Assembly (NCBI RefSeq): GCF_000426485.1
Contig: NZ_KE384529.1
Span: 696,422 to 760,421, forward strand
Length of the DNA stretch: 64,000 nucleotides
Source: Indolivaga capnocytophagoides DSM 22835
Lineage (GTDB): Bacteria > Bacteroidota > Bacteroidia > Bacteroidales > Dysgonomonadaceae
Reading direction: 5' to 3'
Shown: piece by piece, positions 1 to 64,000 of the stretch
Position numbering within the stretch: position 1 is the first letter of the stretch
Layout of the letters: every line of letters begins with the position of its first letter
Notes under the pieces: model-generated
Seen by the model: the letters and a program-made list of their open reading frames with translations, nothing else
What the model was told of the DNA's origin: nothing
Databases searched by the model: none
Program-made: the position numbers and the translations under genes

Positions 1-686
1 CCACAGCCACACAGGTGTTGGATGATGTAGTTGTAACATCAGATGGAAATATAGGTGTGGGAACTATCGTTCCTAAGCGGAAATTACATATAGTGACAGG
101 TGGAACAGCTACCTCTCCTCAAATCGGATTGCGGATAGAAGACGGTAACCAGGCTCTCAACAAAGTACTGACATCAGATGCAAATGGTGTAGCCAAATGG
201 CAGACAGCTCCCACTCCTGCAGCTTTGCTTGCATACAGAAACCCTTCTGCTCCGAATATTCCGACCAATGTGTCGACATTTTATAATACAGGCAGCTACA
301 TAGACCTGCCTCCGGGACGCTGGTTCGTAACGGTAAATACTCTTGTATATGCAGGAACATCTGCGGCAACATCGGTACATGATAGAGTCTTTTGCCATGC
401 TTCTTTTACAGAAACATCAACAATGAGTACAACTTTAACTGCGGCTAATATATCAGCAGATGTGAAAGATAAAAAGCAGATTGCAAAAATGTTGATCAAG
501 AGATCATACAATGTGCTGATCGGCAGTTTTATTATAATAAACTCAACAGAGTCAACTACCAAACGTTATTATTATATGTTTGGCAGTATAGTTCAGATGG
601 GAACAAGTCTTGGATCAGGAAATTTTTCGAAAGTGGCTGGTACAGCTAATGCTGAAAATACGATGGTCGGGATTCAGATTCAATAA
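1..686 (+). CDS. C-terminal part of a secreted surface/fibre-like protein (partial)
   Basis: The frame is open to the left edge (codons ACA GCC ACA CAG precede the GTG at 15), so this is the 3' end of a longer gene. The visible part starts with a stretch of the kind GNIGVGT..P..KLHI, which is common near the C-terminus of Bacteroidota surface proteins and of tail-fibre-like proteins. A Ser/Thr-rich beta-type region ending in GIQIQ follows. I cannot assign a function. It is followed by a strong hairpin terminator at 706-745, so it ends its transcription unit. Confidence 0.6.
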   Translation, partial: TATQVLDDVVVTSDGNIGVGTIVPKRKLHIVTGGTATSPQIGLRIEDGNQALNKVLTSDANGVAKWQTAPTPAALLAYRNPSAPNIPTNVSTFYNTGSYIDLPPGRWFVTVNTLVYAGTSAATSVHDRVFCHASFTETSTMSTTLTAANISADVKDKKQIAKMLIKRSYNVLIGSFIIINSTESTTKRYYYMFGSIVQMGTSLGSGNFSKVAGTANAENTMVGIQIQ

Positions 687-705
687 GAAAACGAAGAAAT
701 ACAAA

Positions 706-745
706 AAGACTTCCGGCAGGTTTGCCGGAAGTCTTCTCTTTTTAT
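706..745 (+). terminator. Rho-independent terminator
   Basis: A 13-bp stem (AAGACTTCCGGCA paired with TGCCGGAAGTCTT) is followed by a T-rich tract. It ends the partial surface-protein gene. Confidence 0.85.
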
Positions 746-803
746 CTTAAAACCTTAAATAACTATTAAAATACCTAACCTATATTCTATCCTTCAAAAA
801 ATT

Positions 804-1625
804 CTATCTTCTGTCTGAACGGGAAGAACCCGAACGGGAACTTTCGGCAGAAGATCTCGAGTTATTCGATGTACGATCACCCGAACGGGAAGATGTTTGG
901 GTATAATAAGAACCTGATGATTGTCCTGATCTGGACGAACGGCTATTGCTCTTTGAGCTCTCTCTCGTACCCGACGAACGTTTATTCTCATTTCTGTTAC
1001 GATCAGATTTTTTATCATCATTTCTATTATTATCTACCCGATTAGTCCGTCCGTTGGTATATCTCGAATCGTCCCTCTTATTATCATGACGAGAGTTATT
1101 ATCATGACGCCCGCTTGAGTAGCGGCCATTGTCCGAACGTCCTCTGTCGTATCGGTTATCATGGCGATTATCATGACGATCATTGCTCCGGCGATCATAC
1201 CAGATTACATCATTGTTGCGGCTGTTACGATATCTGACATCACGACTATATCGAATGACCGGCTGAGTACGGTAACCTCTGTAACGGGCATATTCGCGAC
1301 GATGGCGATTGTTATACATCCAAGGATCGTGACCAACCAGTACAACTTTATACATTGTATAGAAATCGTAATTTCTATAAGCATAAGGAAGGTAACGTAC
1401 CCCGACCCACCGTCCGGCATTCATATAGAAAAATAATCCCTGATTAACACTGTAATAACAGTCTATATCAGGCATATAATAATAATCTACATAATCATAG
1501 CCGACAGGCCCCCAAGCAGGCTGGCTTCCTATATTAATATTTACACTTACACGTTGTGCCTGCATTGTATATGCTGAGCAAGTAAGAATCAATGCGAATG
1601 TGAGTATAAGTTTTTTCATAATCAT
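804..1625 (-). CDS. Exported Arg/Asn/Asp/Ser-rich low-complexity protein
   Basis: A protein of 273 residues with a clear signal peptide (MKKLILTFALILTCSAY.., cleaved near residue 24). Residues ~25-125 form a Tyr-rich globular part. The C-terminal half is a hydrophilic repeat region built from short motifs such as RHDNRHDN, followed by Ser/Arg-rich sequence to the C-terminus. ATG codons at 1625 and 1619 are both possible starts. The N-terminal part resembles small secreted Bacteroidota proteins of unknown role. The highly basic tail could bind acidic polymers or nucleic acid outside the cell, but that is only a guess from composition. Confidence 0.7.
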   Translation of the reverse strand: MIMKKLILTFALILTCSAYTMQAQRVSVNINIGSQPAWGPVGYDYVDYYYMPDIDCYYSVNQGLFFYMNAGRWVGVRYLPYAYRNYDFYTMYKVVLVGHDPWMYNNRHRREYARYRGYRTQPVIRYSRDVRYRNSRNNDVIWYDRRSNDRHDNRHDNRYDRGRSDNGRYSSGRHDNNSRHDNKRDDSRYTNGRTNRVDNNRNDDKKSDRNRNENKRSSGTRESSKSNSRSSRSGQSSGSYYTQTSSRSGDRTSNNSRSSAESSRSGSSRSDRR

Positions 1626-2019
1626 TCGTTTTTTAATTATTAGAAAATAAGTTTGCTCGTTGTTTTTTATGCCGTTCTATACTTACTAGACGTAAGGATA
1701 ATGAAAAAGATTAATGAAAGAACCATGGATTAACTAGATTTAACGAATAACACATACATCACACAAACAACTACGCGTTAAAACAACGCCTCACATACAA
1801 TAATATAGGTTGACATCAAGTCTATAATAAGCGGAAACAGAAGCTTTTCCTCTAATGATAATTTAAGAAATTACAAAATCGAAAGCCTCAATACTCTATT
1901 ACGGAAAGCCTAACATATCATTTATATTTTCTATCACCGAACATCCGATTTTTCGAAATAAGGCTTTATCTTTGTGTTGATTTTGTTATAAGGTTTATTA
2001 CACACAATAATCGAACATC
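1626..2019. other. Intergenic region between divergent genes
   Basis: About 390 bases between divergent genes. I see the likely promoter of the plus-strand metal locus (1967-1974) but no further gene or strong hairpin. The promoter of the minus-strand gene is not obvious. Confidence 0.5.
1967..1974 (+). promoter_or_regulatory. -7 element TATCTTTG
   Basis: Matches the Bacteroidota housekeeping consensus TAnnTTTG. It lies about 45 bases before the start of the small His-rich protein and would drive that gene and probably the TonB receptor. Confidence 0.55.
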
Positions 2020-2355
2020 TTGAGGTTGTTAAAATCAAATATAGCAAGAAAGAATGTCGCTTTATCACTGATTGTACTCGTTTTGAGTACTTGGCTGGTA
2101 AAGCCTGTTCACGTTGCATTTGCTCATCACGATGATCACGGATGTTATACAGGAACTTCGCAAAGTTCAAACCTGTCGCATAAAGACTGTGACATTTGTC
2201 AATTTGTATTCTCAAGTTATATTCCTCAACAAAGCGGAGACTTCAAACCGTTTGTACACCGTCCATACACTATTCTGGGCGAAAACAGAGAGGTATATCA
2301 TACAATAAATTTAATAAGATTCTTCTCTTTGAGGGCTCCTCCTGCAGTAGCTTAA
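2020..2355 (+). CDS. Small exported His/Cys-containing protein upstream of the metal receptor
   Basis: A protein of 111 residues with a TTG start and an N-terminal hydrophobic segment (residues ~11-33) ending in a signal-like site. The mature part begins with a His/Asp cluster (AHHDDHG) and contains a C-x2-C pair (DCDICQF). Proteins of this size with His clusters and a CxxC often sit beside heavy-metal or zinc uptake and efflux genes in Bacteroidota. The next gene is a TonB receptor with its own His-rich loop, so a role in zinc or copper handling in the periplasm is plausible. The only in-frame start candidates after the upstream stop are TTG codons, so the exact start is uncertain. Confidence 0.6.
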   Translation: MRLLKSNIARKNVALSLIVLVLSTWLVKPVHVAFAHHDDHGCYTGTSQSSNLSHKDCDICQFVFSSYIPQQSGDFKPFVHRPYTILGENREVYHTINLIRFFSLRAPPAVA

Positions 2356-2410
2356 ACATCGTTGAAAATCACCTAATTTAAGTAGCTTAAGTTACCATCT
2401 CTCTCTTGAA

Positions 2411-2500
2411 GAGGTAGGGTTATGTTCTGTCCGATATTATAGAATACGGGCGAAGCAGAACCCCATCCCTACAAGACAGATTGAAGCCTGTAACCTGCTA
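2411..2500 (+). promoter_or_regulatory. Candidate structured leader of the TonB receptor
   Basis: Between the small protein and the receptor is a two-part stem: GTAGGG (2414-2419) with CCCTAC (2467-2472), and inside it GTTCTG (2424-2429) with CAGAAC (2456-2461). The apical loop is purine-rich. A short ACAG/CTGT hairpin follows. No cobalamin-riboswitch box is present. It could be a regulatory RNA or a processing/attenuation site. Confidence 0.4.
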
Positions 2501-2526
2501 CACATCAATAAACATATAACATATTA

Positions 2527-4983
2527 ATGAAAACAATATACATCATCATATTATGTCTGTTGTCGGCAATGTATGCCTCAGCAGTACCGAGTCAACCAGC
2601 CGACGGAAAAACTCTGGAAGGAACTATCACCGATAAAATAAGCGGCGAAACACTGATCGGAGTCAACATATATTTACCCGAACTGAAAAAAGGAGCATCA
2701 TCCGACAATAACGGAGATTACAAACTCACTAATCTGCCCGCCATACGAACTACGATACAAGTGTCGTATATCGGACACCAAACAATTATACAAACAGTAG
2801 ATCTAAGTTCAACAGGTAAACTCGATTTTGTCTTGGACGAATCAAATGCACGTATCAACGAGGTTGTGGTGACAGCCCTTACCGGAAATTCACTGATAGA
2901 ACGCACCCCGGCTCCTATATCTCTTGTTCCGCGGGAGAATCTGCTCCAGACTTCGTCTACCAATATAATCGATGCTATAGCCAAGCAACCGGGAATCTCA
3001 CAAGTCACTACCGGCAGCGGTATATCGAAACCCGTAATCAGAGGATTGGGATACAACCGTGTTGTAGTCGTAAATGACGGAGTACGTCAGGAAGGTCAGC
3101 AATGGGGAGACGAACATGGGATAGAGGTTGACGGACAAGCCGTAAACTCTGTCGAAATACTTAAAGGCCCAGCCAGCCTTATGTACGGATCGGATGCAAT
3201 GGCGGGAGTTATCAAATTCAACCCTGCCCCTGTCCTACCCGAGGGCAAAATAGAGACAAACCTGATCTCGGAATACCAGACCAATAACGGACTGTTCAAT
3301 TATTCGGTCAATACAGCAGGTAACAAAAAAGGATTTGTCTGGGACTGGCGATTCAGTCAAAAACTCGCTCACTCTTACAAAAACAAATATGACGGGTATG
3401 TCTACAACTCCGGATTCAGGGAAGACGCCATCAGCGGACTGTTGGGTATCAACCGTGGATGGGGATATTCTCACCTTACTCTGAGTTACTATCATCTTGC
3501 TCCGGGTATAGTTGAGGGTGAACGTGACGAAGAAACCGGAAAATTCATAAAACCGGTGGTTACAGACGGAAAAGCCGATGAAGCCATTGCTACAAATGAC
3601 GACAACAAATCATACCACTACGGAATGCCTTATCAGCAGATTAAACATTACAAAGTGGTATGGGACAATAATATTATTCTGGGTGGCGGTAACCTGAAAA
3701 CAATTATAGGATACCAACAGAACCGTCGTCAGGAATTTGAAGAGGTATTGAATCCGAAAGAATATTCTCTTTACTTCCAACTGCATACCATTAATTATGA
3801 TATACGTTACAATCTGCCCGAAATCAACGGATATAAAATTGTTGCGGGAGTAAACGGCATGTACCAGAAATCGCTGAACAAAGGCACTGAATACCTCATA
3901 CCCGAATACAACATGTTCGACGCCGGAGTATTCGCCATTGCAAGCCGTAATTTCGGCAGGCTCGATATCAGCGGAGGTATACGTTTCGACCACCGCCACC
4001 TGCATAGCAAATCGTTATTTCTGACTGAAGAAGAAATGCACCACGATCATGGAGACGAAGATCACGACCACGATCACGGAGACCATGACCATGGAGATGA
4101 GTTGATCGAATATTTCCCCGACTTTTCACGCAACTACAGTGCATTGACCGGAAGTATCGGGCTTACCTACCAAATAGGAGACGGATGGGCTACCAAACTA
4201 AACCTGTCTCGCGGATACCGTGCGCCTAATATCAGTGAACTTGCATCACAAGGATCACACGAAGGATCGGCACGTTATGAAATAGGCAATCTCAATCTGA
4301 AATCAGAAAACAGCTGGCAGATAGATTGGGGATTGAGTTATTCATCACCTATGATATCCGGAGAATTATCTCTGTTTGCCAACCGTATCAACAATTATAT
4401 CTATTCGCACAAATTACTGGACGAAGACGGCAGCGACCTCATCACTGACGGACACCGGACTTATCAGTTTACTTCCGGCGATGCACGTTTGCTAGGTGGA
4501 GAAGTAAGCATTGATTTCCATCCGATTGAACGCCTGCACTTCATGAATACATTTTCGTATGTAAGCTCGGTGCAGTTGAATCAACCCGATTCGACAAAAT
4601 ACCTGCCGTTTACACCTGCTCCGAAATGGACTTCGGATATCCGTTTCGATTTGATCCGCCACGGAAAAACGCTCAACAATACTTATATATCTTTCGGATT
4701 GGAACATTACTGGAAGCAGGATAAATACTACTCGGCATTCGGAACCGAAACCGAAACCCCTTCATATACTCTCTTAAATGCAGGCATCGGTACAGACTTT
4801 GTTCACAAAGGACGCACATGGGCATCTTTATACCTGATGGCAAACAACCTTACCGACAAGGCTTACCAAAATCACCTGAGCCGATTGAAATATACCGATA
4901 TCAATCCGGTAACCGGACGTCAAGGAGTATATAATATGGGACGAAACTTCGGTATAAAACTATTGATACCTTTAAGTTTTTGA
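2527..4983 (+). CDS. TonB-dependent outer-membrane receptor, probably for a metal (zinc/copper-type)
   Basis: A protein of 818 residues with a signal peptide (1-19), a carboxypeptidase-regulatory-like domain (~28-108; LEGTITDKISGETLIGVNIY), a plug domain (~112-225; RTPAPISLVPRENLLQ, PVIRGLGYNRVVVVNDGVRQ) and a long beta-barrel ending in an aromatic-terminated strand (LLIPLSF). Residues ~503-525 form a His/Asp-rich loop with repeated HDHG units, as in ZnuD-like zinc receptors. It would take up a metal or metal complex across the outer membrane using TonB-ExbBD energy. The small His-rich gene upstream supports a metal role; the exact substrate is inferred. A terminator follows at 5070-5109. Confidence 0.88.
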   Translation: MKTIYIIILCLLSAMYASAVPSQPADGKTLEGTITDKISGETLIGVNIYLPELKKGASSDNNGDYKLTNLPAIRTTIQVSYIGHQTIIQTVDLSSTGKLDFVLDESNARINEVVVTALTGNSLIERTPAPISLVPRENLLQTSSTNIIDAIAKQPGISQVTTGSGISKPVIRGLGYNRVVVVNDGVRQEGQQWGDEHGIEVDGQAVNSVEILKGPASLMYGSDAMAGVIKFNPAPVLPEGKIETNLISEYQTNNGLFNYSVNTAGNKKGFVWDWRFSQKLAHSYKNKYDGYVYNSGFREDAISGLLGINRGWGYSHLTLSYYHLAPGIVEGERDEETGKFIKPVVTDGKADEAIATNDDNKSYHYGMPYQQIKHYKVVWDNNIILGGGNLKTIIGYQQNRRQEFEEVLNPKEYSLYFQLHTINYDIRYNLPEINGYKIVAGVNGMYQKSLNKGTEYLIPEYNMFDAGVFAIASRNFGRLDISGGIRFDHRHLHSKSLFLTEEEMHHDHGDEDHDHDHGDHDHGDELIEYFPDFSRNYSALTGSIGLTYQIGDGWATKLNLSRGYRAPNISELASQGSHEGSARYEIGNLNLKSENSWQIDWGLSYSSPMISGELSLFANRINNYIYSHKLLDEDGSDLITDGHRTYQFTSGDARLLGGEVSIDFHPIERLHFMNTFSYVSSVQLNQPDSTKYLPFTPAPKWTSDIRFDLIRHGKTLNNTYISFGLEHYWKQDKYYSAFGTETETPSYTLLNAGIGTDFVHKGRTWASLYLMANNLTDKAYQNHLSRLKYTDINPVTGRQGVYNMGRNFGIKLLIPLSF

Positions 4984-5069
4984 TAAAGGTCGCAGAGATA
5001 TTTTATTCCTTTAGCAAGTATGACAGTCATAGACTGCTATAGATAAGAAACTCATCATCAGATAAAAAA

Positions 5070-5109
5070 ACAGGGATTTTCTAATTCGGAAGATCTCTGT
5101 TTTTTTTTA
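5070..5109 (+). terminator. Rho-independent terminator of the receptor gene
   Basis: The stem ACAGGGATTTTC / GAAGATCTCTGT (with G-U pairs) is followed by nine T residues. Confidence 0.8.
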
Positions 5110-5172
5110 TCTAAAATCGAAATTAAATCTACAATAAACATCACCGATCTGCCCTTAATCCCGAATTATTCA

Positions 5173-5180
5173 TATATTTG
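5173..5180 (+). promoter_or_regulatory. -7 element TATATTTG of the ABC-F leader
   Basis: An exact TAnnTTTG match. Transcription would begin near 5187 and give an approximately 500-base 5' leader for the ABC-F gene. Confidence 0.5.
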
Positions 5181-5207
5181 CACTAGTATTCACTTAAAAA
5201 TTTGGAA

Positions 5208-5219
5208 ATGTACAGATAA
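5208..5219 (+). CDS. Three-codon leader peptide M-Y-R (candidate)
   Basis: ATG TAC AGA TAA. The frame lies directly on the 5' strand of the closing stem of the four-way junction, so a ribosome on it would prevent that stem forming. The tetQ leader of Bacteroides CTnDOT is known to depend on a three-residue leader peptide. Here the role is inferred from position only. Confidence 0.35.
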   Translation: MYR

Positions 5220-5299
5220 GAAACCACCACTACATACATTGGGTTTCGCTTCAATAATCTATTATTGAATTTAGTATCCAGCTTTGGATACATATCTGT
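5212..5299 (+). ncRNA. Four-way-junction RNA element in the ABC-F leader
   Basis: Four perfectly paired stems. P1: ACAGATA 5212-5218 with TATCTGT 5293-5299. P2: GAAACC 5220-5225 with GGTTTC 5242-5247. P3: TTCAATAA 5250-5257 with TTATTGAA 5262-5269. P4: GTATCCA 5274-5280 with TGGATAC 5285-5291. The outline is tRNA-like, but the loops lack the T-loop and anticodon-loop patterns, so it is not a tRNA. Confidence 0.55.
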
Positions 5300-5527
5300 C
5301 TTTCGTTTTATCAAACACATTATTGTAGAGGGTAGGTTTTCGACATCTTTGTTGTTGAATACATCTGCTCTGTTTGTTGTCGGGACATACGAAACTCACC
5401 TTTAAAATATCCAATTTCAAATAAAATACTGACTATTACTTAGTACTCAGCAACCCGATTTTTTCTTGAGATTTTATCTATACGGAAATTAATGTACTAA
5501 TATGTAAATAATAAAAAAAAAGAGAAA

Positions 5528-5575
5528 AAGGTTACTAATAAAAACGAACATAAAGAATGTCACGTTTGTAACCTT
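5528..5575 (+). promoter_or_regulatory. Rod-like hairpin in the ABC-F leader
   Basis: AAGGTTAC 5528-5535 pairs with GTAACCTT 5568-5575. Inside it AAACG 5542-5546 pairs with CGTTT 5563-5567 and ACAT 5548-5551 with ATGT 5557-5560. No T tract follows, so it is not a simple terminator. Confidence 0.5.
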
Positions 5576-5684
5576 CGAAGAGTAAATAATTGAAAAATAA
5601 CAACGTAAAAAGAGCCATTATCATGCAAAAAAGATTACCGACCATATTTACGGCTCTGATTCCACTAAAAACAGATTAACAACA

Positions 5685-7292
5685 ATGAGTACGATCAATA
5701 TTCAAAATATAAGCTATTCACACCCAGACAGGGAACCGTTATTCAAGAATATCTCCCTACAGGTCAATGAAGGACAGAAAGTTGCAATAGTAGGCCCTAA
5801 CGGCATAGGCAAAACAACTCTGTTCCGCATAATTTGTGACTATTGGAATCATCCGGAGATCAAAATCAATGAAACTCCACTATATATTCCTCAGCATATA
5901 GAATCGTACACCGACAGTTCTATTGCCGAAGTATTGGGTATCAACGACAAACTACAGGCTTTAGAGGCTATTTCGAATGGAAGTATCGAGCAATGTTATT
6001 TCGATCTGCTGGATAATGATTGGGATGTAGAGAGCAAAGCTATAGCCGCTTTGTCTTTCTGGAATCTCGAAACTACCGACTTACATAAACCACTCAACTA
6101 TCTGAGTGGAGGAGAAAGAGTAAAGGTGTTTTTTTCGGGAATGATCATGGGTAATCCGAAACTCGTGCTGCTGGACGAGCCCACCAATCACATAGACGAA
6201 AGCTCACGGGAGAAACTATATAAATGGATAGAGGAAACTCCGGCGACTCTGCTCATCGTAAGTCACGACAGGTACCTATTGAATCTTTTGACCGATATGT
6301 ATGAACTTTCGGAAACTGGCATCAAATACTACGCGGGAAATTATGATTCGTATGTAACTCAAAAAAAACAGGAACAAGATGCACTGATAAGACAACTGGA
6401 CTCACAAAGGCTCGAATTGAAGAAAGCCCGAAAGACACAGCAGGAAGTAGCCGAACGCAGACAGCGTCTCGAATCAAGAGGATCAGCCCAGACCGCTAAA
6501 AAATCGTTAGCACGAATAGTAGCCAACACACGCAAAGCCAGTGCCCAGCAAACAACGTCAAATCTGGCCGATAAACATTCGAAAAAAATAGAAGATATAA
6601 ACAAGTCTATTCAAAAACTGCAACAAAATATCGATAATACACATAAAATAAGAATCGCTGTTGAAGATTCGGTTCTTCATCAGGGCAAAATACTAATAGA
6701 AGCCGTCGGGATAAATTATGCATACAACGAAAAGAATATCTGGAAGAAAAATCTGGATTTTACGATCTTGAGTGGAGGTAATACACTGATTAAAGGCAGC
6801 AACGGATCGGGAAAAACAACTCTTATAAAACTCATTACTAATCGCTTGCAAACAACCTGCGGAGAATTAAAATCAACAGAAGAAGGTTTTCTTTATCTGG
6901 ATCAGGATTATTCTCTGATCGACTTATCCCAAACCGTATACCGGCAAGCGCAAAGCTATAATATGAGTATGCCCGAAAGCGAAGTGAAACGCTGCCTCAC
7001 CCATGCCGGCTTTTTTTCAGAGACATGGGATAAGCCATGCTCGAAGCTCAGCGGAGGGGAGAAAATGAAGCTGTCGTTATGTTCTTTACTGATAGCCAAT
7101 AAATCGCCGGATATACTGATTTTAGACGAGCCAACCAACAATCTGGATATCAACAGCATGCAGATATTAAGCAAAGCCATAAAAGAATATCACGGCAGTA
7201 TTTTTGTAATAAGCCACGACAAATTCTTTGTAAATGAGTTAGATATAAATAATGAAATAGACCTAGACAATCAAACAGTCATCAATCTATAA
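5685..7292 (+). CDS. ABC-F family ATPase (ribosome-acting, possible antibiotic protection factor)
   Basis: A protein of 535 residues with two ABC domains and no membrane segments. Domain 1 has Walker A GPNGIGKTT (~37-45), signature LSGGERVKVF and Walker B LVLLDEPTNHID. A Lys/Gln/Arg-rich coiled linker spans ~215-320. Domain 2 has GSNGSGKTT, LSGGEKMKL and ILILDEPTNNLD. ABC-F proteins bind the ribosomal E site; some restart stalled ribosomes and others displace macrolide, lincosamide or pleuromutilin drugs. The ~500-base structured leader with a mini-ORF favours a drug-inducible protection factor, but which drug, if any, cannot be read from the sequence. It is probably monocistronic; NhaA downstream has its own promoter. 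Confidence 0.85.
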   Translation: MSTINIQNISYSHPDREPLFKNISLQVNEGQKVAIVGPNGIGKTTLFRIICDYWNHPEIKINETPLYIPQHIESYTDSSIAEVLGINDKLQALEAISNGSIEQCYFDLLDNDWDVESKAIAALSFWNLETTDLHKPLNYLSGGERVKVFFSGMIMGNPKLVLLDEPTNHIDESSREKLYKWIEETPATLLIVSHDRYLLNLLTDMYELSETGIKYYAGNYDSYVTQKKQEQDALIRQLDSQRLELKKARKTQQEVAERRQRLESRGSAQTAKKSLARIVANTRKASAQQTTSNLADKHSKKIEDINKSIQKLQQNIDNTHKIRIAVEDSVLHQGKILIEAVGINYAYNEKNIWKKNLDFTILSGGNTLIKGSNGSGKTTLIKLITNRLQTTCGELKSTEEGFLYLDQDYSLIDLSQTVYRQAQSYNMSMPESEVKRCLTHAGFFSETWDKPCSKLSGGEKMKLSLCSLLIANKSPDILILDEPTNNLDINSMQILSKAIKEYHGSIFVISHDKFFVNELDINNEIDLDNQTVINL

Positions 7293-7328
7293 AGCGTTAA
7301 TAATCATTTCAATATCGCATATTTTTCG

Positions 7329-7336
7329 TATATTTG
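7329..7336 (+). promoter_or_regulatory. -7 element TATATTTG of nhaA
   Basis: An exact TAnnTTTG match about 55 bases before the nhaA start. Confidence 0.6.
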
Positions 7337-7391
7337 TTACATATTTAGATAAGAAAACTAAGGACGGAAGTCTCTTAACAAAACATATATT

Positions 7392-8741
7392 ATGTCTGGA
7401 CGTAAACCATTTAATTACTCTTTTTTATCCTTCTTTCATCACAATATGAATGGCGGTATGCTGTTGATGATTACAGCCGTACTAGCCATGATTATAGCCA
7501 ATTCGGCATGGGGCGGCATATATTCGGAGATATGGAACTACCCTATTTCGATGCAGATCGGAGGTTTCAATCTCTTCAGCCACCATGGTCATCCACTGAC
7601 TTTAGCTAATTTTATAAATGACGGATTGATGGCTATATTCTTTTTTCATGTAGGGCTCGAAGTCAAGCGAGAAATATTGGTAGGAGAACTGTCCTCTTTT
7701 TCCAAAGCATCTTTACCGGTTATAGCCGCCGTAGGCGGAATGGTTTTACCTGTAGCTATTTACCTGTCTATTGCAGGTATTGCGCCCGAATCGAGAGGAG
7801 CCGCCATTCCGATGGCTACCGATATAGCTTTTTCATTGGGAGTATTGAGCTTATTAGGGAAAAGAGTACCCTTGGGCTTGAAAATATTCTTGATGGCATT
7901 TGCCGTAGTAGACGACATCGGGGGGATTTTGGTCATAGCTATTTTCTATTCAGCTAATATTCAGGCTGGCTATCTATTAATAGCCTTAGGATTATTCTTG
8001 CTGCTTTATTTAGCTAATTATAAGAATATAAACACCATACCTCTTTATATTCTGGTTGGTATCGCTATCTGGTATTTGTTTCTTCAATCGGGAGTACACA
8101 GTACCATCGCAGGAGTACTGACAGCTTTTGCGATTCCGGCCAGTCCCAGATTAGATGTAAGAAAATACATTGAACGGATAAGAACAAGCATAGAAACTTT
8201 TCCGAAAGGCGAAAGCAGCGAAGTTATTCTATCGAAAGATCAGATAGCCGAGCTCAAAAACATAGAGGGGGCATCCAATAAAGTAATATCACCTCTGCAG
8301 TCTATCGAAGATCGTCTGCATGGGGTTGTCAATTACTTCATCATGCCATTGTTTGCATTCGTCAATGCAGGAATCGTCTTCGAAGGATCGCTTTCCGACT
8401 CGATAGGAAATGTTACTCTGGCTGTTTTTCTGGGTCTATTCGTAGGTAAGCTGGCAGGCATTTTTTCATTCACATGGATTGCTGTTCGCCTAAAGCTGGT
8501 ATCATTACCTATAGGATGCAACTGGAAGGGAATATTAGGTATTTCGATACTTGGTGGAATAGGATTTACCGTTTCGCTCTTCATCGCTAACCTTTCATTC
8601 GGGCTGGATCATCTCGAGTTATTAAATCAGGCAAAAATAGGTATTGTAGCAGGAACACTAATCTCGGGACTCTTGGGATTCTTTATCCTGCATAAAACTC
8701 TGCCCAAAAGAGAATCAAAGAAAAGACAGAACAGCTTATAA
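7392..8741 (+). CDS. nhaA: Na+/H+ antiporter NhaA
   Basis: A protein of 449 residues with about 12 hydrophobic segments. Typical NhaA blocks are present: NFINDGLMAIFFFHVGLEVKRE (around residues 75-96), the paired aspartates in AFAVVDDIGGI (~170-180), the ATDIAFSLGVLSLLG block before it, and a C-terminal GISILGGIGFTVSLFIANL. A hydrophilic insert at ~260-300 precedes the DRLHGVVNYFIMPLFAF helix, as is usual in Bacteroidota NhaA. It exports Na+ in exchange for H+ at the inner membrane and serves pH and sodium balance. It has its own promoter and a bidirectional terminator, so it is a single-gene unit. Confidence 0.96.
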   Translation: MSGRKPFNYSFLSFFHHNMNGGMLLMITAVLAMIIANSAWGGIYSEIWNYPISMQIGGFNLFSHHGHPLTLANFINDGLMAIFFFHVGLEVKREILVGELSSFSKASLPVIAAVGGMVLPVAIYLSIAGIAPESRGAAIPMATDIAFSLGVLSLLGKRVPLGLKIFLMAFAVVDDIGGILVIAIFYSANIQAGYLLIALGLFLLLYLANYKNINTIPLYILVGIAIWYLFLQSGVHSTIAGVLTAFAIPASPRLDVRKYIERIRTSIETFPKGESSEVILSKDQIAELKNIEGASNKVISPLQSIEDRLHGVVNYFIMPLFAFVNAGIVFEGSLSDSIGNVTLAVFLGLFVGKLAGIFSFTWIAVRLKLVSLPIGCNWKGILGISILGGIGFTVSLFIANLSFGLDHLELLNQAKIGIVAGTLISGLLGFFILHKTLPKRESKKRQNSL

Positions 8742-8770
8742 TAAAGTAATCGAAAATATCTATCAAACAT

Positions 8771-8805
8771 AAAAACGGGGAAACCCGACAGATTTCCCCG
8801 TTTTT
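8771..8805. terminator. Bidirectional terminator between nhaA and yegP
   Basis: AAACGGGGAAA pairs with TTTCCCCGTTT and has T/A tracts on both sides. It serves both convergent genes. Confidence 0.85.
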
Positions 8806-8822
8806 ATGAAAATTCTATATTA

Positions 8823-9155
8823 TCATACAGTAAGGTCTACAATCTCGGCTATCGGGCCGTTTGCTTTCACTGAAGTGATCCCATTCTCCCGACCAGCGAC
8901 ACTTTCATACATTTGGCTTGTACCTATTATTTGTCCATTGGTCGCTTTCAGATTGAAATAATATTTTCCGTTCGATGAATCCTTTTTTTCGTAACGCGAA
9001 TCTTCAGGACTATTCTTTTTTACTGATTCTATCCCATTGATACAGTTTGGCTTTGTTGTATATCCCTCACTGGTAAGTATAATCTGACCATTGCCCGCTT
9101 TTAGATTGAATTGATATTCTCCGTTCTTTCTTGTTGAAATTTCAAATTTTGCCAT
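8823..9155 (-). CDS. YegP family protein (two DUF1508 repeats)
   Basis: A protein of 110 residues made of two copies of the ~50-residue DUF1508 unit. Copy 1 is FEISTRKNGEYQFNLKAGNG.. and copy 2 is KYYFNLKATNGQIIGTSQMY... Each carries the F.LKA.NGQII.TS.. pattern and ends with NGI.SVK.N. YegP proteins are small, soluble and of unknown biochemical role, and are often stress-induced. The ATG at 9155 gives the standard N-terminus MAKFEIS. It stands alone, convergent with nhaA. Confidence 0.9.
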   Translation of the reverse strand: MAKFEISTRKNGEYQFNLKAGNGQIILTSEGYTTKPNCINGIESVKKNSPEDSRYEKKDSSNGKYYFNLKATNGQIIGTSQMYESVAGRENGITSVKANGPIAEIVDLTV

Positions 9156-9634
9156 AGTTTCAGAATTTTAGATTTTATTGTTCCTTATAAAACACTCAAA
9201 TATGCAGATATGTTCAGCCATTATTTATATTAACACCTCATATATTTTCACTAAGAAACGAGGAAAAAGACACTTTTAAAAATCTTAAAAACTACAATCT
9301 TAGCAACAAGCACACTCGTCAATCCTTTTACAGTAAGCAACAAAGGCAAATAAACCTCAAATATAGACAACTAGATTTAAATTATATATAACTGATAGAT
9401 AACATATTACAAAAACAGAAAATCAAGAGTTAAATTAACACTTTCGCGCTAATTAATATTAATGCGATGATTTTAGCAAATTGTCAAACATATAATAAAC
9501 AGATACTTAAATAAAACACCCAATTGTTAAAAATAATGTATACTATTGTGAGATTCCGAAACCTACGCTTTCTTTGCAATCGGAAAACAGATAATTATGA
9601 CACATAACTATCAGATAACGAAAAGAAAATATTT
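9156..9634. other. AT-rich intergenic region
   Basis: About 480 bases between divergent genes. I see no convincing gene. A TATATTTG on the minus strand (complement of 9358-9365) could start a transcript toward yegP but is about 200 bases away. Confidence 0.4.
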
Positions 9635-9859
9635 ATGAATAGTAAAGATAAGTCAATTCTTCAAGTACATTTAACGAACGAATTCATTTTACCTTATATG
9701 GTTGAAGATTATCTTTTATCAGAGCATTTAGGTGCTCAGGAAAACGAAGACGAAATACATAATGTAAGATACAATACTAACATAGCATTAAAAAACAGCC
9801 TTGTTAATATCAAATTATCAAGATTACAAATAATAGACTCTCCGTTTAATTCAAACTAA
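9635..9859 (+). CDS. Small hypothetical protein
   Basis: A frame of 74 codons with an ATG start, mixed charge, no signal peptide and no motif that I recognise (MNSKDKSILQVHLTNEFILP). No clear TAnnTTTG lies just upstream. It may be a real small gene or chance coding in AT-rich DNA; the normal-looking composition slightly favours a gene. Confidence 0.35.
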   Translation: MNSKDKSILQVHLTNEFILPYMVEDYLLSEHLGAQENEDEIHNVRYNTNIALKNSLVNIKLSRLQIIDSPFNSN

Positions 9860-10016
9860 AGCTAAATTTTAATATAAAAACGTAGAACGATTATAATCAA
9901 CTGTGAGTCTGGTCTTAATAGTATTCTCTACTCAACACTAAAAACAACAAACTATTATATATTATCTATGAACTATACCGCCAAATATTCTGTTGTAATA
10001 GAATTAAGGTATAACA

Positions 10017-10024
10017 TAGGTTTG
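10017..10024 (+). promoter_or_regulatory. Promoter of candidate small RNA (TTG-N21-TAGGTTTG)
   Basis: TAGGTTTG matches TAnnTTTG, with TTG at 9993-9995 at the expected -33 distance. No conventional gene follows before the terminator at 10196-10236. Confidence 0.5.
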
Positions 10025-10029
10025 GAGAA

Positions 10030-10236
10030 ATCAATACAATTATACAGTACTCTATTTTTGAGAGAAAGTTAATACCAGGGATCAATGAATGTATATTAAC
10101 ATATTATGCTCTTCTCTCAGTATTATTAAGAAATATCAACTCAACACTCTAGAAGAAACAAGAAACACTTCTACTATAATCAATTCTACTCTAGATTTTC
10201 CCGAGTAACCGACTTCCACCGGTTCTCGGGAAAGTT
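10030..10236 (+). ncRNA. Candidate small RNA, ~200 nt
   Basis: It is bounded by a promoter (10017-10024) and a strong plus-strand terminator. It contains a nested hairpin: TGAGAGAA 10059-10066 with TTCTCTCA 10112-10119, enclosing GTTAATA 10068-10074 with TATTAAC 10094-10100. The longest ATG frame I see is seven codons. It lies antisense and 3' to the AI-2E transporter gene. I do not recognise the family. Confidence 0.45.
10196..10236 (+). terminator. Strong plus-strand terminator
   Basis: TTTTCCCGAG.AACCG pairs with CGGTT.CTCGGGAAA, followed by GTTTTTT. The T tract is only on the plus strand, so it ends a plus-strand transcript rather than the convergent minus-strand gene. Confidence 0.8.
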
Positions 10237-10238
10237 TT

Positions 10239-11270
10239 TTATCGTTTTGCCGACCCTGACGCAACATTATCGATATAGTCTCTTTTCAACAAGTCGAAGC
10301 ATAGCAAAAACAACGAAACAAGTAAAGGACCGAAGATAACTCCCCAGAACCCAAAAAGAGTCAATCCTATAACTACACCAAATATAGTTATAAGAGGATG
10401 AGTATCCGCAAGTTTTTTCTGGAGGAGAAACCTGATAACATTATCGACATTCGATATCACAGCCAGGGCATAAATAGCCAAACCAATTCCCGAAGCTGTT
10501 TCTCCGGATAAAAAGAGATACAATGCCAATGGGAACCAAACCAAGGCTGTACCCAACAAGGGTATAATTGTGGCAAAACAGGTTATAAACCCAAAAAGTA
10601 CGGGATCGGGAGCTCCGAATATAATGTATCCGACAGCCGCAATAGCTCCTTGTATAACAGCCAGCAAAGGAATCCCTATAGCATTGGAGCGTACTATAAC
10701 ATGAGTTTCGTTTATAATCTTCTTTTTATTATTCTCACTGAAAGGCAGTATATCATAAATATATGTCTCCATTTGCCGCCCTCCAATCAACATAAAATAC
10801 AACACAAACAGCAGAACAAGACAGTTAATAACAAAAGAACTCACTTCTCCTACAATCATCTGGGCAGCTTTAGAAATGTATGCTGTCATTGCGGATATAT
10901 TGTCTGTACTAAGAAGATTATACCCTGTCTGAGCCTGAATCTTATTGATAAAATCATGTATTGTATTTATCAGTACACTAGGCTGTAGATCGTACGATTG
11001 TATTCGATTCACAAGCAGCCACAATACCAGAAAAGTAGGTATAAGAATACATAATATTACTTCAACAAGGATAATAGTAGCAGCAATACTTCTACGCAGC
11101 TTACGCGTTTCACTCATGTAGTTCATCTGATTTCTTACCATCAGATATAAAGTAAATGCACCCAATACCCCACTCAAAAAGGGAAGTGTTTCATAAATAA
11201 TGATCACTCCCATAACCCCTACTATAATGATCAGCGACCATTTCCAATACTGCTCTTTCGACTTATCCAT
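10239..11270 (-). CDS. AI-2E family (PerM-type) membrane transporter
   Basis: A protein of 343 residues with about eight hydrophobic helices. The N-terminal pair is at ~12-50, a soluble segment lies at ~80-140, and the C-terminal half carries the family pattern IPLLAVIQGAIAAVGYIIFG and FGVVIGLTLFGFWGVIFGPLL. Members include TqsA, YdiK and PerM. Substrates vary and cannot be predicted here. Start ATG at 11270. It appears to be monocistronic. Confidence 0.9.
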   Translation of the reverse strand: MDKSKEQYWKWSLIIIVGVMGVIIIYETLPFLSGVLGAFTLYLMVRNQMNYMSETRKLRRSIAATIILVEVILCILIPTFLVLWLLVNRIQSYDLQPSVLINTIHDFINKIQAQTGYNLLSTDNISAMTAYISKAAQMIVGEVSSFVINCLVLLFVLYFMLIGGRQMETYIYDILPFSENNKKKIINETHVIVRSNAIGIPLLAVIQGAIAAVGYIIFGAPDPVLFGFITCFATIIPLLGTALVWFPLALYLFLSGETASGIGLAIYALAVISNVDNVIRFLLQKKLADTHPLITIFGVVIGLTLFGFWGVIFGPLLVSLFLLCFDLLKRDYIDNVASGSAKR

Positions 11271-11371
11271 ACGTTTTCTTATTATTAGATGTGATTCTAT
11301 ATTAGAAGTACCCTAGCGATATAAGAAAAAAACAATGCACAGTACAATATTGTTTAGAAAAAAGGACAACT

Positions 11372-11641
11372 CTATTTAACACGGACTATTGTTTCCACTC
11401 TGGCCTTAGTAGAATCGTTAGTCAAAGCAGTTACGTTACCCGAACAATTACTAAAATAGACATACCTGTCCATATCCTGAAAACGATAAACCTTGCATCC
11501 ATCGTGTTCAAATAAATAATCAATCTTATATGTCTGGTTATTTTCGGCATTAGTTGTAACAATAGGCTTACCTGAGCTACAAGAAAACATCACCGAAAGG
11601 ACAAGTATCACCAAAAGAAATATTCGTAATAGATTTTTCAT
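11372..11641 (-). CDS. DUF4884-like small lipoprotein
   Basis: I chose the internal ATG at 11641 (MKNLLRIFLLVILVLSVMFSCS) because it gives a proper lipoprotein signal with Cys at ~20; an upstream ATG at 11722 would add 27 unlikely residues and overlap the next gene. The mature protein of ~69 residues contains FEHDGCKVYRFQDMDRYVYF and NCSGNV, which I recognise as the DUF4884 pattern of Bacteroidales lipoproteins. Function unknown; probably attached to the outer or inner membrane. Confidence 0.75.
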   Translation of the reverse strand: MKNLLRIFLLVILVLSVMFSCSSGKPIVTTNAENNQTYKIDYLFEHDGCKVYRFQDMDRYVYFSNCSGNVTALTNDSTKARVETIVRVK

Positions 11642-11718
11642 AAATTTGTGCTTTAAATAAAAGTATATATTTAAGAAACAACACCCTACACTACTGAAAA
11701 TCAAAAAATTCAAAAACA

Positions 11719-12342
11719 TCACAAATTCATCAATCGCTGAAATTCATCAATCAATGTACCTAAGTCACGTCCATCTATAAGCGCATGATGTACATGAATG
11801 GATACAGGCATCGATCGCACACCATTTATTTCAGTCATTTTCCCGAATGAAATTTTTGGACAGCCTACCGAATCCCGGGTAAAGTTTGTAGCATGAGACA
11901 AAGATGAAAAATCGATCCAAGGAACAGCAGAATAATGTATGGCATTCGCTTCCATACTCGGAGTAAGAGCCGTACTCTTACGTACTTCGTCCATACTTTT
12001 ACGAGCTTTGGTCTGAAACTTCGAAAAATCTTCATGGTATTCCATACTACAAAAACCAAACGACCCATCGGGACGATCGACTGTAGACTCGGGATTGATA
12101 TAATCATACCTGAAAACCTCATCACCCTCTATCCGATAATGAAATGACTCGATAGCATTTACAGCCATTGTACACCTATGAATATAATACAAAAAGAATG
12201 ACAGCCCCATCTCCTTACATCGTTGGTAGGCATTAGTACAATCAATACGTACACATACACCATGAAATGGTTCGTCGAAATTTTTGAATAAGAGGAAATG
12301 CCCTCTTCTTGCCCATGAATCTATATCGATTTTTTGTTTCAT
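11719..12342 (-). CDS. Chloramphenicol acetyltransferase-like acyltransferase
   Basis: A protein of 207 residues over the full CAT fold. It carries the N-terminal block ARRGHFLLFKNF, the central FGFCSMEYHEDF and the C-terminal catalytic motif HHALIDG (~185-191; consensus HHxxxDG). Type A CATs transfer acetyl from acetyl-CoA to chloramphenicol, but many chromosomal relatives in Bacteroidota have no proven drug activity. The lack of neighbouring mobile genes favours a resident enzyme of uncertain substrate. Confidence 0.82.
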   Translation of the reverse strand: MKQKIDIDSWARRGHFLLFKNFDEPFHGVCVRIDCTNAYQRCKEMGLSFFLYYIHRCTMAVNAIESFHYRIEGDEVFRYDYINPESTVDRPDGSFGFCSMEYHEDFSKFQTKARKSMDEVRKSTALTPSMEANAIHYSAVPWIDFSSLSHATNFTRDSVGCPKISFGKMTEINGVRSMPVSIHVHHALIDGRDLGTLIDEFQRLMNL

Positions 12343-12451
12343 TACGAAGGTTTGTCTTTCTTACAAATATATAAAAAACAGAAAAGAACTCTTTAAAACT
12401 TCACCTTAAAAATACCTTAAGCATGGTATTGCCTGTTGAAAGGTGCTACGT

Positions 12452-12459
12452 TAAATTTG
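12452..12459 (+). promoter_or_regulatory. Possible upstream -7 element TAAATTTG of metY
   Basis: TAnnTTTG match with TTG 20 bases upstream. It would give a ~150-base leader. A second match, TATTTTTG at 12503-12510, would give a ~100-base leader. Confidence 0.45.
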
Positions 12460-12502
12460 CCAAAACGAATAAGACATCAAGTGAGGTATCAGATCAATTT
12501 AT

Positions 12503-12510
12503 TATTTTTG
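12503..12510 (+). promoter_or_regulatory. -7 element TATTTTTG of metY
   Basis: TAnnTTTG match about 108 bases before the metY start. I see no SAM riboswitch pattern between it and the gene. Confidence 0.5.
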
Positions 12511-12596
12511 CCTGTATAGCTGCAACAATTTGTTATAATTAATATGTGTTGCGCTGAACCTTTTATATGACCGATACTTATTCCTTAATTATTTAA

Positions 12597-13913
<1,317 letters not shown>

Positions 13914-13933
13914 TCAAGCCAATCAATACAAAA

Positions 13934-13972
13934 AGAGACTGTCCTTAAAATAAAAGGGACAGTCTTTTTATA
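13934..13972 (+). terminator. Terminator of metY
   Basis: AGACTGTCC 13936-13944 pairs with GGACAGTCT 13957-13965, followed by TTTTT. Confidence 0.85.
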
Positions 13973-14022
13973 TATTAAGCCGGTGGATGTTTATAAAGTG
14001 CTTAGTTCCAAAGCTGCTGATT

Positions 14023-14637
14023 TTATCGAGCGGCCAGTTCTTTCTGATATTTTTTATAATATTCACTGCTTCCGAAAGGTTCTTTTGGAAAAGAAGAATC
14101 ATTTAACTCAGGCATCGAGTAAAGTCCGTCTCCTATAAACCAAGGATAGTAACCGATATAATTTTTCACATAAAAGACCAGCTTATTATCAGCCTCCTGT
14201 TGTACATTATTATAAAATATCTGATCTGCATATTCGCCGCAAAATGCCAGATAATCAAGAGAACCATCTTTTCGCTTAATAGTTACTGCAATACGGGTAT
14301 CGGGAGTTCCGCTATTCTGAGCAGGACGAAGCAGATCAATCCGATCTTTAATCTTTCTGATCTTCGAAGTGTCAGCTATAACTGCATCTATTACTCCATG
14401 ATAACTTTCTTTAGCAAAATCAGGTATGTTTTTCTTTAAACTTTCAGGAGACACAGGCGAAGGAGATTCGAACTGATAATTATAGAATAAAGCGAAGATC
14501 GTATCAATTCTTGTGTCTGCAACTTTCAACTCGGATTTATTCTCTTTCAAACTTTCTTGTTGAGGATTGTGTCCACCACATGCCAGCATACCCAATACCG
14601 ACACAAGCATAAAAATAGAGTACTTAATATATTTCAT
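14023..14637 (-). CDS. Hypothetical lipoprotein
   Basis: I chose the ATG at 14637 (MKYIKYSIFMLVSVLGMLACGG), which gives a lipoprotein signal with Cys at ~20. The longer frame to 14799 begins inside a repeat-containing intergenic region. The mature part (~185 residues) is hydrophilic, with a middle block IAVTIKRKDGSLDYLAFCGEYADQ and a C-terminus ending in KKYQKELAAR. I do not recognise the family. It is 170 bases from the DUF4421 gene transcribed the same way. Confidence 0.65.
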   Translation of the reverse strand: MKYIKYSIFMLVSVLGMLACGGHNPQQESLKENKSELKVADTRIDTIFALFYNYQFESPSPVSPESLKKNIPDFAKESYHGVIDAVIADTSKIRKIKDRIDLLRPAQNSGTPDTRIAVTIKRKDGSLDYLAFCGEYADQIFYNNVQQEADNKLVFYVKNYIGYYPWFIGDGLYSMPELNDSSFPKEPFGSSEYYKKYQKELAAR

Positions 14638-14720
14638 AGCCATTTTAAGTAAATGAAGATATTTAACAACAATATTCAAGATATAATAAGCTAAAATTGT
14701 TACTAGCCAAAGTAATAAAT

Positions 14721-14734
14721 AGGTCTGCAACCTT
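14721..14734. repeat. AAGGTC palindrome copy 1
   Basis: AGGTCTGCAACCTT, with the accompanying TATTTATTA-CTTTGG-nTAGTAA module on the minus strand (14702-14734). It lies in the 5' region of the hypothetical lipoprotein, 84 bases from its start. Confidence 0.6.
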
Positions 14735-14805
14735 ATTATTTTACAACCGGTAAGACTTAACACATTAAAGGTAATAAGAACAAAAGAATAGACAAACACT
14801 AGATA

Positions 14806-15864
14806 CTAAAAATCGCGTCTCCAATTAGGTATTTGAGGTACTCTATCCAGGATTTTCGGCTGTCGGCCAAGACGTTTCACGATAGTAAACTGGAAACTCA
14901 TTGTACTAATCCCCCTATTCATGTTTTCCGAATAAAATGTATATATCTGATTATCAAAAAACGAAGTAGATATAGACCATTCATCGCCATGATATCCCAT
15001 TGCTACACGAGGATTGAATGACGGATAAAGATCCGGTTTGTGCTTTCCTACCTTATTGATACTTTCTGTTCCGACATTGGCTCCGACAGTCATTGAGCAG
15101 GAGATGAAATATTTGCGTTTAATAATCCAAGTATAAGCATACCCGAGATTGACGCCTATTTGTATGTTTTTCTGAACACTACTAATACTGTCGACCCTTC
15201 CCTTCTTATCCGTTACAACAATATCATTTCCGGCCTCAATTTTATTCTTATATACGCCGCCACCTAATATAAAACTACCAACCGACCTCAGTTGTAATTC
15301 ACTCAGGTCGAATGCGGATTTATACGAAAACCGATTTCCATTGAATACATAAAAGCCCGAAACTCCGTATTGAGCAACTTTCGCATCGGGGGTTATCTCG
15401 AATGGAATATCTTCATCGTCATGCTGTTTATACATGCCCTTATGCTTCTGCAGTACAAAATCCAGCACGATTTTTCTCCCGTAATAATGATATTGGAAAG
15501 CCAAAGTACGGGTTCTTCCTCGCTCTCTGTCTCTCATAAAAGGAAATCCATATGAGCCGCTGAGTGACGAATTGTTCCACGTTACTCCCAACCCAATACT
15601 TAACGGACGATTTGTGCGATATTCAAAATCTTGATAATCATCAACATTAAAGTCCTGTGTGATGGATGTATAATTCTGAACAAAATAAGTCTTCAACGAA
15701 AAATTTTGCTTAAAGGGTCTGATATACAAACTATCGACTTGCGAATGGGCTGTATACACAGAAATAAAAAATAGAACCGCCGATACGATCCATTTATTTA
15801 TAAAATTGCTTTTAGGCAATAGTGAGCTTAGTACAGACAATTTACTATTCTTGCTGATTGTCAT
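14806..15864 (-). CDS. DUF4421 family outer-membrane beta-barrel protein
   Basis: A protein of 352 residues. An N-terminal hydrophobic segment (~27-42, ending AHSQ) is the likely signal peptide. The rest has the alternating pattern of a beta-barrel, with blocks I associate with DUF4421 (SIGLGVTWNNSSLSGSYGF, FQYHYYGRKIVLDFVLQKHKG). Function unknown; predicted outer membrane. The 28-residue stretch before the hydrophobic part is unusually long, so an internal start is possible. Confidence 0.8.
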   Translation of the reverse strand: MTISKNSKLSVLSSLLPKSNFINKWIVSAVLFFISVYTAHSQVDSLYIRPFKQNFSLKTYFVQNYTSITQDFNVDDYQDFEYRTNRPLSIGLGVTWNNSSLSGSYGFPFMRDRERGRTRTLAFQYHYYGRKIVLDFVLQKHKGMYKQHDDEDIPFEITPDAKVAQYGVSGFYVFNGNRFSYKSAFDLSELQLRSVGSFILGGGVYKNKIEAGNDIVVTDKKGRVDSISSVQKNIQIGVNLGYAYTWIIKRKYFISCSMTVGANVGTESINKVGKHKPDLYPSFNPRVAMGYHGDEWSISTSFFDNQIYTFYSENMNRGISTMSFQFTIVKRLGRQPKILDRVPQIPNWRRDF

Positions 15865-16210
15865 ATATGATGCAGCTGTTAGTGCAGAGAATCTTCCTTA
15901 CCTTAATTATTCTTGCGGGCTTCAGACCAAGTATTATGCACAAAATATGTAGAATAAAACTCTGCATCTGAATTTTTCAGAACAAAAATAGGAAAAATAT
16001 GCAACGAAATAAAAATTTATCAATCTATACAAGTAGAGTTAAGTGATTATCTCCATTTAATAATCCAGAGCTATAGATCTCCATGATAAATATTATATTT
16101 ATTTGAGATATTGTAGATGCAACTAATGTTGTTTTTCTTTAATTTTGTACCTTAAAAGGCAAAGTGTCTCAAAGACACTACTTAATAAGCACACCTAATA
16201 ATATCTAGAA
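15865..16210. other. Intergenic region between divergent genes
   Basis: About 345 bases. It holds the TAATTTTG promoter at 16140-16147 (plus) and a TATTTTTG on the minus strand (complement of 15983-15990) that may serve the DUF4421 gene. Nothing else is recognised. Confidence 0.45.
16140..16147 (+). promoter_or_regulatory. -7 element TAATTTTG of the LRR gene
   Basis: TAnnTTTG match about 63 bases before the start codon. Confidence 0.5.
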
Positions 16211-17059
16211 ATGAAAAAAATTGTCTCATTGTGGTTGTTCTTTTTATCTTTTACTCTATGTATTGGGCAAAATGAGAAAACAGTAGATATGAGAAGCCCC
16301 GGAACTTTATCCATGCTATTATCCCATAACGATATGGAAGAAACTACACTCTTAAAAATAACAGGCAGGATGAATGCTAAAGACTTCGGTACTATCGATT
16401 CATACATGAACAGCCTGAAGGTACTAGATCTTAAGGATGTAAAAATCGAAACATATACGGGAGTAATCAAGCCGCAGGAACCATCTGCTGTATATCCTGA
16501 AAATCAAATCCCATCCAAATCATTACAGAACAAAAAACTGCTGACACAAATTATCCTGCCGGACAATTTAACGGTAATAAGAGAAGGAGCATTTTCGGGC
16601 TGCTCAAATCTGACTTCAATTGTTTTACCTCATTCTTTAAAGGTTATTGCAAAAAAATCATTTTATGAATGCACATCCTTAACTTCAATAGAAATCCCCA
16701 GTTCGGTTATCTCTATTGAAGACATGGCTTTTAGCAAATGCACAAGACTATCCGAGATAAAACTAAACGAGGGGCTCCGCAGTATAGGAAAATCAACTTT
16801 TAGCAGTTGTTCTTCTCTGGAAGAAATAAATCTGCCTCACTCTTTAACATCAATCGGCGAAACAGCTTTCGAAAACTGCAAAATACTAAAACATATATAC
16901 ACTCAGAATCCTGAGCCTATAAATTTACCGAAGGAACCTACAACCCGCTATCTTGAAGCATATAAGCAAATAACATTATACGTTCCTGCAAATGCTGTAC
17001 AGAAGTATTCAGCCGCATACAAATCGTATAAATTCAAACATATCAAACCTATAGATTAA
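16211..17059 (+). CDS. BspA-type leucine-rich repeat protein
   Basis: A protein of 282 residues with a signal peptide (1-20, ..FTLCIGQ). Residues ~110-235 hold at least five ~23-residue LRR_5 repeats of the form L..I.LP.SLT.IGE.AF..C, for example LPDNLTVIREGAFSGCSNLT and LPHSLTSIGETAFENCKIL. The C-terminal piece (LYVPANAVQKYSAAYKSY) matches the usual cap of these proteins. BspA-like proteins are surface or secreted proteins that mediate adhesion. No T9SS tail or LPXTG is present. Confidence 0.88.
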   Translation: MKKIVSLWLFFLSFTLCIGQNEKTVDMRSPGTLSMLLSHNDMEETTLLKITGRMNAKDFGTIDSYMNSLKVLDLKDVKIETYTGVIKPQEPSAVYPENQIPSKSLQNKKLLTQIILPDNLTVIREGAFSGCSNLTSIVLPHSLKVIAKKSFYECTSLTSIEIPSSVISIEDMAFSKCTRLSEIKLNEGLRSIGKSTFSSCSSLEEINLPHSLTSIGETAFENCKILKHIYTQNPEPINLPKEPTTRYLEAYKQITLYVPANAVQKYSAAYKSYKFKHIKPID

Positions 17060-17080
17060 AACAATATATAAAACTAAATA

Positions 17081-17116
17081 AGAACAGCGCAATTTTTCAA
17101 ACTGCGCTGTTCTTAT
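17081..17116. terminator. Bidirectional terminator
   Basis: AGAACAGCGCA pairs perfectly with TGCGCTGTTCT between the convergent LRR and DUF3999 genes, with A/T tracts on both sides. Confidence 0.85.
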
Positions 17117-17142
17117 TTTATCACTCGATAAGTTTTTGAGTT

Positions 17143-18360
17143 TTACCTGCTCTTCTTTTTCATGTCTTTAATCATCCCGAAGCACACAAAAAACAAGAAT
17201 AATCCGGCTATTGATATCACAGACCAAAGGAACAATGGTTTTTCGAACCACATAAGGTCACGCTTATCGGATGACTCATCGTCTTGCAATTTCACAGGTA
17301 TAGACGTGGTTACAATTGGAAGATCTTCCGGTATATCCTTTATAAAATGTGCCACATCATATTGTGGAGACAATTGATAATTCTTGTGCCGGACAACAAT
17401 AGTATACTTCTGCCCTTTATCGAGGTATGCACACAAATAACGATTAAGACCATAAGCCTGTATCGAATCTATTGCCAATGGAGCATTATCGTTGTTATCA
17501 ATGATCAATCGGCTATCGGAAGAGAACACTACATTATCAAAGAAAAATGTATTTGTTCCTTTAGACGATAAATTGGTCGAAAAGCTAATCCTACCGTCTG
17601 CCTCCAATCTGATATTCCGATAATAATCCGGTTTACTTTTTATTCCAAAAACAAGCTTACTCACTTTATAATTATATTTCAGATCCGGAAACTCAATATA
17701 TGTACGTCTATCTGTACTGTCTTTTACTATAAAGTTCCCCAGATTAACCGGTGACAATTGTCCGTAAATATTGGAATTGCTAAATTTTCCGATCTTCAGT
17801 ATATCCACTGGGCTGCGCTGGTCTGTAGTCAGCCTGAGTTCGTAATACTTATAATTCCCTTTGGGCACATCTATCACAAGTATCTCGCTATTATCGGTTT
17901 GCCCGAATCCCGAGTATGTAGCATCACTCTGCCGCTTTACAATATACCACTGTTTAAGGTCATTGCTGCCTCTCACCTGTACATACTTAGCGGTTTCGGC
18001 ATTACGCACAATGACATAAATACGGCTAATTTCTTCTAAAGAGTTATTATCTATAATCTGGGTATTCACACTATCCCGGATAGAGACGCTCTCTATCTTG
18101 TAGGGCGTAAAACTGCTGATTTCTTTTACCGGATTATCAGAACGGACAAAATACGGAACTTCCTTGCCTTGACTATCAAGAATACGCACATCACCGAAAT
18201 TACTATTAAGAGAACATCCTATCAGTTGTTGATTCAACTCAATATTGTAATAACCTGCTTGAGATACACCTCCTTCGATTTCCGACCGATACCAATCTTT
18301 AGCAAACCCGTGAAACGAAGACAGAATACTCAATACAAATACTAAAACACTATATTTCAT
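17143..18360 (-). CDS. DUF3999 family protein
   Basis: A protein of 405 residues with a signal peptide (1-20), a long periplasmic beta-rich region (WYRSEIEGGVSQAGYYNIEL; VQVRGSNDLKQWYIVKR resembles a galactose-binding-like fold) and one C-terminal membrane helix (~375-398, LWSVISIAGLFLFFVCFGM). DUF3999 genes typically sit beside DUF2339 genes, and here the stop of the DUF2339 gene is only 7 bases upstream. The two probably work together in the envelope; their role is unknown. Confidence 0.82.
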   Translation of the reverse strand: MKYSVLVFVLSILSSFHGFAKDWYRSEIEGGVSQAGYYNIELNQQLIGCSLNSNFGDVRILDSQGKEVPYFVRSDNPVKEISSFTPYKIESVSIRDSVNTQIIDNNSLEEISRIYVIVRNAETAKYVQVRGSNDLKQWYIVKRQSDATYSGFGQTDNSEILVIDVPKGNYKYYELRLTTDQRSPVDILKIGKFSNSNIYGQLSPVNLGNFIVKDSTDRRTYIEFPDLKYNYKVSKLVFGIKSKPDYYRNIRLEADGRISFSTNLSSKGTNTFFFDNVVFSSDSRLIIDNNDNAPLAIDSIQAYGLNRYLCAYLDKGQKYTIVVRHKNYQLSPQYDVAHFIKDIPEDLPIVTTSIPVKLQDDESSDKRDLMWFEKPLFLWSVISIAGLFLFFVCFGMIKDMKKKSR

Positions 18361-18367
18361 ACAGGCA

Positions 18368-20905
18368 TTAATTTAAAGGATTATTATTGGGGGTTTCCTC
18401 CACTTCGGGAGAATCATCTTTCATAAGAACCTTAATTTTTTGCTGGAGAAAAGATACCATCAGCAAAATAGCGCCTAAAATAACAAACGATATAATACGC
18501 CCTCCCATAGACATCTGCCATATATCTATCGCATAAAATTTCACAATAATAATTCCAAATCCGAATAAAGATATCTTCCGAAGCATCACTTCTTTCGAAC
18601 GAAGCCCCCAAATCATTAATACAAGAGCAATAACTCCCCATAAAATAGGATACCCAAACGTATGCATATCGTACAAAACGTCATGGTAATTATCCTCATT
18701 GCCTAGTAACATAATAGCAATATTGTCGGCTTCGACACTCAATGTTATCACCGAAAGAATACAGATACATGCACTCAGAAACGCGAATTTTTCAGGGAAT
18801 ATTCCCTTAATTCTTTTTGCCAGATACAGCGTGATCACAGCAGCGGCAGGCAATGACAATAAGTGCAATGAAAAATATCCAACGCAATAATATTCGCTGT
18901 TCAGCACATACACAGAATGTCTGAGCCCGGTCGACAATATAGGATAAATAAGAGTATACAGAACCAACGAAGCTAAAAGTAAACTAAATAAAGTCTTTAC
19001 CCGATAATTCTTTTTACCATATACGATGCTCAGTACAGCAACAAATACAATAGAATATGTAGCAAGAACCAAACGATTGAAATATGGCACGGGGTTATCC
19101 ACTTCGATACGTGTCGCTATCTGATAATTCAGTTCAAGAAGAGGAATCAGATAGATAAGAAGGAGACCTGCATACTTTAGCACAGAAATTATTTGCCGTG
19201 AAGAAATATGTATAGATCCGAGGAACAAAACACCATCATTTTTCGTTTCACGACTCAAAAGAAAGATATTAGAGATAACCGCACCCAGAACAACTAATCC
19301 CGTTATAAACATACGGTTCAGAATAACAGTATATAAATTTCCGTCTGGAACATATCCGTCACCTAAGTCCATAATATAAGAAAGTGACACAAGAGCGCAG
19401 ATCGTCAGAAATCCCCAAAAGAATATATTGATCCGGGACTTTTGCCATAAAAACAGCAGAACAACGGTCTCGGCTGCCCAAAACATCGTTATAGCATTTC
19501 CGTTAAGCTGTACCGGAATGGCCAGACTCGTAAAAGTCAAAACAACACCTATCAGCAAATAGATAAGATTACGGTCGAAATGACTTTTCCTATATACAAA
19601 AAACAAAATCACAGCATTGATCACAGCCAAAATAATGGTGATAATACCCTTAATCTGATAGATACCATCGAATATATAAATAAGAGCGAGGTAAAAGGCC
19701 AAATTGTTACTGAGTATTATCAGTACCTGAAAACGCGTAATTTTAGCCCCAGCCTTAGCATGTTCGAGTAGAGCCAGCAAATAAAACTGAGCAAAAAATA
19801 ATGCAGCAAATATTGTAGCTCCTTCATACTCATCTCTAAAATTAAAAGTCAGCCACGAGGTAAAGAATAACAATGTAAGAGGATATGCTACCATACAGAT
19901 GGCCTTCCATCCTTTACGGGAAGCCAAAACCAACATACCTGTATTCAGTATGAAGATATATGTAAATAATACGACATAGTTACCTTCGCCCGTACTCACC
20001 ATCATAGGAGCCGCAAATCCTCCGAGCAACGAAAATATAGCCAGTTCTTTACGATCATATAGAAGCGACAGTATAACCGAAAATATCGTAATACATACAA
20101 CCATTATAAACGCCGGTGTTTGTCCAAACAACCCGTATTCCTGAAAAGCAATCGTAACTGTGATATACAATACAGCGATACCTCCACCTACCAATATAGA
20201 AGAAAATAATTGATATTTTTCTTTCAACCGATGAGCGACACCTATTATAATAGCTCCGGTGAGGACACCGATACCGACCCGTCCTATTTCGTTAATCCAA
20301 TTTTGGTCAATGGCATATTTCACAAAAAACGCTATCCCCAGAACAAAGGTAACTATACCGATCTTGCTCAAGGTATTGGCAGACAATAGCCGTTCAACTA
20401 AACTCCGGTCATCTTGTTCCTGATTATCTTCAATAACTCGTTCTGCAGGTTGGGACAATATACGCTCAAATGGAGCTATCGACTGGCTGTTATTTGAAAA
20501 AGCAGCATAAACAGGAGTCTCTTTTTCTTCAACAGGCTGCAATATCTGCTCTTCGGCAGGAGCCTCATATTGATCATTTAAGACTATCGTTTCTAGAATC
20601 TCCGGCTTATCCATAGCTTTTGATTTCAAGATTTCGTCGGGAACCTCATCCGCTACAGGTTCGGGAACAGACACCTCGTTCTGAGACAAGATATCTGAAT
20701 GCCGGATTGATAATTGTTTTATCTCATCCCTTATTTCTTTAATATCCTCCCTCGTAGCAATCTGCTTTCGAAGATTCTCCAACGATTTTTTGATATCATA
20801 CAAATCATTATAAAAAAACTGATCTGTAGATCTTTGTATTCCTTTTATTTTCAGAGCTATAAACAATAATAGTCCGAATATAATTACTCCTAATAATATT
20901 TCCAT
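18368..20905 (-). CDS. DUF2339 multi-pass membrane protein
   Basis: A protein of 845 residues. There is an N-terminal helix (1-20), a charged coiled-coil and Glu/Pro-rich linker (~25-165), then more than 20 hydrophobic helices to ~830. It carries the DUF2339 hallmark LSKIGIVTFVLGIAFFVKY (~181-199) and AVLYITVTIAFQEYG. It shares an operon with the DUF3999 gene that follows. Function is unknown; it is an inner-membrane protein with a large number of passes. A copy of the dispersed palindrome lies 6 bases upstream of the ATG. Confidence 0.88.
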   Translation of the reverse strand: MEILLGVIIFGLLLFIALKIKGIQRSTDQFFYNDLYDIKKSLENLRKQIATREDIKEIRDEIKQLSIRHSDILSQNEVSVPEPVADEVPDEILKSKAMDKPEILETIVLNDQYEAPAEEQILQPVEEKETPVYAAFSNNSQSIAPFERILSQPAERVIEDNQEQDDRSLVERLLSANTLSKIGIVTFVLGIAFFVKYAIDQNWINEIGRVGIGVLTGAIIIGVAHRLKEKYQLFSSILVGGGIAVLYITVTIAFQEYGLFGQTPAFIMVVCITIFSVILSLLYDRKELAIFSLLGGFAAPMMVSTGEGNYVVLFTYIFILNTGMLVLASRKGWKAICMVAYPLTLLFFTSWLTFNFRDEYEGATIFAALFFAQFYLLALLEHAKAGAKITRFQVLIILSNNLAFYLALIYIFDGIYQIKGIITIILAVINAVILFFVYRKSHFDRNLIYLLIGVVLTFTSLAIPVQLNGNAITMFWAAETVVLLFLWQKSRINIFFWGFLTICALVSLSYIMDLGDGYVPDGNLYTVILNRMFITGLVVLGAVISNIFLLSRETKNDGVLFLGSIHISSRQIISVLKYAGLLLIYLIPLLELNYQIATRIEVDNPVPYFNRLVLATYSIVFVAVLSIVYGKKNYRVKTLFSLLLASLVLYTLIYPILSTGLRHSVYVLNSEYYCVGYFSLHLLSLPAAAVITLYLAKRIKGIFPEKFAFLSACICILSVITLSVEADNIAIMLLGNEDNYHDVLYDMHTFGYPILWGVIALVLMIWGLRSKEVMLRKISLFGFGIIIVKFYAIDIWQMSMGGRIISFVILGAILLMVSFLQQKIKVLMKDDSPEVEETPNNNPLN

Positions 20906-20911
20906 AATTAA

Positions 20912-20925
20912 AAGGTTTCTAACCT
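20912..20925. repeat. AAGGTC palindrome copy 2 (variant AAGGTT..AACCT)
   Basis: AAGGTTTCTAACCT followed by GTTATTACTTTAAC. Both arms change together (GGTT/AACC instead of GGTC/GACC), which supports a hairpin. It is 6 bases upstream of the DUF2339 start. Confidence 0.6.
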
Positions 20926-21005
20926 GTTATTACTTTAACAATAAAAAAGACCCTGCTTTAGGATCGCTAATATACCGATTTTTAATACTATCCGAAATAA
21001 AATAT

Positions 21006-23057
21006 TCAAACTTGACTTATATTAATCTGATAATTAAGCAAATTGAATTTCTCCACAAAAAATAATTTCGAGGTCATATAATTATAACCACTAATTGCGT
21101 TAAACAGTACATCCAGATATTCGGCATCTGCACTTTCATTGGCTGCATAAGACCAGTTTCTCGACAGATATGTATCAAACGAAACTTTTATATTCTCTGG
21201 CATTTCATTTTTGCTTAATAAATCCTCCAGCATCACTTTTATTTCTGATCTCAGTTTCTCTTCAACTCTCGACAATATACGGAAATACGAGGATAAATAC
21301 TGATGATCTATATCTCCCCTCATAAAATTTGTGGCCGATATAATCTCATTATAAATATCGACTCTCTTATTACAAATCTCACTATGCCTGAAAAATTCGG
21401 TATACCTATCCTTTAGTTCAGGTCCTTTCCCTTTTAATTTCGCCTGCTGATAAAAAGTCCTATAAATTGTAATATCATTTTCTTTTATCATCTGCCGTAC
21501 TTCTTCTTTTTTCCGCTGCAATTCTGTTATAAGATATTCTGCATCTCTCGATTTATACTTTTGTCCATCATAATTAAAGCCTCTTGTCGAAATCTCTCCA
21601 TTTAATATACAACTGAGAGTGTTTTCATCATTCTCTAACATCCGAAAGTCTCGAATAGCATCAGTTAATTCATTTCCGAAAAGAGAGGAAACCTCAACCC
21701 TATCATTTCCTGATTCAGTCAAATTAGCCGTGTCAAAATACTGAGGGGTATGATTATCATAATAGCCATTATACTCTGCAGGAAAAGCATATTGACAGGC
21801 ATTTGCTTCATACTCACTTTCAAATTCCTGCTGGCTCAATAAGTTAGCATCATCAGAAGAATAAATGACTCTGGAAAATATCTGTCGGGTAAAATCCTCA
21901 AAAATAGTTTCAACATCTGGAAATAAAACAATAGCCAACTCTTTTCTATCTTCATTTTTTGTTATGTTCAAATTTTCAAGAGCTAACATACGATCTTGAA
22001 TAGAGGGATGTGATGCCCAACGTTCTTCTATATTCAGCTTAGACAAACGATAGTGATCAACAGCCGACAAAGGAATGTAAGGCAAATCATTTTTAACGGG
22101 TATCTTGTTTCTTCGTGCCAATGAATTCAGAACATATATCTGATTTGCATATATATTCTTACAACCGATATTTCTCTGAACCCTTTCGCCATAAAAATTA
22201 TGCACTTCATTCATAGCTAACTCTGTCAAATCAAATCTGACCAATGCATCTTCTAAAGCTCTGCTTCCTGCAACATGGGCAGCGACCTCATCGGCATGAA
22301 ACTCCATTTCTCTCGACAAAGCCATAAAATGGAGATTTACGAATCCATACATTTTTTCTAATATCCATTGCACTCCCCCAATTACTGCGACTGCTATTTT
22401 GACCGAAACTGCAAAATAACCGCTGGCATTCGCCCACCGCTGTATCATCAGATTGAAAGAATCATTATCATACAGCATGTTGTAAATGATCTGATTGACA
22501 TAATAAACATAACTACCAACACTCATCGAACGCTGCGAAAAATGACCGAATTCATGAGCTAATATCGCTTTCAGCTCCTGTACAGTAAGGGCATTTACAA
22601 GCCCTATTCCGATATGAAGATTTTTTCGTACGGGAAGAAACAAACTCCAAAAACCCGAATCGTAAAATACACTTGCATTCACTTCTTCCGACAAATATAC
22701 TTTCTTTGGGAAGTTTGTCCCGGTCTCTCTTATAATTCCATCAATCAGCGAAAATAAAGCCGGATAATTTTTAAGATCAATTTCCTTTAAATTGCTAAGA
22801 TCTGTCTTATGTCTCTTAAAAAAATATTTGAACAGAAATGCTAAAATAAAAAAGCTCAGACTAATTAACATCAATCCCAGTATAATAGATATAAAGTTAT
22901 GAAACACCAAGATCAACAAACCACCTCCAATTACACATGCGACAGTCAGTGATACAGCAAGTAATATAAGCAGTATGTAAACCAAAATAAAAGCGATTAC
23001 TGCCACAATGGCGTTAAATGCCATCTTTTTGAAACGAGTGGATTGTGTTATTTCCAT
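21006..23057 (-). CDS. M48 family zinc metallopeptidase, membrane-bound
   Basis: I chose the ATG at 23057 (MEITQSTRFKKMAF); the upstream extension is Cys/Lys-rich and unlikely. A protein of 683 residues. Two N-terminal membrane helices (~13-37, ~45-75) are followed by a cytoplasmic or periplasmic peptidase domain with HEFGH (~166-170) as the zinc and catalytic motif and EMEFHADEVAAHVAG carrying the third ligand. A long C-terminal region (~330-680) is charged and helical with no recognised domain. M48 members such as HtpX degrade or process membrane proteins; the long C-terminal extension marks a Bacteroidota-type subgroup. Confidence 0.88.
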   Translation of the reverse strand: MEITQSTRFKKMAFNAIVAVIAFILVYILLILLAVSLTVACVIGGGLLILVFHNFISIILGLMLISLSFFILAFLFKYFFKRHKTDLSNLKEIDLKNYPALFSLIDGIIRETGTNFPKKVYLSEEVNASVFYDSGFWSLFLPVRKNLHIGIGLVNALTVQELKAILAHEFGHFSQRSMSVGSYVYYVNQIIYNMLYDNDSFNLMIQRWANASGYFAVSVKIAVAVIGGVQWILEKMYGFVNLHFMALSREMEFHADEVAAHVAGSRALEDALVRFDLTELAMNEVHNFYGERVQRNIGCKNIYANQIYVLNSLARRNKIPVKNDLPYIPLSAVDHYRLSKLNIEERWASHPSIQDRMLALENLNITKNEDRKELAIVLFPDVETIFEDFTRQIFSRVIYSSDDANLLSQQEFESEYEANACQYAFPAEYNGYYDNHTPQYFDTANLTESGNDRVEVSSLFGNELTDAIRDFRMLENDENTLSCILNGEISTRGFNYDGQKYKSRDAEYLITELQRKKEEVRQMIKENDITIYRTFYQQAKLKGKGPELKDRYTEFFRHSEICNKRVDIYNEIISATNFMRGDIDHQYLSSYFRILSRVEEKLRSEIKVMLEDLLSKNEMPENIKVSFDTYLSRNWSYAANESADAEYLDVLFNAISGYNYMTSKLFFVEKFNLLNYQINISQV

Positions 23058-23167
23058 AGTGTTAATTTTATCTGTTTTTAGAAAAACAAGTAGTTCGTAA
23101 TCTATTAAAAAAATAGATAACCTTTTGTTGCACTTACAGTTGCAAGTTAACAAAAAGATCTGAAACC

Positions 23168-23656
23168 TTAATAAGATTTTAATTCATCATTGAGCTGAAA
23201 TATTGGTTTACCGATGATCGGATGCACAATTTCAGAAGCAATATCCGATAATGGCTGAAGGACAAACTTTCGTTCATGCAGATGCTTATGCGGTATAATC
23301 AGATGGGGAAGTTCTACAATCGAACTGTCATACAACAAAATATCTATATCTATACACCGATCCGAATACACCTCATTGACAGATTTGCTCCGCCTGCCCA
23401 ATTCCCGTTCTATAAGCTGCGTACACTCGAGGACTTCTTCAGCCGAAAGTTTGGTTTTTACCAGACAAGCAGCATTTACAAAAGTATTATCAGACTCAAA
23501 CCCTTCCGGCAAGGTTTCATACAGAGGAGACAATGCCTCAACATGCCCTATCCTTATCTGAATATTCCTGACCGCAGACATCAACAATTCGACCTTATCA
23601 CCCAGATTAGAACCTAAGCCCAGATATACATCATGCAGAGTTTCCGATTTATTCAT
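23168..23656 (-). CDS. folK: 2-amino-4-hydroxy-6-hydroxymethyldihydropteridine pyrophosphokinase
   Basis: A protein of 162 residues, the usual FolK size. Motifs are YLGLGSNLGDK (~11-21), LSPLYETLPEGF, FVNAACLVKT, LGRRSKSVNEVYSDR.IDIDILLYD with the magnesium-binding Asp pair, and LIIPHKHLHERKFVLQPL. It transfers pyrophosphate from ATP to 6-hydroxymethyl-7,8-dihydropterin in folate synthesis. ELGRRSKS is a normal variant of the ELGR..R loop. The gene stands alone. Confidence 0.96.
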   Translation of the reverse strand: MNKSETLHDVYLGLGSNLGDKVELLMSAVRNIQIRIGHVEALSPLYETLPEGFESDNTFVNAACLVKTKLSAEEVLECTQLIERELGRRSKSVNEVYSDRCIDIDILLYDSSIVELPHLIIPHKHLHERKFVLQPLSDIASEIVHPIIGKPIFQLNDELKSY

Positions 23657-24047
23657 AAATAGTAGAGTCTGTTTAAATTTTATAGCAATATCTTATCTTT
23701 GGAAGACAAATATAAAGCCTAATTCAGAATCCACTCTACTTTACAGTTAATCTTTTGCCATCATGTGTAACCTTTACTGTAAATTTTCGGTAGAATATTT
23801 CAAAATCTTTATTTTTGTTATTTTATGTCAAGATATTATTATTAATAAAGACAAGTTGACTTATTTTTACAGCTAAAGTCTGTACCTTCGGGGGGCTTTA
23901 TCAGAGAATAAGAAGCCGATAGAATTGGATGACATATTATATTGATCCGGCTATCTGCTATAACAATACTTATAAAAGCAACAATTAACAATCGCCGAAA
24001 CGAAGGCGAGGAAAATAAGTCAGAGTTCTTAAACATTACACCTTGCA
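23657..24047 (+). promoter_or_regulatory. Long leader of the threonine aldolase gene
   Basis: About 390 bases. TATTTTTG (23810-23817) matches TAnnTTTG and would give a leader of ~220 bases. It contains hairpins: GTCAA...TTGAC (around 23827-23861), GATAG...CTATC enclosing GGAT...GATCC (around 23912-23955), and TCGCC 23992-23996 with GGCGA 24005-24009 about 40 bases before the start. It does not match a riboswitch class that I know. Confidence 0.4.
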
Positions 24048-25082
24048 ATGATTATACATAGTTTTACTAATGATTACAGCGAAGGATGTCATCCGGCTAT
24101 ACTGGAAGCCTTAACGCGTTCCAATATGGAACAGCAGGCCGGATATGGTGATGACGAATACTCGAAAAGAGCCGAACAGCATTTACGCAATCTTACCGAA
24201 AAACCCGATGCCGATATATATCTGGTTTCCGGTGGTACTATTGCAAACTTACTGGTTTTGTCTTCAATCCTTAAACCATTCGAATCCGTGATAGCTGCGG
24301 ATACAGGACATATCAACACCCACGAAGCAGGAGCAATAGAAGCTACAGGACATAAAGTAGAGATTGTTTCGTCTCCGGATGGTAAACTTTGTCCGGACGA
24401 TATCCAACCACTGCTCGAAAAATTTCCTGAATATCATACAGTACGCCCACGTGTGGTTTATATCTCTAACTCTACGGAAATAGGGACTATATACACAAAA
24501 ATGGAGTTGATAGAATTGTCTGAATTCTGCCGTACCAATGATCTTTATCTTTTTATGGACGGAGCTCGTTTGGCATCTGCCCTTACTGCTTCATCGAACG
24601 AACTTACACTAAAAGACATAGCCTGCCTCACCGATGTTTTTTACTTGGGAGGAACCAAAAGCGGAGCTCTTTTCGGAGAAGCCATTGTAATTACCAACGA
24701 TAATCTGAAAAAAGATTTCAAATACCATCAAAAGCAACGCGGCGCAATGCTTGCCAAAGGACGTACCTTAGGTATACAATTCGACACCTTGTTAAAAGAT
24801 GGTTTGATATTCGATCTGTCACGGCATGCAAACAATATGGCAGCCAAAATTACAAAGGCTCTGAAAAAAATGGATCATCACAATTTTCTGACCGATTCGG
24901 ATACCAATCAGATATTTCCGGTACTACCATTGAGAACCATCGAAGAATTGGAAAAACGATACGATTTCTACATATGGGAGCATATAAACAGTGAAGAAGC
25001 CGCTATACGCATGGTTACATCGTGGGCTACTCCCGAAGTCAAAGTAGACGCTTTCATTGCCGACTTAGAACGCTGGCTGTAA
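24048..25082 (+). CDS. ltaE: Low-specificity L-threonine aldolase
   Basis: A protein of 344 residues of the beta-eliminating lyase/threonine aldolase PLP family. Blocks seen are YGDDEYSKRAEQHLR (~38-52), LVSGGTIANLLVLSS, TGHINTHEAGAIEATGHK, LYLFMDGARLASAL with the PLP-pairing Asp, and FYLGGTKSGALFGEA with the Schiff-base Lys (~204). It cleaves threonine or allo-threonine to glycine and acetaldehyde. The family normally has ~340 residues. Monocistronic, with a terminator. Confidence 0.93.
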   Translation: MIIHSFTNDYSEGCHPAILEALTRSNMEQQAGYGDDEYSKRAEQHLRNLTEKPDADIYLVSGGTIANLLVLSSILKPFESVIAADTGHINTHEAGAIEATGHKVEIVSSPDGKLCPDDIQPLLEKFPEYHTVRPRVVYISNSTEIGTIYTKMELIELSEFCRTNDLYLFMDGARLASALTASSNELTLKDIACLTDVFYLGGTKSGALFGEAIVITNDNLKKDFKYHQKQRGAMLAKGRTLGIQFDTLLKDGLIFDLSRHANNMAAKITKALKKMDHHNFLTDSDTNQIFPVLPLRTIEELEKRYDFYIWEHINSEEAAIRMVTSWATPEVKVDAFIADLERWL

Positions 25083-25102
25083 AACCATCATAACCGAAAT
25101 AA

Positions 25103-25143
25103 AAATAAGCCGTGGTTCAATTCAAATGATCTACGGCTTATTT
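25103..25143. terminator. Terminator between ltaE and the AAA ATPase gene
   Basis: AATAAGCCGTGG pairs with CTACGGCTTATT, followed by TTTTA. It is between convergent genes. Confidence 0.75.
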
Positions 25144-25147
25144 TTAT

Positions 25148-25711
25148 TTAAAGGATGGAAGTTCCATATCTGCATATCTGCTCCAATACAAAATCAGCCC
25201 TCTCAGATACAGGTAAGCAAGGGACCTCTTTTACGGTATATCCACAATCAGTGTAGCTGCGTTTCATGACTTTATCTGTTTCTACAGCAGTAACAAAACT
25301 CTGTTTTCGCTCATTATCTGTCTCATATATATCTTTCCAGGGAGGCAGAATAAATACCAAGGGGTTATATCGGTATGCACCGACAGCCTTTATAAGGGCT
25401 TCATTGATCCTAAAATTCATCAACTGCTCATATCCGTATGTATCAGGGATACCCCGATCGAAGAAGTAAAGCTCGTTACAGTCAATCCTCTCTGTAAAAT
25501 CTCGAACCGAATAAGAGAGCATCAACTCCGAATATTTCTTGCTATCGAGCCAAGGCAAAGCATTTCCATTACATCTTAACTGATCTTTTATTATCTCGCG
25601 GGCAACCTCTGCAACACACAGATACCCCCTACCCTTCAATTCTTCAATTAAAGTCGTTTTTCCTACACCGGGACCTCCGGTTAGAATATAAAAATTATCT
25701 TTCATTTTCAT
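25148..25711 (-). CDS. AAA family ATPase/NTPase (AAA_28 type)
   Basis: A protein of 187 residues. Walker A is GGPGVGKTT (~12-20). AEVAREIIKDQL and LYFFDRGIPDTYGYE (Walker B-like with FDRG) are characteristic of the AAA_28 group of small P-loop NTPases, followed by FILPPWKDIYETDNERKQSF. The role is unknown; relatives resemble nucleotide or nicotinamide-riboside kinases. ATG at 25711 or 25705. A palindrome copy starts 16 bases upstream. Confidence 0.82.
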   Translation of the reverse strand: MKMKDNFYILTGGPGVGKTTLIEELKGRGYLCVAEVAREIIKDQLRCNGNALPWLDSKKYSELMLSYSVRDFTERIDCNELYFFDRGIPDTYGYEQLMNFRINEALIKAVGAYRYNPLVFILPPWKDIYETDNERKQSFVTAVETDKVMKRSYTDCGYTVKEVPCLPVSERADFVLEQICRYGTSIL

Positions 25712-25726
25712 ACTTCCATCATTTAT

Positions 25727-25740
25727 AAGGCCGCAGACCT
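25727..25740. repeat. AAGGTC palindrome copy 3
   Basis: AAGGCCGCAGACCT followed by ATTTATTGACTCTGTAAAC. Upstream of the AAA ATPase gene. Confidence 0.6.
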
Positions 25741-25901
25741 ATTTATTGACTCTGTAAACATAAATGCTCTCGTACGTAAGGATTATTTGTGTCGGGAAAA
25801 ATCAACACTTGGGGAAGTAATCAGAATAAAGAGAAGAAAAAAAATGGAGTCTTATAAAAGGAAGACTCCAAATATATATATAATAAATATATGATGTAAC
25901 A

Positions 25902-26591
25902 TCATTTCAGATAAGGCAGTATCTCTGTTATTTTATCAATACGTATTAGATTAGGGCTTATAATCTTCTTATCTGTAGTTTCGTGTGCCCATGTTGTATG
26001 AAAAGGCACATAAGCGGCATAAGCCCCTAACTCGATGACCGGAACAATATCAGACTTCATTGAATTGCCTATCATCAAAAAATTTTCAGGTCTGCAATCT
26101 AACTGTCTCAATAATTTTCGATAATCATCGGACTGTTTATCACTGACAATTTCCACATGATGGAAGTAATGTTCAAGAGACGACCTTCTGAGCTTTCGCT
26201 CCTGATCGAGCAAATCTCCTTTTGTAACGACCACCAGCTTATAACGTCCACTCAATTTCGAAAGTACATCCTGTACACCGTCTAATAACTCAACTGGCTT
26301 TTGCATAATTCCTTTACCAAGTTGTACTATCTCAAACAAAGCATCCTGAGAAATCTTATTCTCTGATATGCTGAGTGCAGCTTCTACCATCGACAGGGTA
26401 AATGCTTTTACACCAAAGCCAAGCAAATCCATATTACGGATCTCCACTTTCAGTAATTCTTCGGCAACCGATTCGTAAGGAATATACTCCGACAATAATT
26501 CCCTAAAACGAAACTCAGCTTCGTCAAAGTAAGATTGGTTTACCCATAGTGTATCATCGGCATCAAAACCTATTATTCGAATATCATTCAT
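25902..26591 (-). CDS. HAD superfamily hydrolase
   Basis: A protein of 229 residues. Motif I is FDADDTLW (~9-16; nucleophile Asp and second Asp). Motif II is VVTKGD, with Thr/Lys around 122-124. Motif III/IV is FLMIGNSMKSDIVPVIELGA. A helical cap lies between ~20 and 95. It belongs to the phosphoglycolate-phosphatase-like group that acts on small phosphorylated metabolites in the cytoplasm. The substrate is unknown. Confidence 0.88.
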   Translation of the reverse strand: MNDIRIIGFDADDTLWVNQSYFDEAEFRFRELLSEYIPYESVAEELLKVEIRNMDLLGFGVKAFTLSMVEAALSISENKISQDALFEIVQLGKGIMQKPVELLDGVQDVLSKLSGRYKLVVVTKGDLLDQERKLRRSSLEHYFHHVEIVSDKQSDDYRKLLRQLDCRPENFLMIGNSMKSDIVPVIELGAYAAYVPFHTTWAHETTDKKIISPNLIRIDKITEILPYLK

Positions 26592-26597
26592 AATGAA

Positions 26598-26611
26598 GAA
26601 ATCTCAGACCT
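26598..26611. repeat. AAGGTC palindrome copy 4 (full-length element)
   Basis: Degenerate first hairpin (AAATCTCAGACCT) followed by TATCTATCTG and a second hairpin CTTTG...CAAAG with GTAAGTAAAACAGA between, then CCTGTTATA. This is one of the most complete copies (26598-26655), 7 bases upstream of the HAD hydrolase gene. Confidence 0.6.
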
Positions 26612-26679
26612 ATCTATCTGCTTTGGTAAGTAAAACAGACAAAGCCTGTTATACTAATCAAACATCTTATCTGTTTAGA

Positions 26680-27402
26680 TTACAATACTCTGACAGAGCC
26701 TGCTCCTTTTATTTTTTGTTTAGTAATTTGGGGATTTCCTTTATATGCAATTTCGCCCTTTCCTTTTATTTCAATGCTCAGCTTTTCCAGCGCATTAACC
26801 TCCATATTGCCACTGCCTTTGAGATTACATTCCAATTCATCGACAGCTAGCCCCGAAGCTTTAATATCCCCCGTACCTGACAGTTCGAACTTAGCCTTGT
26901 GGCATTGGCCAGCAAGATTCAGTTCATTTGCTCCCTGCAATTTAAATTCGGACTTTTCATAAATCAGGTTCTCGGCATTGAGGTCTCCGACTCCCTTCAT
27001 TTCTATTTTTAGGTCACTGCCCGCAATAGAACCTTTTAGAGTAACATTGGATGCCCCCTTGCTTTCTATGTATTTTAAACTGGGAGAATTAGTATACACG
27101 ACAAAACGGCTGGGATTTATACTTTCTCTTGCTTTAATATTCAAACTGCGCCCCTTGGTTTTAATATCCACCAGAGGAATAATATTATCATCCGCTTCTA
27201 CTCGAAGGTAAGCAGCCTCATCGGGCTTGGCCTCGTATATTACATCAAAAGCTCCTTCGACACGTATTTCACTATAAATATCGACTGGTATTTCATGAGC
27301 AATTACATTACCGTCTCCCTCAACAGCCTTTCCTTTGCATGAAGCCAAAGCCAAAACAGCAAAGCAACAGCTGTAAACAATAGTCCGAATAGTTGTTTTC
27401 AT
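26680..27402 (-). CDS. GIN domain (DUF2807) lipoprotein
   Basis: A protein of 240 residues. The lipoprotein signal has Cys at ~22 (CCFAVLALASCKG). The rest is one head-GIN domain, a right-handed beta-helix-like array with many short G-rich beta strands (VEGAFDVIYEAKPDEAAYLR, LKGSGNMEVNALEKLSIEIKG, IKGAGSVRVL at the end). Such proteins are common in Bacteroidota envelopes and are of unknown function; a structural or adhesin-like role is usually suggested. Confidence 0.87.
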   Translation of the reverse strand: MKTTIRTIVYSCCFAVLALASCKGKAVEGDGNVIAHEIPVDIYSEIRVEGAFDVIYEAKPDEAAYLRVEADDNIIPLVDIKTKGRSLNIKARESINPSRFVVYTNSPSLKYIESKGASNVTLKGSIAGSDLKIEMKGVGDLNAENLIYEKSEFKLQGANELNLAGQCHKAKFELSGTGDIKASGLAVDELECNLKGSGNMEVNALEKLSIEIKGKGEIAYKGNPQITKQKIKGAGSVRVL

Positions 27403-27443
27403 AATATAATATGTTTAATTTTCAGGTAAATGAATTGAACAAA

Positions 27444-27458
27444 AAGGTCTGCGACCTT
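27444..27458. repeat. AAGGTC palindrome copy 5
   Basis: AAGGTCTGCGACCTT. It overlaps the last bases of the histidine-phosphatase gene and lies 42 bases upstream of the GIN gene. Confidence 0.6.
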
Positions 27459-28173
27459 ATTGCTCAACACCGGCCAATTCTTTGCCCTTGTTTACATAGC
27501 TCATATCCCCCATGGTGTGAACAGTAAATTTACCTGCAGTATATGTTACTTTACAAACAGCGGCATTATCTAAAGCACCTTTCAACAAGTCTTTTCCTCC
27601 CAAATTATGCAATAAACAAATAATACTCATACCATGAGCAATTACAAGTATTGTTTTATCCTGTCCGTCAGCAGATTCTTTTGCAGCAATCTCCTTCAGG
27701 GCAGACTGTGCACGTTCTTCAACCTGAGCGAAACTTTCAGCAATGCCCATCCTGTCAAGTTTGTTTATCGCATCCAGAGTATCACTATGTGATGCTTTGC
27801 CAGAAAATATATCGTTATACATATCTTCGAGACGGGTATAGTGCATGTACAAAGCGGCATCTCCCCACATACGGTGATTAAATCCGGCTTCGTAACTACC
27901 AAAACAAGCTTCTCTGAATCCAAACATCTCTGTCACAAGCAAATCGGGTTGTCCTTTTGCCTTCAATACCGTTTGTGCAGTCTGGCGTGTGCGGCGTAGA
28001 TCACTGCAATATGCAGCATCGAATGATATATCTTTGAATCCTTTACCGAGATACTCAGCAACTTTAATACCTTCGTCAGTAAGTGGCGAATCGCACCATC
28101 CCTGAACTTTATCTAATGTATTCATCAATGTTTTGCCATGGCGGGCAATATAAAAAACAAGAGTAGAAGCCAT
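27457..28173 (-). CDS. Histidine phosphatase family protein
   Basis: A protein of 238 residues. ARHGKTLMN (~9-17) carries the catalytic RHG. GWCDSPLTDEGI and CSDLRRTRQTAQTVL follow the phosphoglycerate-mutase-like pattern, and VIAHGMSI holds the second catalytic His. It is a cytoplasmic phosphatase or mutase-like enzyme. The MWGDAALYMHYTRLEDMYND insert region is longer than in PhoE-type enzymes. The substrate is unknown. Confidence 0.88.
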   Translation of the reverse strand: MASTLVFYIARHGKTLMNTLDKVQGWCDSPLTDEGIKVAEYLGKGFKDISFDAAYCSDLRRTRQTAQTVLKAKGQPDLLVTEMFGFREACFGSYEAGFNHRMWGDAALYMHYTRLEDMYNDIFSGKASHSDTLDAINKLDRMGIAESFAQVEERAQSALKEIAAKESADGQDKTILVIAHGMSIICLLHNLGGKDLLKGALDNAAVCKVTYTAGKFTVHTMGDMSYVNKGKELAGVEQ

Positions 28174-28188
28174 AAATTTTATTATCTT

Positions 28189-28202
28189 AAGGTCTCAGAC
28201 CT
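28189..28202. repeat. AAGGTC palindrome copy 6
   Basis: AAGGTCTCAGACCT followed by ATTTATTACCTGTGTAAG. The arms AGGTCT/AGACCT are perfect. 16 bases upstream of the histidine-phosphatase gene. Confidence 0.65.
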
Positions 28203-28372
28203 ATTTATTACCTGTGTAAGTGTAAATACAACTGATTGCTACATCATATTGCTTCAGATACTTACCGTTTACTTAATACCTAATATAACCGAATAAAAAA
28301 TGGTTATCCATACAAATATAACGCTTTTTGCCGACAGAATAACTTATAATCTCAACATCCGCACTATATTCT

Positions 28373-28410
28373 AAAAAAACACAGCAGACTGTAATCCCTA
28401 CAGCCTGCTG
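28373..28410 (-). terminator. Minus-strand terminator of the candidate small RNA
   Basis: CAGCAG 28382-28387 with CTGCTG 28405-28410 and inner CTGTA/TACAG. On the minus strand the stem is followed by GTGTTTTTTT. Confidence 0.7.
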
Positions 28411-28687
28411 CCAAATACCTAGTCTCCTTCAGACGAGTTAAGTCTCAATAAGACATATATATTACAAAAAATAAAAAACATATCTTAAACACTAATTTCT
28501 GAAAGAAAAAAAAATTTGCCTAAGCATCAATACGTGTACGTTATAAATAGATATAGATGTCATCATTCAGATTCTTATTGTTCTTAATACTCCCAAAAAG
28601 ATCTGTAGATTATTGTATACGACAATGCAGCAGGATATAGACTACCTGAGGGACAAATCATTTATTCGAGTTCTGTTCAAAATCTTA
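28373..28687 (-). ncRNA. Candidate small RNA, ~310 nt
   Basis: It is bounded by a promoter (TTTG-N19-TATCTTTG on the minus strand, 28693-28723) and a terminator (28373-28410). Two short hairpins GTCT..AGAC stand just before the terminator. The only ATG frames I find are about 24-25 codons and not convincing (one begins MICPSGSLY). It is separated from the Dps-like gene by that gene's own terminator. It does not show RNase P or tmRNA core motifs. Confidence 0.45.
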
Positions 28688-28692
28688 TGAAA

Positions 28693-28723
28693 CAAAGATA
28701 TAGTATAGGAAACATATGACAAA
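28693..28723 (-). promoter_or_regulatory. Promoter TTTG-N19-TATCTTTG
   Basis: On the plus strand it reads CAAAGATA (28693-28700), 19 bases, then CAAA (28720-28723). This is an excellent match to the Bacteroidota -33/-7 consensus on the minus strand. Confidence 0.6.
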
Positions 28724-28798
28724 TGACAACATCTTATTTTATAATTAAATAACAGGGGTGAAGTATTCAATATAACATTTTTTCACATTTACACAAAA

Positions 28799-28830
28799 AA
28801 GAAGGCTCCGGTTACGATCGGAGCCTTCTT
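28799..28830 (-). terminator. Terminator of the Dps-like gene
   Basis: AAGAAGGCTCCG pairs with CGGAGCCTTCTT. A TTTTTT tract follows on the minus strand. Confidence 0.85.
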
Positions 28831-28850
28831 TATATGATATTGCAGGAATA

Positions 28851-29258
28851 TTACTGCAATCTTTTTACTCTATACAATAATTGTTGAAGAGCTTCTTCAT
28901 AATCATCGATAATAGCCTGAGTAAATGCTTCTGTAAAGTATTTACGACCATCTTCGACTACATCATAAAATCCGCTTACATGTTTTACCAAGTCAGCAGG
29001 AGTTTTTGTTTCAGGAATAACAATAGTCAAATCATTAGCCTGAGCATAAGTAGTTTCAACCAAACGATCTGTTGCTTCAGACAGGTCTTCCAAAGCCTGA
29101 TCGATAGCAATATGTTGTGCATAGCTTGCTACACCCGTAACATGCCAATGGTATAATTTCAAACTGTTGTTAAATGCGACAATTTGTCCTACAAATGCGC
29201 CCACTTCTTTTGTTGATACTGTGATTCCTTTTGTTTTCTTCAATGTTGTAGTACTCAT
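28851..29258 (-). CDS. DUF5856 Dps/ferritin-like protein
   Basis: A protein of 135 residues, predicted as four helices. The region LKLYHWHVTGVASYAQH (~33-49) with H-x-H and ALEDLSEATDRLVE follows the Dps/ferritin pattern of metal ligands (His, Asp, Glu). I recognise it as the DUF5856 family, common in Bacteroidales. It is likely to oxidise or store iron or protect against oxidative stress. It is shorter than typical Dps and lacks a Lys-rich DNA-binding tail; the N-terminus has a few Lys. Confidence 0.8.
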   Translation of the reverse strand: MSTTTLKKTKGITVSTKEVGAFVGQIVAFNNSLKLYHWHVTGVASYAQHIAIDQALEDLSEATDRLVETTYAQANDLTIVIPETKTPADLVKHVSGFYDVVEDGRKYFTEAFTQAIIDDYEEALQQLLYRVKRLQ

Positions 29259-29422
29259 AGCTTTATAGTTTAATTTGTTTCTGTATTGTAGTATATAAAC
29301 GTTGTAAGCCCGAAATTGTTCACTTTCAGATATATATATTTTGTTGATACGAATATATACATAAACTATTATTTATATCTCATTTTTAGTATATTTATTC
29401 AATAAAATTATCATTATCAGAT

Positions 29423-29848
29423 ATGCCGATACGTAACGCATGGTCTGCGGATTGCAGCCGGATAAAAGATCTTCTTGATCAGCTAGGGTACGAATACCCT
29501 GTGGAAACAATCAATATAAGGCTCGACAAACTTCTAAAGTCCGGAAGCGACGAAGTGTTTGTTTATACCGACGACAATATAGTTGTTGGATTTATAACAC
29601 TCCATTACTCCATTCAGCTAGCCTTCGACGGCGATTTTTGTGAAATAGGATATTTTGTCGTAGACAAAAAAGTACGAAGCAAGGGCATAGGTAAAGAGCT
29701 TGAAGAATTTGCCATCCAAAAAGCTCAGGATAAAGGGTGCTCGGCCATTAATGTATTTAGCCGGAAAGAAAGACACGACGCCCATCGCTTTTATGAAAGA
29801 CAAGGATACCACGAAATAACGAAGTTTTTCACCAAAGACATGAAATAA
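29423..29848 (+). CDS. GNAT family N-acetyltransferase
   Basis: A protein of 141 residues, a single GNAT domain. FVVDKKVRSKGIGKELEEFA (~77-96) carries the acetyl-CoA pyrophosphate-binding R-x-x-G-x-G/A (RSKGIG), and DAHRFYERQGYHE is the usual C-terminal block. The substrate is unknown. It is close to its upstream neighbour but transcribed divergently from the Dps-like gene. Confidence 0.9.
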   Translation: MPIRNAWSADCSRIKDLLDQLGYEYPVETINIRLDKLLKSGSDEVFVYTDDNIVVGFITLHYSIQLAFDGDFCEIGYFVVDKKVRSKGIGKELEEFAIQKAQDKGCSAINVFSRKERHDAHRFYERQGYHEITKFFTKDMK

Positions 29849-29872
29849 ATCATCTCTATTAGTATATTAGCG

Positions 29873-30757
29873 TCAAAGCTTTTCTGCCTCCTTCTGCTTA
29901 CCTACCCGATACCCCAATGTTAATTGGGCACAGTCATACCCATGATCATAAAAATGGGAAAGAACATTTGTATCTTTTTCTATGCGATTGATGGTCATTG
30001 GTTCAATAGGACGAATAACAACCGCACGTCCTTCTTCTTCGAGCTTCTCCACAAGCTCGAGCTGCCTGTTATAAATTTCATTCCGCTGATTTATTGCGCC
30101 CCTCATCTTAGGGTATTTACGAAAAAAGATGGCGGGTAACTTAAGGCCATCCGTTTTTTTCCGGTATCCTTTGTTGCGGGTAACGACAATGATCATTTTC
30201 TCATATCCCTTATACATGGCTCGTTCCACAGGAATAGAATCGCAAACTCCACCATCGAGCATGGGGACTTTATCAACCTCAGTTATGGGAGAAAAAAAAG
30301 GCATACTACTCGATGCTTTTAGAATATCGAGCAGGCGGTTATGATCTTTATACTCCTCTTTATATTCTGCTTTACCGGTGATACAATTACTGACTACAAT
30401 CTCGAAACGGGTATCGGTTTTCTCATAGGTCGGAAAATCGAACGGCAATATCCGATTAGGAAAATCATCGAATAACAGATCGAAATCCATCATATTACGC
30501 TTCTTTACAAAGTGCTTAAAGCCTATGTATTTATACTTATCAAGCAGCTCTATATTACTATACCTGGCTCTTCCCCTCTGTCTCGAAATAAAAGAAGCTC
30601 CGTTACAGGCTCCTGCCGAAACTCCTACCAGATAAGGAAAATAGAAATTATTATCCATCATCCAATCCAATACACCGCAGGTAAAAACTCCTCTCAATGC
30701 ACCACCCTCAAGCACTAAAGCCGTATTATCAAATTCGACACGATTTATATCATCCAT
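29873..30757 (-). CDS. Patatin-like phospholipase family protein
   Basis: A protein of 294 residues from the ATG at 30757. The oxyanion motif is LEGGALRG (~16-23), the nucleophile elbow is GVSAG (Ser ~47) and the catalytic Asp lies in LDGGVCDSIP (~165). The C-terminal ~100 residues are charged and helical. It resembles the RssA/YjjU type of bacterial patatins, which are cytoplasmic or membrane-associated lipases. A palindrome copy lies 9 bases upstream. Confidence 0.9.
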   Translation of the reverse strand: MDDINRVEFDNTALVLEGGALRGVFTCGVLDWMMDNNFYFPYLVGVSAGACNGASFISRQRGRARYSNIELLDKYKYIGFKHFVKKRNMMDFDLLFDDFPNRILPFDFPTYEKTDTRFEIVVSNCITGKAEYKEEYKDHNRLLDILKASSSMPFFSPITEVDKVPMLDGGVCDSIPVERAMYKGYEKMIIVVTRNKGYRKKTDGLKLPAIFFRKYPKMRGAINQRNEIYNRQLELVEKLEEEGRAVVIRPIEPMTINRIEKDTNVLSHFYDHGYDCAQLTLGYRVGKQKEAEKL

Positions 30758-30765
30758 AATCAATT

Positions 30766-30779
30766 AAGGTCTTAGACCT
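30766..30779. repeat. AAGGTC palindrome copy 7
   Basis: AAGGTCTTAGACCT with perfect arms, 9 bases upstream of the patatin gene. Confidence 0.65.
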
Positions 30780-30909
30780 GTATTCCTTTCATTAACTAAA
30801 AAAGAAGATGCTTCTCAACAGTAAAAAGACAAAAAAGACAGGGCAATAACATCCCCGCCTTATTCTGTCCGAAATTTATTCGTTTAGTATCTATCGACAC
30901 CTTTCAATT

Positions 30910-31227
30910 TTAGCCTTTTACTTCGGCTGCCTTTGCTTTCGCTTTTTCTTCAAGTTCAGCCAATTCATCCGATAACTTTCCTGCAAAATCTCCGGCAGTC
31001 TGACTTAGTTTCTTCTTTCCGGCACGCACCTCTTGTCTGGCACGAACGCCCATTCTCAAAGCCTTACCTCTACCAACACTTACTCCGTGTCTTAATTTAT
31101 CTTTTGCTTTCTCGGTTGCTTTATCCAAGTCATCATATAATTCGGCACGAGTTTCATCATCAACTAATTTAGTAGCTACGTATGCAGCCGCTGCACCAAC
31201 AGCCAAGCCTAATAAAAAATTTCTCAT
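30910..31227 (-). CDS. YtxH domain protein
   Basis: A protein of 105 residues. A short glycine/alanine-rich membrane segment (FLLGLAVGAAAAYVATKL, 4-21) is followed by a highly charged Lys/Ala/Glu helical tail (DDETRAELYDDLDKATEKA...). This is the YtxH layout seen in general-stress proteins. It could be a membrane-anchored stress or osmoprotection protein. It is near a similar Lys/Ala/Asp-rich lipoprotein (31468-31890). Confidence 0.83.
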   Translation of the reverse strand: MRNFLLGLAVGAAAAYVATKLVDDETRAELYDDLDKATEKAKDKLRHGVSVGRGKALRMGVRARQEVRAGKKKLSQTAGDFAGKLSDELAELEEKAKAKAAEVKG

Positions 31228-31253
31228 AGTTCTGCTTTTTTATTTATTGATGT

Positions 31254-31268
31254 AAGGTCTACGACCTT
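31254..31268. repeat. AAGGTC palindrome copy 8
   Basis: AAGGTCTACGACCTT, 27 bases upstream of the YtxH gene. Confidence 0.6.
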
Positions 31269-31420
31269 TATATTTATCTATTTGTAAAGAACTGACACAG
31301 CAGACAGCTGTATCTTTCGTTATCCCTTTGTTGTTTGATTACATCAAATATATAATCATTTATTCAATAAACGGAATAAAACCCCAAAATGTTTAATTCA
31401 AAGCCTTTAATAAATCAAAA

Positions 31421-31448
31421 AAAACCTTTCGCAATACGAAAGGTTTTT
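31421..31448 (-). terminator. Terminator of the LEA-like lipoprotein gene
   Basis: CCTTTCG 31425-31431 pairs with CGAAAGG 31437-31443, with A/T tracts on both sides. Confidence 0.75.
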
Positions 31449-31467
31449 ATATATCGGCTGCTACATC

Positions 31468-31890
31468 TTATTTAAGTTTATCAGCTTCTTTCTTCAAATT
31501 ATCTTTTGCGCTTTTTGCCGCATCTTTGGTTTTATCAGCAGCCTTTTCAGCTTCTGTTTTTACAGCATTAGCTCCACTTTTTACAGCGTCTTTACTCTTA
31601 TCATAGGCTTTTTCAACACCTTCTTTTCCTTTACCGGCTTCATCTTTTGCCTTATCGAGTAAATCTTTAGATTTATCTGATGTTTCATCAATAACCTGAT
31701 TAGCATCATTCACTGCCTTTTCGCTTCCATCTTCAATGGCCTTTCCGGCTGTATCAACGGCATCTTTCACATCATTTACTACATTTACTGAATCCGGATC
31801 TACAGCTGGCTGTTCAGTCTTACCTCCTCCACATGAGGCAAACGCCATTACTGCTACTACGCTAATCGCTAATACATAATTCTTTTTCAT
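31468..31890 (-). CDS. LEA-like Lys/Ala/Asp-rich lipoprotein
   Basis: A protein of 140 residues. The lipoprotein signal is VAVMAFASCGGG (Cys ~20). From ~40 to the end it is built of degenerate 11-residue units such as KDAVDTAGKAIEDG, KAKDEAGKGKEG and AADKTKDAAKSAKD. Such repeats form amphipathic helices in late-embryogenesis-abundant and desiccation proteins. A role in envelope stress tolerance is inferred; the YtxH gene next to it has a similar character. Confidence 0.75.
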   Translation of the reverse strand: MKKNYVLAISVVAVMAFASCGGGKTEQPAVDPDSVNVVNDVKDAVDTAGKAIEDGSEKAVNDANQVIDETSDKSKDLLDKAKDEAGKGKEGVEKAYDKSKDAVKSGANAVKTEAEKAADKTKDAAKSAKDNLKKEADKLK

Positions 31891-31906
31891 ATACTTTATT
31901 TATTTT

Positions 31907-31919
31907 AAGGTCTCAGACC
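31907..31919. repeat. AAGGTC palindrome copy 9
   Basis: AAGGTCTCAGACC, 17 bases upstream of the LEA-like lipoprotein gene. Confidence 0.6.
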
Positions 31920-32080
31920 CATTTGACTTTCTTTCGAGTCATCAATTATTGATATTAAAATCCCTTTTGTCAAATTAAGATTCGGGTTTATTTTTCCGAT
32001 CTATTTTAAAATAAACAACTTATATGAGTAAATGTTCAGAGAAAAACATACTCTAAAACTATAAATATGCTGATTACAAA

Positions 32081-33412
32081 TCATTTGCCGACCACAAATA
32101 CATCATCGCCATAGTTATCCACAGCAGAATATTCAAACGGTAAAACGACTTTTCCCGAATAATCTAGAACACCCCATTTTCGGTTGACCGAAACTGCAAT
32201 ATATTTATTTGCATACGATTTGCCGACAGAGTCGTATTCAGCCGAACCTAGCTGATGCTTAGTTTTGTCTATAATTACCCACTTCCCATTTCTGAAAACC
32301 GCAAAAACAGAAGCTCCCAAATACTTTATATCATCATATTCAAACGGTAACACAATACGTCCGAAAGTATCAATTACGCCATAATGACGGGCTTTTGCTA
32401 CTATCGCCATATGATCTTGAAACGAATTGCCTTCATCATATTCAAAAGGAATCACCACCCTCCCCTTCTCATCCAGATACCCATATTTTTGTTCTGCAAA
32501 AGCCATAATACGATCGTCTGAGAATTCGCCAATACCATCATACATACAACGAATCACTTCTCTTCCGGCAGTATCCACTACACCATATTGATTGTCCCCG
32601 AATCGGGTCGAATCTTTCAAAACTTTTGCATAACCGTCATTAAAATCAAATATACGTTTATAAACAGGAGCTAAAATCTGCTCTCCCCTTATATTGATGA
32701 GTCCAAGTTTGCCATCAATGGAATAGCGCAAATACTCTCCTACAAAAGTTTGGCTATCATCGAGCTGCACCTGAGGATTAATTTCCCTGCCATTAATATC
32801 AACGACTTTATATATGCCTTTTTGAGGTTGACTTATTCCTAAATAACCATTACCTAAGTCTCGGATTCGTTTATTTGTAAAAGCAGGAATCTCATTATTA
32901 CGATAATCGATCATCTTTGTATTCTGTCTGAAAGAATCGACAGAAAACAAAAGGCTCCTGTCTCCCGAAAAAGGGACTAGTATATTATTGGAAAAAGGAA
33001 CAGTAATATTGCCATTATTATCATACACTCCGCAAGTTATCGACTCATACGCCAAAAAGAAACCATTTGTAAGAGTAACAATACGGCTTTGATCAAACGA
33101 AATTATTACATTACCTCTAAAATCTATTACACCATACTTATTGTTGAGTTTTATAACAATACGGTCTGTTAAAATATCACGTATATCCTGGTATTTACAC
33201 TCCAATATTTCCTTTCCTGAAGAATCGATTAAACCATAACGTTCGCGACGTATAACACGGGCGTAGCCGTTTTCGAATGGCAAAATTTTTTCATATATCA
33301 ACGGAACAATAATTTCCCCTTCCAGATTAACAACCCCATATTTTTTAACGGATTGCGCATCTGTAAAGAATACAGACGCAAAGAGCAGAAAAATAAATAA
33401 CACATATTTCAT
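32081..33412 (-). CDS. WG repeat protein
   Basis: A protein of 443 residues with a signal peptide (1-19) and about 13 WG/KWG-type repeats of ~30-35 residues over its full length, of the form YG.ID..G..V.PF.YD (for example HYGVIDTFGRIVLPFEYDDI, KWGVLDYSGKVVLPFEY). WG repeats form beta-propeller-like surfaces and are common in secreted or periplasmic Bacteroidota proteins. The partner is unknown. Confidence 0.9.
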   Translation of the reverse strand: MKYVLFIFLLFASVFFTDAQSVKKYGVVNLEGEIIVPLIYEKILPFENGYARVIRRERYGLIDSSGKEILECKYQDIRDILTDRIVIKLNNKYGVIDFRGNVIISFDQSRIVTLTNGFFLAYESITCGVYDNNGNITVPFSNNILVPFSGDRSLLFSVDSFRQNTKMIDYRNNEIPAFTNKRIRDLGNGYLGISQPQKGIYKVVDINGREINPQVQLDDSQTFVGEYLRYSIDGKLGLINIRGEQILAPVYKRIFDFNDGYAKVLKDSTRFGDNQYGVVDTAGREVIRCMYDGIGEFSDDRIMAFAEQKYGYLDEKGRVVIPFEYDEGNSFQDHMAIVAKARHYGVIDTFGRIVLPFEYDDIKYLGASVFAVFRNGKWVIIDKTKHQLGSAEYDSVGKSYANKYIAVSVNRKWGVLDYSGKVVLPFEYSAVDNYGDDVFVVGK

Positions 33413-33434
33413 AAAAGAATATTTGCTGCTTTTT

Positions 33435-33446
33435 AAGGTCTCTGAC
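33435..33446. repeat. AAGGTC palindrome copy 10
   Basis: AAGGTCTCTGAC followed by TAATTTATTACTTTGG.AAG.AAAC (to about 33490, ending TTGTTATAAC). 23 bases upstream of the WG-repeat gene. Confidence 0.6.
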
Positions 33447-33579
33447 TAATTTATTACTTTGGCAAGCAAACAATATAAGCTTGTTATAACTTGAAAACTT
33501 ACCATTAAACACTTCTATATACTTATACTACAGACATAAATTATAAAAGGTATCTTAATATGCCCAAATCAACCGGGAC

Positions 33580-34158
33580 TTATTCTTTTATAAATACCGA
33601 CTTTTTCCGATAGAACCTTCTATAATACCAATAAGAAATCCAGCCTGTAACTATCCCGAACATCAATCCGCAAATAACATCCAACGGATAATGCTTTCCT
33701 ACATAAATACGACTGTAAGCTATAGCCAATGCCCAGACAAAGGCAATAAACGAATAATACTTGTTTCGAAAATACAAAGCAGAAAATAACGCCAGACAAA
33801 TAGAGTTGGACGAATGTGCCGAAAAAAAACTATAGCTGGTCCCGGGATCTTCGAGCTGACGCATAATATCCTTAATAAGTGGATCATATCCCGGACGGGG
33901 ACGCATAATGGCAATCTTCAGAAGATTGTTAACCAAGCTGTTCATTGCAACACCTCCCATCATAAATAAAGCAGCCCATTTGCCCCATGTCCGGTTGCGG
34001 TAAACCATGAACACAATAAGAGCGACACAACACAATGCCCAGAATAAGTATGTACTGATAGCATACATCGGAAAATCGAGAGCCGGAGTATGCTTACCAT
34101 TTAAAAACATAAATAAATCTCTGTCCCAATCGGGAAAAGTAAATTGCAATATCTGCAT
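33580..34158 (-). CDS. PAP2 family phosphatase
   Basis: A protein of 192 residues with five or six membrane helices. The three phosphatase motifs are KIAIMRPRP (K-x6-RP, ~72-80), FFSAHSS (SGH-like, here SAH) and SRIYVGKHYPLD (SR-x5-H-x3-D). It probably dephosphorylates undecaprenyl pyrophosphate or phosphatidic acid at the membrane. SAHS in place of PSGH is usual in Bacteroidales members. 6 bases separate it from the DUF4230 gene upstream, so the two form an operon. Confidence 0.92.
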   Translation of the reverse strand: MQILQFTFPDWDRDLFMFLNGKHTPALDFPMYAISTYLFWALCCVALIVFMVYRNRTWGKWAALFMMGGVAMNSLVNNLLKIAIMRPRPGYDPLIKDIMRQLEDPGTSYSFFSAHSSNSICLALFSALYFRNKYYSFIAFVWALAIAYSRIYVGKHYPLDVICGLMFGIVTGWISYWYYRRFYRKKSVFIKE

Positions 34159-34164
34159 ATATAG

Positions 34165-34791
34165 TTATTTCGGATTAGTAAGCTTTATATTTCCATGTTC
34201 GGAAGATAAAGATTGCTCGGGTGATTTAAAACCAATATAAATACGGGTAAAACCCAATCCCCTCAAAATCGGAGTCAATACTTTTATTGTATTCTGCCGG
34301 CTTTCCTGAGCAATACCCATATTCAGAGCGGATTCATACAAATGCTGTTCGGCATGAGCATAAGCATCATCTACAAGCTTGGCAGTCTCCCACAGTCCAT
34401 ACTCAATATTATATACTTTCGACCGCGAATGATCTACCTTATAATGGCAAATCTCAGGAACAGGCAATATAAGACTCACCGAATCTTTATCGGTAAAAAT
34501 ATCATCCTTTCCTAATTTTGTGAGATCCACACAAGCAATAACCTCTCCCGCAACCATCAACGATGCTTTTGAATTGGGCAGCCATGTGCGTTTTTTTTCA
34601 TATTGTACGACGTCCTGAATATTATATTTCACGACTTCCAGATTCCCTAATTCTTCAATTTGCTGAACAACCACATCGTGTGTAACATATACTTTCTCCT
34701 CATTCCCCGACGATTTCAACAAATAAATGATGAAAGCAATCAACACAAGTAAAACGATGATAAATAGTGCTATTATTGAAATTTTCTTCAT
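34165..34791 (-). CDS. DUF4230 family protein
   Basis: I chose the ATG at 34791 (MKKISIIALFIIVLLVLIA), which gives an N-terminal membrane anchor (~4-26). The soluble part (~40-205) carries the DUF4230 pattern VQQIEELGNLEVVKYNIQDV and SLMVAGEVIACVDLTKLG. Function unknown; anchored outside the inner membrane. It lies in an operon with the PAP2 gene (6-base gap). A protein of 208 residues. Confidence 0.85.
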   Translation of the reverse strand: MKKISIIALFIIVLLVLIAFIIYLLKSSGNEEKVYVTHDVVVQQIEELGNLEVVKYNIQDVVQYEKKRTWLPNSKASLMVAGEVIACVDLTKLGKDDIFTDKDSVSLILPVPEICHYKVDHSRSKVYNIEYGLWETAKLVDDAYAHAEQHLYESALNMGIAQESRQNTIKVLTPILRGLGFTRIYIGFKSPEQSLSSEHGNIKLTNPK

Positions 34792-35083
34792 ACGATAATT
34801 AATCCCGAATATAAAATAATTGTAAAACAAAACCTAAAGCCTTCAGTCTGAGCTTTGGGTATTCAAAGATATACAAAAATGATACCCGATTTGGAATCTG
34901 CTAATTTTAGGATTTATAATTTAACCTAAACTAACAGTTTATATCCTACCGCAATCATCTTATATATTTTAAATATATTCATACAAAAAGAAATAAAAAA
35001 AATAAACAAATTAATAAAATTGAAAATAAATTCAATTTTATTCAACAATAATAAGTAATATTGCAAAAACATATAATAAAAAA

Positions 35084-35353
35084 ATGAAACTACCTTGTAT
35101 TTGCCCAAGCTGCCAAAGCCTTCTGAAAGTAAGAAGCCTGAAGTGTGAACATTGCGAGACCGAAGTCAACGGATTATACGATTTGCCTGTACTGGCTCAA
35201 TTATCATCCGAAGATCAGTTTTTCATTCTTAATTTTGTAAAGAACAGTGGCAGCCTCAAAGATATGGCGTCACTGCTGAACCTGAGCTACCCTAGTGTCC
35301 GAAATAAATTAGATGATATAATCCTTAAACTGAAAAACCATGAACAAGAATAA
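35084..35353 (+). CDS. DUF2089-like zinc-ribbon/HTH regulator
   Basis: A protein of 89 residues. Four cysteines in C-x2-C...C-x2-C (CPSCQSLL..LKCEHCETE, ~8-25) form a zinc ribbon. The rest, QFFILNFVKNSGSLKDMASLLNLSYPSVRNKLDDII, is a helix-turn-helix resembling DUF2089. It overlaps the next gene by 14 bases and is clearly cotranscribed with that membrane protein, so it probably senses or controls it. Confidence 0.82.
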   Translation: MKLPCICPSCQSLLKVRSLKCEHCETEVNGLYDLPVLAQLSSEDQFFILNFVKNSGSLKDMASLLNLSYPSVRNKLDDIILKLKNHEQE

Positions 35354-36317
35354 TCTTTTTCAATTAATGCTCAATCCGTTTAATAAAATAGCCGGGGCAA
35401 AAGCTCTCTTTATCGGATTAGCCCTGTTGATCCTGACAATTATAATAGCACAACTACAGCACATTGTATTTATAGGAGTCATCAGTGTAAAGCTTATGCA
35501 TCAACCTTTATACAATGCCTTTCTTCTCGCACTGACAGGATTCATCCTCTTTTCGTTACTTTTATTTATTATAGGGACTCTGTTAAGCAAGTCATCTATA
35601 CGGGCTATTGATGTTGTAGGAACTCTTTGTCTTTCCAAAGCACCTCTTATATTTATTGCTCTCATCTGTAGTATCCCCGTGGTTATGGACGGAACAATAG
35701 TTGTAACAAGCTCACTGCTCCCATCTGCAAACGTTGTCATGCCTTACACTCACAATTATATCTATTTCGGGATATTTATCATTACCATACTCATTAGTAT
35801 TATTTGGATGCTGATACTATCTTACAATGCCTTCAGTGTATCGTGCAACATAAAAGGAGCAAAAGCCGTAAGCGGATTTATTGCAGCCGTAATACTGACC
35901 GAAATAATAAGCTACATTATTATTGCATTACTCATATCTCCGGAACAGTTTATACCGAAAGATGAACTTCCTTCATCCGATAAAACCGAACTGCGAAGTA
36001 ACATAGATTATTCTCAACTCAATGCTATCTCATTAGAAGCGGCACAAGCCCTAAAAGAGGGAAAATATGAAATGACATACAAATATTTCGATTCGGCTAT
36101 GAAAAAAGCTCTTCCGATATCAGAGATTGAGCAAACTATGACTCAGATCGAATCTCAATTCGGCAAACTGCAAAGCATCGGTACAGATATAAAAAACAGT
36201 CAATCGGGAAATTATAGATTCGTGTACATCCCCTGCCTTTTCGAAAAACAAAAAGCCTATATTCAATTCACATTTAATAATGAAAACCAGATTTCGGGAT
36301 TCTTCATCAAACCTTAA
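35340..36317 (+). CDS. Multi-pass membrane protein with C-terminal DUF3887-like domain
   Basis: A protein of 325 residues. Five or six hydrophobic segments (~25-205) form a Yip1-like membrane part. The C-terminal soluble part (~225-325; LEAAQALKEGKYEMTYKYFDSAMKKALP..., FEKQKAYIQFTFNNENQISGFFI) resembles DUF3887. Its translation is coupled to the DUF2089 gene upstream. Role unknown; the pair looks like a small membrane-stress or sensing module. Confidence 0.75.
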   Translation: MNKNNLFQLMLNPFNKIAGAKALFIGLALLILTIIIAQLQHIVFIGVISVKLMHQPLYNAFLLALTGFILFSLLLFIIGTLLSKSSIRAIDVVGTLCLSKAPLIFIALICSIPVVMDGTIVVTSSLLPSANVVMPYTHNYIYFGIFIITILISIIWMLILSYNAFSVSCNIKGAKAVSGFIAAVILTEIISYIIIALLISPEQFIPKDELPSSDKTELRSNIDYSQLNAISLEAAQALKEGKYEMTYKYFDSAMKKALPISEIEQTMTQIESQFGKLQSIGTDIKNSQSGNYRFVYIPCLFEKQKAYIQFTFNNENQISGFFIKP

Positions 36318-36345
36318 AGTAAAGATATTGAAAACTAAAACAACA

Positions 36346-36373
36346 AAGCCTGCATTAATTCAAATGCAGGCTT
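36346..36373 (-). terminator. Hairpin between convergent genes
   Basis: AAGCCTGCATT pairs with AATGCAGGCTT. The minus strand continues GTTGTTTTAG. It ends the small membrane-protein gene and perhaps the DUF3887 gene. Confidence 0.55.
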
Positions 36374-36411
36374 CGGTATACATATATAATCTTCAAAAAA
36401 GGGCTCCAGAA

Positions 36412-36534
36412 TTAAACAAACCGGAAAGCTATCTTCTTTTTCTTCTTTTCCTTATTCAAATAATAGAATACCAATGCCGCAGTACCTGCCGCAACCGCAA
36501 CAGTCGTCAATGCCAATGCTGTTTTCTTATCCAT
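36412..36534 (-). CDS. Small single-span membrane protein (40 aa)
   Basis: A frame of 40 codons with ATG at 36534. It reads MDKKTALALTTVAVAAGT.., has a hydrophobic helix at ~5-25 and then NKEKKKKKIAF.., ending at a TAA. The clear membrane helix with a lysine-rich tail and the hairpin terminator downstream support a real gene. Function unknown; similar in layout to YtxH-type small proteins. Confidence 0.6.
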   Translation of the reverse strand: MDKKTALALTTVAVAAGTAALVFYYLNKEKKKKKIAFRFV

Positions 36535-36718
36535 ATCAAAGTTTTTTAATAATAAGCGGAAATTAATGACTTATCAAAACCTAACCGCGTGTTCTACTTA
36601 TAACAAAATCGACAACGAAGATCCGAAACATTCCTAAAAACGACTTACACCGCATCTTCCTTTGTAAATATACAAAATAAAACGATCAAACTTAGCAACT
36701 GCTTATTTTTTCGAGAAT

Positions 36719-37510
36719 TCACAAAGCCGGAGTACTTCCCCCATCCACAGGCAAATTGACACCAGTAATATAGGAAGCCTGATCGGATGCCAGAAAAACA
36801 ATTCCGGCGGCAACTTCATCCGGCGATCCTATCCGCTTCATCGGAATAGATTCCTCACGCATCGCTCGAACCTCAGCTTCGCTTTTACCCGTTTTTTTTG
36901 CGTCCGACGCTACAATAGATGCAATACGCCTTGTATCGGTACTTCCCGGCAAAACATTGTTTACAGTTATCCCGAAAGGAGCCAGTTCTCCCGCCAGAGT
37001 TTTACTCCACGAAGCCATTGCTCCCCTCACAGTGTTAGAGACTCCTAAACCGGGAATAGGTGTTTTTACCGATGTGGATATAATATTCACGATACGTCCC
37101 CAATGTTTGTCTTTCATATAGGGTACTATCTGTTGAACAAACAACTGCGCTGTTATAATATGCTGACTGAAATAGGCTAGAAATTTATCGGGCTTTTCCG
37201 AGAAGAGAGGCGCAGGAGACGGTCCACCCGAATTATTGATCAATATGTCTATATTATTGTCATTACTCAAATAAACAGACAAAGCCTCACTTGCTTTATA
37301 CGGATCCGACAAATCAGCCACAATATAGTTATGTGTCTGATTTGTATTTATCACACTGAGTGACTTACACGCCTCAGACAAAGAGTCTTCATTTCGAGCC
37401 ATAAGCGTAACTGATGCACCCGACTGAGCAAATAATTTTGCTGCAGCCAATCCGATCCCCTGCGATCCTCCGCATAGCAGAACATGTTTTCCTTCTAAAG
37501 TTATATTCAT
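36719..37510 (-). CDS. SDR family oxidoreductase with altered catalytic site
   Basis: I chose the ATG at 37510 (MNITLEGKHVLLCGG). A protein of 263 residues. The NAD(P) motif is CGGSQGIGLA (~12-21), with INNSGGP and a C-terminal VDGGSTPAL, the usual FabG-like layout. The catalytic YxxxK is not there: the stretch aligned to it reads GLGVSNTVRGAM, so Tyr becomes Ser and Lys becomes Arg. Such atypical SDRs are known and may bind cofactor without normal reduction chemistry. Confidence 0.85.
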   Translation of the reverse strand: MNITLEGKHVLLCGGSQGIGLAAAKLFAQSGASVTLMARNEDSLSEACKSLSVINTNQTHNYIVADLSDPYKASEALSVYLSNDNNIDILINNSGGPSPAPLFSEKPDKFLAYFSQHIITAQLFVQQIVPYMKDKHWGRIVNIISTSVKTPIPGLGVSNTVRGAMASWSKTLAGELAPFGITVNNVLPGSTDTRRIASIVASDAKKTGKSEAEVRAMREESIPMKRIGSPDEVAAGIVFLASDQASYITGVNLPVDGGSTPAL

Positions 37511-37528
37511 ATATACAATGTAAATCAA

Positions 37529-37923
37529 AGTTTTTCGAAAGTTACATATTGTTATTGTAAATAAACATTCGAAATCGGGATGAGATAGAACTCATTCAAA
37601 AAAAAATCTTAAAAAAATTCTTCCTTTATAATAGTTTTGAAACCGAATTTCTCTGAAAATTCAGGATAAAAGTCGATATGTACTAAAAAAACTAAATAAA
37701 ATAGAGATATAAAACTGCTTTTTTTGAGAAAAAAAACTGTCCGACCGATCGATCTTTTTATTACTAAAACATAGATTATTAGCGATAAACATAAAAAATA
37801 GCAACGACTTACACATAATTATGTAAATCATTTGCAAATCTTTGTTCTAGTTGTAATTTTTTATATTACATTTGCATTCGAAAAGATAATTATTTACAAT
37901 TTTTCGTCAAAACAGAAGGTAAA
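37529..37923. other. AT-rich intergenic region
   Basis: About 395 bases. It contains the promoter TACATTTG at 37867-37874 for the next gene. Nothing else is recognised. Confidence 0.5.
37867..37874 (+). promoter_or_regulatory. -7 element TACATTTG
   Basis: Exact TAnnTTTG match, 50 bases before the small Ala/Pro-rich lipoprotein. Confidence 0.6.
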
Positions 37924-38112
37924 ATGAAAAAAGTATTATTGTTCGCAGCAGTTGCTGCAATTTCAGCATCATTTGCTGCTTGTAACGGTGGTTCTAAACC
38001 TGCAGAAGAAGCTGCTCCTGCAGATACAGTTGTAGCTCCTGCTCCAGTTGTTGAAACTCCAGTAGATACTGCTGTTGTTGATTCAGCTGCTGTTGCTGCT
38101 CCTCAAAACTAA
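37924..38112 (+). CDS. Small Ala/Pro/Val-rich lipoprotein
   Basis: A protein of 62 residues. The signal peptide ends FAACNG (lipobox Cys ~20), and the mature part is a low-complexity PAPVVETPVDTAVVDS-type linker without a folded domain. It is highly expressed-looking (good promoter, GCT/GCA-rich codons, strong terminator). Similar short lipoproteins are abundant in Bacteroidota; the role is unknown. Confidence 0.75.
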   Translation: MKKVLLFAAVAAISASFAACNGGSKPAEEAAPADTVVAPAPVVETPVDTAVVDSAAVAAPQN

Positions 38113-38141
38113 TTTGGAGGATATACTCCATTTTAAGGATG

Positions 38142-38180
38142 AAACTCTTTAGGTCGCCTAAAGAGTTTTTATTTTTTTAT
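38142..38180 (+). terminator. Terminator of the small lipoprotein gene
   Basis: AAACTCTTTAGG pairs with CCTAAAGAGTTT, followed by a T-rich tract. Confidence 0.85.
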
Positions 38181-38218
38181 ACATATACCTTTTGCTACAG
38201 AAAGGAATAGAGATAAAA

Positions 38219-38255
38219 AAGAGAGTTGTTATCTGTTAGATAACAACTCTCTTCT
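38219..38255 (-). terminator. Terminator of the outer-membrane barrel gene
   Basis: GAGAGTTGTTATCT pairs with AGATAACAACTCTC; the minus strand continues into TTTTTT. Confidence 0.85.
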
Positions 38256-38280
38256 ATTTTATTTAATCTGATATGTCTAA

Positions 38281-38775
38281 TCAGAATTTGACTCCATATC
38301 CGAATGCAAATGTAAAGCAATCTGCATCACTGAATGTATACTTCATTTCGAGATTCAAAAAAGTATTGCTACTCAAATTATAGCTGCCTCCAGCTCCCAG
38401 ATTGAACCCCCAGTTAGTAAAACTATCCGAACCACGCTTTTCTCCGGCGATAGTCTCACCCGAATAACGGGCGTTCTGCATGGCAATACCAGCCAATGGA
38501 TAAACAGATACCTGATTGTCGATATCTAATACATAATGAGCATTCAGGTTGATATCCAAACCTGTGACTTTATTTTTAGGAAAAATAAATGACGCATCAG
38601 GTGCTATACGAATATGGTCGGCAATTACATAACGTCCTTGAGCTCCAATAAGGAAACGACCAGGATCTGATTGTACACCTATGTGTCCGATCAATGATTT
38701 TTCGCCTTGTTCCGATTGTGCAAATACGCCCAATGTTCCTGCTAAAAGTGCAATGCTGAGTAATAATTTTTTCAT
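38281..38775 (-). CDS. Outer-membrane beta-barrel protein (OmpW/Opa-like size)
   Basis: A protein of 164 residues with a signal peptide (1-19, ..LGVFAQ). About eight amphipathic beta strands follow, including GAQGRYVIADHIRIAP, GLDINLNAHYVLDID, NWGFNLGAGGSYNL and a last strand ending FAFGYGVKF with the aromatic C-terminus needed for outer-membrane insertion. A small eight-strand porin-like protein of unknown function. Confidence 0.87.
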   Translation of the reverse strand: MKKLLLSIALLAGTLGVFAQSEQGEKSLIGHIGVQSDPGRFLIGAQGRYVIADHIRIAPDASFIFPKNKVTGLDINLNAHYVLDIDNQVSVYPLAGIAMQNARYSGETIAGEKRGSDSFTNWGFNLGAGGSYNLSSNTFLNLEMKYTFSDADCFTFAFGYGVKF

Positions 38776-38984
38776 ATTGTATAAATTTTAATGTCTGTTT
38801 CGGGGGGTAAATCTAGTCAAATAAATGTGAATTCAGATTGACCCCTCTTTTAAATTAACTAAAAAGGCTGATAAATTGTTCACTCCTCTATTATCTGCTG
38901 TTCCATAAAAAAAACTAACTATTTTAGTTAACAGCCGTTTATCTGGTTTCGGATAAACTAATTTTAAGTTATTTAAAATTTTAT

Positions 38985-38992
38985 TATCTTTG
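38985..38992 (+). promoter_or_regulatory. -7 element TATCTTTG
   Basis: TAnnTTTG match, 27 bases before the two-domain lipoprotein. A GTTTATC/GATAAAC hairpin (38937-38958) sits immediately upstream and could be an operator. Confidence 0.5.
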
Positions 38993-39019
38993 ACCAACCA
39001 GCAACACAAAAAAACTAAC

Positions 39020-39781
39020 ATGAAAAAGATTTTCTACATATTTTTATTCTCTTTTTTACTGACAGCATGTGGCAGCGATGATAACTATCCTGCACCAAAT
39101 CCCGATCCTACCCCATCTGATTGGAATGGCGACTGGAATGACAAAAACGATAAGAACTACAAACCCGAGGGCTACAATCCCATAGAGGGAGAATGGCAAG
39201 CTTATTCGCTAAACGGAAAAGAGTATACGGATCATTATTATATCAAATTCAGTTCTGATTTGAATATGTCGGAGTCTAAAGTGAAACCGGCAGAAGATAA
39301 AGATCCTACATATCCAGATCTAAAGAAATATGTCATCAATAACACTGCATTCCGAGTAGGAAAAGATAATTTCTATAAATACAATATAAAAAATAATGTT
39401 CTTACTCTTATTAATTCTTCAAATACATGGTTACTGAAACCCTATGTGCATAAAGAATGGAGATGGGATGGAGACTGGAATGACCCGAAAGACTCTCATT
39501 ATGCACAATATCAAGGAAAATATAATCCTATAAAAGGTGAATGGCAAATAACACACATAGATGGAAGTGAAACAACTTCAAAATCAATTATAACTTTTAC
39601 TGAAACATTTGAATGGATTAGCTCAATTAATACTATAACTAAATATTACATCAATGGAACAGGTATAAAACGTTTAAATGATAATTTAGCCTATAAATAT
39701 ATCATAGAAAATAATACATTAAGCTTACAACAAATATTACCTAAAAAAGGATATATTTATTTATATAAACGCATAAAATAA
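39020..39781 (+). CDS. Lipoprotein with two tandem lipocalin-like domains
   Basis: I chose the ATG at 39020 (MKKIFYIFLFSFLLTACGS), which gives a proper lipobox at Cys ~17. A protein of 253 residues. Two repeats begin with WNGDWNDKNDKNYKPEGYNP and WDGDWNDPKDSHYAQYQGKY, each followed by I.GEW... and a ~90-residue beta-rich region. I infer two lipocalin-like folds from the GEW start and the length. Function unknown. It borders the first phage-tail block but has a normal host promoter. Confidence 0.7.
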   Translation: MKKIFYIFLFSFLLTACGSDDNYPAPNPDPTPSDWNGDWNDKNDKNYKPEGYNPIEGEWQAYSLNGKEYTDHYYIKFSSDLNMSESKVKPAEDKDPTYPDLKKYVINNTAFRVGKDNFYKYNIKNNVLTLINSSNTWLLKPYVHKEWRWDGDWNDPKDSHYAQYQGKYNPIKGEWQITHIDGSETTSKSIITFTETFEWISSINTITKYYINGTGIKRLNDNLAYKYIIENNTLSLQQILPKKGYIYLYKRIK

Positions 39782-39795
39782 AAAAGAATATATCA

Positions 39796-39886
39796 AAATC
39801 TGTCATCCCGTGCTTGACACGGGATCTCCCCATAAGAAATATTAACGATCAGGAGATTGCGAAATAAGTCCGCAATGACAGATTGA
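39796..39886. repeat. Palindromic interspersed element (CTGTCAT...ATGACAG ends)
   Basis: It starts CTGTCAT (39800) and ends ATGACAG (39881), with an inner CCCGTGCTTGACACGGG hairpin and AGGAGATTGCG..CGCAATGACAG. This kind of GTCATCCCG / CGCAATGAC element is found as a dispersed repeat in many bacterial groups. Here it separates a host lipoprotein from the tail block. Confidence 0.65.
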
Positions 39887-39917
39887 AAAAAGATTTCTGA
39901 TACTCTTTTTCTGAATC

Positions 39918-42716
39918 TTACATTTTTCTGATTAACCTCAACTTTGTTTTATTTCTACCAAGAGGATCATACCCTTCGATCGACGCTATATAATACAAAT
40001 CGTTATTAAGCTTTACTAATTTCGCTCCATTTAATTGCTCGTATTCATCTGGAGAAAGGTAACATTCAATGTCTGTATAATTACTATCGTTAGGAGCAAT
40101 TACATTAAAATAAGTTTGTAGTATTGAGTTCGGTTGATTTTTATAACTCAATGTTAAAGGATTTCTATTTTTCAAAAGATCTGACAATTGAGGAATAAAT
40201 AAGTTTTGAGATTTATCACTATCTGTAAGTATATCATTAGTTTTCCATACATCTCCCAAATTATATAATATATTTTCATTTCTATACCAAAAGCGTTGAG
40301 CATAATTAGTATATTTTTTTTTCAACATATCTCTATAATCTTCGGTATCATCCCAAACTTCTTTATTAGAAATAATTGGAATTTGTAATTGCAGTATCAA
40401 GTTCCCATCTTTATCTGTCTGTGTTATTGTTTTAAACCAATTATAAGAGAAATTAGAAGTCTGATTTACGCTAGATCCATCCAGACTACCCGTTTCGATC
40501 TTTCCTCCTCCATTATCTTTTGTATCTATAAAACCTTTCTCTTCTTCATTAATTTTAAAACCGATATCAAATACAGCAGGCAGCCCCAACGGTTGGTTAG
40601 AACGTTTAATAATACCTGCTTTATTATCAAGATCAAGTACAGATGCAATATGAGTATTAACATGCTGCTGCTTTATATTCAATTCGAATGTATCATTATC
40701 AATTTGATTTAATTGAAGGTTAAATGCTTTACAAAAATTATCGAGCCATTCATCCACTTTTTGCTCAGAAGGTAAAAATTTCATCAGATTAATTTCACCT
40801 TTCTGAAAATTTGGAATATCCGTGCAATTCATAGAAGCAGTCCCTTCTCCATCTTTATTAATTGTTACCCATTCCTCATCAGTACGGAATGGTTCTATAG
40901 AAAGACGAAAATTCAAATCCTCGACTATCACGGGACCTACAGCCCTTTTTACACTATGTCCAGCCTTTCTTAAATCTCCGGCTTCTGATACCCAGCATAC
41001 CGTCACACACTCACCCTTATCGAGCCATATGATTGAAGATGCCTGCCCCTCTCCTGTGATATTATTATCGGCTGACGATATATAGCTTATATCAGATATG
41101 GGAATATCTTGTATATCTGTTTTAAACTTATCCCTTAACTCTTTACCTATAACGACATCATAATCATCATCACTTTCCAATTCTTCGGAAACATATCCAT
41201 GATAATGGTACTTATAAGGATTGTAATATGCCGAACATATCTTTTTATCCTGACTGAATGTTCTGTCCCAAGAATAACCATTTTTTATAAAAAGGGTATT
41301 AAAAGGTTTTCCCTCAGGGTTTCTATCATTAGTTCCGCTTCTATCCGTTTGACCGAAGTGTAAGCCATTGATTAGTTTATTATCAGAAGATGGATCGACA
41401 ATCATAGGGCAATATTCCTGGGGATACCATTTCGGATAATTTTCAGGTTCATCCGTTCCGGTCTTATCATTTTGCGGTAAATTCGGTTTATCGTAGAATC
41501 CGGCTATCAACTTATTGTCAAATCCAAAATCGCCACTACCAAAATCTCTGACAACCTGGATTTCATAACGCTTCATACCAAAGTAGTTATTGTATTTAGA
41601 GTCTCTTCCAGTTCGGGTATTTGCCCAAGTCCTATCTGTATGTTTGTCATATCTTGATTCATTTTCGCCTCCTCTGTACAAAAGGACATCCGAATATAAT
41701 TTTACTTTATAAAGTCCACTGGCAGGAATCCGGATTCTCAGATTTTTTTTAATGTATCTAGGGTTTCTTTCATCCGGTTCTTTATAATAAGTCATATTAG
41801 TTCCGGTATCCTGTATCTCAGAAAATTCCACATTGTGCGAGTTAAAAAGGTTGACTGTATAGAAATGGTCTCTATCCATACTCGACTGAGAGATACTTCG
41901 TTCAAATATAGGATCATCTGTCTGATAATCACGTATACTTTTATAATTGCCACTAACACTCATCGTCCCTAAATCTCCCCAATTCCATTCCTGAGCATAA
42001 TCGGTAGGATTACTGTATGACATATACAGATTTTTCAACCGTACATCATCAAAAGCAGTCCCGCCAATATTTTGGGGCTTTCCTTCTTTATCCTTTAGTG
42101 TCTCGAATATCTTTTTGATGGTCTGCAGGCAATTAATAGAAGGAGGAAAATCTTCTATACCCAATCGTACCGTTTCGTCCCAAACATCTTTTGCCGAATA
42201 ATTACCATTGGCATCTTTGGGTACTTTAGGCAGCAATCCGTACAATACATACGGAAAAATACAATCGGGAGTACCGGACTTTGTATTCCATTTGTTAAGG
42301 CTCGATACCATCTCTTTAAAGTCGATACTCCAAGTAGTTTTGAGCTCATTCATTTTGGTATCGCCGAAAAGCTCTTTTATAGTCTTTTTGGCAGGAATAA
42401 GCAAATTCCCTTTAAAATTACCATCCTTATCAATCTCACTCATTCTGAATTTTCCATCAAAGACAAGCACGGCATCCACATATAGTAAAGCATTGTAATC
42501 GTGATTAAACTTATCTTTCACTTCCTCTACATTGGCAAAACCGAATATCTCGTCATTAATATTTGTTGACGGAATGGTTATCGAATAGCTGTATTGAGCA
42601 TCCTTGGTATTCAGTTCAGCTGGTTTTATCAGTATCCTGTTGAGACGAATACCCAACTTTTCCGCATTGGCAATCTCACACAAGCGGTTATTTATATATA
42701 GTTCTATATTATTCAT
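39918..42716 (-). CDS. Phage tail-tip-like structural protein (large)
   Basis: A protein of 932 residues with no signal peptide. The N-terminus NIELYINNRLCEIANAEKLG, LIKPAELNTKDAQYSYSI and INDEIFGFANVEEV match what I recall of large tail proteins in Bacteroides prophages. The rest is beta-rich, Asn/Asp/Tyr-rich, with no enzyme motif. It is intact over its length. It follows the 594-residue tail protein on the same strand with a ~105-base gap that contains a full copy of the dispersed palindrome. A structural role at the tail tip is inferred from family and neighbour; the host receptor is unknown. Confidence 0.6.
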   Translation of the reverse strand: MNNIELYINNRLCEIANAEKLGIRLNRILIKPAELNTKDAQYSYSITIPSTNINDEIFGFANVEEVKDKFNHDYNALLYVDAVLVFDGKFRMSEIDKDGNFKGNLLIPAKKTIKELFGDTKMNELKTTWSIDFKEMVSSLNKWNTKSGTPDCIFPYVLYGLLPKVPKDANGNYSAKDVWDETVRLGIEDFPPSINCLQTIKKIFETLKDKEGKPQNIGGTAFDDVRLKNLYMSYSNPTDYAQEWNWGDLGTMSVSGNYKSIRDYQTDDPIFERSISQSSMDRDHFYTVNLFNSHNVEFSEIQDTGTNMTYYKEPDERNPRYIKKNLRIRIPASGLYKVKLYSDVLLYRGGENESRYDKHTDRTWANTRTGRDSKYNNYFGMKRYEIQVVRDFGSGDFGFDNKLIAGFYDKPNLPQNDKTGTDEPENYPKWYPQEYCPMIVDPSSDNKLINGLHFGQTDRSGTNDRNPEGKPFNTLFIKNGYSWDRTFSQDKKICSAYYNPYKYHYHGYVSEELESDDDYDVVIGKELRDKFKTDIQDIPISDISYISSADNNITGEGQASSIIWLDKGECVTVCWVSEAGDLRKAGHSVKRAVGPVIVEDLNFRLSIEPFRTDEEWVTINKDGEGTASMNCTDIPNFQKGEINLMKFLPSEQKVDEWLDNFCKAFNLQLNQIDNDTFELNIKQQHVNTHIASVLDLDNKAGIIKRSNQPLGLPAVFDIGFKINEEEKGFIDTKDNGGGKIETGSLDGSSVNQTSNFSYNWFKTITQTDKDGNLILQLQIPIISNKEVWDDTEDYRDMLKKKYTNYAQRFWYRNENILYNLGDVWKTNDILTDSDKSQNLFIPQLSDLLKNRNPLTLSYKNQPNSILQTYFNVIAPNDSNYTDIECYLSPDEYEQLNGAKLVKLNNDLYYIASIEGYDPLGRNKTKLRLIRKM

Positions 42717-42810
42717 TGTATGCTAAAAATTAAGTTAACAAAAATGTATTTAATGATATACTTTTTGTTTATAACGGACTTTGGTTGTTTTACTAGCCAA
42801 AGCTATAAAT

Positions 42811-42824
42811 AGGTCTGCGGCCTT
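42811..42824. repeat. AAGGTC palindrome copy 11 (full element, minus orientation)
   Basis: Read on the minus strand it is AAGGCCGCAGACCTATTTAT followed by the perfect hairpin CTTTGG...CCAAAG and GTCCGTTATAAAC. It includes the stop codon of the 594-residue tail gene. The element covers about 42765-42826. Confidence 0.65.
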
Positions 42825-44607
42825 ATCTGGGTAAGTCGGTATAATGGTATTTCATCTCTGCCTGAAACAGATCATCTTTTCTATTGTATTTCAAAGACAT
42901 ATCATCAATAACGATATATCTTTGCGTCCTTATTTCGTATACTGCCCGAGAAGCACTCATTTGCTGCAACCACTCCATACCATCGTAAGTCATCGGTGCA
43001 CTTTGTACAATTTTCTGCGATTCGGCATTTTTATTGGTGACAGTTTCGATAGACGAAAATCGTCCTGACTGAGGAGTTATAGTCTTAAATATGGTTGTTG
43101 CTGTTGTTTTAAACTCGGTAGAATCGGTTCCGCTGAAATTCACACTATCCCATCCTCCCCATTTATTAAGAAAGACAAAGTCATTAACAGTATATAGATA
43201 TTCCGGAAACACACTGAAAGTCAAAGGCATTGAAATTATAGTCTTCGGCATACTCGAATTATAACTTTCATTTTTGTGAAAAGCACATAAAAACACCTCT
43301 ATTTCTCCAACCATCAATTCTTTTGAGCCGGCTACTGCCAATGGCAAAAAACGATCCAGATCGAGTTTTGCAGTATTTACCGTTGTTAATTTCTGGATCT
43401 CAATTTTGTGTGATATATAATCCGAAATAAATTCACCCGACTGGGTATACATCCTGTAATACAAAGCTAAGTCCGGAAAATCGGTAGAGGGAAGTGCTTT
43501 CACGGAGAAATTTTCTGCTATAAAATTAAAATACTGTTCCTGCCCTTTGATATGGGTACGGTTGTACATGGAAGTCAAAGGTTTGACTTTAACTATATCC
43601 TTCTCGTTGAAATCCTGAGAAAAATCCATCACATAAGCAGTACCATCATCACTTACTTTTTTCAAGTCATTTTCCACAAGGAGATCATCATAACCATTTA
43701 TTACATACAAAGGATGGGAATAATAAAACACCTGATTACTGCCATTGATCTGTCTTCGGGCAACAACACGGAAAGAAGATGCGGAGCCGCTATCAACCCA
43801 GTCTGCTCCGGCATTGAGGAATGCGGTAGAATAATCGGCTTTCTTATTCATGAGCGCATTGAGCTCAAACCAAACAGGCTGCCCGAAATACGATTTAGAT
43901 AAAGTAGTCAGGAAAGTTCCGCTATTAGATATTTCTTTTTTATCATCACCAAGCACAGATTTTACATCACTATACAAATCAATCTCCACACGGGTATTTC
44001 CAAGCCCTCGATCTATTGAGTCGGACGAACTACCTTCCGCAATTTGTTCTATTTTGATTATATCGTCTATATAATCCGGTTTTTGTTTATTCTCCTGATA
44101 TTCATCACCATAAAACAATTCGCACCGAAAGTTATACTGCGAACCGTACCCATTGGCCTTAATTACGATTATATTGCCATTATCGATCAAATATTCTCCG
44201 TCAGCATCTCCTATTGAAATATCAGGATTGATATACATTTCGAAATTATTCCTTAAATAAGGATTATTCCTCAGGCACAACAATAGGTTCTGAGCTGTAG
44301 ACGTTATATCCGATCGATCAGTTGCATTTTCACTCCCCTCTACAACCAGAAAAGTATTGGTTCCCAGTTTATTCGGATTTCGTGTCGACTGGAACGAATA
44401 TACGCTGTTTGTCAATCCCTCCTTAAAGTCAATTCGCATACCATTTTCATAATTAGCTAACCGCTCAACTATTATGCGTAACTCCATTTTTTGGTCGGGG
44501 TTACCACTCCCTACACTATCGAATGTTATAAAATTAGGATTACCCGATAAAGTAAGCTCTTTCGGTTCGGTAACTTGGGCAATCTCTTTGTTTGAATAAA
44601 ATCCCAT
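42823..44607 (-). CDS. Phage tail structural protein (594 aa)
   Basis: A protein of 594 residues, soluble and beta-rich (FYSNKEIAQVTEPKELTLSG at the N-terminus; repeated Asn/Ser/Asp-rich strands; no enzyme motif). It is placed as a tail protein from its size, its pairing with the 932-residue tail-tip protein and its resemblance to large tail proteins of Bacteroides prophages. It is the first gene of the block and is preceded on its own strand by TTTATCTATA (44625-44634), the motif shared by all the phage-like blocks in this window. Intact frame. Confidence 0.6.
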   Translation of the reverse strand: MGFYSNKEIAQVTEPKELTLSGNPNFITFDSVGSGNPDQKMELRIIVERLANYENGMRIDFKEGLTNSVYSFQSTRNPNKLGTNTFLVVEGSENATDRSDITSTAQNLLLCLRNNPYLRNNFEMYINPDISIGDADGEYLIDNGNIIVIKANGYGSQYNFRCELFYGDEYQENKQKPDYIDDIIKIEQIAEGSSSDSIDRGLGNTRVEIDLYSDVKSVLGDDKKEISNSGTFLTTLSKSYFGQPVWFELNALMNKKADYSTAFLNAGADWVDSGSASSFRVVARRQINGSNQVFYYSHPLYVINGYDDLLVENDLKKVSDDGTAYVMDFSQDFNEKDIVKVKPLTSMYNRTHIKGQEQYFNFIAENFSVKALPSTDFPDLALYYRMYTQSGEFISDYISHKIEIQKLTTVNTAKLDLDRFLPLAVAGSKELMVGEIEVFLCAFHKNESYNSSMPKTIISMPLTFSVFPEYLYTVNDFVFLNKWGGWDSVNFSGTDSTEFKTTATTIFKTITPQSGRFSSIETVTNKNAESQKIVQSAPMTYDGMEWLQQMSASRAVYEIRTQRYIVIDDMSLKYNRKDDLFQAEMKYHYTDLPR

Positions 44608-44624
44608 ATTATTATCTTTTATTC

Positions 44625-44634
44625 TATAGATAAA
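44625..44634 (-). promoter_or_regulatory. Shared phage-block motif TTTATCTATA, site 1
   Basis: Minus-strand TTTATCTATA, 17 bases before the start of the 594-residue tail gene. It follows directly after a strong hairpin (44650-44679). Confidence 0.6.
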
Positions 44635-44649
44635 AATATAGGAAACAGC

Positions 44650-44679
44650 AAGGGTGTCTTCCGAGAGGAAAACACCCTT
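44650..44679 (-). terminator. Hairpin upstream of the tail block
   Basis: AAGGGTGT-CTTCC-GAGA-GGAAA-ACACCCTT, a near-perfect stem. It probably ends the DUF6249 gene and insulates the tail block. Confidence 0.6.
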
Positions 44680-44701
44680 TAATTAATTTTTTAATCAGAC
44701 C

Positions 44702-45148
44702 TTAGCTTTTCTGTTTTTTTTCCTTGTTTTGTTCTATAAAATAAGCAGCCAGCAGACCTATTCCTCCGAATAAAGAAACACATGCGAAATAAATAACAGC
44801 AACCGTATTACTGATATTACTCTTGACATCATAATCGTATCTTGAATATTCAGGCATCATATTAGGAGTCAAAGTAGATTCAAGAATAAAGGCAACGATA
44901 AGTCCAAGACCGATCCCAATCATCAGCAAACTGGCTCTAAGAGGCCATAAAGAAGACATTTTGATATTAACATTACCCAAAATCGGTAAATTCAAATTAT
45001 CCGATAAATGCAGATCTTTTTGCGGAGCATTAAACTGCATCTTCTCAATAATCATTATCCGTTCTTTACGGCGTGCATACAATTCAAACAAACGATAGAT
45101 CCCTAAAACCATAACAGGAACAACTACCAAAGGAATTAAAATTTCCAT
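44702..45148 (-). CDS. DUF6249 membrane protein
   Basis: A protein of 148 residues with three membrane helices (~3-22, ~70-92, ~115-136) and a charged loop RRKERIMIIEKMQF between the first two. I recognise the layout as DUF6249, common in Bacteroidota. It is divergent from the ECF sigma gene across ~130 bases and could be part of its regulon. Function unknown. Confidence 0.75.
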   Translation of the reverse strand: MEILIPLVVVPVMVLGIYRLFELYARRKERIMIIEKMQFNAPQKDLHLSDNLNLPILGNVNIKMSSLWPLRASLLMIGIGLGLIVAFILESTLTPNMMPEYSRYDYDVKSNISNTVAVIYFACVSLFGGIGLLAAYFIEQNKEKKQKS

Positions 45149-45257
45149 ATTTCAATATATTTAAAAGTTAGACATTCATTCGTTTGCTTATTTTGACGGA
45201 CAGCATATAAAAAGGTTACAAAATCGAATAAAAAAATTTTCGGTTAAAATATATACA

Positions 45258-45265
45258 TACATTTG
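45258..45265 (+). promoter_or_regulatory. -7 element TACATTTG of the sigma gene
   Basis: Exact TAnnTTTG match. It is 32 bases before the ATG at 45298, which supports that start over the GTG at 45283. Confidence 0.6.
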
Positions 45266-45297
45266 TAACCTATCTCAACACCGTGCGTCTTATAGGC

Positions 45298-45852
45298 ATG
45301 ACCGACTTTGACGACATACATTACATCAACTGTATCCGAAACGGAGAAGTTAATGCTTTTGTACATATCGTTCGCCGATACCAGCGGATGATATATACTA
45401 TTGTCTCCAAAATTGTCAATAATAATACCGATGCCGAAGATATTGTACAGGAGATATTTATCAAAGTTTACCAATCTCTGGATAAGTTCAGAGGCGATGC
45501 CGGATTCTCAACATGGTTGTACCGTATAGCATATAACACGGCCATTACTGAAATCAGAAAATCGCAAAAAGTGATTGCCGTGGAAGACAGCTATCTGAGT
45601 GCCGTATCAGATATGGAAATCAGCGATTCGATAGACGATATCAGCAGTGAAGAACGCCTGCAATATCTAGATCAGGTATTGAAAATGCTCCCGGCTGAAG
45701 AAGCCTTGCTCATTACGATGTTTTACCTCAACGACCATTCCATTCAGGAAATCGGAACAATTACAGGGCTTACCCTGTCAAATGTAAAAGTAAAGTTGCA
45801 TCGTATCAGAAAATTTATGAATTTTGAAATCAATAAACTTATATCGCAATGA
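45298..45852 (+). CDS. ECF-type RNA polymerase sigma factor
   Basis: A protein of 184 residues from ATG 45298. Region 2 is RYQRMIYTIVSKIVNNNTDAEDIVQEIF..., with FRGDAGFSTWLYRIAYNTA binding the -10 side. Region 4 is LLITMFYLNDHSIQEIGTITG and LTLSNVKVKLHRIRKFM. It ends in an ATGA overlap with the next gene, which encodes a membrane protein of anti-sigma type, so the two are co-translated. Target promoters unknown. Confidence 0.94.
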   Translation: MTDFDDIHYINCIRNGEVNAFVHIVRRYQRMIYTIVSKIVNNNTDAEDIVQEIFIKVYQSLDKFRGDAGFSTWLYRIAYNTAITEIRKSQKVIAVEDSYLSAVSDMEISDSIDDISSEERLQYLDQVLKMLPAEEALLITMFYLNDHSIQEIGTITGLTLSNVKVKLHRIRKFMNFEINKLISQ

Positions 45853-46235
45853 AACGAGCAGACGATAAGTTGAGAGATATATTTCTCGAAATCAGGACAG
45901 ATCAGCCATCAGCCGGATTCGAAAGTAAACTGATGCAACAAATACAAACAGTTGCGGCAAAAGAGAATAAGAAAAAATCACGACTCAGAACAATATATAA
46001 CACTTGTGCTCTCATAGGTGGTATTGCAGCGATTGTAATACTACCCTGTGTTTTATTTTATTTTTCGGGTATAGAGACAAATTTCTCGTTACCTGAAATA
46101 AACTATTCGATCAAAATGCCGGCAATAAATGTAAATCCTGTGTGGATATTAATGAGCCTATCGGTTCTGATTTTACTGTTGGCCGACATGTTTATCCGGA
46201 ATTATCTGAAAAATAAAAAACACCACAATCTATAA
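45849..46235 (+). CDS. Putative membrane-bound anti-sigma factor
   Basis: A protein of 128 residues. The N-terminal ~55 residues are soluble and charged (DDKLRDIFLEIRTDQPSAGF), followed by two membrane helices (~48-70 and ~98-118). Overlap with the sigma gene by 4 bases (ATGA) and this layout are typical of Bacteroidota anti-sigma partners. It lacks a recognised zinc-binding motif (ZAS), so the inhibitory role is inferred from position. Confidence 0.7.
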   Translation: MKRADDKLRDIFLEIRTDQPSAGFESKLMQQIQTVAAKENKKKSRLRTIYNTCALIGGIAAIVILPCVLFYFSGIETNFSLPEINYSIKMPAINVNPVWILMSLSVLILLLADMFIRNYLKNKKHHNL

Positions 46236-46367
46236 TCCTAGACTTTCCTCTCTTATTTTTATAGAAAAAGACCGATATTTGCCATAATATTTTATAAAAG
46301 ATACATTCGATGCAAATAATTTAACAGGAGTTACACTAATACAACATTTATTTACAGAAATTGAAGA

Positions 46368-46375
46368 TAGATTTG
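46368..46375 (+). promoter_or_regulatory. -7 element TAGATTTG
   Basis: Exact TAnnTTTG match, 34 bases before the porin-family gene. Confidence 0.6.
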
Positions 46376-46409
46376 TGACGAACAAATCACTAACCAACAA
46401 TTAATCTTT

Positions 46410-47207
46410 ATGATGAAAATTTCTACACTACTTGCAGTGGCAGGCATAAGCATTGCCTCTACACAGATTGCTGATGCACAAACAAATGAATCACCCTGGA
46501 CATTCGGCGTAAAAGCGGGAGCCAACATTGCAAACACCAGCAGTAAAAACGAATCAGGACGAATAGGCTTCAATGTCGGAGGAACAGTAGAGTATAAACT
46601 CAGCGATCGATTTTTTCTACAATCGGGGTTGGAATTTACCTCTAAAGGAAGTAAACTAAAGGAACAATCTTTCAATTTTTCACTACCTTATTTTGATTCA
46701 GGCGAATTGACATCAATTGATGACCTAGACTATGTCACATACACAGGTAAAGCAAAAGCATCTCAGAATCTGATGTTTCTTCAAATACCTCTCACCATTG
46801 GCTATAGGTTACCTTTAGCCGAGGATATCAATCTGACTTTCAACATTGGAGGATATGCCGGATATGGAATTGCAGCACGCTCAAAGTATAAAATAAATGG
46901 TACACTCAAATATCCCGATGGAAAAACAGAATCAGTCAATACAGAAACAACATACAAAAAATACAAGGAAACAGGGCTCGAACGTTTCGACTACGGGTTA
47001 CTCGGAGGAATTGGTATAGAATACAAAAGATTCTCATTCAATGTTAATTACGAACTCGGATTAAGAAATCTGGATAAAAGTTCAGGAACATATCTTAACT
47101 ATGGATATAGCAGCGGCTACAACAACCAATCAACCGGAGTAACTGCGTATGAAGTTCCCAAATGGAAAAATCGGAATGTATCGCTTTCAGTCGGATATAA
47201 ATTCTAA
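46410..47207 (+). CDS. Outer-membrane beta-barrel protein (PorT/OMP_b-brl_2 type)
   Basis: A protein of 265 residues with a signal peptide (1-24, ..IADAQ). The conserved start is WTFGVKAGANIANTS and the barrel continues in strand pairs such as FLQSGLEFTSKGSKL and FLQIPLTIGYRLPL, ending NVSLSVGYKF with the aromatic end. Outer membrane. Such proteins are the most common small barrels of Bacteroidota, with unknown specific function. It ends at a bidirectional terminator. Confidence 0.9.
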   Translation: MMKISTLLAVAGISIASTQIADAQTNESPWTFGVKAGANIANTSSKNESGRIGFNVGGTVEYKLSDRFFLQSGLEFTSKGSKLKEQSFNFSLPYFDSGELTSIDDLDYVTYTGKAKASQNLMFLQIPLTIGYRLPLAEDINLTFNIGGYAGYGIAARSKYKINGTLKYPDGKTESVNTETTYKKYKETGLERFDYGLLGGIGIEYKRFSFNVNYELGLRNLDKSSGTYLNYGYSSGYNNQSTGVTAYEVPKWKNRNVSLSVGYKF

Positions 47208-47243
47208 AGACTCAGAACATTTCATACATCTCCTCATATAAAC

Positions 47244-47278
47244 AAAAACGGATTCCAAATGGAATCCGTTTTTTTATA
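47244..47278. terminator. Bidirectional terminator
   Basis: AAAACGGATTCC pairs with GGAATCCGTTTT between convergent genes, with T tracts on both strands. Confidence 0.85.
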
Positions 47279-47713
47279 TTAATCAAAAAAAGCAGTCAAT
47301 TCTGAGATTAAAGACTCAAATAATTGGTCAGCCCACCGCTCATCGAACGCTTTATCCAGCCGACCGTCAATAACAGTTAAGATGGGGCGTGCCTCGACAC
47401 CATCCCGCTGGATGACGCTGGCTATAGCATGCAATGTATCATTAGTGATAGGCAATCCCTTTCTCAACGCCCAATCCCTAAGGACTGAAATAGGTGGTAC
47501 TTCTCCCGAGCCGGGCTTTCTTCCTTTTTCTATAAAGTCTAAATAGCTATCAAACAAAAGGCGGATAACGACATCCGGCTCTTTTTCCAATCGAACCTCT
47601 ATATGTTCCCGGATAGAGCTGTTTTTCAACCCGTTTTCATCAAATACCGAACGGGCAATTTCTAAGATCTCCCCGGTTATACATTCCAATACCTGACGCG
47701 TAGCCGTATTCAT
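47279..47713 (-). CDS. Phage head-tail/tail-completion-like protein (144 aa)
   Basis: A protein of 144 residues. SYLDFIEKGRKPGSGEVPPI (~57-76) and LRDWALRKGLPITNDTLHAI resemble phage virion-morphogenesis (gp10/tail-completion) proteins in which a GR.PG..PP....W..RKG pattern is typical. It overlaps the preceding 180-residue gene by 4 bases (ATGA), so the two make one translational unit. Intact frame, no enzyme motif. I infer a joining role between head and tail. Confidence 0.55.
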   Translation of the reverse strand: MNTATRQVLECITGEILEIARSVFDENGLKNSSIREHIEVRLEKEPDVVIRLLFDSYLDFIEKGRKPGSGEVPPISVLRDWALRKGLPITNDTLHAIASVIQRDGVEARPILTVIDGRLDKAFDERWADQLFESLISELTAFFD

Positions 47714-48252
47714 CGTTTTGAGATTTTAAGGTCAAAAACCGAAAGCTTATTCCCAAAAGTTTGATTTGCACCATTTATTCTGAAATCATTCAGGACAGGA
47801 TCAGACTGAAATTCTTTTTCGGAATCGAATTGTTCTTCTATCAAACACAAATCCTGCATATTACGCTGAACTAAATCGACCGAAAAACGGCATCCGCAGG
47901 CATTATTGTCATAATAATTCCTCAATGTCAGGTATGTCCATGTCGGAAGCACCGTTACCGGTTCATTTGCATCCATCTTGATCCGTTCCAGAATATTTAA
48001 GCCGATCGAAAAAGCCAGATTCTGAAAAACCGCAACTGCCGTATCGTCTTCAGGAACAAAAAGGATTGAAAAATTAACGGTACTCGTAAATACATTCTGC
48101 TGATTGCGTCCCATAACAGGATCTTCCAGCCAGAAAACAGGATGAAATTCATTACCCGCCCCCAGTTCGTAATTGCGGTTATAATAAAAAGAACGGATTG
48201 CTTTGTGTTGGCATGCCTGATTACGAAACAGGCTGATAATAGAGTTAATCAT
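47710..48252 (-). CDS. Phage tail-terminator/completion-like protein (180 aa)
   Basis: A protein of 180 residues, soluble, mixed alpha/beta, with INSIISLFRNQACQHKAIRS at the N-terminus and FSIGLNILERIKMDA in the middle. No clear domain by eye. Its placement as phage-like comes from the ATGA overlap with the tail-completion-like gene and from the TTTATCTAT motif upstream. Moderate certainty only. Confidence 0.5.
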   Translation of the reverse strand: MINSIISLFRNQACQHKAIRSFYYNRNYELGAGNEFHPVFWLEDPVMGRNQQNVFTSTVNFSILFVPEDDTAVAVFQNLAFSIGLNILERIKMDANEPVTVLPTWTYLTLRNYYDNNACGCRFSVDLVQRNMQDLCLIEEQFDSEKEFQSDPVLNDFRINGANQTFGNKLSVFDLKISKR

Positions 48253-48267
48253 ATTAAAGTTTTATTG

Positions 48268-48277
48268 AATAGATAAA
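48268..48277 (-). promoter_or_regulatory. Shared phage-block motif, site 2 (TTTATCTATT)
   Basis: Minus-strand TTTATCTATT, 15 bases before the 180-residue gene. One mismatch to TTTATCTATA. Confidence 0.5.
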
Positions 48278-48343
48278 TTATTTCGATCAAAGACCGTTTT
48301 ATTATTTTTACTTATATTTATGCCAAATAACTATTTTTGAAAT

Positions 48344-49309
48344 ATGACTCAAAAAAACAAACAGTCGAAAATATTGCTTCGGATACTTTACTCACTCCTA
48401 GCAATATTTATCGTATTCAACATTCTTGCGGCTATACAAGCCTATGCGATGACCCACTATGTAAATAAAACCGAAAAAGAAGCCTCCGAACAAGGCATCA
48501 TCAGTATGCTGTTCACAGGAATAGATATAGCACGTCCGGTAAGCGACATACTACCTGCTCGCCCTTATACCACAGTACAAATTCCGGCCGAAGGCGACAA
48601 TACAATGGAAGCATGGATCATAAAAACCGATTCAGTATCGAAAGGAGTGTTCTTGCTCTTTCATGGATATACCGACCATGCCGAAAGTATGCTGCACGAG
48701 GCTTATCCTCTACTCGATATGGGATACGATGTGGTGATACCAAATTTCAGAGGGTCGGGCAATTCGTATAGTAATCAAACAACTATCGGGTATCTCGAAG
48801 CGGCCAATGTAAAACAGGTATATGACTATGCCGAAAAAGAACTTAAACCCAAAAGTATATCCTTGCTGGGTATGTCGATGGGAGCTGCGGCCATTACTAA
48901 AGCCATGCACGACTATCAATTATCCGTAAAGTGTGTGATACTCGAAGCTCCTTACGGGCGTATGTTCGATGCGGTAGGTGTACGCATAGGCAAAGTTCCG
49001 GTAGTAGGTACACCACTCTCCTATCTGATGACATTTTGGGGAGGGGCAGTTAACGGCTTCAATGCCTTTTCGATGAATCCCGATCAGTTTGTTAAAGACA
49101 TTAAAGTACCTACACTATTGCTATACGGAGGCAAAGACCAACACATACCTGTAGACGAATCGATGCGCATATATAATAATATAGGCTCTGATATTAAAGA
49201 ACAGCACATGTTTGCCGATGCTACACACGAAAGCTATCCTCGTACATGGCTCAACGAGTGGAAAACGACTGTCAGCGACTTTCTCTCCAATAAAGTAGAA
49301 AAACAATAA
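48344..49309 (+). CDS. Alpha/beta hydrolase, membrane-anchored
   Basis: A protein of 321 residues. An N-terminal hydrophobic helix (~11-33) is an anchor or uncleaved signal. LLFHGYTDHAES (~103-114) carries the oxyanion-loop HG, GMSMGAA holds the nucleophile Ser, GGKDQHIP the Asp and ATHESYP the His of the triad. It resembles YqiK/BAAT-like serine hydrolases. Substrate unknown. It stands between two phage-like blocks but looks like an ordinary host gene and has its own terminator. Confidence 0.9.
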   Translation: MTQKNKQSKILLRILYSLLAIFIVFNILAAIQAYAMTHYVNKTEKEASEQGIISMLFTGIDIARPVSDILPARPYTTVQIPAEGDNTMEAWIIKTDSVSKGVFLLFHGYTDHAESMLHEAYPLLDMGYDVVIPNFRGSGNSYSNQTTIGYLEAANVKQVYDYAEKELKPKSISLLGMSMGAAAITKAMHDYQLSVKCVILEAPYGRMFDAVGVRIGKVPVVGTPLSYLMTFWGGAVNGFNAFSMNPDQFVKDIKVPTLLLYGGKDQHIPVDESMRIYNNIGSDIKEQHMFADATHESYPRTWLNEWKTTVSDFLSNKVEKQ

Positions 49310-49329
49310 ACAATCAGTCAAAATAGTGT

Positions 49330-49360
49330 AACGGGATTCTAAAAAGAATCCCGTTTTTCG
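49330..49360 (+). terminator. Terminator of the hydrolase gene
   Basis: ACGGGATTCT pairs with AGAATCCCGT, followed by TTTTT. Confidence 0.85.
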
Positions 49361-49396
49361 TATATTGCAATACTAAACCAATTAACACTCATAATT

Positions 49397-49642
49397 ATGA
49401 AAACGGATATCTACACTAAAATTGTATTAACTGTAATTGCTATTTGTTTGACAGTAAGCTTGCTTAAAGAATTTGACATCATCACTACCGCCAAAGCCGA
49501 TACTACAACTGCTGGACCTACACCTATACCAAATGCTGTACAAGATGGACCTGTGGATGTCAGAATTGTTGGAGTAGATTATTATTGTACATTACCTGTC
49601 AATATTAAAAATACACCGATTTCTGTTGAAATAACAAAATAA
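49397..49642 (+). CDS. Small membrane-anchored periplasmic protein, array unit 1
   Basis: A protein of 81 residues. The first eight residues MKTDIYTK are identical in all four paralogs. A hydrophobic segment (~9-25) anchors it. A Thr/Ala/Pro linker (TTAKADTTTAGPTPIPNA) leads to a short beta part with PVDVRIVG and PISVEITK at the C-terminus. Its promoter-like sequence is TATATTGC, one or two bases off TAnnTTTG. It is followed by a CCATGGGATT/AATCCCATGG palindrome (49669-49691). Function unknown. Confidence 0.75.
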   Translation: MKTDIYTKIVLTVIAICLTVSLLKEFDIITTAKADTTTAGPTPIPNAVQDGPVDVRIVGVDYYCTLPVNIKNTPISVEITK

Positions 49643-49668
49643 CCTCGATCTTCCCCTCCGTGTCCATT

Positions 49669-49691
49669 CCATGGGATTTGCAATCCCATGG
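49669..49691. repeat. REP-like palindrome, array copy 1
   Basis: CCATGGGATT-TGC-AATCCCATGG, a perfect 10-bp palindrome at the end of array unit 1. Confidence 0.75.
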
Positions 49692-49733
49692 CTATTAACA
49701 CAGGATTCATAATTCTGTAACCAAACAAAAGAC

Positions 49734-49741
49734 TATATTTG
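49734..49741 (+). promoter_or_regulatory. -7 element TATATTTG, array unit 2
   Basis: Exact TAnnTTTG within the conserved block that ends each repeat unit (..CCAAACAAAAGAC TATATTTG TAGATAAACC..), 28 bases before the start codon. Confidence 0.65.
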
Positions 49742-49769
49742 TAGATAAACCATTTAACTCTCATGAATT

Positions 49770-50060
49770 ATGAAAACGGATATCTACACTAAAATTGTAC
49801 TGACGATTATTGCTATTTTCCTAGGCGTATTAGTTTTTCAGAATACGACACTTATTACTACTGCCAAAGCTGACACTACAGCTGCTCCACCCGCCCCTAT
49901 AACAAATGCTGCACAAAGTGCGCCTGTAGACGTGAATATTACGCATATAGATGGACTAAAAATTGATGTAGATAAAAAAGGGCGTTATGGGGATAAAATA
50001 ACTAAATATCCTACATCATTGGGTCTTCCTATTAGTTTGGCTCAAGATCTATCGTGGTAA
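49770..50060 (+). CDS. Small membrane-anchored periplasmic protein, array unit 2
   Basis: A protein of 96 residues. The first ~60 are nearly identical to unit 3 (MKTDIYTKIVLTIIAIFLGV, linker, then VDVNITHIDG) and the C-terminus is unique (DKKGRYGDKITKYPTSLGLP). The identity reaches into the promoter region, so units 2 and 3 are a recent duplication. It lacks the IPVEI-type end. Followed by a tape-measure 5' fragment. Confidence 0.75.
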   Translation: MKTDIYTKIVLTIIAIFLGVLVFQNTTLITTAKADTTAAPPAPITNAAQSAPVDVNITHIDGLKIDVDKKGRYGDKITKYPTSLGLPISLAQDLSW

Positions 50061-50100
50061 TAATAAAAATAATTTATTTTAACATTCAGATTTTTTTCTT

Positions 50101-50110
50101 TTTATCTATA
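50101..50110 (+). promoter_or_regulatory. Shared phage-block motif TTTATCTATA, site 3
   Basis: 10 bases before the first tape-measure 5' fragment. Confidence 0.55.
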
Positions 50111-50120
50111 CTTAAAAACG

Positions 50121-50267
50121 ATGGAAGAAAAGAAGAAAAAAACATTCGTTATAGAAATTAACGGAGTGAAAGAATCAACCGAAAATGTAGAGAAACTGGC
50201 AGATGCACTGGATAGACGTCGTCCCTTGGGATTTGTAATCCCTAGGCTAATAACTGAGGATTTCTAA
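50121..50267 (+). pseudogene. 5' fragment of a tape-measure gene (48 codons)
   Basis: ATG followed by MEEKKKKTFVIEINGV and KESTENVEKLADAL, a typical tape-measure N-terminus. The frame is then cut at the palindrome CCTTGGGATT..AATCCCTAGG (50224-50246) and reads out of it to a stop. Its sequence differs from the complete tape-measure gene at 51150, so it comes from a different variant. Confidence 0.65.
50224..50246. repeat. REP-like palindrome, array copy 2
   Basis: CCTTGGGATT-TGT-AATCCCTAGG, at the truncation point of the first tape-measure fragment. Confidence 0.7.
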
Positions 50268-50288
50268 TTCTGTAACCAAACAAAAGAC

Positions 50289-50296
50289 TATATTTG
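50289..50296 (+). promoter_or_regulatory. -7 element TATATTTG, array unit 3
   Basis: Same block as in unit 2, 28 bases before the start. Confidence 0.65.
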
Positions 50297-50324
50297 TAGA
50301 TAAACCATTTAACACTCATGAATT

Positions 50325-50597
50325 ATGAAAACGGATATCTACACTAAAATTGTACTGACGATTATTGCTATTTTCCTAGGCGTATTAGTTTTTCAGAATA
50401 CGACACTTATTACCACCGCCAAAGCCGATACTACAACTGCTGCACCCGCTCCTATACCCACTGCTACACAAAGTGCCCCTGTGGAAGTGAATATTACGCA
50501 TATAGATGGAAAAAAAATTAATATAGATAATTATTATAAGGAATTACCTAGAACAGATGGATTACCTATCGATATCTTAAAAAATAGCGACAAATAA
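50325..50597 (+). CDS. Small membrane-anchored periplasmic protein, array unit 3
   Basis: A protein of 90 residues. Same N-terminus and linker as unit 2; it ends DNYYKELPRTDGLPIDILKN. Only the last ~30 residues differ from unit 2. Promoter and leader are the same. Followed by the second tape-measure fragment. Confidence 0.75.
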   Translation: MKTDIYTKIVLTIIAIFLGVLVFQNTTLITTAKADTTTAAPAPIPTATQSAPVEVNITHIDGKKINIDNYYKELPRTDGLPIDILKNSDK

Positions 50598-50615
50598 TTA
50601 TCACCTCTCATCTTT

Positions 50616-50625
50616 TTTATCTATA
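50616..50625 (+). promoter_or_regulatory. Shared phage-block motif TTTATCTATA, site 4
   Basis: 9 bases before the second tape-measure fragment. Confidence 0.55.
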
Positions 50626-50634
50626 ATAGAAAAG

Positions 50635-50793
50635 ATGAAAGAGATGAAAAAAATAGTAACCCTTGAACTTGATATTAAAGGCGACAAAAAACTAAAAGAA
50701 ACGATAAACAATCTTACGACATTAGATAAAGCAATAAGTACTTCTGCCATATTATCACCCCGTCCCTTGGGATTCAAAATCCCAAGGCAATAA
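50635..50793 (+). pseudogene. 5' fragment of a tape-measure gene (52 codons)
   Basis: Residues 1-41 align with the intact tape-measure protein at 51150 (KKIVTLELDIKGDKKLKETI compared with KKIITLEFNTKGEKKLKDNI). Both then read LDKA.STSAILS. The similarity stops at CCTTGGGATT..AATCCCAAGG (50765-50787), where this copy ends. Confidence 0.75.
50765..50787. repeat. REP-like palindrome, array copy 3
   Basis: CCTTGGGATT-CAA-AATCCCAAGG, a perfect palindrome at the truncation point. A second small palindrome GAGGATT-TCT-AATCCTC follows. Confidence 0.75.
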
Positions 50794-50828
50794 CTGAGGA
50801 TTTCTAATCCTCTAACCAAACAAAACAC

Positions 50829-50836
50829 TATATTTG
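50829..50836 (+). promoter_or_regulatory. -7 element TATATTTG, array unit 4
   Basis: Same block as in units 2 and 3, 29 bases before the start. Confidence 0.65.
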
Positions 50837-50865
50837 TAGATAAACCAATTTAACACTCATTGATT

Positions 50866-51120
50866 ATGAAAACGGATATCTACACTAAAATTGTACTTAC
50901 TGTTATTGCTATTTTCTTAGCGCTAAACTTCTTTAAAGAAATAAATATTATCCCTACCGCCAAAGCGGATACTACAGCTGCTACACCTGCACCTATACCA
51001 AATGCGATACAAAGTGCGCCTGTAGATGTGAATATTACGCATGTGAATGGAATACCTATAACTATAACAACATTCAGTTCAGGTTTTAGAGAAGGCATTC
51101 CAGTTGAAATTCGAAAATAA
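50866..51120 (+). CDS. Small membrane-anchored periplasmic protein, array unit 4
   Basis: A protein of 84 residues from the ATG at 50866. It shares MKTDIYTKIVLTVIAIFL and the PVDVNIT part, then ends FSSGFREGIPVEIRK. It is the unit that precedes the intact tape-measure gene, with only 29 bases between them. The tight linkage suggests the small protein and the tape-measure protein belong to one module. Confidence 0.78.
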   Translation: MKTDIYTKIVLTVIAIFLALNFFKEINIIPTAKADTTAATPAPIPNAIQSAPVDVNITHVNGIPITITTFSSGFREGIPVEIRK

Positions 51121-51130
51121 ACCTTTCTTT

Positions 51131-51140
51131 TTTATCTATA
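51131..51140 (+). promoter_or_regulatory. Shared phage-block motif TTTATCTATA, site 5
   Basis: 9 bases before the intact tape-measure gene. The flanking sequence AATAGAAAAG ATG is the same at site 4. Confidence 0.6.
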
Positions 51141-51149
51141 ATAGAAAAG

Positions 51150-53057
51150 ATGAAAGAAAAGAAGAAAATTATTACTCTGGAATTCAACACCAAAGGAGAA
51201 AAAAAATTAAAAGATAATATTTCGGTATTAGATAAAGCAACAAGCACATCTGCAATACTATCGTCAAACCTAGCAAAAACATTTGCCAATTTTCAAGACT
51301 TTAGCGATATAATAGGAACTAATACCGACTATATGGCAGAAGCTATTGCTAAAATCATACCCGAAGTCAATACTGCATCAGAGAAGATAAATACATTGGC
51401 GGAAATGTATTTAGAAAAATCTTTAAAGAAACAAATCGATAATATTAAATATATTTCCGAAAAGAAATACGATACTAATTATAAATATACTGAACAATCG
51501 AAATCAGTATATATTGCATATTACGATTTTCAAGAAAAATTATATTCCGCTGATGCTGAAAAGCTAAAGAAGATCCTGGAAGAAAAAGAAAGATATCTGA
51601 AAGAATATAATAAACAACAAACCAGCCTACAAGAAAACATAGCTGCAGATGATCAAATAAAATCAGATGATCTAAGAAAATCTCTTCAACACAAAAACGA
51701 CCTCAAAAAAGAAGCCCAAAATTCGGATCTGATACAGACATTAGTTTATATTAAAGAAGAAGAGAAACTGCAAACAGAGCGTAATACTCGTATTACTGCT
51801 TTAACAACATCGGCGATAGAACGACAAACCGAAGCAGGACGTACCTTCAACTTTATCAAACTAAAAGAAACGAAAGAAAACTACAAAGCAATAAAAGAAC
51901 TCCGCCTGCAAAATATCGAAGCAGCCAAAGAAGAATACAAGCGCATAGCCGAATATCACGACAAGCTTATAGCCTCGTACAAAAAAGGTTCGCTTGGCGA
52001 AGCGCAGGCAATGGAGAACAAAAAAAATGCCCTGCACAAAATAAATACACAAATAATAGCCGACCAGCAAGCAGTAAACGGCTCCACAGAAGAGATGGGA
52101 AAAGCTTATCAGTTATTCTTTGATGAAGTGGCAAAAAAGATAACAGATTTTCATACAAAATGGCAAGGAGTATATAGTGCGGCAGGCTCGGTATTAAAAG
52201 ACTTTTTGTCAATACAAATAACCGATCTGAAAGAAGACCAAACTAACGTTCAAAAAATTATAGAAGAAAGAACGACAGCCTATCAGCAACAAGCCGACAA
52301 AGTAAAATCACTATACGAAGAAATGCAAAAAGCATCAGGTGCCCACTCAACCACTCTTCAAGAAAATTATGCCCGTGAATCGGCTGCTGCAGAAGAACTT
52401 CTTCAACAAAAGAAAGACGCTGAAAAAGAAAAAGAAGAAATAGAAAAACAAATCAAGCGAAAAGAAAAACAGCAAAAAAAAATAGAACTAGTTCAAACAT
52501 TGGCTTCCGCCGTAGCCAATCAATCAGCCGCGATCATCAAAGCTTGGGGTATGGGACCTATTATCGGACCTATTATGGCAGCCATCACAGCAGCAGCCAC
52601 AGCTATACAAATAGCCAATATTAAACGGCAATGGGATAAGCTGGAAGACGGCGGACTTCTTCGTGGCAAACGTCACACGCAAGGCGGTATGCGTATCGAG
52701 GGATCAAATATAGAAGTCGAAGGCGATGAGTTTGTTGTCAATCGTATATCTACCCGCAAAAATCTGGGCTTAGTCGATTATATCAACCGTGAACGACGAG
52801 AACTCACAGCCGAAGACCTCACCGGATATTTCAGCCGGAGCAGAGGACAGAACTTTCCGCGAATCGAGTCGAAGCGGATATACGAATCGGGCGGCCAACT
52901 GACCAATCTCGAAGTTGTAGATTCGGTTACCGCTCCCGAAATAAATAAGATACTGGATGCGATTTCAAATATCGACTTCCGTCCGGTCGTGTCGGTTACC
53001 GATATTGCTGATGCTCAACGAACAATGGTATCAGTCGAACGAACAGTGAACAGCTAA
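51150..53057 (+). CDS. Phage tail tape-measure-like protein
   Basis: A protein of 635 residues, mostly Lys/Glu/Gln-rich coiled-coil (~100-470). A hydrophobic Ala-rich region follows at ~450-490 (LVQTLASAVANQSAAIIKAW, GPIIGPIMAAITAAATAIQI), which resembles the membrane-active part of tape measures. The C-terminal block is LEDGGLLRGKRHTQGGMRIE followed by EGDEFVVNRISTRKNL, typical of Bacteroidota phage tape measures. The length implies a short tail or a small particle. Intact. It follows an array of partial copies of its own 5' end. Confidence 0.75.
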   Translation: MKEKKKIITLEFNTKGEKKLKDNISVLDKATSTSAILSSNLAKTFANFQDFSDIIGTNTDYMAEAIAKIIPEVNTASEKINTLAEMYLEKSLKKQIDNIKYISEKKYDTNYKYTEQSKSVYIAYYDFQEKLYSADAEKLKKILEEKERYLKEYNKQQTSLQENIAADDQIKSDDLRKSLQHKNDLKKEAQNSDLIQTLVYIKEEEKLQTERNTRITALTTSAIERQTEAGRTFNFIKLKETKENYKAIKELRLQNIEAAKEEYKRIAEYHDKLIASYKKGSLGEAQAMENKKNALHKINTQIIADQQAVNGSTEEMGKAYQLFFDEVAKKITDFHTKWQGVYSAAGSVLKDFLSIQITDLKEDQTNVQKIIEERTTAYQQQADKVKSLYEEMQKASGAHSTTLQENYARESAAAEELLQQKKDAEKEKEEIEKQIKRKEKQQKKIELVQTLASAVANQSAAIIKAWGMGPIIGPIMAAITAAATAIQIANIKRQWDKLEDGGLLRGKRHTQGGMRIEGSNIEVEGDEFVVNRISTRKNLGLVDYINRERRELTAEDLTGYFSRSRGQNFPRIESKRIYESGGQLTNLEVVDSVTAPEINKILDAISNIDFRPVVSVTDIADAQRTMVSVERTVNS

Positions 53058-53079
53058 TAATAAATAATTGAGGATAAAA

Positions 53080-53118
53080 AATGAGAGTTGAAAATGAGAG
53101 TTTTCAGCTCTCATCTTC
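53080..53118. terminator. Bidirectional terminator after the tape-measure gene
   Basis: TGAGAGTTGAAAA pairs with TTTTCAGCTCTCA (one G-U), followed by T-rich sequence. Confidence 0.75.
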
Positions 53119-53124
53119 TTTTTT

Positions 53125-53940
53125 CTATGCTGCCGGTTTCAAGCGAATATACTGATCTAGCCCAGAGTAATTGCCATCGGCTTCCCAATAATCTCGGCTA
53201 TTGGCAACAGGTATATATAAGTAGTTGTCTTTTGCCCAATACATTTTTTCGGGCGAATCGATAGGTATCCAGCATTTGATATACATCCCTATCTGAGGAT
53301 CAATATAACGCCTGTCAGTTATCTGATAGAGGTCAATATAGGCAGCACCTTCGAACGAATCTACATCTATACTGACAATTGATTTCATATCAGCCGAAAT
53401 ATAAGGGAAATTCGAAAAACGCTGTTTTATATGTCCGGAATGTTTGTCAACGAAAAAATAATCCCAGTCTTCCCAGTAAATACCCGACATAAGATACACA
53501 CTCAAAGAAGGAATATCACCGACAAAAGAATATTCTTTATGCTTTTCACTTCCACTGAGATTATCGGTAAAAGTAATTGTTCCTTTAGCTGTATTTAGCT
53601 TGAGTACACCATTGATTTTAGGGAAAGAAGCCGAATCGCCGGTAATAAAAGTCACGGCATTGGCTTTATTCTTTAGAAATGTAGCCTTGTCTATCAGCTC
53701 GATCACAAAATAATCTTTCAGCTGATTTCCTCCATCGTAGTCTGTGTAAAGGTCTTTTGCGGTAAGATCATGTTTTTGAACCAATTGAAGAGGAGCATCA
53801 GGGTCGGCAGGCGTAGATGCCGTATCAATAGAAATTTCAGTATCTGCCGAAAAACTCTGAATTTGCGAAGATTCGTTCGAAGCATTTTTACAAGCTGCCA
53901 TAACTACCACAACGGCAACTACCAACACTTTATTTTTCAT
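53125..53940 (-). CDS. Hypothetical lipoprotein
   Basis: I chose the ATG at 53940 (MKNKVLVVAVVVVMAACKN), giving a lipobox at Cys ~17. A protein of 271 residues. After an Asp/Ser/Pro linker the folded part includes DYFVIELIDKATFLKN, IYWEDWDYFFVDKHSGHIK and IGMYIKCWIPIDSPEKMYWA. No family recognised. It is a host-type envelope protein; the small ORF on the other strand is a shadow. Confidence 0.75.
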   Translation of the reverse strand: MKNKVLVVAVVVVMAACKNASNESSQIQSFSADTEISIDTASTPADPDAPLQLVQKHDLTAKDLYTDYDGGNQLKDYFVIELIDKATFLKNKANAVTFITGDSASFPKINGVLKLNTAKGTITFTDNLSGSEKHKEYSFVGDIPSLSVYLMSGIYWEDWDYFFVDKHSGHIKQRFSNFPYISADMKSIVSIDVDSFEGAAYIDLYQITDRRYIDPQIGMYIKCWIPIDSPEKMYWAKDNYLYIPVANSRDYWEADGNYSGLDQYIRLKPAA

Positions 53941-54221
53941 ATCAATTTTGCAAATCAATGCATTAAATTTCAACCTAAAAAACCTTTAAAAGTCTCAGCT
54001 TTTTATTGACAACACATCCATTCCTTAAGATCCATTGGCTTTATCAGATACAATACCGTCACGGGTAATAACCGAATATGCTTTGTTCAATACTTACGCT
54101 TATTTAAAAGCGGAACAAAGATAGCTAAGTTCAGAGTATTTTGATAAAAATTCCGAGATTATTTTTGAAGAAAAATATAGTTTTTTTATAGTTTTTTAAG
54201 ATGTTGTTTTTTTATTTTTAT

Positions 54222-54866
54222 TTAGTCAATATATCCCTTTACAGTCAACGCATTAATAATCACCCTATCAATCTGATTACTGATCAACCCATCGAGCGTG
54301 AATTTTTCGGAGGATCCGTTAAACATTGCCGGAAGTACTTTCTTAAGAACCAAATTCTCATTTTGGGGAGCAAAAAGCATCTTTCCGAAATTCCCGGCTT
54401 TAGTGAAATACAAAAAACTCATCTCTTCGCTCTCCGGAAAACTAATGCCAAAGAAGAAATAAAATCCGTTTAAAGATTTCAACATTCCGCTACCGATTTT
54501 TGTAGTAAAGCCGGCATATCCGTATTTAGCAAACGTCTGTTCAAGATTAGGAAAAACAGCCTGATCACGTCCGCCGAAAATATCAAGAATCCCCTCTCCT
54601 ATTTTAAATCCTCCATGCGTACACAACATATCAGTCAGCCCATCAGGAACATTTACCCCTGTCCTGATTTCAAAATCAGCAATAATAGCAGGCGATATTT
54701 TAGGGGCAAGGCTGAGATCATACGCTCTGTTGTCCCTGAAATGATACGAATAATCTTTCATCGAAAAGTATTCTTGCATCTCTGCCTCACGAAAAAGATT
54801 ATACCTGTCGACAGCCTGCTGCCAGACTTCGTCCTTCGGAGCTAAAAATGTTTTGTAATTCTTCAT
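54222..54866 (-). CDS. SMI1/KNR4-like (SUKH fold) protein, putative
   Basis: I chose the ATG at 54866 (MKNYKTFLAPKD). A protein of 214 residues, soluble. The region IADFEIRTGVNVPDGLTDML and YFFFGISFPE has the general pattern of the SMI1/KNR4 (SUKH) fold, which is often used in immunity proteins to bacterial toxins, but a non-immune role is equally possible. No toxin gene is adjacent. Family assignment is tentative. Confidence 0.45.
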   Translation of the reverse strand: MKNYKTFLAPKDEVWQQAVDRYNLFREAEMQEYFSMKDYSYHFRDNRAYDLSLAPKISPAIIADFEIRTGVNVPDGLTDMLCTHGGFKIGEGILDIFGGRDQAVFPNLEQTFAKYGYAGFTTKIGSGMLKSLNGFYFFFGISFPESEEMSFLYFTKAGNFGKMLFAPQNENLVLKKVLPAMFNGSSEKFTLDGLISNQIDRVIINALTVKGYID

Positions 54867-54969
54867 TCGCAATTTGTTATCACTTATATAACAAACAAAT
54901 AGTTATTTTGTTAAGGTTCTGTATCATATTAAGTCTGAATCCTTAATATGTTCTACAATATAGCCCGAT

Positions 54970-55815
54970 TTACTTAAAAGTCCAGCCTTTTTTCACAGCA
55001 ATCAATTTATCACACTCATCATCACCTTTATTGCCGGATAAAGAAATCGTATATTCAGTATTTTTAGCATGAGGTAATGCAGTAAATAATATATTCAAGG
55101 CATCGGAACTTAACTGCGAATTATCTTTTAGCACAATAGTTTTCACAGCTGCCAACCCATCGATATTAAGAGAAGTAAAACCGGAATGAGAGATGTAAAT
55201 ACTTCTTAGCGAATCACTGGCGGTAAAGTTTGCGGACGCAGTACCCAAACTCCCGTTTATAAAAATAGTCTCCAGATTTTCGAGTTTATCAAGTCCTGTT
55301 AGAGACTGTACTCCATCGGGATAACCGCAATACAACGTTTTCAGAGTAGTACACCCGGTAAGATCAATCGAGGCTATAGGCTGATTCGCAAACCGAAGGT
55401 CAGTTATACTTTCACAGTTAGTTAATGTCAACTCCGAGATGGAGTTCTGCTTATTTTTTTCAATCTGCGCATTGTCTATTTTTGACAAGTCTAGTTTTAT
55501 CAAGCCCAATGTTTTGATCTGCACATCATAGTCTCCTGACTTCGGATATATATATTCCGTTGGCTTAATCGAATCTATCACAACTTTATTCTTAAGCACA
55601 TATTCGGTATCTTTCGACCCATCTCCCCAGATAAGATATATCTCTTTGGCCTGAATAAGATAGTAAAATGAAGAATTGTCAGCGGATACACTCAATTTCA
55701 ACCGGGCTGTTTCTGCCACAGCATCCGGACGACTCAGATAAGAATAAGGTGTTTCGTCTGAACTGCATGAAACCAAAATGATTGATAAAAGTAAGTAGAA
55801 ATAAAAACTACGCAT
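54970..55815 (-). CDS. Leucine-rich-repeat lipoprotein
   Basis: A protein of 281 residues. The lipoprotein signal has Cys at ~17 (LLSIILVSCSSD). An N-terminal beta-rich domain is followed by about six degenerate leucine-rich repeats of ~22 residues, for example SISELTLTNCESITDLRFAN, LKTLYCGYPDGVQSLTGLDKL and SLRSIYISHSGFTSLNIDGL. Likely a surface or periplasmic binding protein. A palindrome copy lies 13 bases upstream. Confidence 0.8.
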   Translation of the reverse strand: MRSFYFYLLLSIILVSCSSDETPYSYLSRPDAVAETARLKLSVSADNSSFYYLIQAKEIYLIWGDGSKDTEYVLKNKVVIDSIKPTEYIYPKSGDYDVQIKTLGLIKLDLSKIDNAQIEKNKQNSISELTLTNCESITDLRFANQPIASIDLTGCTTLKTLYCGYPDGVQSLTGLDKLENLETIFINGSLGTASANFTASDSLRSIYISHSGFTSLNIDGLAAVKTIVLKDNSQLSSDALNILFTALPHAKNTEYTISLSGNKGDDECDKLIAVKKGWTFK

Positions 55816-55827
55816 ATCCTAACTATT

Positions 55828-55844
55828 AAGGGGTCAAAGACCTT
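55828..55844. repeat. AAGGTC palindrome copy 12
   Basis: AAGGGGTCAAAGACCTT, 13 bases upstream of the LRR lipoprotein gene. Confidence 0.6.
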
Positions 55845-55924
55845 GTTCTGTTATTTTTTGAGCAAAAATACTTTATTTTAATCTATTTTCAGATAACATA
55901 ATCCTCATATTTATTGTTTAATTA

Positions 55925-55932
55925 TATATTTG
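55925..55932 (+). promoter_or_regulatory. -7 element TATATTTG
   Basis: Exact TAnnTTTG match, 29 bases before the ATG at 55962. Confidence 0.6.
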
Positions 55933-55961
55933 AAAGATCAAAACAACCCAAACCCAATCGT

Positions 55962-56948
55962 ATGAAAAGGAATATAATGGCGGCAATCATTTTAATAATG
56001 TTTGCTCTGAATATCTCAGCACAACAAAGAGACAATTTCTCTCTGGATATCAAAGAAACACATCCCATTGTTCAAAACAGCCTATATAACACTATATCAT
56101 TCATGGATAATCGATTGAACAGAACCAGGGATCAATATATTGTCAATGCAGAATTATTCTCATGGCAACTATCATCTTTTGTCAATATGATAACCGATCG
56201 TACAGCTAAAAATGGAACAATGCTATTCCAATTGAGAAATCTTTCATTTGAGACAGAAGGAGATAAAGGTTTTTCACATATAAGAGCAACCTTGTACGAA
56301 TCTTTAAACTCTCAATTCTACATGATTGCAACTCTTGACACCGAAATCCAGGTTGCAAACGGTAAAAACATATCGCCGCGCCTGCAAGAAGAGATCTCTT
56401 CAACGATAACATCGTTTATTGCAGATAATCTTACTCAACCATATACAGACAATATACCTTATACACTCGATGACATCCGACATATAGATACTATCGAGAA
56501 AGAATCTTCGGAACTCTATAAAGATCAAGGATACAGAGATGGAATCTACTATACTTTTGATTCTTTCAAAAATCAACAGCCTATAGTGACAAAAATGGAA
56601 GTAAGATTCAAAAAAGAGAAACTATCTGAAATAAAAATAATAGATCGTTCCAATAATAAATTCCGGAAAGTCAACCCATCTGATATATATGCTGTGGTTC
56701 TCGATGGGCAGATATACATTGCTTTGGATAAAAAATATTATACTGTATATCCCGACAATGGAAATTTACTTTTCGATGCCGAATATAATTCTTCTAATGT
56801 AGGTTTTGCACCCAGCTTTTCGGTTGGAATCGGAAGCGGAGGATATCGGGGAGGCGGAATAGGGCTTGGAGTATTCACTAAAACAAAGAAAGAGACTGTT
56901 ACTTATATGATAGATCATATGAACGGAAGATTCATCAAGATCAATTGA
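55962..56948 (+). CDS. Hypothetical secreted protein
   Basis: I chose the ATG at 55962 (MKRNIMAAIILIMFALNISAQ), a signal peptide; the extension to 55914 starts before the promoter and is not real. A protein of 328 residues. A helical N-terminal half is followed by a beta-rich half that ends in a Gly-rich stretch (VGIGSGGYRGGGIGLGVFTK). No family recognised. It ends at a clear terminator. Confidence 0.75.
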   Translation: MKRNIMAAIILIMFALNISAQQRDNFSLDIKETHPIVQNSLYNTISFMDNRLNRTRDQYIVNAELFSWQLSSFVNMITDRTAKNGTMLFQLRNLSFETEGDKGFSHIRATLYESLNSQFYMIATLDTEIQVANGKNISPRLQEEISSTITSFIADNLTQPYTDNIPYTLDDIRHIDTIEKESSELYKDQGYRDGIYYTFDSFKNQQPIVTKMEVRFKKEKLSEIKIIDRSNNKFRKVNPSDIYAVVLDGQIYIALDKKYYTVYPDNGNLLFDAEYNSSNVGFAPSFSVGIGSGGYRGGGIGLGVFTKTKKETVTYMIDHMNGRFIKIN

Positions 56949-56977
56949 TTCAAAAAACATTATACATCATAAACTTT

Positions 56978-57012
56978 AGTCTTATTATTTGTTAATAATA
57001 AGACTTTTTTTG
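56978..57012 (+). terminator. Terminator
   Basis: AGTCTTATTATT pairs with AATAATAAGACT, followed by TTTTTTT. Confidence 0.85.
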
Positions 57013-57036
57013 TCACCGAAATTCGGGGACAAGAAT

Positions 57037-57046
57037 TTTATCTATA
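57037..57046 (+). promoter_or_regulatory. Shared phage-block motif TTTATCTATA, site 6
   Basis: 18 bases before the TTG of a small frame and directly after the terminator of the host gene. Confidence 0.55.
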
Positions 57047-57064
57047 CTCAAAAGTCAATCTATC

Positions 57065-57262
57065 TTGAAAAATAAAACACAAAAAAGGAACAACAAACAA
57101 ACTACAGAACAAACACTTACAATAAAAAGAACACTAAACTCTAAAAATATTGAATATTATTCCGAAAAAATAAAAACAGATTTATCTATACCTAAAATCA
57201 AGGTCACAGACTATAAATCTACATTTTATGAACATACCTATTTACAATTGTCTGATAAATGA
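57065..57262 (+). CDS. Small Lys/Thr-rich open frame upstream of the head block (uncertain)
   Basis: 65 codons with a TTG start (or no start), very Lys/Thr/Asn-rich, overlapping the start of the prohead-protease gene by 35 bases in another frame. It follows site 6 of the shared motif. It could be a short leader ORF or chance coding. Confidence 0.25.
   Translation: MKNKTQKRNNKQTTEQTLTIKRTLNSKNIEYYSEKIKTDLSIPKIKVTDYKSTFYEHTYLQLSDK
57181..57190 (+). promoter_or_regulatory. Shared phage-block motif TTTATCTATA, site 7
   Basis: 37 bases before the prohead-protease start. Confidence 0.5.
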
Positions 57263-58358
57263 AAATCCAGAGGACGACAGTGGCATATATGCAATATCTT
57301 TTGTTGATTCTCCTGCCAATGAAAGTGATTTTATTGCATTATCAAAACAACAATCGGAAGTATTTCTAAACAAAGACCCACACAAGCAAATATTAACAGG
57401 AGTTGTTTTACGCCCCGATCAATTGATCTATCGAAAAGATTCTAAACTAGGTGAGTATTATATCAAATTCTCAATCGAGCAAATAGAAAAAATCGCTCAA
57501 AAGATGATGCGGACAGGGCTTGCTTTACAAAACACAACTCATCAACACCAAGCGCCTCTCAAAGGAAATTACCTATCGGAATTATGGATTATCGAAGATC
57601 CGGAAAAAGATAAGTCTCGGGCATTAGGATTCAGTTCACTACCCAAAGGTACTCTTATGTGCAGCTATAAGATAGCAGACAAGCATTATTGGGATACTGA
57701 GATTATGACGGGCAATGTCAAAGGCTTTTCGCTGGAAGGATTCTTCATTCAGAAACCGGAAACACAAAGCAACTTGAAATCAAACAAACTAAACAAAATG
57801 AACAAAAAAAGTAAAACGACAGCGTTACTATCACGGATATCCCGCTTTTTTCTCGATATCCAATCTGCAGAAAAAGCAGACTCAACCTCTAGCGGAATTG
57901 CATATCTTATCTTCACTCTAGCTGATGGAAAAGAAGTATATGTAGATAAAGATGGCTTTACAACACTTGACGGAGAACAACTTCCTGCCGGAGAACATCC
58001 ATTATCAGACGGAAATATTCTGGTTGTTGATGAAGACGGTCAAATGATCGAAACGAAGGAATCTTCAGTAAAGAATAATGATCTCGAGCAAGCAACAGCT
58101 CCAGAGAGTCTACAAGCAGCAGGAAAAGAATCGGTAGAAACTTTGAAAAAGAAAATCGCCGATCTCGAATCCAAACTTTCCGAACTCGCAATTATCGCTC
58201 AGGAAGCAAACAGCGAAATACAAACTTTGCGAAAGCATACGCCCAGTTCCCTACCTGTATCAACCGCAAGGAAAGGCAGAAAACACACAGAAATGAAACG
58301 CTATGAACAGATGGCTCAGGCTCTTTCATTATCAATCAAAAACAAACAAAATAAATAA
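57228..58358 (+). CDS. Phage prohead protease (XkdF-like) fused to a scaffold-like tail
   Basis: A protein of 376 residues. Residues 1-~180 are the XkdF/S78-type protease. ILTGVVLRPDQLIYRKD is typical; THQHQAPLKGNYLSELWIIE carries the His, and GNVKGFSLEGFF the Ser. The rest (~190-376) is a scaffold-like extension. A linker and LIFTLADGKEVYVDKDG lead to a long coiled coil (~300-350, ESVETLKKKIADLESKLSEL). An internal ATG (about 57800) could make the scaffold on its own. It would cut the scaffold and mature the capsid. The capsid gene follows after 26 bases. Confidence 0.72.
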   Translation: MNIPIYNCLINENPEDDSGIYAISFVDSPANESDFIALSKQQSEVFLNKDPHKQILTGVVLRPDQLIYRKDSKLGEYYIKFSIEQIEKIAQKMMRTGLALQNTTHQHQAPLKGNYLSELWIIEDPEKDKSRALGFSSLPKGTLMCSYKIADKHYWDTEIMTGNVKGFSLEGFFIQKPETQSNLKSNKLNKMNKKSKTTALLSRISRFFLDIQSAEKADSTSSGIAYLIFTLADGKEVYVDKDGFTTLDGEQLPAGEHPLSDGNILVVDEDGQMIETKESSVKNNDLEQATAPESLQAAGKESVETLKKKIADLESKLSELAIIAQEANSEIQTLRKHTPSSLPVSTARKGRKHTEMKRYEQMAQALSLSIKNKQNK

Positions 58359-58384
58359 CACAAACTAAAATAATTTTAAATATT

Positions 58385-59317
58385 ATGGCAAATATGTATA
58401 ACATTTCACCTCTGAGTTACCAACCTAGTACTAATATGGATTGGTTTACGAAAGCTCTATTCGGAGGCAGACTTATCGAAAACGGCAAAATCGATGTAAT
58501 CACAGGTGTAAAGGAAAGCACCATGCTGAATCTTTTAAATTTCGATAGTACACTTCTACAACCCGATGGGAGAGATTGCGCTTGGACTCCTGAACAAATA
58601 TTCAAGCTTAGCGAAAAAGAAGTTCAAATCAAAACATATAAAATCAATCTCGAACAATGTATCGATGATCTCGAACGCAAGCGGATCAACATCATGCTTA
58701 AGCCGGGAGCAAAAAACAGCGAATTACCCGAAGCTTTGGAAGAAGCTACAATGGCTATGCTTGCAGATGAATTAAGCTCTGAGATTGAGGCTAAAATCTT
58801 TAATGGAGACAGCAGCTCAAACCCAAATGATTTTGATGGAGCAATCAAGGTATTAACATCGAGCACCGAAGCCCTAAAAATCACAGGTGCAGCGTTGACA
58901 AAAACCAATATCATCAGTGAAATTGAAAAAGTATACAATGAGATTCCCGAAAATGTTTTGGCAAAAGGGATTGAAAACGGAACCTTAAAAATATATATTG
59001 CTTTCGAAAGCCTGCAACGTCTGAAGATGGCTTTGGCCTCAGTTAGTAATCAGGTTATCTCTACCGCTTTTACGGCAGCAAATGAGAACTTATATTATCT
59101 GGGAATCGAAATTGTTCCGGTGAAAGGACTGAATAGCAAAACAATGATCGCTGCAGACATTACGAACTTCTTACTCGCTACTGATCTGCTGAGCGATACC
59201 GAAGAAATCAGAATAGGACAATTCCCTGCTCCTCACGACAGCAAAATATTTATCGATGGAAGATTACGCTTAGGCTTCGTGATCCCATTCGAAGACGAAG
59301 TGGTATTCTATAACTAA
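58385..59317 (+). CDS. Phage major capsid protein (HK97-fold-like)
   Basis: A protein of 310 residues, the size of a mature HK97-type coat. It lies directly behind the protease gene, and the order protease-capsid is the canonical phage order. Parts seen are MDWFTKALFGGRLIENGKID at the N-terminus, EEATMAMLADELSSEIEAKI (a long helix), IAFESLQRLKMALASV, YYLGIEIVPVKGLNSKTM and RIGQFPAPHDSKIFIDGRLR with a C-terminal beta part. Intact. It would form the shell of the particle. Confidence 0.72.
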   Translation: MANMYNISPLSYQPSTNMDWFTKALFGGRLIENGKIDVITGVKESTMLNLLNFDSTLLQPDGRDCAWTPEQIFKLSEKEVQIKTYKINLEQCIDDLERKRINIMLKPGAKNSELPEALEEATMAMLADELSSEIEAKIFNGDSSSNPNDFDGAIKVLTSSTEALKITGAALTKTNIISEIEKVYNEIPENVLAKGIENGTLKIYIAFESLQRLKMALASVSNQVISTAFTAANENLYYLGIEIVPVKGLNSKTMIAADITNFLLATDLLSDTEEIRIGQFPAPHDSKIFIDGRLRLGFVIPFEDEVVFYN

Positions 59318-59364
59318 GATCATCAACTCAAGAAACACAATTTTATAACAAAAAAATTCATATT

Positions 59365-59922
59365 ATGTCTTGCAAATTAACAGCTAATATACGTAAAGAA
59401 AACTGCCAATACAGAGTCGCCGGTATCAGAGCAATTTATCTCATTAATCACGACAGCAATCCTACATTCACATTCGAACAAGGAACAGAAGGTGAAGAAG
59501 GAAACAAAGTGATCGGCAAAATAGAGATGCCTGCCGGAGAATCAATCTACAAAGTAAACTTTTCAGAAGGCACAGCATCTTGGTCAGACGAACTGGCCGT
59601 AAATGGAAATGGAGGAAAATACCGCACGCATACAGTCAATTTCACAGTAAGTGAATACGATTACAACATTCTTAATCAAGGAGATGCTTTAAGTTTGGGC
59701 AGATTTATCGCTATCGTTGTCGACAAATCAGGCAGAGCAGTTATGCTTGGGCGCAATAACGGTTTGAGTGCTACTTCGTTCAACTATGCTTCAGGAGCTG
59801 CCGATGCTGATGCAAACGGATGGACAACAGTTTTAGCAGGCACAGAAATTGAGATTGGAAAACTTCTGAAAGATGAAAGTATTATCACACCTGTAACACC
59901 GGACATTGTTGTTACACCATAA
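59365..59922 (+). CDS. Phage tail-tube-like structural protein
   Basis: A protein of 185 residues, beta-rich, starting SCKLTANIRKENCQYRVAGI and with AVMLGRNNGLSATSFNYASG and ANGWTTVLAGTEIEIGKLL near the C-terminus. The pattern of a small beta-sandwich with an acidic Gly-rich loop suits a major tail-tube or head-decoration protein. It follows the capsid gene with a 47-base gap. Assignment from context and shape. Confidence 0.5.
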   Translation: MSCKLTANIRKENCQYRVAGIRAIYLINHDSNPTFTFEQGTEGEEGNKVIGKIEMPAGESIYKVNFSEGTASWSDELAVNGNGGKYRTHTVNFTVSEYDYNILNQGDALSLGRFIAIVVDKSGRAVMLGRNNGLSATSFNYASGAADADANGWTTVLAGTEIEIGKLLKDESIITPVTPDIVVTP

Positions 59923-60012
59923 TATTACACTACCTATATAAGTAACAGAAAGTATTTAGTGATGTATAAAATGATAACTATCTGTTGTATTCACACTTAC
60001 AAAGTCAATAAA

Positions 60013-60027
60013 AAGGTCTAAGACCTT
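60013..60027. repeat. AAGGTC palindrome copy 13
   Basis: AAGGTCT-A-AGACCTT, perfect 7-bp arms, between the phage block and the next host gene. Confidence 0.65.
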
Positions 60028-60035
60028 AATTAAGA

Positions 60036-60067
60036 AAAAAGAGTTGCTTTTACCGCAACTCTTTTTT
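60036..60067 (+). terminator. Terminator of the head block
   Basis: AAGAGTTGC pairs with GCAACTCTT, followed by TTTTTT. Confidence 0.85.
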
Positions 60068-60077
60068 GCAATATAAC

Positions 60078-60085
60078 TACCTTTG
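60078..60085 (+). promoter_or_regulatory. -7 element TACCTTTG
   Basis: Exact TAnnTTTG match, 22 bases before the small acidic protein's ATG (60108). It supports that start over 60066. Confidence 0.6.
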
Positions 60086-60107
60086 CGAAAACAAATATAA
60101 AAACAAG

Positions 60108-60326
60108 ATGAAACTTCCTAAATTTCTAATTGCAGATAATGACGACTATCCGGAAAACACGTATGTTGTACATACCGAAAAACCCCGGTTTATATTGGAT
60201 GTCGATTCGGAAGAGTATGAAATCCTTGACGGATCGGATGAGAATGATAAAAATCTGGATAAGATGCTTGAACAGGCTTTTGTATTCTATGAAAATGAGT
60301 TGGACAGATATGAAGACGAAGAGTAG
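60108..60326 (+). CDS. Small acidic conserved hypothetical protein
   Basis: A protein of 72 residues. MKLPKFLIADNDDYPENTYV and PRFILDVDSEEYEILDGSDE, then a Glu/Asp-rich C-terminus. Similar small acidic proteins are common in Bacteroidales and have no known function. It ends 3 bases before the stop of the convergent PnuC-like gene. Confidence 0.75.
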   Translation: MKLPKFLIADNDDYPENTYVVHTEKPRFILDVDSEEYEILDGSDENDKNLDKMLEQAFVFYENELDRYEDEE

Positions 60327-60329
60327 GAT

Positions 60330-61046
60330 TTATCTCCTACTCTCTTTATACCATATATATATTGCCAAAATACAATTCCATTCATATAAGACTGATTGTA
60401 TCATAAATATATAGTTTCCTGACATGTAATTGATCAGAAACCATATAAAATTAGAAACCAGCCACATATACCACGACCACGCCTTCCGTAATATCATGGC
60501 CATCTGTGAAAGAATTCCTATTATAAATGCCAGAATATTAAGATAAAATAAAACAGGTGTATCGTCAAGAACCAATCCCCATCGCGAACCGTAAAAATAA
60601 AGAATAATACATCCAATAAATCCCGATAACACAGTAAAAAGAATAAACCCCAGATTGGTTTTACTTGTTTTTACAAGCCCGTCTTCATCCTGATTTTCTC
60701 GCTTAGTCCAAGTAAGCAGGCCAACTACATGAAAGCATAAATAGTAAGCCGCGCTAAACACCATACCCAGATTACGAAACTGAAATTGCGAATACATCTC
60801 TCCCACATTGGCAGTCATCCCGAAGATATTACCAGAAAGAGGTTTTCGAAAAGCCAATGTCACGACACTCAAATATCCTAATAAAGCAGTGATACTGAAT
60901 AGAATTACATCCATCAGGCTTTTTTCTCCGGATAAAATAGTCTGATAAGCAGCATAAACAGTAAGAACGACAGCTGTACTAAACCATACAAAAGTATGTT
61001 TCAGACTTCCTCTCCCTGTTATATAATCAAAAAAACGGATAAACAT
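60330..61046 (-). CDS. PnuC-like transporter (possible nicotinamide mononucleotide/riboside uptake)
   Basis: I chose the ATG at 61046 (MFIRFFDYITGRGS). A protein of 238 residues with seven or eight hydrophobic helices. FGMTANVGEMYSQFQFRNLG and the C-terminal SWYMWLVSNFIWFLINYMSG block with W-x2-W-x3-N-x2-W-like spacing resemble PnuC transporters. A nicotinamide-riboside role is tentative because no NadR gene is adjacent; another membrane function is possible. Confidence 0.5.
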   Translation of the reverse strand: MFIRFFDYITGRGSLKHTFVWFSTAVVLTVYAAYQTILSGEKSLMDVILFSITALLGYLSVVTLAFRKPLSGNIFGMTANVGEMYSQFQFRNLGMVFSAAYYLCFHVVGLLTWTKRENQDEDGLVKTSKTNLGFILFTVLSGFIGCIILYFYGSRWGLVLDDTPVLFYLNILAFIIGILSQMAMILRKAWSWYMWLVSNFIWFLINYMSGNYIFMIQSVLYEWNCILAIYIWYKESRR

Positions 61047-61106
61047 AAAACTCAGTATTTTTCTATTAAGCAGAATATTGAACCTCAAGAAATAGGAATA
61101 AGAAAC

Positions 61107-61394
61107 TTATTTCTTTCCAATATAATCTTGTAGAGCCTTCACGTAACTATCAAAAGCCGCGACCCCCTTTTTTGTTATTTTACAAACTGTTCGGGGACGT
61201 TTGCCGTCAATAAACTTGTCGACTTCAATGTATCCAGCTTCACTCAGTTTCTCTATCTGCACACTCAGATTTCCGGCAGTAGCGTCAGTCTTTTCTTTTA
61301 TAAAGACAAAGTCTGCCTTATCGACCGACAACAGTAAAGATACTATTGCCAACCGCAGCTGAGAATGTAATAGCGGATCGAGCTCTTTAAACAT
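61107..61394 (-). CDS. Winged-helix transcriptional regulator (HTH_34 type)
   Basis: A protein of 95 residues, a single winged-helix domain: LDPLLHSQLRLAIVSLLL, KTDATAGNLSVQIEKLSEAG (recognition helix) and GKRPRTVCKITKKGVAAFDS (wing and end). It resembles the MarR/ArsR-like HTH_34 group. Its start overlaps the preceding membrane-protein gene by 8 bases, and the membrane partner is probably its regulated target or co-sensor. No effector domain is present. Confidence 0.87.
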   Translation of the reverse strand: MFKELDPLLHSQLRLAIVSLLLSVDKADFVFIKEKTDATAGNLSVQIEKLSEAGYIEVDKFIDGKRPRTVCKITKKGVAAFDSYVKALQDYIGKK

Positions 61395-62010
61395 AACCTT
61401 CAGCAGTTTTATTTAAAATATGTCCGGGTACAACAAAACCAAATATCATAGCTAAAAACTGTATAACAAATTCCAGATCGGCTCCTTGATAGAGTATAAA
61501 ATGGAGCAGACACAATATAGCCGCACACCAAAATACGAAGGCCCCGTACACATAGGGTCTGAAGCGATATACTCTGGCTGTTATATATAATGCCGATCCA
61601 CTGAATACCATCATCATGGGTGATATAAATATGAACGGAATATTAGTCGATAATGATACTGCAACAAAGAAAACAGCACCAACAAACAAACCACTTGTAA
61701 TGGCCATAGCTAACCAGATAGCACCGACTATCTTATCAAGATGGGTAATAACCATTGCTTTACGTGTTTTATTCCGTTGATAAATCATATGACCGACAAA
61801 TAAGGGAAACGTTAAAGCCCAAAGCCAGTTAACCGAATGCCCTATCGAAAAAACCTTAGGCAGTATAAAGCATAGCAACGAAATACCGGCTATGACATAT
61901 CCCCACAAAATAAGGCTATTGCCTGCCCCCCGCTGAAAATTTCCTCTTGCCTGAATAATCATTTCATTGATTACCTTAAGGCTATCTTGTTCATTAAATT
62001 TATTTTCCAT
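61387..62010 (-). CDS. Multi-pass membrane protein, partner of the winged-helix regulator
   Basis: A protein of 207 residues. An N-terminal charged segment is followed by five or six hydrophobic helices (~28-190). Overlap of 8 bases with the regulator gene shows translational coupling. Such small regulator/membrane pairs are widespread in Bacteroidota; function unknown. Confidence 0.75.
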   Translation of the reverse strand: MENKFNEQDSLKVINEMIIQARGNFQRGAGNSLILWGYVIAGISLLCFILPKVFSIGHSVNWLWALTFPLFVGHMIYQRNKTRKAMVITHLDKIVGAIWLAMAITSGLFVGAVFFVAVSLSTNIPFIFISPMMMVFSGSALYITARVYRFRPYVYGAFVFWCAAILCLLHFILYQGADLEFVIQFLAMIFGFVVPGHILNKTAEGYV

Positions 62011-62055
62011 AAATCATATCTTTAAAGACAAAAGTAATAAAAAGCCGCGATATAC

Positions 62056-62721
62056 TTATTGATTCTGAACAGAACCAACGCACTTGGATTTCAGCATCTG
62101 CAAAAATTCTTCACCCCAATGAGGAGTAATTGAATTACGATCTTCTGTTTTATACAATTCCTCGGCTTTCGACAATTCGGCACACAAATCTTTTCCTTGT
62201 TGCATGAAGGCGGGTAGATTAGTTTTGAAGAAAGCCAGTAAAAACAAAGGACGAGGATTCTGCTCATTTTGGGCTATAGCCTCTTTATAAAAAGAAATTA
62301 CCTGCCCGAAATATTTTGCACCATTGGTTTGCGGATCCAGAGATATAAAAGCTGTATAATAATATCCCCATAAGGTATTAATTTCCGATTTGTCTATATC
62401 CTGAAACTTGTCCAGTCCTGACAATTTTTCTTTTGCCTCATCTAATAATATAGCGTTTCCATCTGCTTTCGGGTTCATATATACACTCTGAATATTGCAG
62501 AATGCAGAATAATAAACAGGCAGCCATTCTTTTGTATACTTAGATGCTATACGATCGAACTGATTTTTTTGCTGTCTGAGCAATGGAACAGTATAACTCG
62601 AATCTAACTTAGCCACAGTTTTCGTCATGGCTTGCACATAAACAGCATCTGCTGTTTGAGCCGAAACAAAACCATAACAGATAGTAAAAGATAAAGAAAT
62701 AATGATCATTAAGGTTTTCAT
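62056..62721 (-). CDS. Hypothetical secreted protein
   Basis: A protein of 221 residues with a signal peptide (1-21, ..GFVSAQ). The rest is helical with possible TPR-like spacing (KYTKEWLPVYYSAFCNIQSV, EINTLWGYYYTAFISLDPQT, NEQNPRPLFLLAFFKTNLPA). It is 34 bases from the TonB-type receptor and is probably in its operon. Function unknown. Confidence 0.75.
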   Translation of the reverse strand: MKTLMIIISLSFTICYGFVSAQTADAVYVQAMTKTVAKLDSSYTVPLLRQQKNQFDRIASKYTKEWLPVYYSAFCNIQSVYMNPKADGNAILLDEAKEKLSGLDKFQDIDKSEINTLWGYYYTAFISLDPQTNGAKYFGQVISFYKEAIAQNEQNPRPLFLLAFFKTNLPAFMQQGKDLCAELSKAEELYKTEDRNSITPHWGEEFLQMLKSKCVGSVQNQ

Positions 62722-62755
62722 AATACATATATTTTAATTGTTTATATTTTGAGTT

Positions 62756-64000
62756 TTAGAAATTGGATGGATTATAAGCGTCTTTCCCTCCTATTGTCAG
62801 AAAAAATCCGACCAGAAAGAATTGATTTTGATAAGGTACCTTTGCTATACGATCAAATTTCCCATTCCTATTTTCTTGTGCCGAATATTGGTAACCATAC
62901 ACATTAGTTCGGTTCAGAATATTAGAGACCGATGTATAAACAATAAATCGGGGATGCAATAAAAACGTAGCACAAAGGTCTAAAGCGTAATAAGGCTTTG
63001 TTTCGGCATTCATTACTCCGCTTTTGTTCGGATCATGATAGGGACGCCCGCTTGCAAACCTATTAGTGACACCCAAAAAGGTTTTGTATTGAAATAAATC
63101 ATATTTTAAGACTACCGCTGCATTATGTTTAGTTGAATAAGTAGGCGATACCATTTCATTATAATCACTATACATCCGTTTCGAATTATTGTAAGAATAT
63201 GAAATCATATACTCCCACCTTTTCAGAAATTTGCGATCATTGACGAAAACATCAATACCATTACTAAACCCCTTTCCTCCTGACTGATACCGATAATTAT
63301 TTCCTGTAGTAAGATTATCATAATTTTTATGATACAACTCAATTCTGAAAGTACGTGCACCATCCCGATAATACGCACCGGCTACAAATTGCTCGCATTC
63401 CGTCGCATCTAACTTGTGATTAAATAATAAATAATCCTTATCCGCTAATTGCTGATATTTACCATAAGCTGCTAATAATGTCAATCCATTTGACTCATAG
63501 TTAAGAGCTACTCGAGGTAAAATATTCCATGACTTATTAATAGAAGTATATTCACCACGTACCGAAGCATTTACATAAAAGTTTGATGTTATAATAAAAT
63601 CATTCGACACATATGCTCCTGTAATTGTATGATTCATATTATCTTTAAATAAAGTAGTATCCCGATACGAAAAATCGTACTTATTAATGAAAGTTTCGAT
63701 ACCGCCTTCGAGTTTATATAAAGAACTGAAACGTTTTCCCAGTTTTGATTTCAGATGTATTTCCGACTCTTTTATGCCTACTTTGTCATAAGCCACACGT
63801 CCTCCTTTAATAGTCTGGTTATTATACGAGAAAGCCCCTCCTATAAAAAAATTTATTCCGTCGTCAGTTCTGGTTTTAAGTGTCGAATTCAAATATAAAT
63901 TGTCTTCATTCATATTTAAATCCCGCTTCGAATCCGAAAAAGCGTCTTTTTCCAACATATTAAATGTCGTTTTCGCATACGTAGCATATGTCTTCAAGGT
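62756..64000 (-). CDS. C-terminal part of a TonB-dependent outer-membrane receptor (partial)
   Basis: The frame runs off the right edge (the apparent start at 63997 is an internal TTG). ~414 residues of barrel are seen. Aromatic-rich beta strands alternate with loops (for example FRIELYHKNYDNLTTGNNYR, YALDLCATFLLHPRFIVYTS). NILNRTNVYGYQYSA and the last strand, ending in VGFFLTIGGKDAYNPSNF, are typical of Bacteroidota TonB receptors. The substrate cannot be judged without the plug. It is followed by a secreted protein and a regulator pair. Confidence 0.85.
   Translation of the reverse strand, partial: TLKTYATYAKTTFNMLEKDAFSDSKRDLNMNEDNLYLNSTLKTRTDDGINFFIGGAFSYNNQTIKGGRVAYDKVGIKESEIHLKSKLGKRFSSLYKLEGGIETFINKYDFSYRDTTLFKDNMNHTITGAYVSNDFIITSNFYVNASVRGEYTSINKSWNILPRVALNYESNGLTLLAAYGKYQQLADKDYLLFNHKLDATECEQFVAGAYYRDGARTFRIELYHKNYDNLTTGNNYRYQSGGKGFSNGIDVFVNDRKFLKRWEYMISYSYNNSKRMYSDYNEMVSPTYSTKHNAAVVLKYDLFQYKTFLGVTNRFASGRPYHDPNKSGVMNAETKPYYALDLCATFLLHPRFIVYTSVSNILNRTNVYGYQYSAQENRNGKFDRIAKVPYQNQFFLVGFFLTIGGKDAYNPSNF

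Follow-up and report, generated by a model that had tools for sequence, protein, structure and literature searches.

Dispersed phage particle genes in a Dysgonomonas-group bacterium probably encode a gene transfer agent-like viriform

The Dysgonomonas-group bacterium whose genome (G000) includes the window analysed here, a stretch of DNA of 64,000 nt, carries an apparently intact and nearly complete set of virion genes that is broken up into 11 separate blocks, interspersed with host genes, along 169 kb of one contig. As judged from the genes, they probably build virus-like particles for the cell's own use, and we consider the set, with a probability of roughly three in four, to be a gene transfer agent (GTA)-like viriform under a retained phage sigma/promoter regulon. 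The initial annotation had read the window as a domesticated phage-derived particle with dispersed but intact genes. This reading is borne out by packaging and lysis genes on the same contig, purifying selection, a partly host-like phylogeny, common host neighbours and the absence of a phage polymerase from the 20 genomes searched. Window positions below are 1-based, and contig coordinates refer to G000:C1.

Phage particle genes in the window and on the contig

Eight phage-type reading frames are present in the window in the four blocks originally annotated, among host genes that include an ECF sigma factor (Sigma70_r2, 2.1e-21) and an outer-membrane barrel (6.8e-24). The predicted head maturation protease of XkdF type (PRO, 57228..58358, plus strand) matches PHROG 24921 (3.6e-80) and Pfam PF14550 (9.6e-11), its matches including PHROG head maturation protease and Pfam XkdF. 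The predicted major capsid protein (MCP, 58385..59317, plus strand) matches PHROG 11320 (2e-66) and PHROG 1623, a virion structural protein (2.8e-15), and the tail-tube-like or virion protein (TUBE, 59365..59922, plus strand) matches PHROG 19091 (4.3e-13) and is 46% identical to its prophage homologue. A search of PDB chains with the MCP profile gave no match up to an E-value of 1, and the MCP had no match among annotated phages, where the best among the matches listed for the large terminase (TerL) is ~42% identical.

Of the phage-type calls made initially, those for the protease and the capsid are strongly backed by family matches and that for the tube-like protein moderately. The other five, T1, T2, C1, C2 and the tape measure, matched no named family in PHROG or Pfam, nor did T1, T2, C2 and the tape measure in an NCBIfam search; they were identified through prophage homologues that lie side by side in one contiguous, single-strand late cluster (C2-C1-T2-T1-TMP-PRO-MCP-TUBE). 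Two are tail-region proteins by position on the minus strand: T1 (932 aa, 39918..42716), which aligns in two pieces (42%, tblastn) with the protein that occupies this place in the cluster of a Bacteroides stercorirosoris prophage, and T2 (594 aa, 42823..44607), the first gene of block 1, which was matched in all seven genomes searched and whose homologues adjoin T1 in prophages. C1 (144 aa, 47279..47713, minus strand) and C2 (180 aa, 47710..48252, minus strand), the latter the first gene of block 2, are completion-like proteins by position, with 36-43% and 38% identity, respectively, to prophage homologues.

The tape-measure protein (51150..53057, plus strand) is homologous at its C-terminus to the prophage tape measure (32-33%) and has 635 aa, compared to 1085 aa in the prophage homologue. 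Between 49397 and 51120 (plus strand), four small MKTDIYTK membrane proteins alternate with duplicated 5' ends of the tape-measure gene, and the arrangement is similar in two relatives (G011 and G408). The short proteins had been counted among the host genes as lipoproteins, but they recur beside the tape measure in G011, G007, G008 and G408 and are therefore part of the tape-measure block; the ECF sigma and barrel genes stand as host genes.

As was first noted, terminase, portal and any recognised lysis gene are missing from the window; all three lie elsewhere on the contig. TerL (G000:C1:648820-649980) is located 46 kb before the window, and the fibre, the lysis genes, among them a GH19 endolysin (G000:C1:764883-765455), and the portal (G000:C1:775006-776127) follow within 16 kb after it. 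No match at 1e-4 to the prophage integrase, primase or helicase was obtained in 264 kb of sequence surrounding the window, and in all 20 genomes searched phage DNA polymerase gave only weak matches of ~80-140 aa, which we attribute to host polymerase I.

Dispersal and contiguous relatives

In genomes that have four marker genes together on a single contig, the span of the markers ranges from 29 kb to 2.2 Mb. They are still within 29-36 kb in G382 and G424, and are spread over 491 kb in G423 and 2.2 Mb in G011; since the last two are single-contig genomes, an assembly artefact is ruled out. In G000, G011, G008 and G007, which represent four species of the genus, the same blocks have several host genes as common neighbours, indicating that the dispersal is old.

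Contiguous relatives were found in prophages of Bacteroides stercorirosoris DSM 26884 (L011/L016/L017) and of a Rikenellaceae metagenome-assembled genome (L012/L018/L019). Like the G000 set, they have homologous TerS, TerL, portal, protease, MCP (52-53% identical), tube, tape measure, tail genes and a sigma-like gene. Their virion genes stand in one cluster with integrase and DNA polymerase; the Bacteroides prophage, unlike G000, is contiguous and has integrase, family A polymerase, VapE-like primase-type and SNF2 helicase genes. The late cluster is likewise contiguous in IMG/VR contigs of 37.4-39.9 kb. The compact metagenomic clusters L180/L237 and L239 (metagenome 3300009856) share the gene order of compact Dysgonomonas clusters, TerL lying within the tail operon, but are fully contiguous, unlike G000, and their tape measures have 1067 and 1086 aa. 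In L239 an integrase adjoins T1; L180, in which T1 had no match, lies beside the Dysgonomonas clade in the midpoint-rooted MCP tree.

The initial annotation had held that contiguous relatives with integrase and terminase would point to a recent rearrangement. Such relatives exist, as separate phages or compact clusters, but the host neighbours common to the four species speak against a recent rearrangement of one prophage, which we reject.

A shared promoter-like motif and a repressor-sigma module

The motif TTTATCTAT(A) starts 19-51 nt before the first gene of every block in G000. On the minus strand of the window, TTTATCTATA (44625..44634) starts 27 nt before T2 and TTTATCTAT (48269..48277) 25 nt before C2. 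On the plus strand, copies stand before two of the tape-measure 5' fragments (50101..50110 and 50616..50625), TTTATCTATA starts 19 nt before the tape measure (51131..51140) and 47 nt before the protease (57181..57190), and a second copy lies further upstream of the protease (57037..57046). In G000 the motif precedes all 11 blocks, and in the examined part of G011 all 8, compared to 1 of 204 other nearby ORFs in G000 and 1 of 225 in G011, the last being a holin-like gene of the same set. A chance motif is ruled out by this background count, though the motif is common elsewhere too (246 exact copies genome-wide versus 81 for a reversed control), and most of the sampled copies have no gene close behind. 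Many small intergenic units across the chromosome may be under this promoter as well; small motif-bearing elements gave no Rfam match at the gathering score in 140 kb. Across Dysgonomonas loci the motif is less regular than in G000, TTATCTAT being found before 14/24 TerL, 15/20 PRO, 5/16 tube2, 1/3 T2 and 1/24 sigma loci. TTTATCTAT is absent from the two prophage contigs examined, those of B. stercorirosoris and the Rikenellaceae genome. One phage contig, L199, carries the motif.

The sigma-like gene and a divergent repressor form a conserved module, present in all six genomes looked at in the genus and in G483; the repressor had no match in the examined regions of G408 and G423. The putative assignment of the sigma-like protein as a sigma factor is weak. 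NCBIfam sigma70-ECF was matched by 11 of 21 members (best 1.2e-5), and hhalign against four ECF sigmas gave a probability of 72 (P 3.3e-5). The protein of the window genome itself scored 17.8 bits versus an NCBIfam cut-off of 42.9, a single member reached 0.059 in Pfam, and a PDB sequence search with the profile returned no match.

We propose that an ancestor of Dysgonomonas captured a tailed phage, which would then have lost its DNA polymerase and, apparently, the integrase, while the genes needed to assemble particles, package DNA and lyse the cell were kept. Host genes would have come between the phage genes, and the blocks would have moved apart, to 11 in G000. A CI/LexA-like S24 repressor may hold down a divergent small operon that ends in the phage-derived ECF-like sigma gene. 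Upon induction, probably by DNA damage, the sigma factor would bring RNA polymerase to the TTTATCTATA copy in front of each block, and heads, tails, terminase and lysis proteins would then be made together despite the distance between their genes. The terminase would fill the heads with host DNA and the cells would lyse, the likely use being gene transfer between kin. Host DNA is the expected cargo because no single headful should hold all the genes. The set spans 169 kb in G000, compared to 37.4-39.9 kb for 12 related IMG/VR contigs, but the span of the four markers in G382 and G424, 29-36 kb, counts against this reading.

Conservation, alternative readings and known systems

An alternative, which we consider unlikely, is a domesticated particle resembling PBSX of Bacillus subtilis, which would package host DNA and kill relatives that lack it, with no gene transfer. 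The genes for a DNA-filled particle and for lysis are present, the protease belongs to the XkdF (PBSX) family, and the portal matches the PBSX portal model below cut-off. The fibre is variable, as expected for changing targets: only ~50 N-terminal residues are common to G000 and G011 or G007, and no common part was found with G008. However, these family likenesses are distant, no immunity gene was recognised, though none was specifically looked for, and PBSX is one contiguous defective prophage, whereas the G000 set is dispersed and common to several genera. PMC7667829 describes PBSX itself as a particle that packages random 13 kb pieces of host DNA and does not transfer them.

Dead prophage remnants, scattered by rearrangement and devoid of function, are a very improbable explanation. 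Duplicated tape-measure fragments would fit it, as would losses in a sister genus, where the MCP is missing or partial in 4 of 18 high-quality genomes (three without a match, one with the first 89 residues only), but it is largely contradicted by dN/dS and the conserved motif. The virion genes in Dysgonomonas are under purifying selection, as the initial reading would predict (dN/dS 0.03-0.10 where dS could be estimated), and the frames are open in nearly all matches. The candidate His and Ser positions of the protease are invariant in 19 of 19 sequences, as are, in 21 of 21, the TerL residues that we take to be the P-loop, acidic and nuclease-type motifs, and the motif is kept before the blocks in two species. 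In addition, the virion-gene trees follow rpoB better than chance and are partly host-like: among 18 genomes, the splits common with the rpoB tree number 7 of 15 for MCP, 8 for PRO, 8 for TerL and 6 for the sigma-like gene, compared to at most 3 in 2000 label shuffles, with 7 to 9 of 15 departing from rpoB depending on the gene. Dysgonomonas forms one clade in the midpoint-rooted MCP tree (support 0.986).

Equally little speaks for a tail-only or empty-capsid device (tailocin-like, or a shell for cargo) in which the packaging genes would survive by accident. Retention of T1, T2 and the tape measure and the variability of the fibre would fit, but terminase and portal are very widely retained too, and the TerL residues are invariant: in genomes chosen largely for carrying MCP, TerL was found in 23 of 24 (G010 having only a fragment) and the portal in 20 of 20 searched. 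The sigma-like gene was found in 22 of 24. The least probable reading is a living phage or satellite whose genes only look scattered and which an integrase at another site mobilises. Compact relatives with an adjoining integrase do exist, but G011 and G423 are dispersed on single contigs, host neighbours are common to species, and the replication and integration genes that an active temperate phage has beside its virion genes were not found (polymerase in 20 of 20 genomes, integrase within 264 kb).

The GTA-like viriform favoured here can be compared to known systems. RcGTA of Rhodobacter capsulatus (Rhodogtaviriformidae) has one main cluster and outlying loci, and, like the G000 set, phage-derived particle genes at several chromosomal loci; in G000, by comparison, every block is separate and the candidate regulator looks like a complete phage sigma factor. 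No sequence relationship to RcGTA was seen in the comparison of the MCP profile with PDB chains. PMC9638019 places the head spikes, tail fibres and lysis genes of RcGTA outside the main cluster and reports sigma-like HHpred matches for its regulator GafA. FpGTA of Faecalibacterium (PMC12946183) has terminase, portal, capsid, tail-type and lysis genes in two operons ~125 kb apart. It resembles the G000 set in belonging to a gut anaerobe and in the separate operons for these genes, and differs in having only two operons, a Gram-positive host, 8.4-8.9 kb of packaged DNA and no tail seen; its particles have been shown, whereas the G000 set is known from genes alone. The same paper describes lateral transduction in Bacteroides, and packaging of the GTA type in Ruminococcaceae and Oscillospiraceae.

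Of the six features of GTAs given in PMC9662315, three were found here and a fourth, a genome too large for any one particle, is probable; the other two are the packaging of mostly random host DNA and its delivery into other cells, both predicted by the GTA-like reading. The particle proteins are tailed-phage-derived (PHROG, Pfam and NCBIfam matches and contiguous phage homologues, from genes alone), the set is fully endogenised and multi-locus, as is often the case for GTAs, and its inheritance is mostly vertical, with diversification alongside the host. The word-start "bacteroid" does not occur in PMC9662315, and, in agreement with the initial annotation, no GTA described in Bacteroidota was found among titles and abstract openings of the open-licence literature. 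The more specific proposal that this is the first Bacteroidota GTA, a working DNA-transfer particle with genes split block by block and held by a domesticated phage sigma and late promoter, the living species being stages from compact to dispersed, is evenly poised.

If true, the GTA-like reading would mean that a tailed phage was domesticated independently in a phylum for which that literature yielded no GTA. The natural series, with a four-marker span of 29 kb to 2.2 Mb, would illustrate how a prophage is taken apart with its genes kept and bears on why known GTAs have dispersed genes, and the shared motif offers a testable account of the co-regulation of dispersed genes. Since D. macrotermitis DSM 27370 and D. 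alginatilytica DSM 100214, both relatives that carry the set, are named culture-collection strains, the set is open to experiment, and a particle of this kind would provide a means for genes to move in guts.

Phage-derived genes inside and beyond the window

All eight phage-type frames named in the initial annotation were found in the window (G000:C1:696422–760421) of the 4.38 Mb genome of Indolivaga capnocytophagoides (G000), and all are open. Pfam and PHROG profile searches matched the protease (PRO), the major capsid protein (MCP) and the tube-like protein (TUBE) to phage families, while the tail-region proteins (T1, T2), the completion-like proteins (C1, C2) and the tape measure (TMP) matched no named family. 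These five were identified because their homologues sit side by side in prophage late clusters: a Bacteroides stercorirosoris prophage and a Rikenellaceae MAG prophage both carry homologues contiguously as C2-C1-T2-T1-TMP-PRO-MCP-TUBE, with a terminase, a portal and an M15-like peptidase gene (the peptidase read by eye) nearby. The TMP is 635–735 aa long, compared to 1085 aa in the Bacteroides prophage. At window positions 49397–51120, tandem small MKTDIYTK membrane proteins alternate with copies of the TMP 5′ end, and a comparable oddity occurs in two compared genomes (G011 and G408). By MCP, the nearest named relatives of G000 are Dysgonomonas species.

The terminase and portal genes, correctly noted as absent from the window, lie elsewhere on the contig (G000:C1). 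Profiles built from prophage proteins located a single large terminase (TerL, open; 648820–649980) 46 kb ahead of the window and a single portal (775006–776127) 15 kb past it. Both are present in 6/6 genomes of the genus, with TerL of G010 a fragment only. Searching 264 kb around the window by tblastn with prophage proteins, and consulting the ORF list, added a sigma-like gene (607113–607736), a small terminase (TerS; GP3_package, 7.2e-15), two small genes (626455–627112), a 240-aa late gene (628563–629285), a second tube-like gene (tube2; 761405–762010) and a 171-aa DUF6712 protein (774450–774965), all by tblastn, and, from the ORF list, three genes within 761998–765847: a fibre carrying a GDSL esterase domain, a GH19 endolysin, and a lipoprotein judged by eye to be spanin-like. 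In total, counting the sigma-like gene, the set falls into 11 blocks that occupy both strands and extend across 169 kb.

The Bacteroides prophage also encodes an integrase (Phage_int_SAM_5, 8.8e-10), a family A DNA polymerase (1.2e-23), a VapE-like primase-type protein (7.1e-72) and an SNF2-type helicase (2.2e-14); the Rikenellaceae prophage likewise gave integrase and VapE-like matches. Contiguous relatives with integrase and terminase, the finding that the initial annotation had set against its proposed domesticated particle, do exist, but as separate phages or compact clusters. No counterpart of the prophage integrase, polymerase, primase or helicase was detected at E 1e-4 in the 264 kb (tblastn). 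The phage polymerase gave weak matches only (E 4e-5 to 3e-8) in 20/20 genomes, inside 925–965 aa frames that read as host DNA polymerase I.

Dispersal, distribution and selection

Synteny comparison showed that the host neighbours of the blocks are largely the same, with rearrangements, in G000 and three compared genomes (G011, G008, G007), and the gene adjoining T2 is identical in kind in all four; the dispersal therefore predates these species. The host genes reported between the blocks are indeed there, four of them separating TMP from PRO in G000, G008 and G007. Tighter stages are seen elsewhere. In L239, a compact cluster from metagenome 3300009856, T1-TerL-T2-C1-C2-g242 lies back to back with portal-p171-TMP-PRO-MCP-TUBE-tube2, and an integrase adjoins; L180 has the same arrangement with no T1 match. 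A Dysgonomonas contig (L238/L204) retains the compact order with other genes interspersed; over the 29 kb examined, it has no frame matching the prophage integrase or polymerase. In 7/19 genomes a single contig carries all four of the markers TerL, portal, MCP and sigma, which span 28.8, 35.8, 52.3, 60.1, 167.9, 491.1 and 2207.5 kb.

MCP was found in 5/393 genomes of an order-wide sample, all within two genera, and in 25/101 genomes family-wide: 5/6 in the window's genus (the sixth, without a match, is 62% complete), 18/25 in the sister genus (one matched over 89 residues only), one genome of a third genus and one with distant copies. Three high-quality sister-genus genomes gave no MCP match, and it is therefore dispensable. 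Three sister-genus genomes (G425, G427, G410) keep TerL, two of them also the sigma-like gene, with the MCP match absent or a piece only; these were perhaps caught while losing the set. More distant extra MCP copies (G421:C86, G484:C4, G484:C6), with a second portal in G421, are perhaps true prophages of the related phage group.

All Dysgonomonas MCP copies form a single clade (support 0.986), which L180 adjoins in the midpoint-rooted tree with a joining-node support of only 0.116. Four IMG/VR viral contigs (L175, L178, L181, L204) sit within this clade and resemble bacterial chromosome, as probably do L176, L177, L179 and L182; the MCPs of these pieces are 62–64% identical to that of the window.

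The dN/dS check suggested for the capsid gene gave 0.03–0.06 for MCP (5/10 pairs; Nei-Gojobori, five genomes of the window's genus, only pairs with estimable dS), alongside 0.07–0.10 for PRO (3/10), 0.04–0.05 for TerL (3/10), 0.05 for the sigma-like gene (1/10) and 0.01–0.03 for the reference rpoB (10/10). The estimable virion-gene pairs mostly have dS above 1 and come mostly from the three closest genomes, the others being saturated. All 21 TerL sequences compared, two of them from prophages, share the same P-loop and acidic residues. Of 15 splits in the rpoB tree (18 genomes), MCP shares 7, PRO 8, TerL 8 and sigma 6, compared to at most 3 in 2000 label shuffles. Disagreement is frequent among splits within the second genus, which points to some exchange or to weak signal.

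A shared promoter-like motif and candidate regulators

The motif TTTATCTAT(A), followed by an A-rich stretch, precedes 11/11 blocks in G000, beginning 19–51 nt before the first start codon. The same pattern is found at 8/8 blocks in the retrieved portion of G011, in which orders and strands are different (the G011 TerL starts with GTG and its site was identified by eye). Block-internal genes lack it (MCP 0/20, TUBE 0/18, C1 0/5), and among other ORFs of ≥100 aa it precedes 1/204 in G000 and 1/225 in G011, the latter a holin-like gene of the same phage-derived set. The second genus carries the variant (a)TTATCTATA. Across all Dysgonomonas loci, leaving out rows whose alignment starts after residue 40, coverage by TTATCTAT is incomplete: portal 9/9, C2 5/5, PRO 15/20, TerL 14/24, tube2 5/16 and T2 1/3. 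Phage-class contigs have a similar TRTCTWTA near the protease (10/18) and tube2 (5/15), counted without a shuffle control, and near none of MCP, TUBE, T1, T2, C1 or C2; one, L199, has TTTATCTATA itself upstream of the protease. Given these occurrences, a late promoter of the phage itself is the probable origin of the motif.

Genome-wide, G000 has 246 copies of TTTATCTATA compared to 81 of a reversed control (for example at C1:8607, C1:60031 and C1:435826). In sampled stretches outside the phage region, 26/38 sites are intergenic, and 14 of these 26 have a hairpin-type end like GTAACTTTTGTAACCTTTT within 200 nt downstream (strict pattern). Such sites resemble compact promoter-plus-terminator units that may be small RNAs, and perhaps belong to the same regulon as the phage blocks; an Rfam search of 140 kb gave no match for them. 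A 189-aa gene at G000:C1:23121–23720, by eye resembling another phage small-terminase-type HTH protein, has the motif 30 nt upstream. Palindromes of the type GGTCTGAGACC occur at 40 places in G000 C1:596422–860421 (264 kb) and 11 in G011 C1:2760001–3040000 (280 kb), some in gaps adjoining phage blocks.

The sigma-like gene is retained in 22/24 genomes. An ECF sigma model matched 11/21 members (best 1.2e-5), the G000 protein scoring under its cut-off, and hhalign to four Dysgonomonas ECF sigmas gave a probability of 72 (P 3.3e-5); searches against Pfam and PDB were essentially negative. An S24/CI-like repressor (Pfam S24 0.00096, weak; PHROG repressor 3.8e-16) is divergent from the sigma-like gene, 0.6–2.0 kb away, in G000, G007, G008, G009, G011 and G483, with no repressor match in the regions of G408 and G423 that were retrieved. 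Because of the repressor's family, the set may be subject to SOS induction.

Nature of the set

The main rival explanation for the set is a PBSX-like killing particle. As for a gene transfer agent (GTA), three of the six defining features (PMC9662315) are found in this set; that the set cannot be packaged whole likely holds as well, judging from the inferred head size. In agreement with the initial annotation, the literature searched, mostly titles and the starts of abstracts, yielded no GTA described in Bacteroidota. We consider that the dispersed set probably works like a GTA and is a strong candidate for one, rather than a proven GTA.
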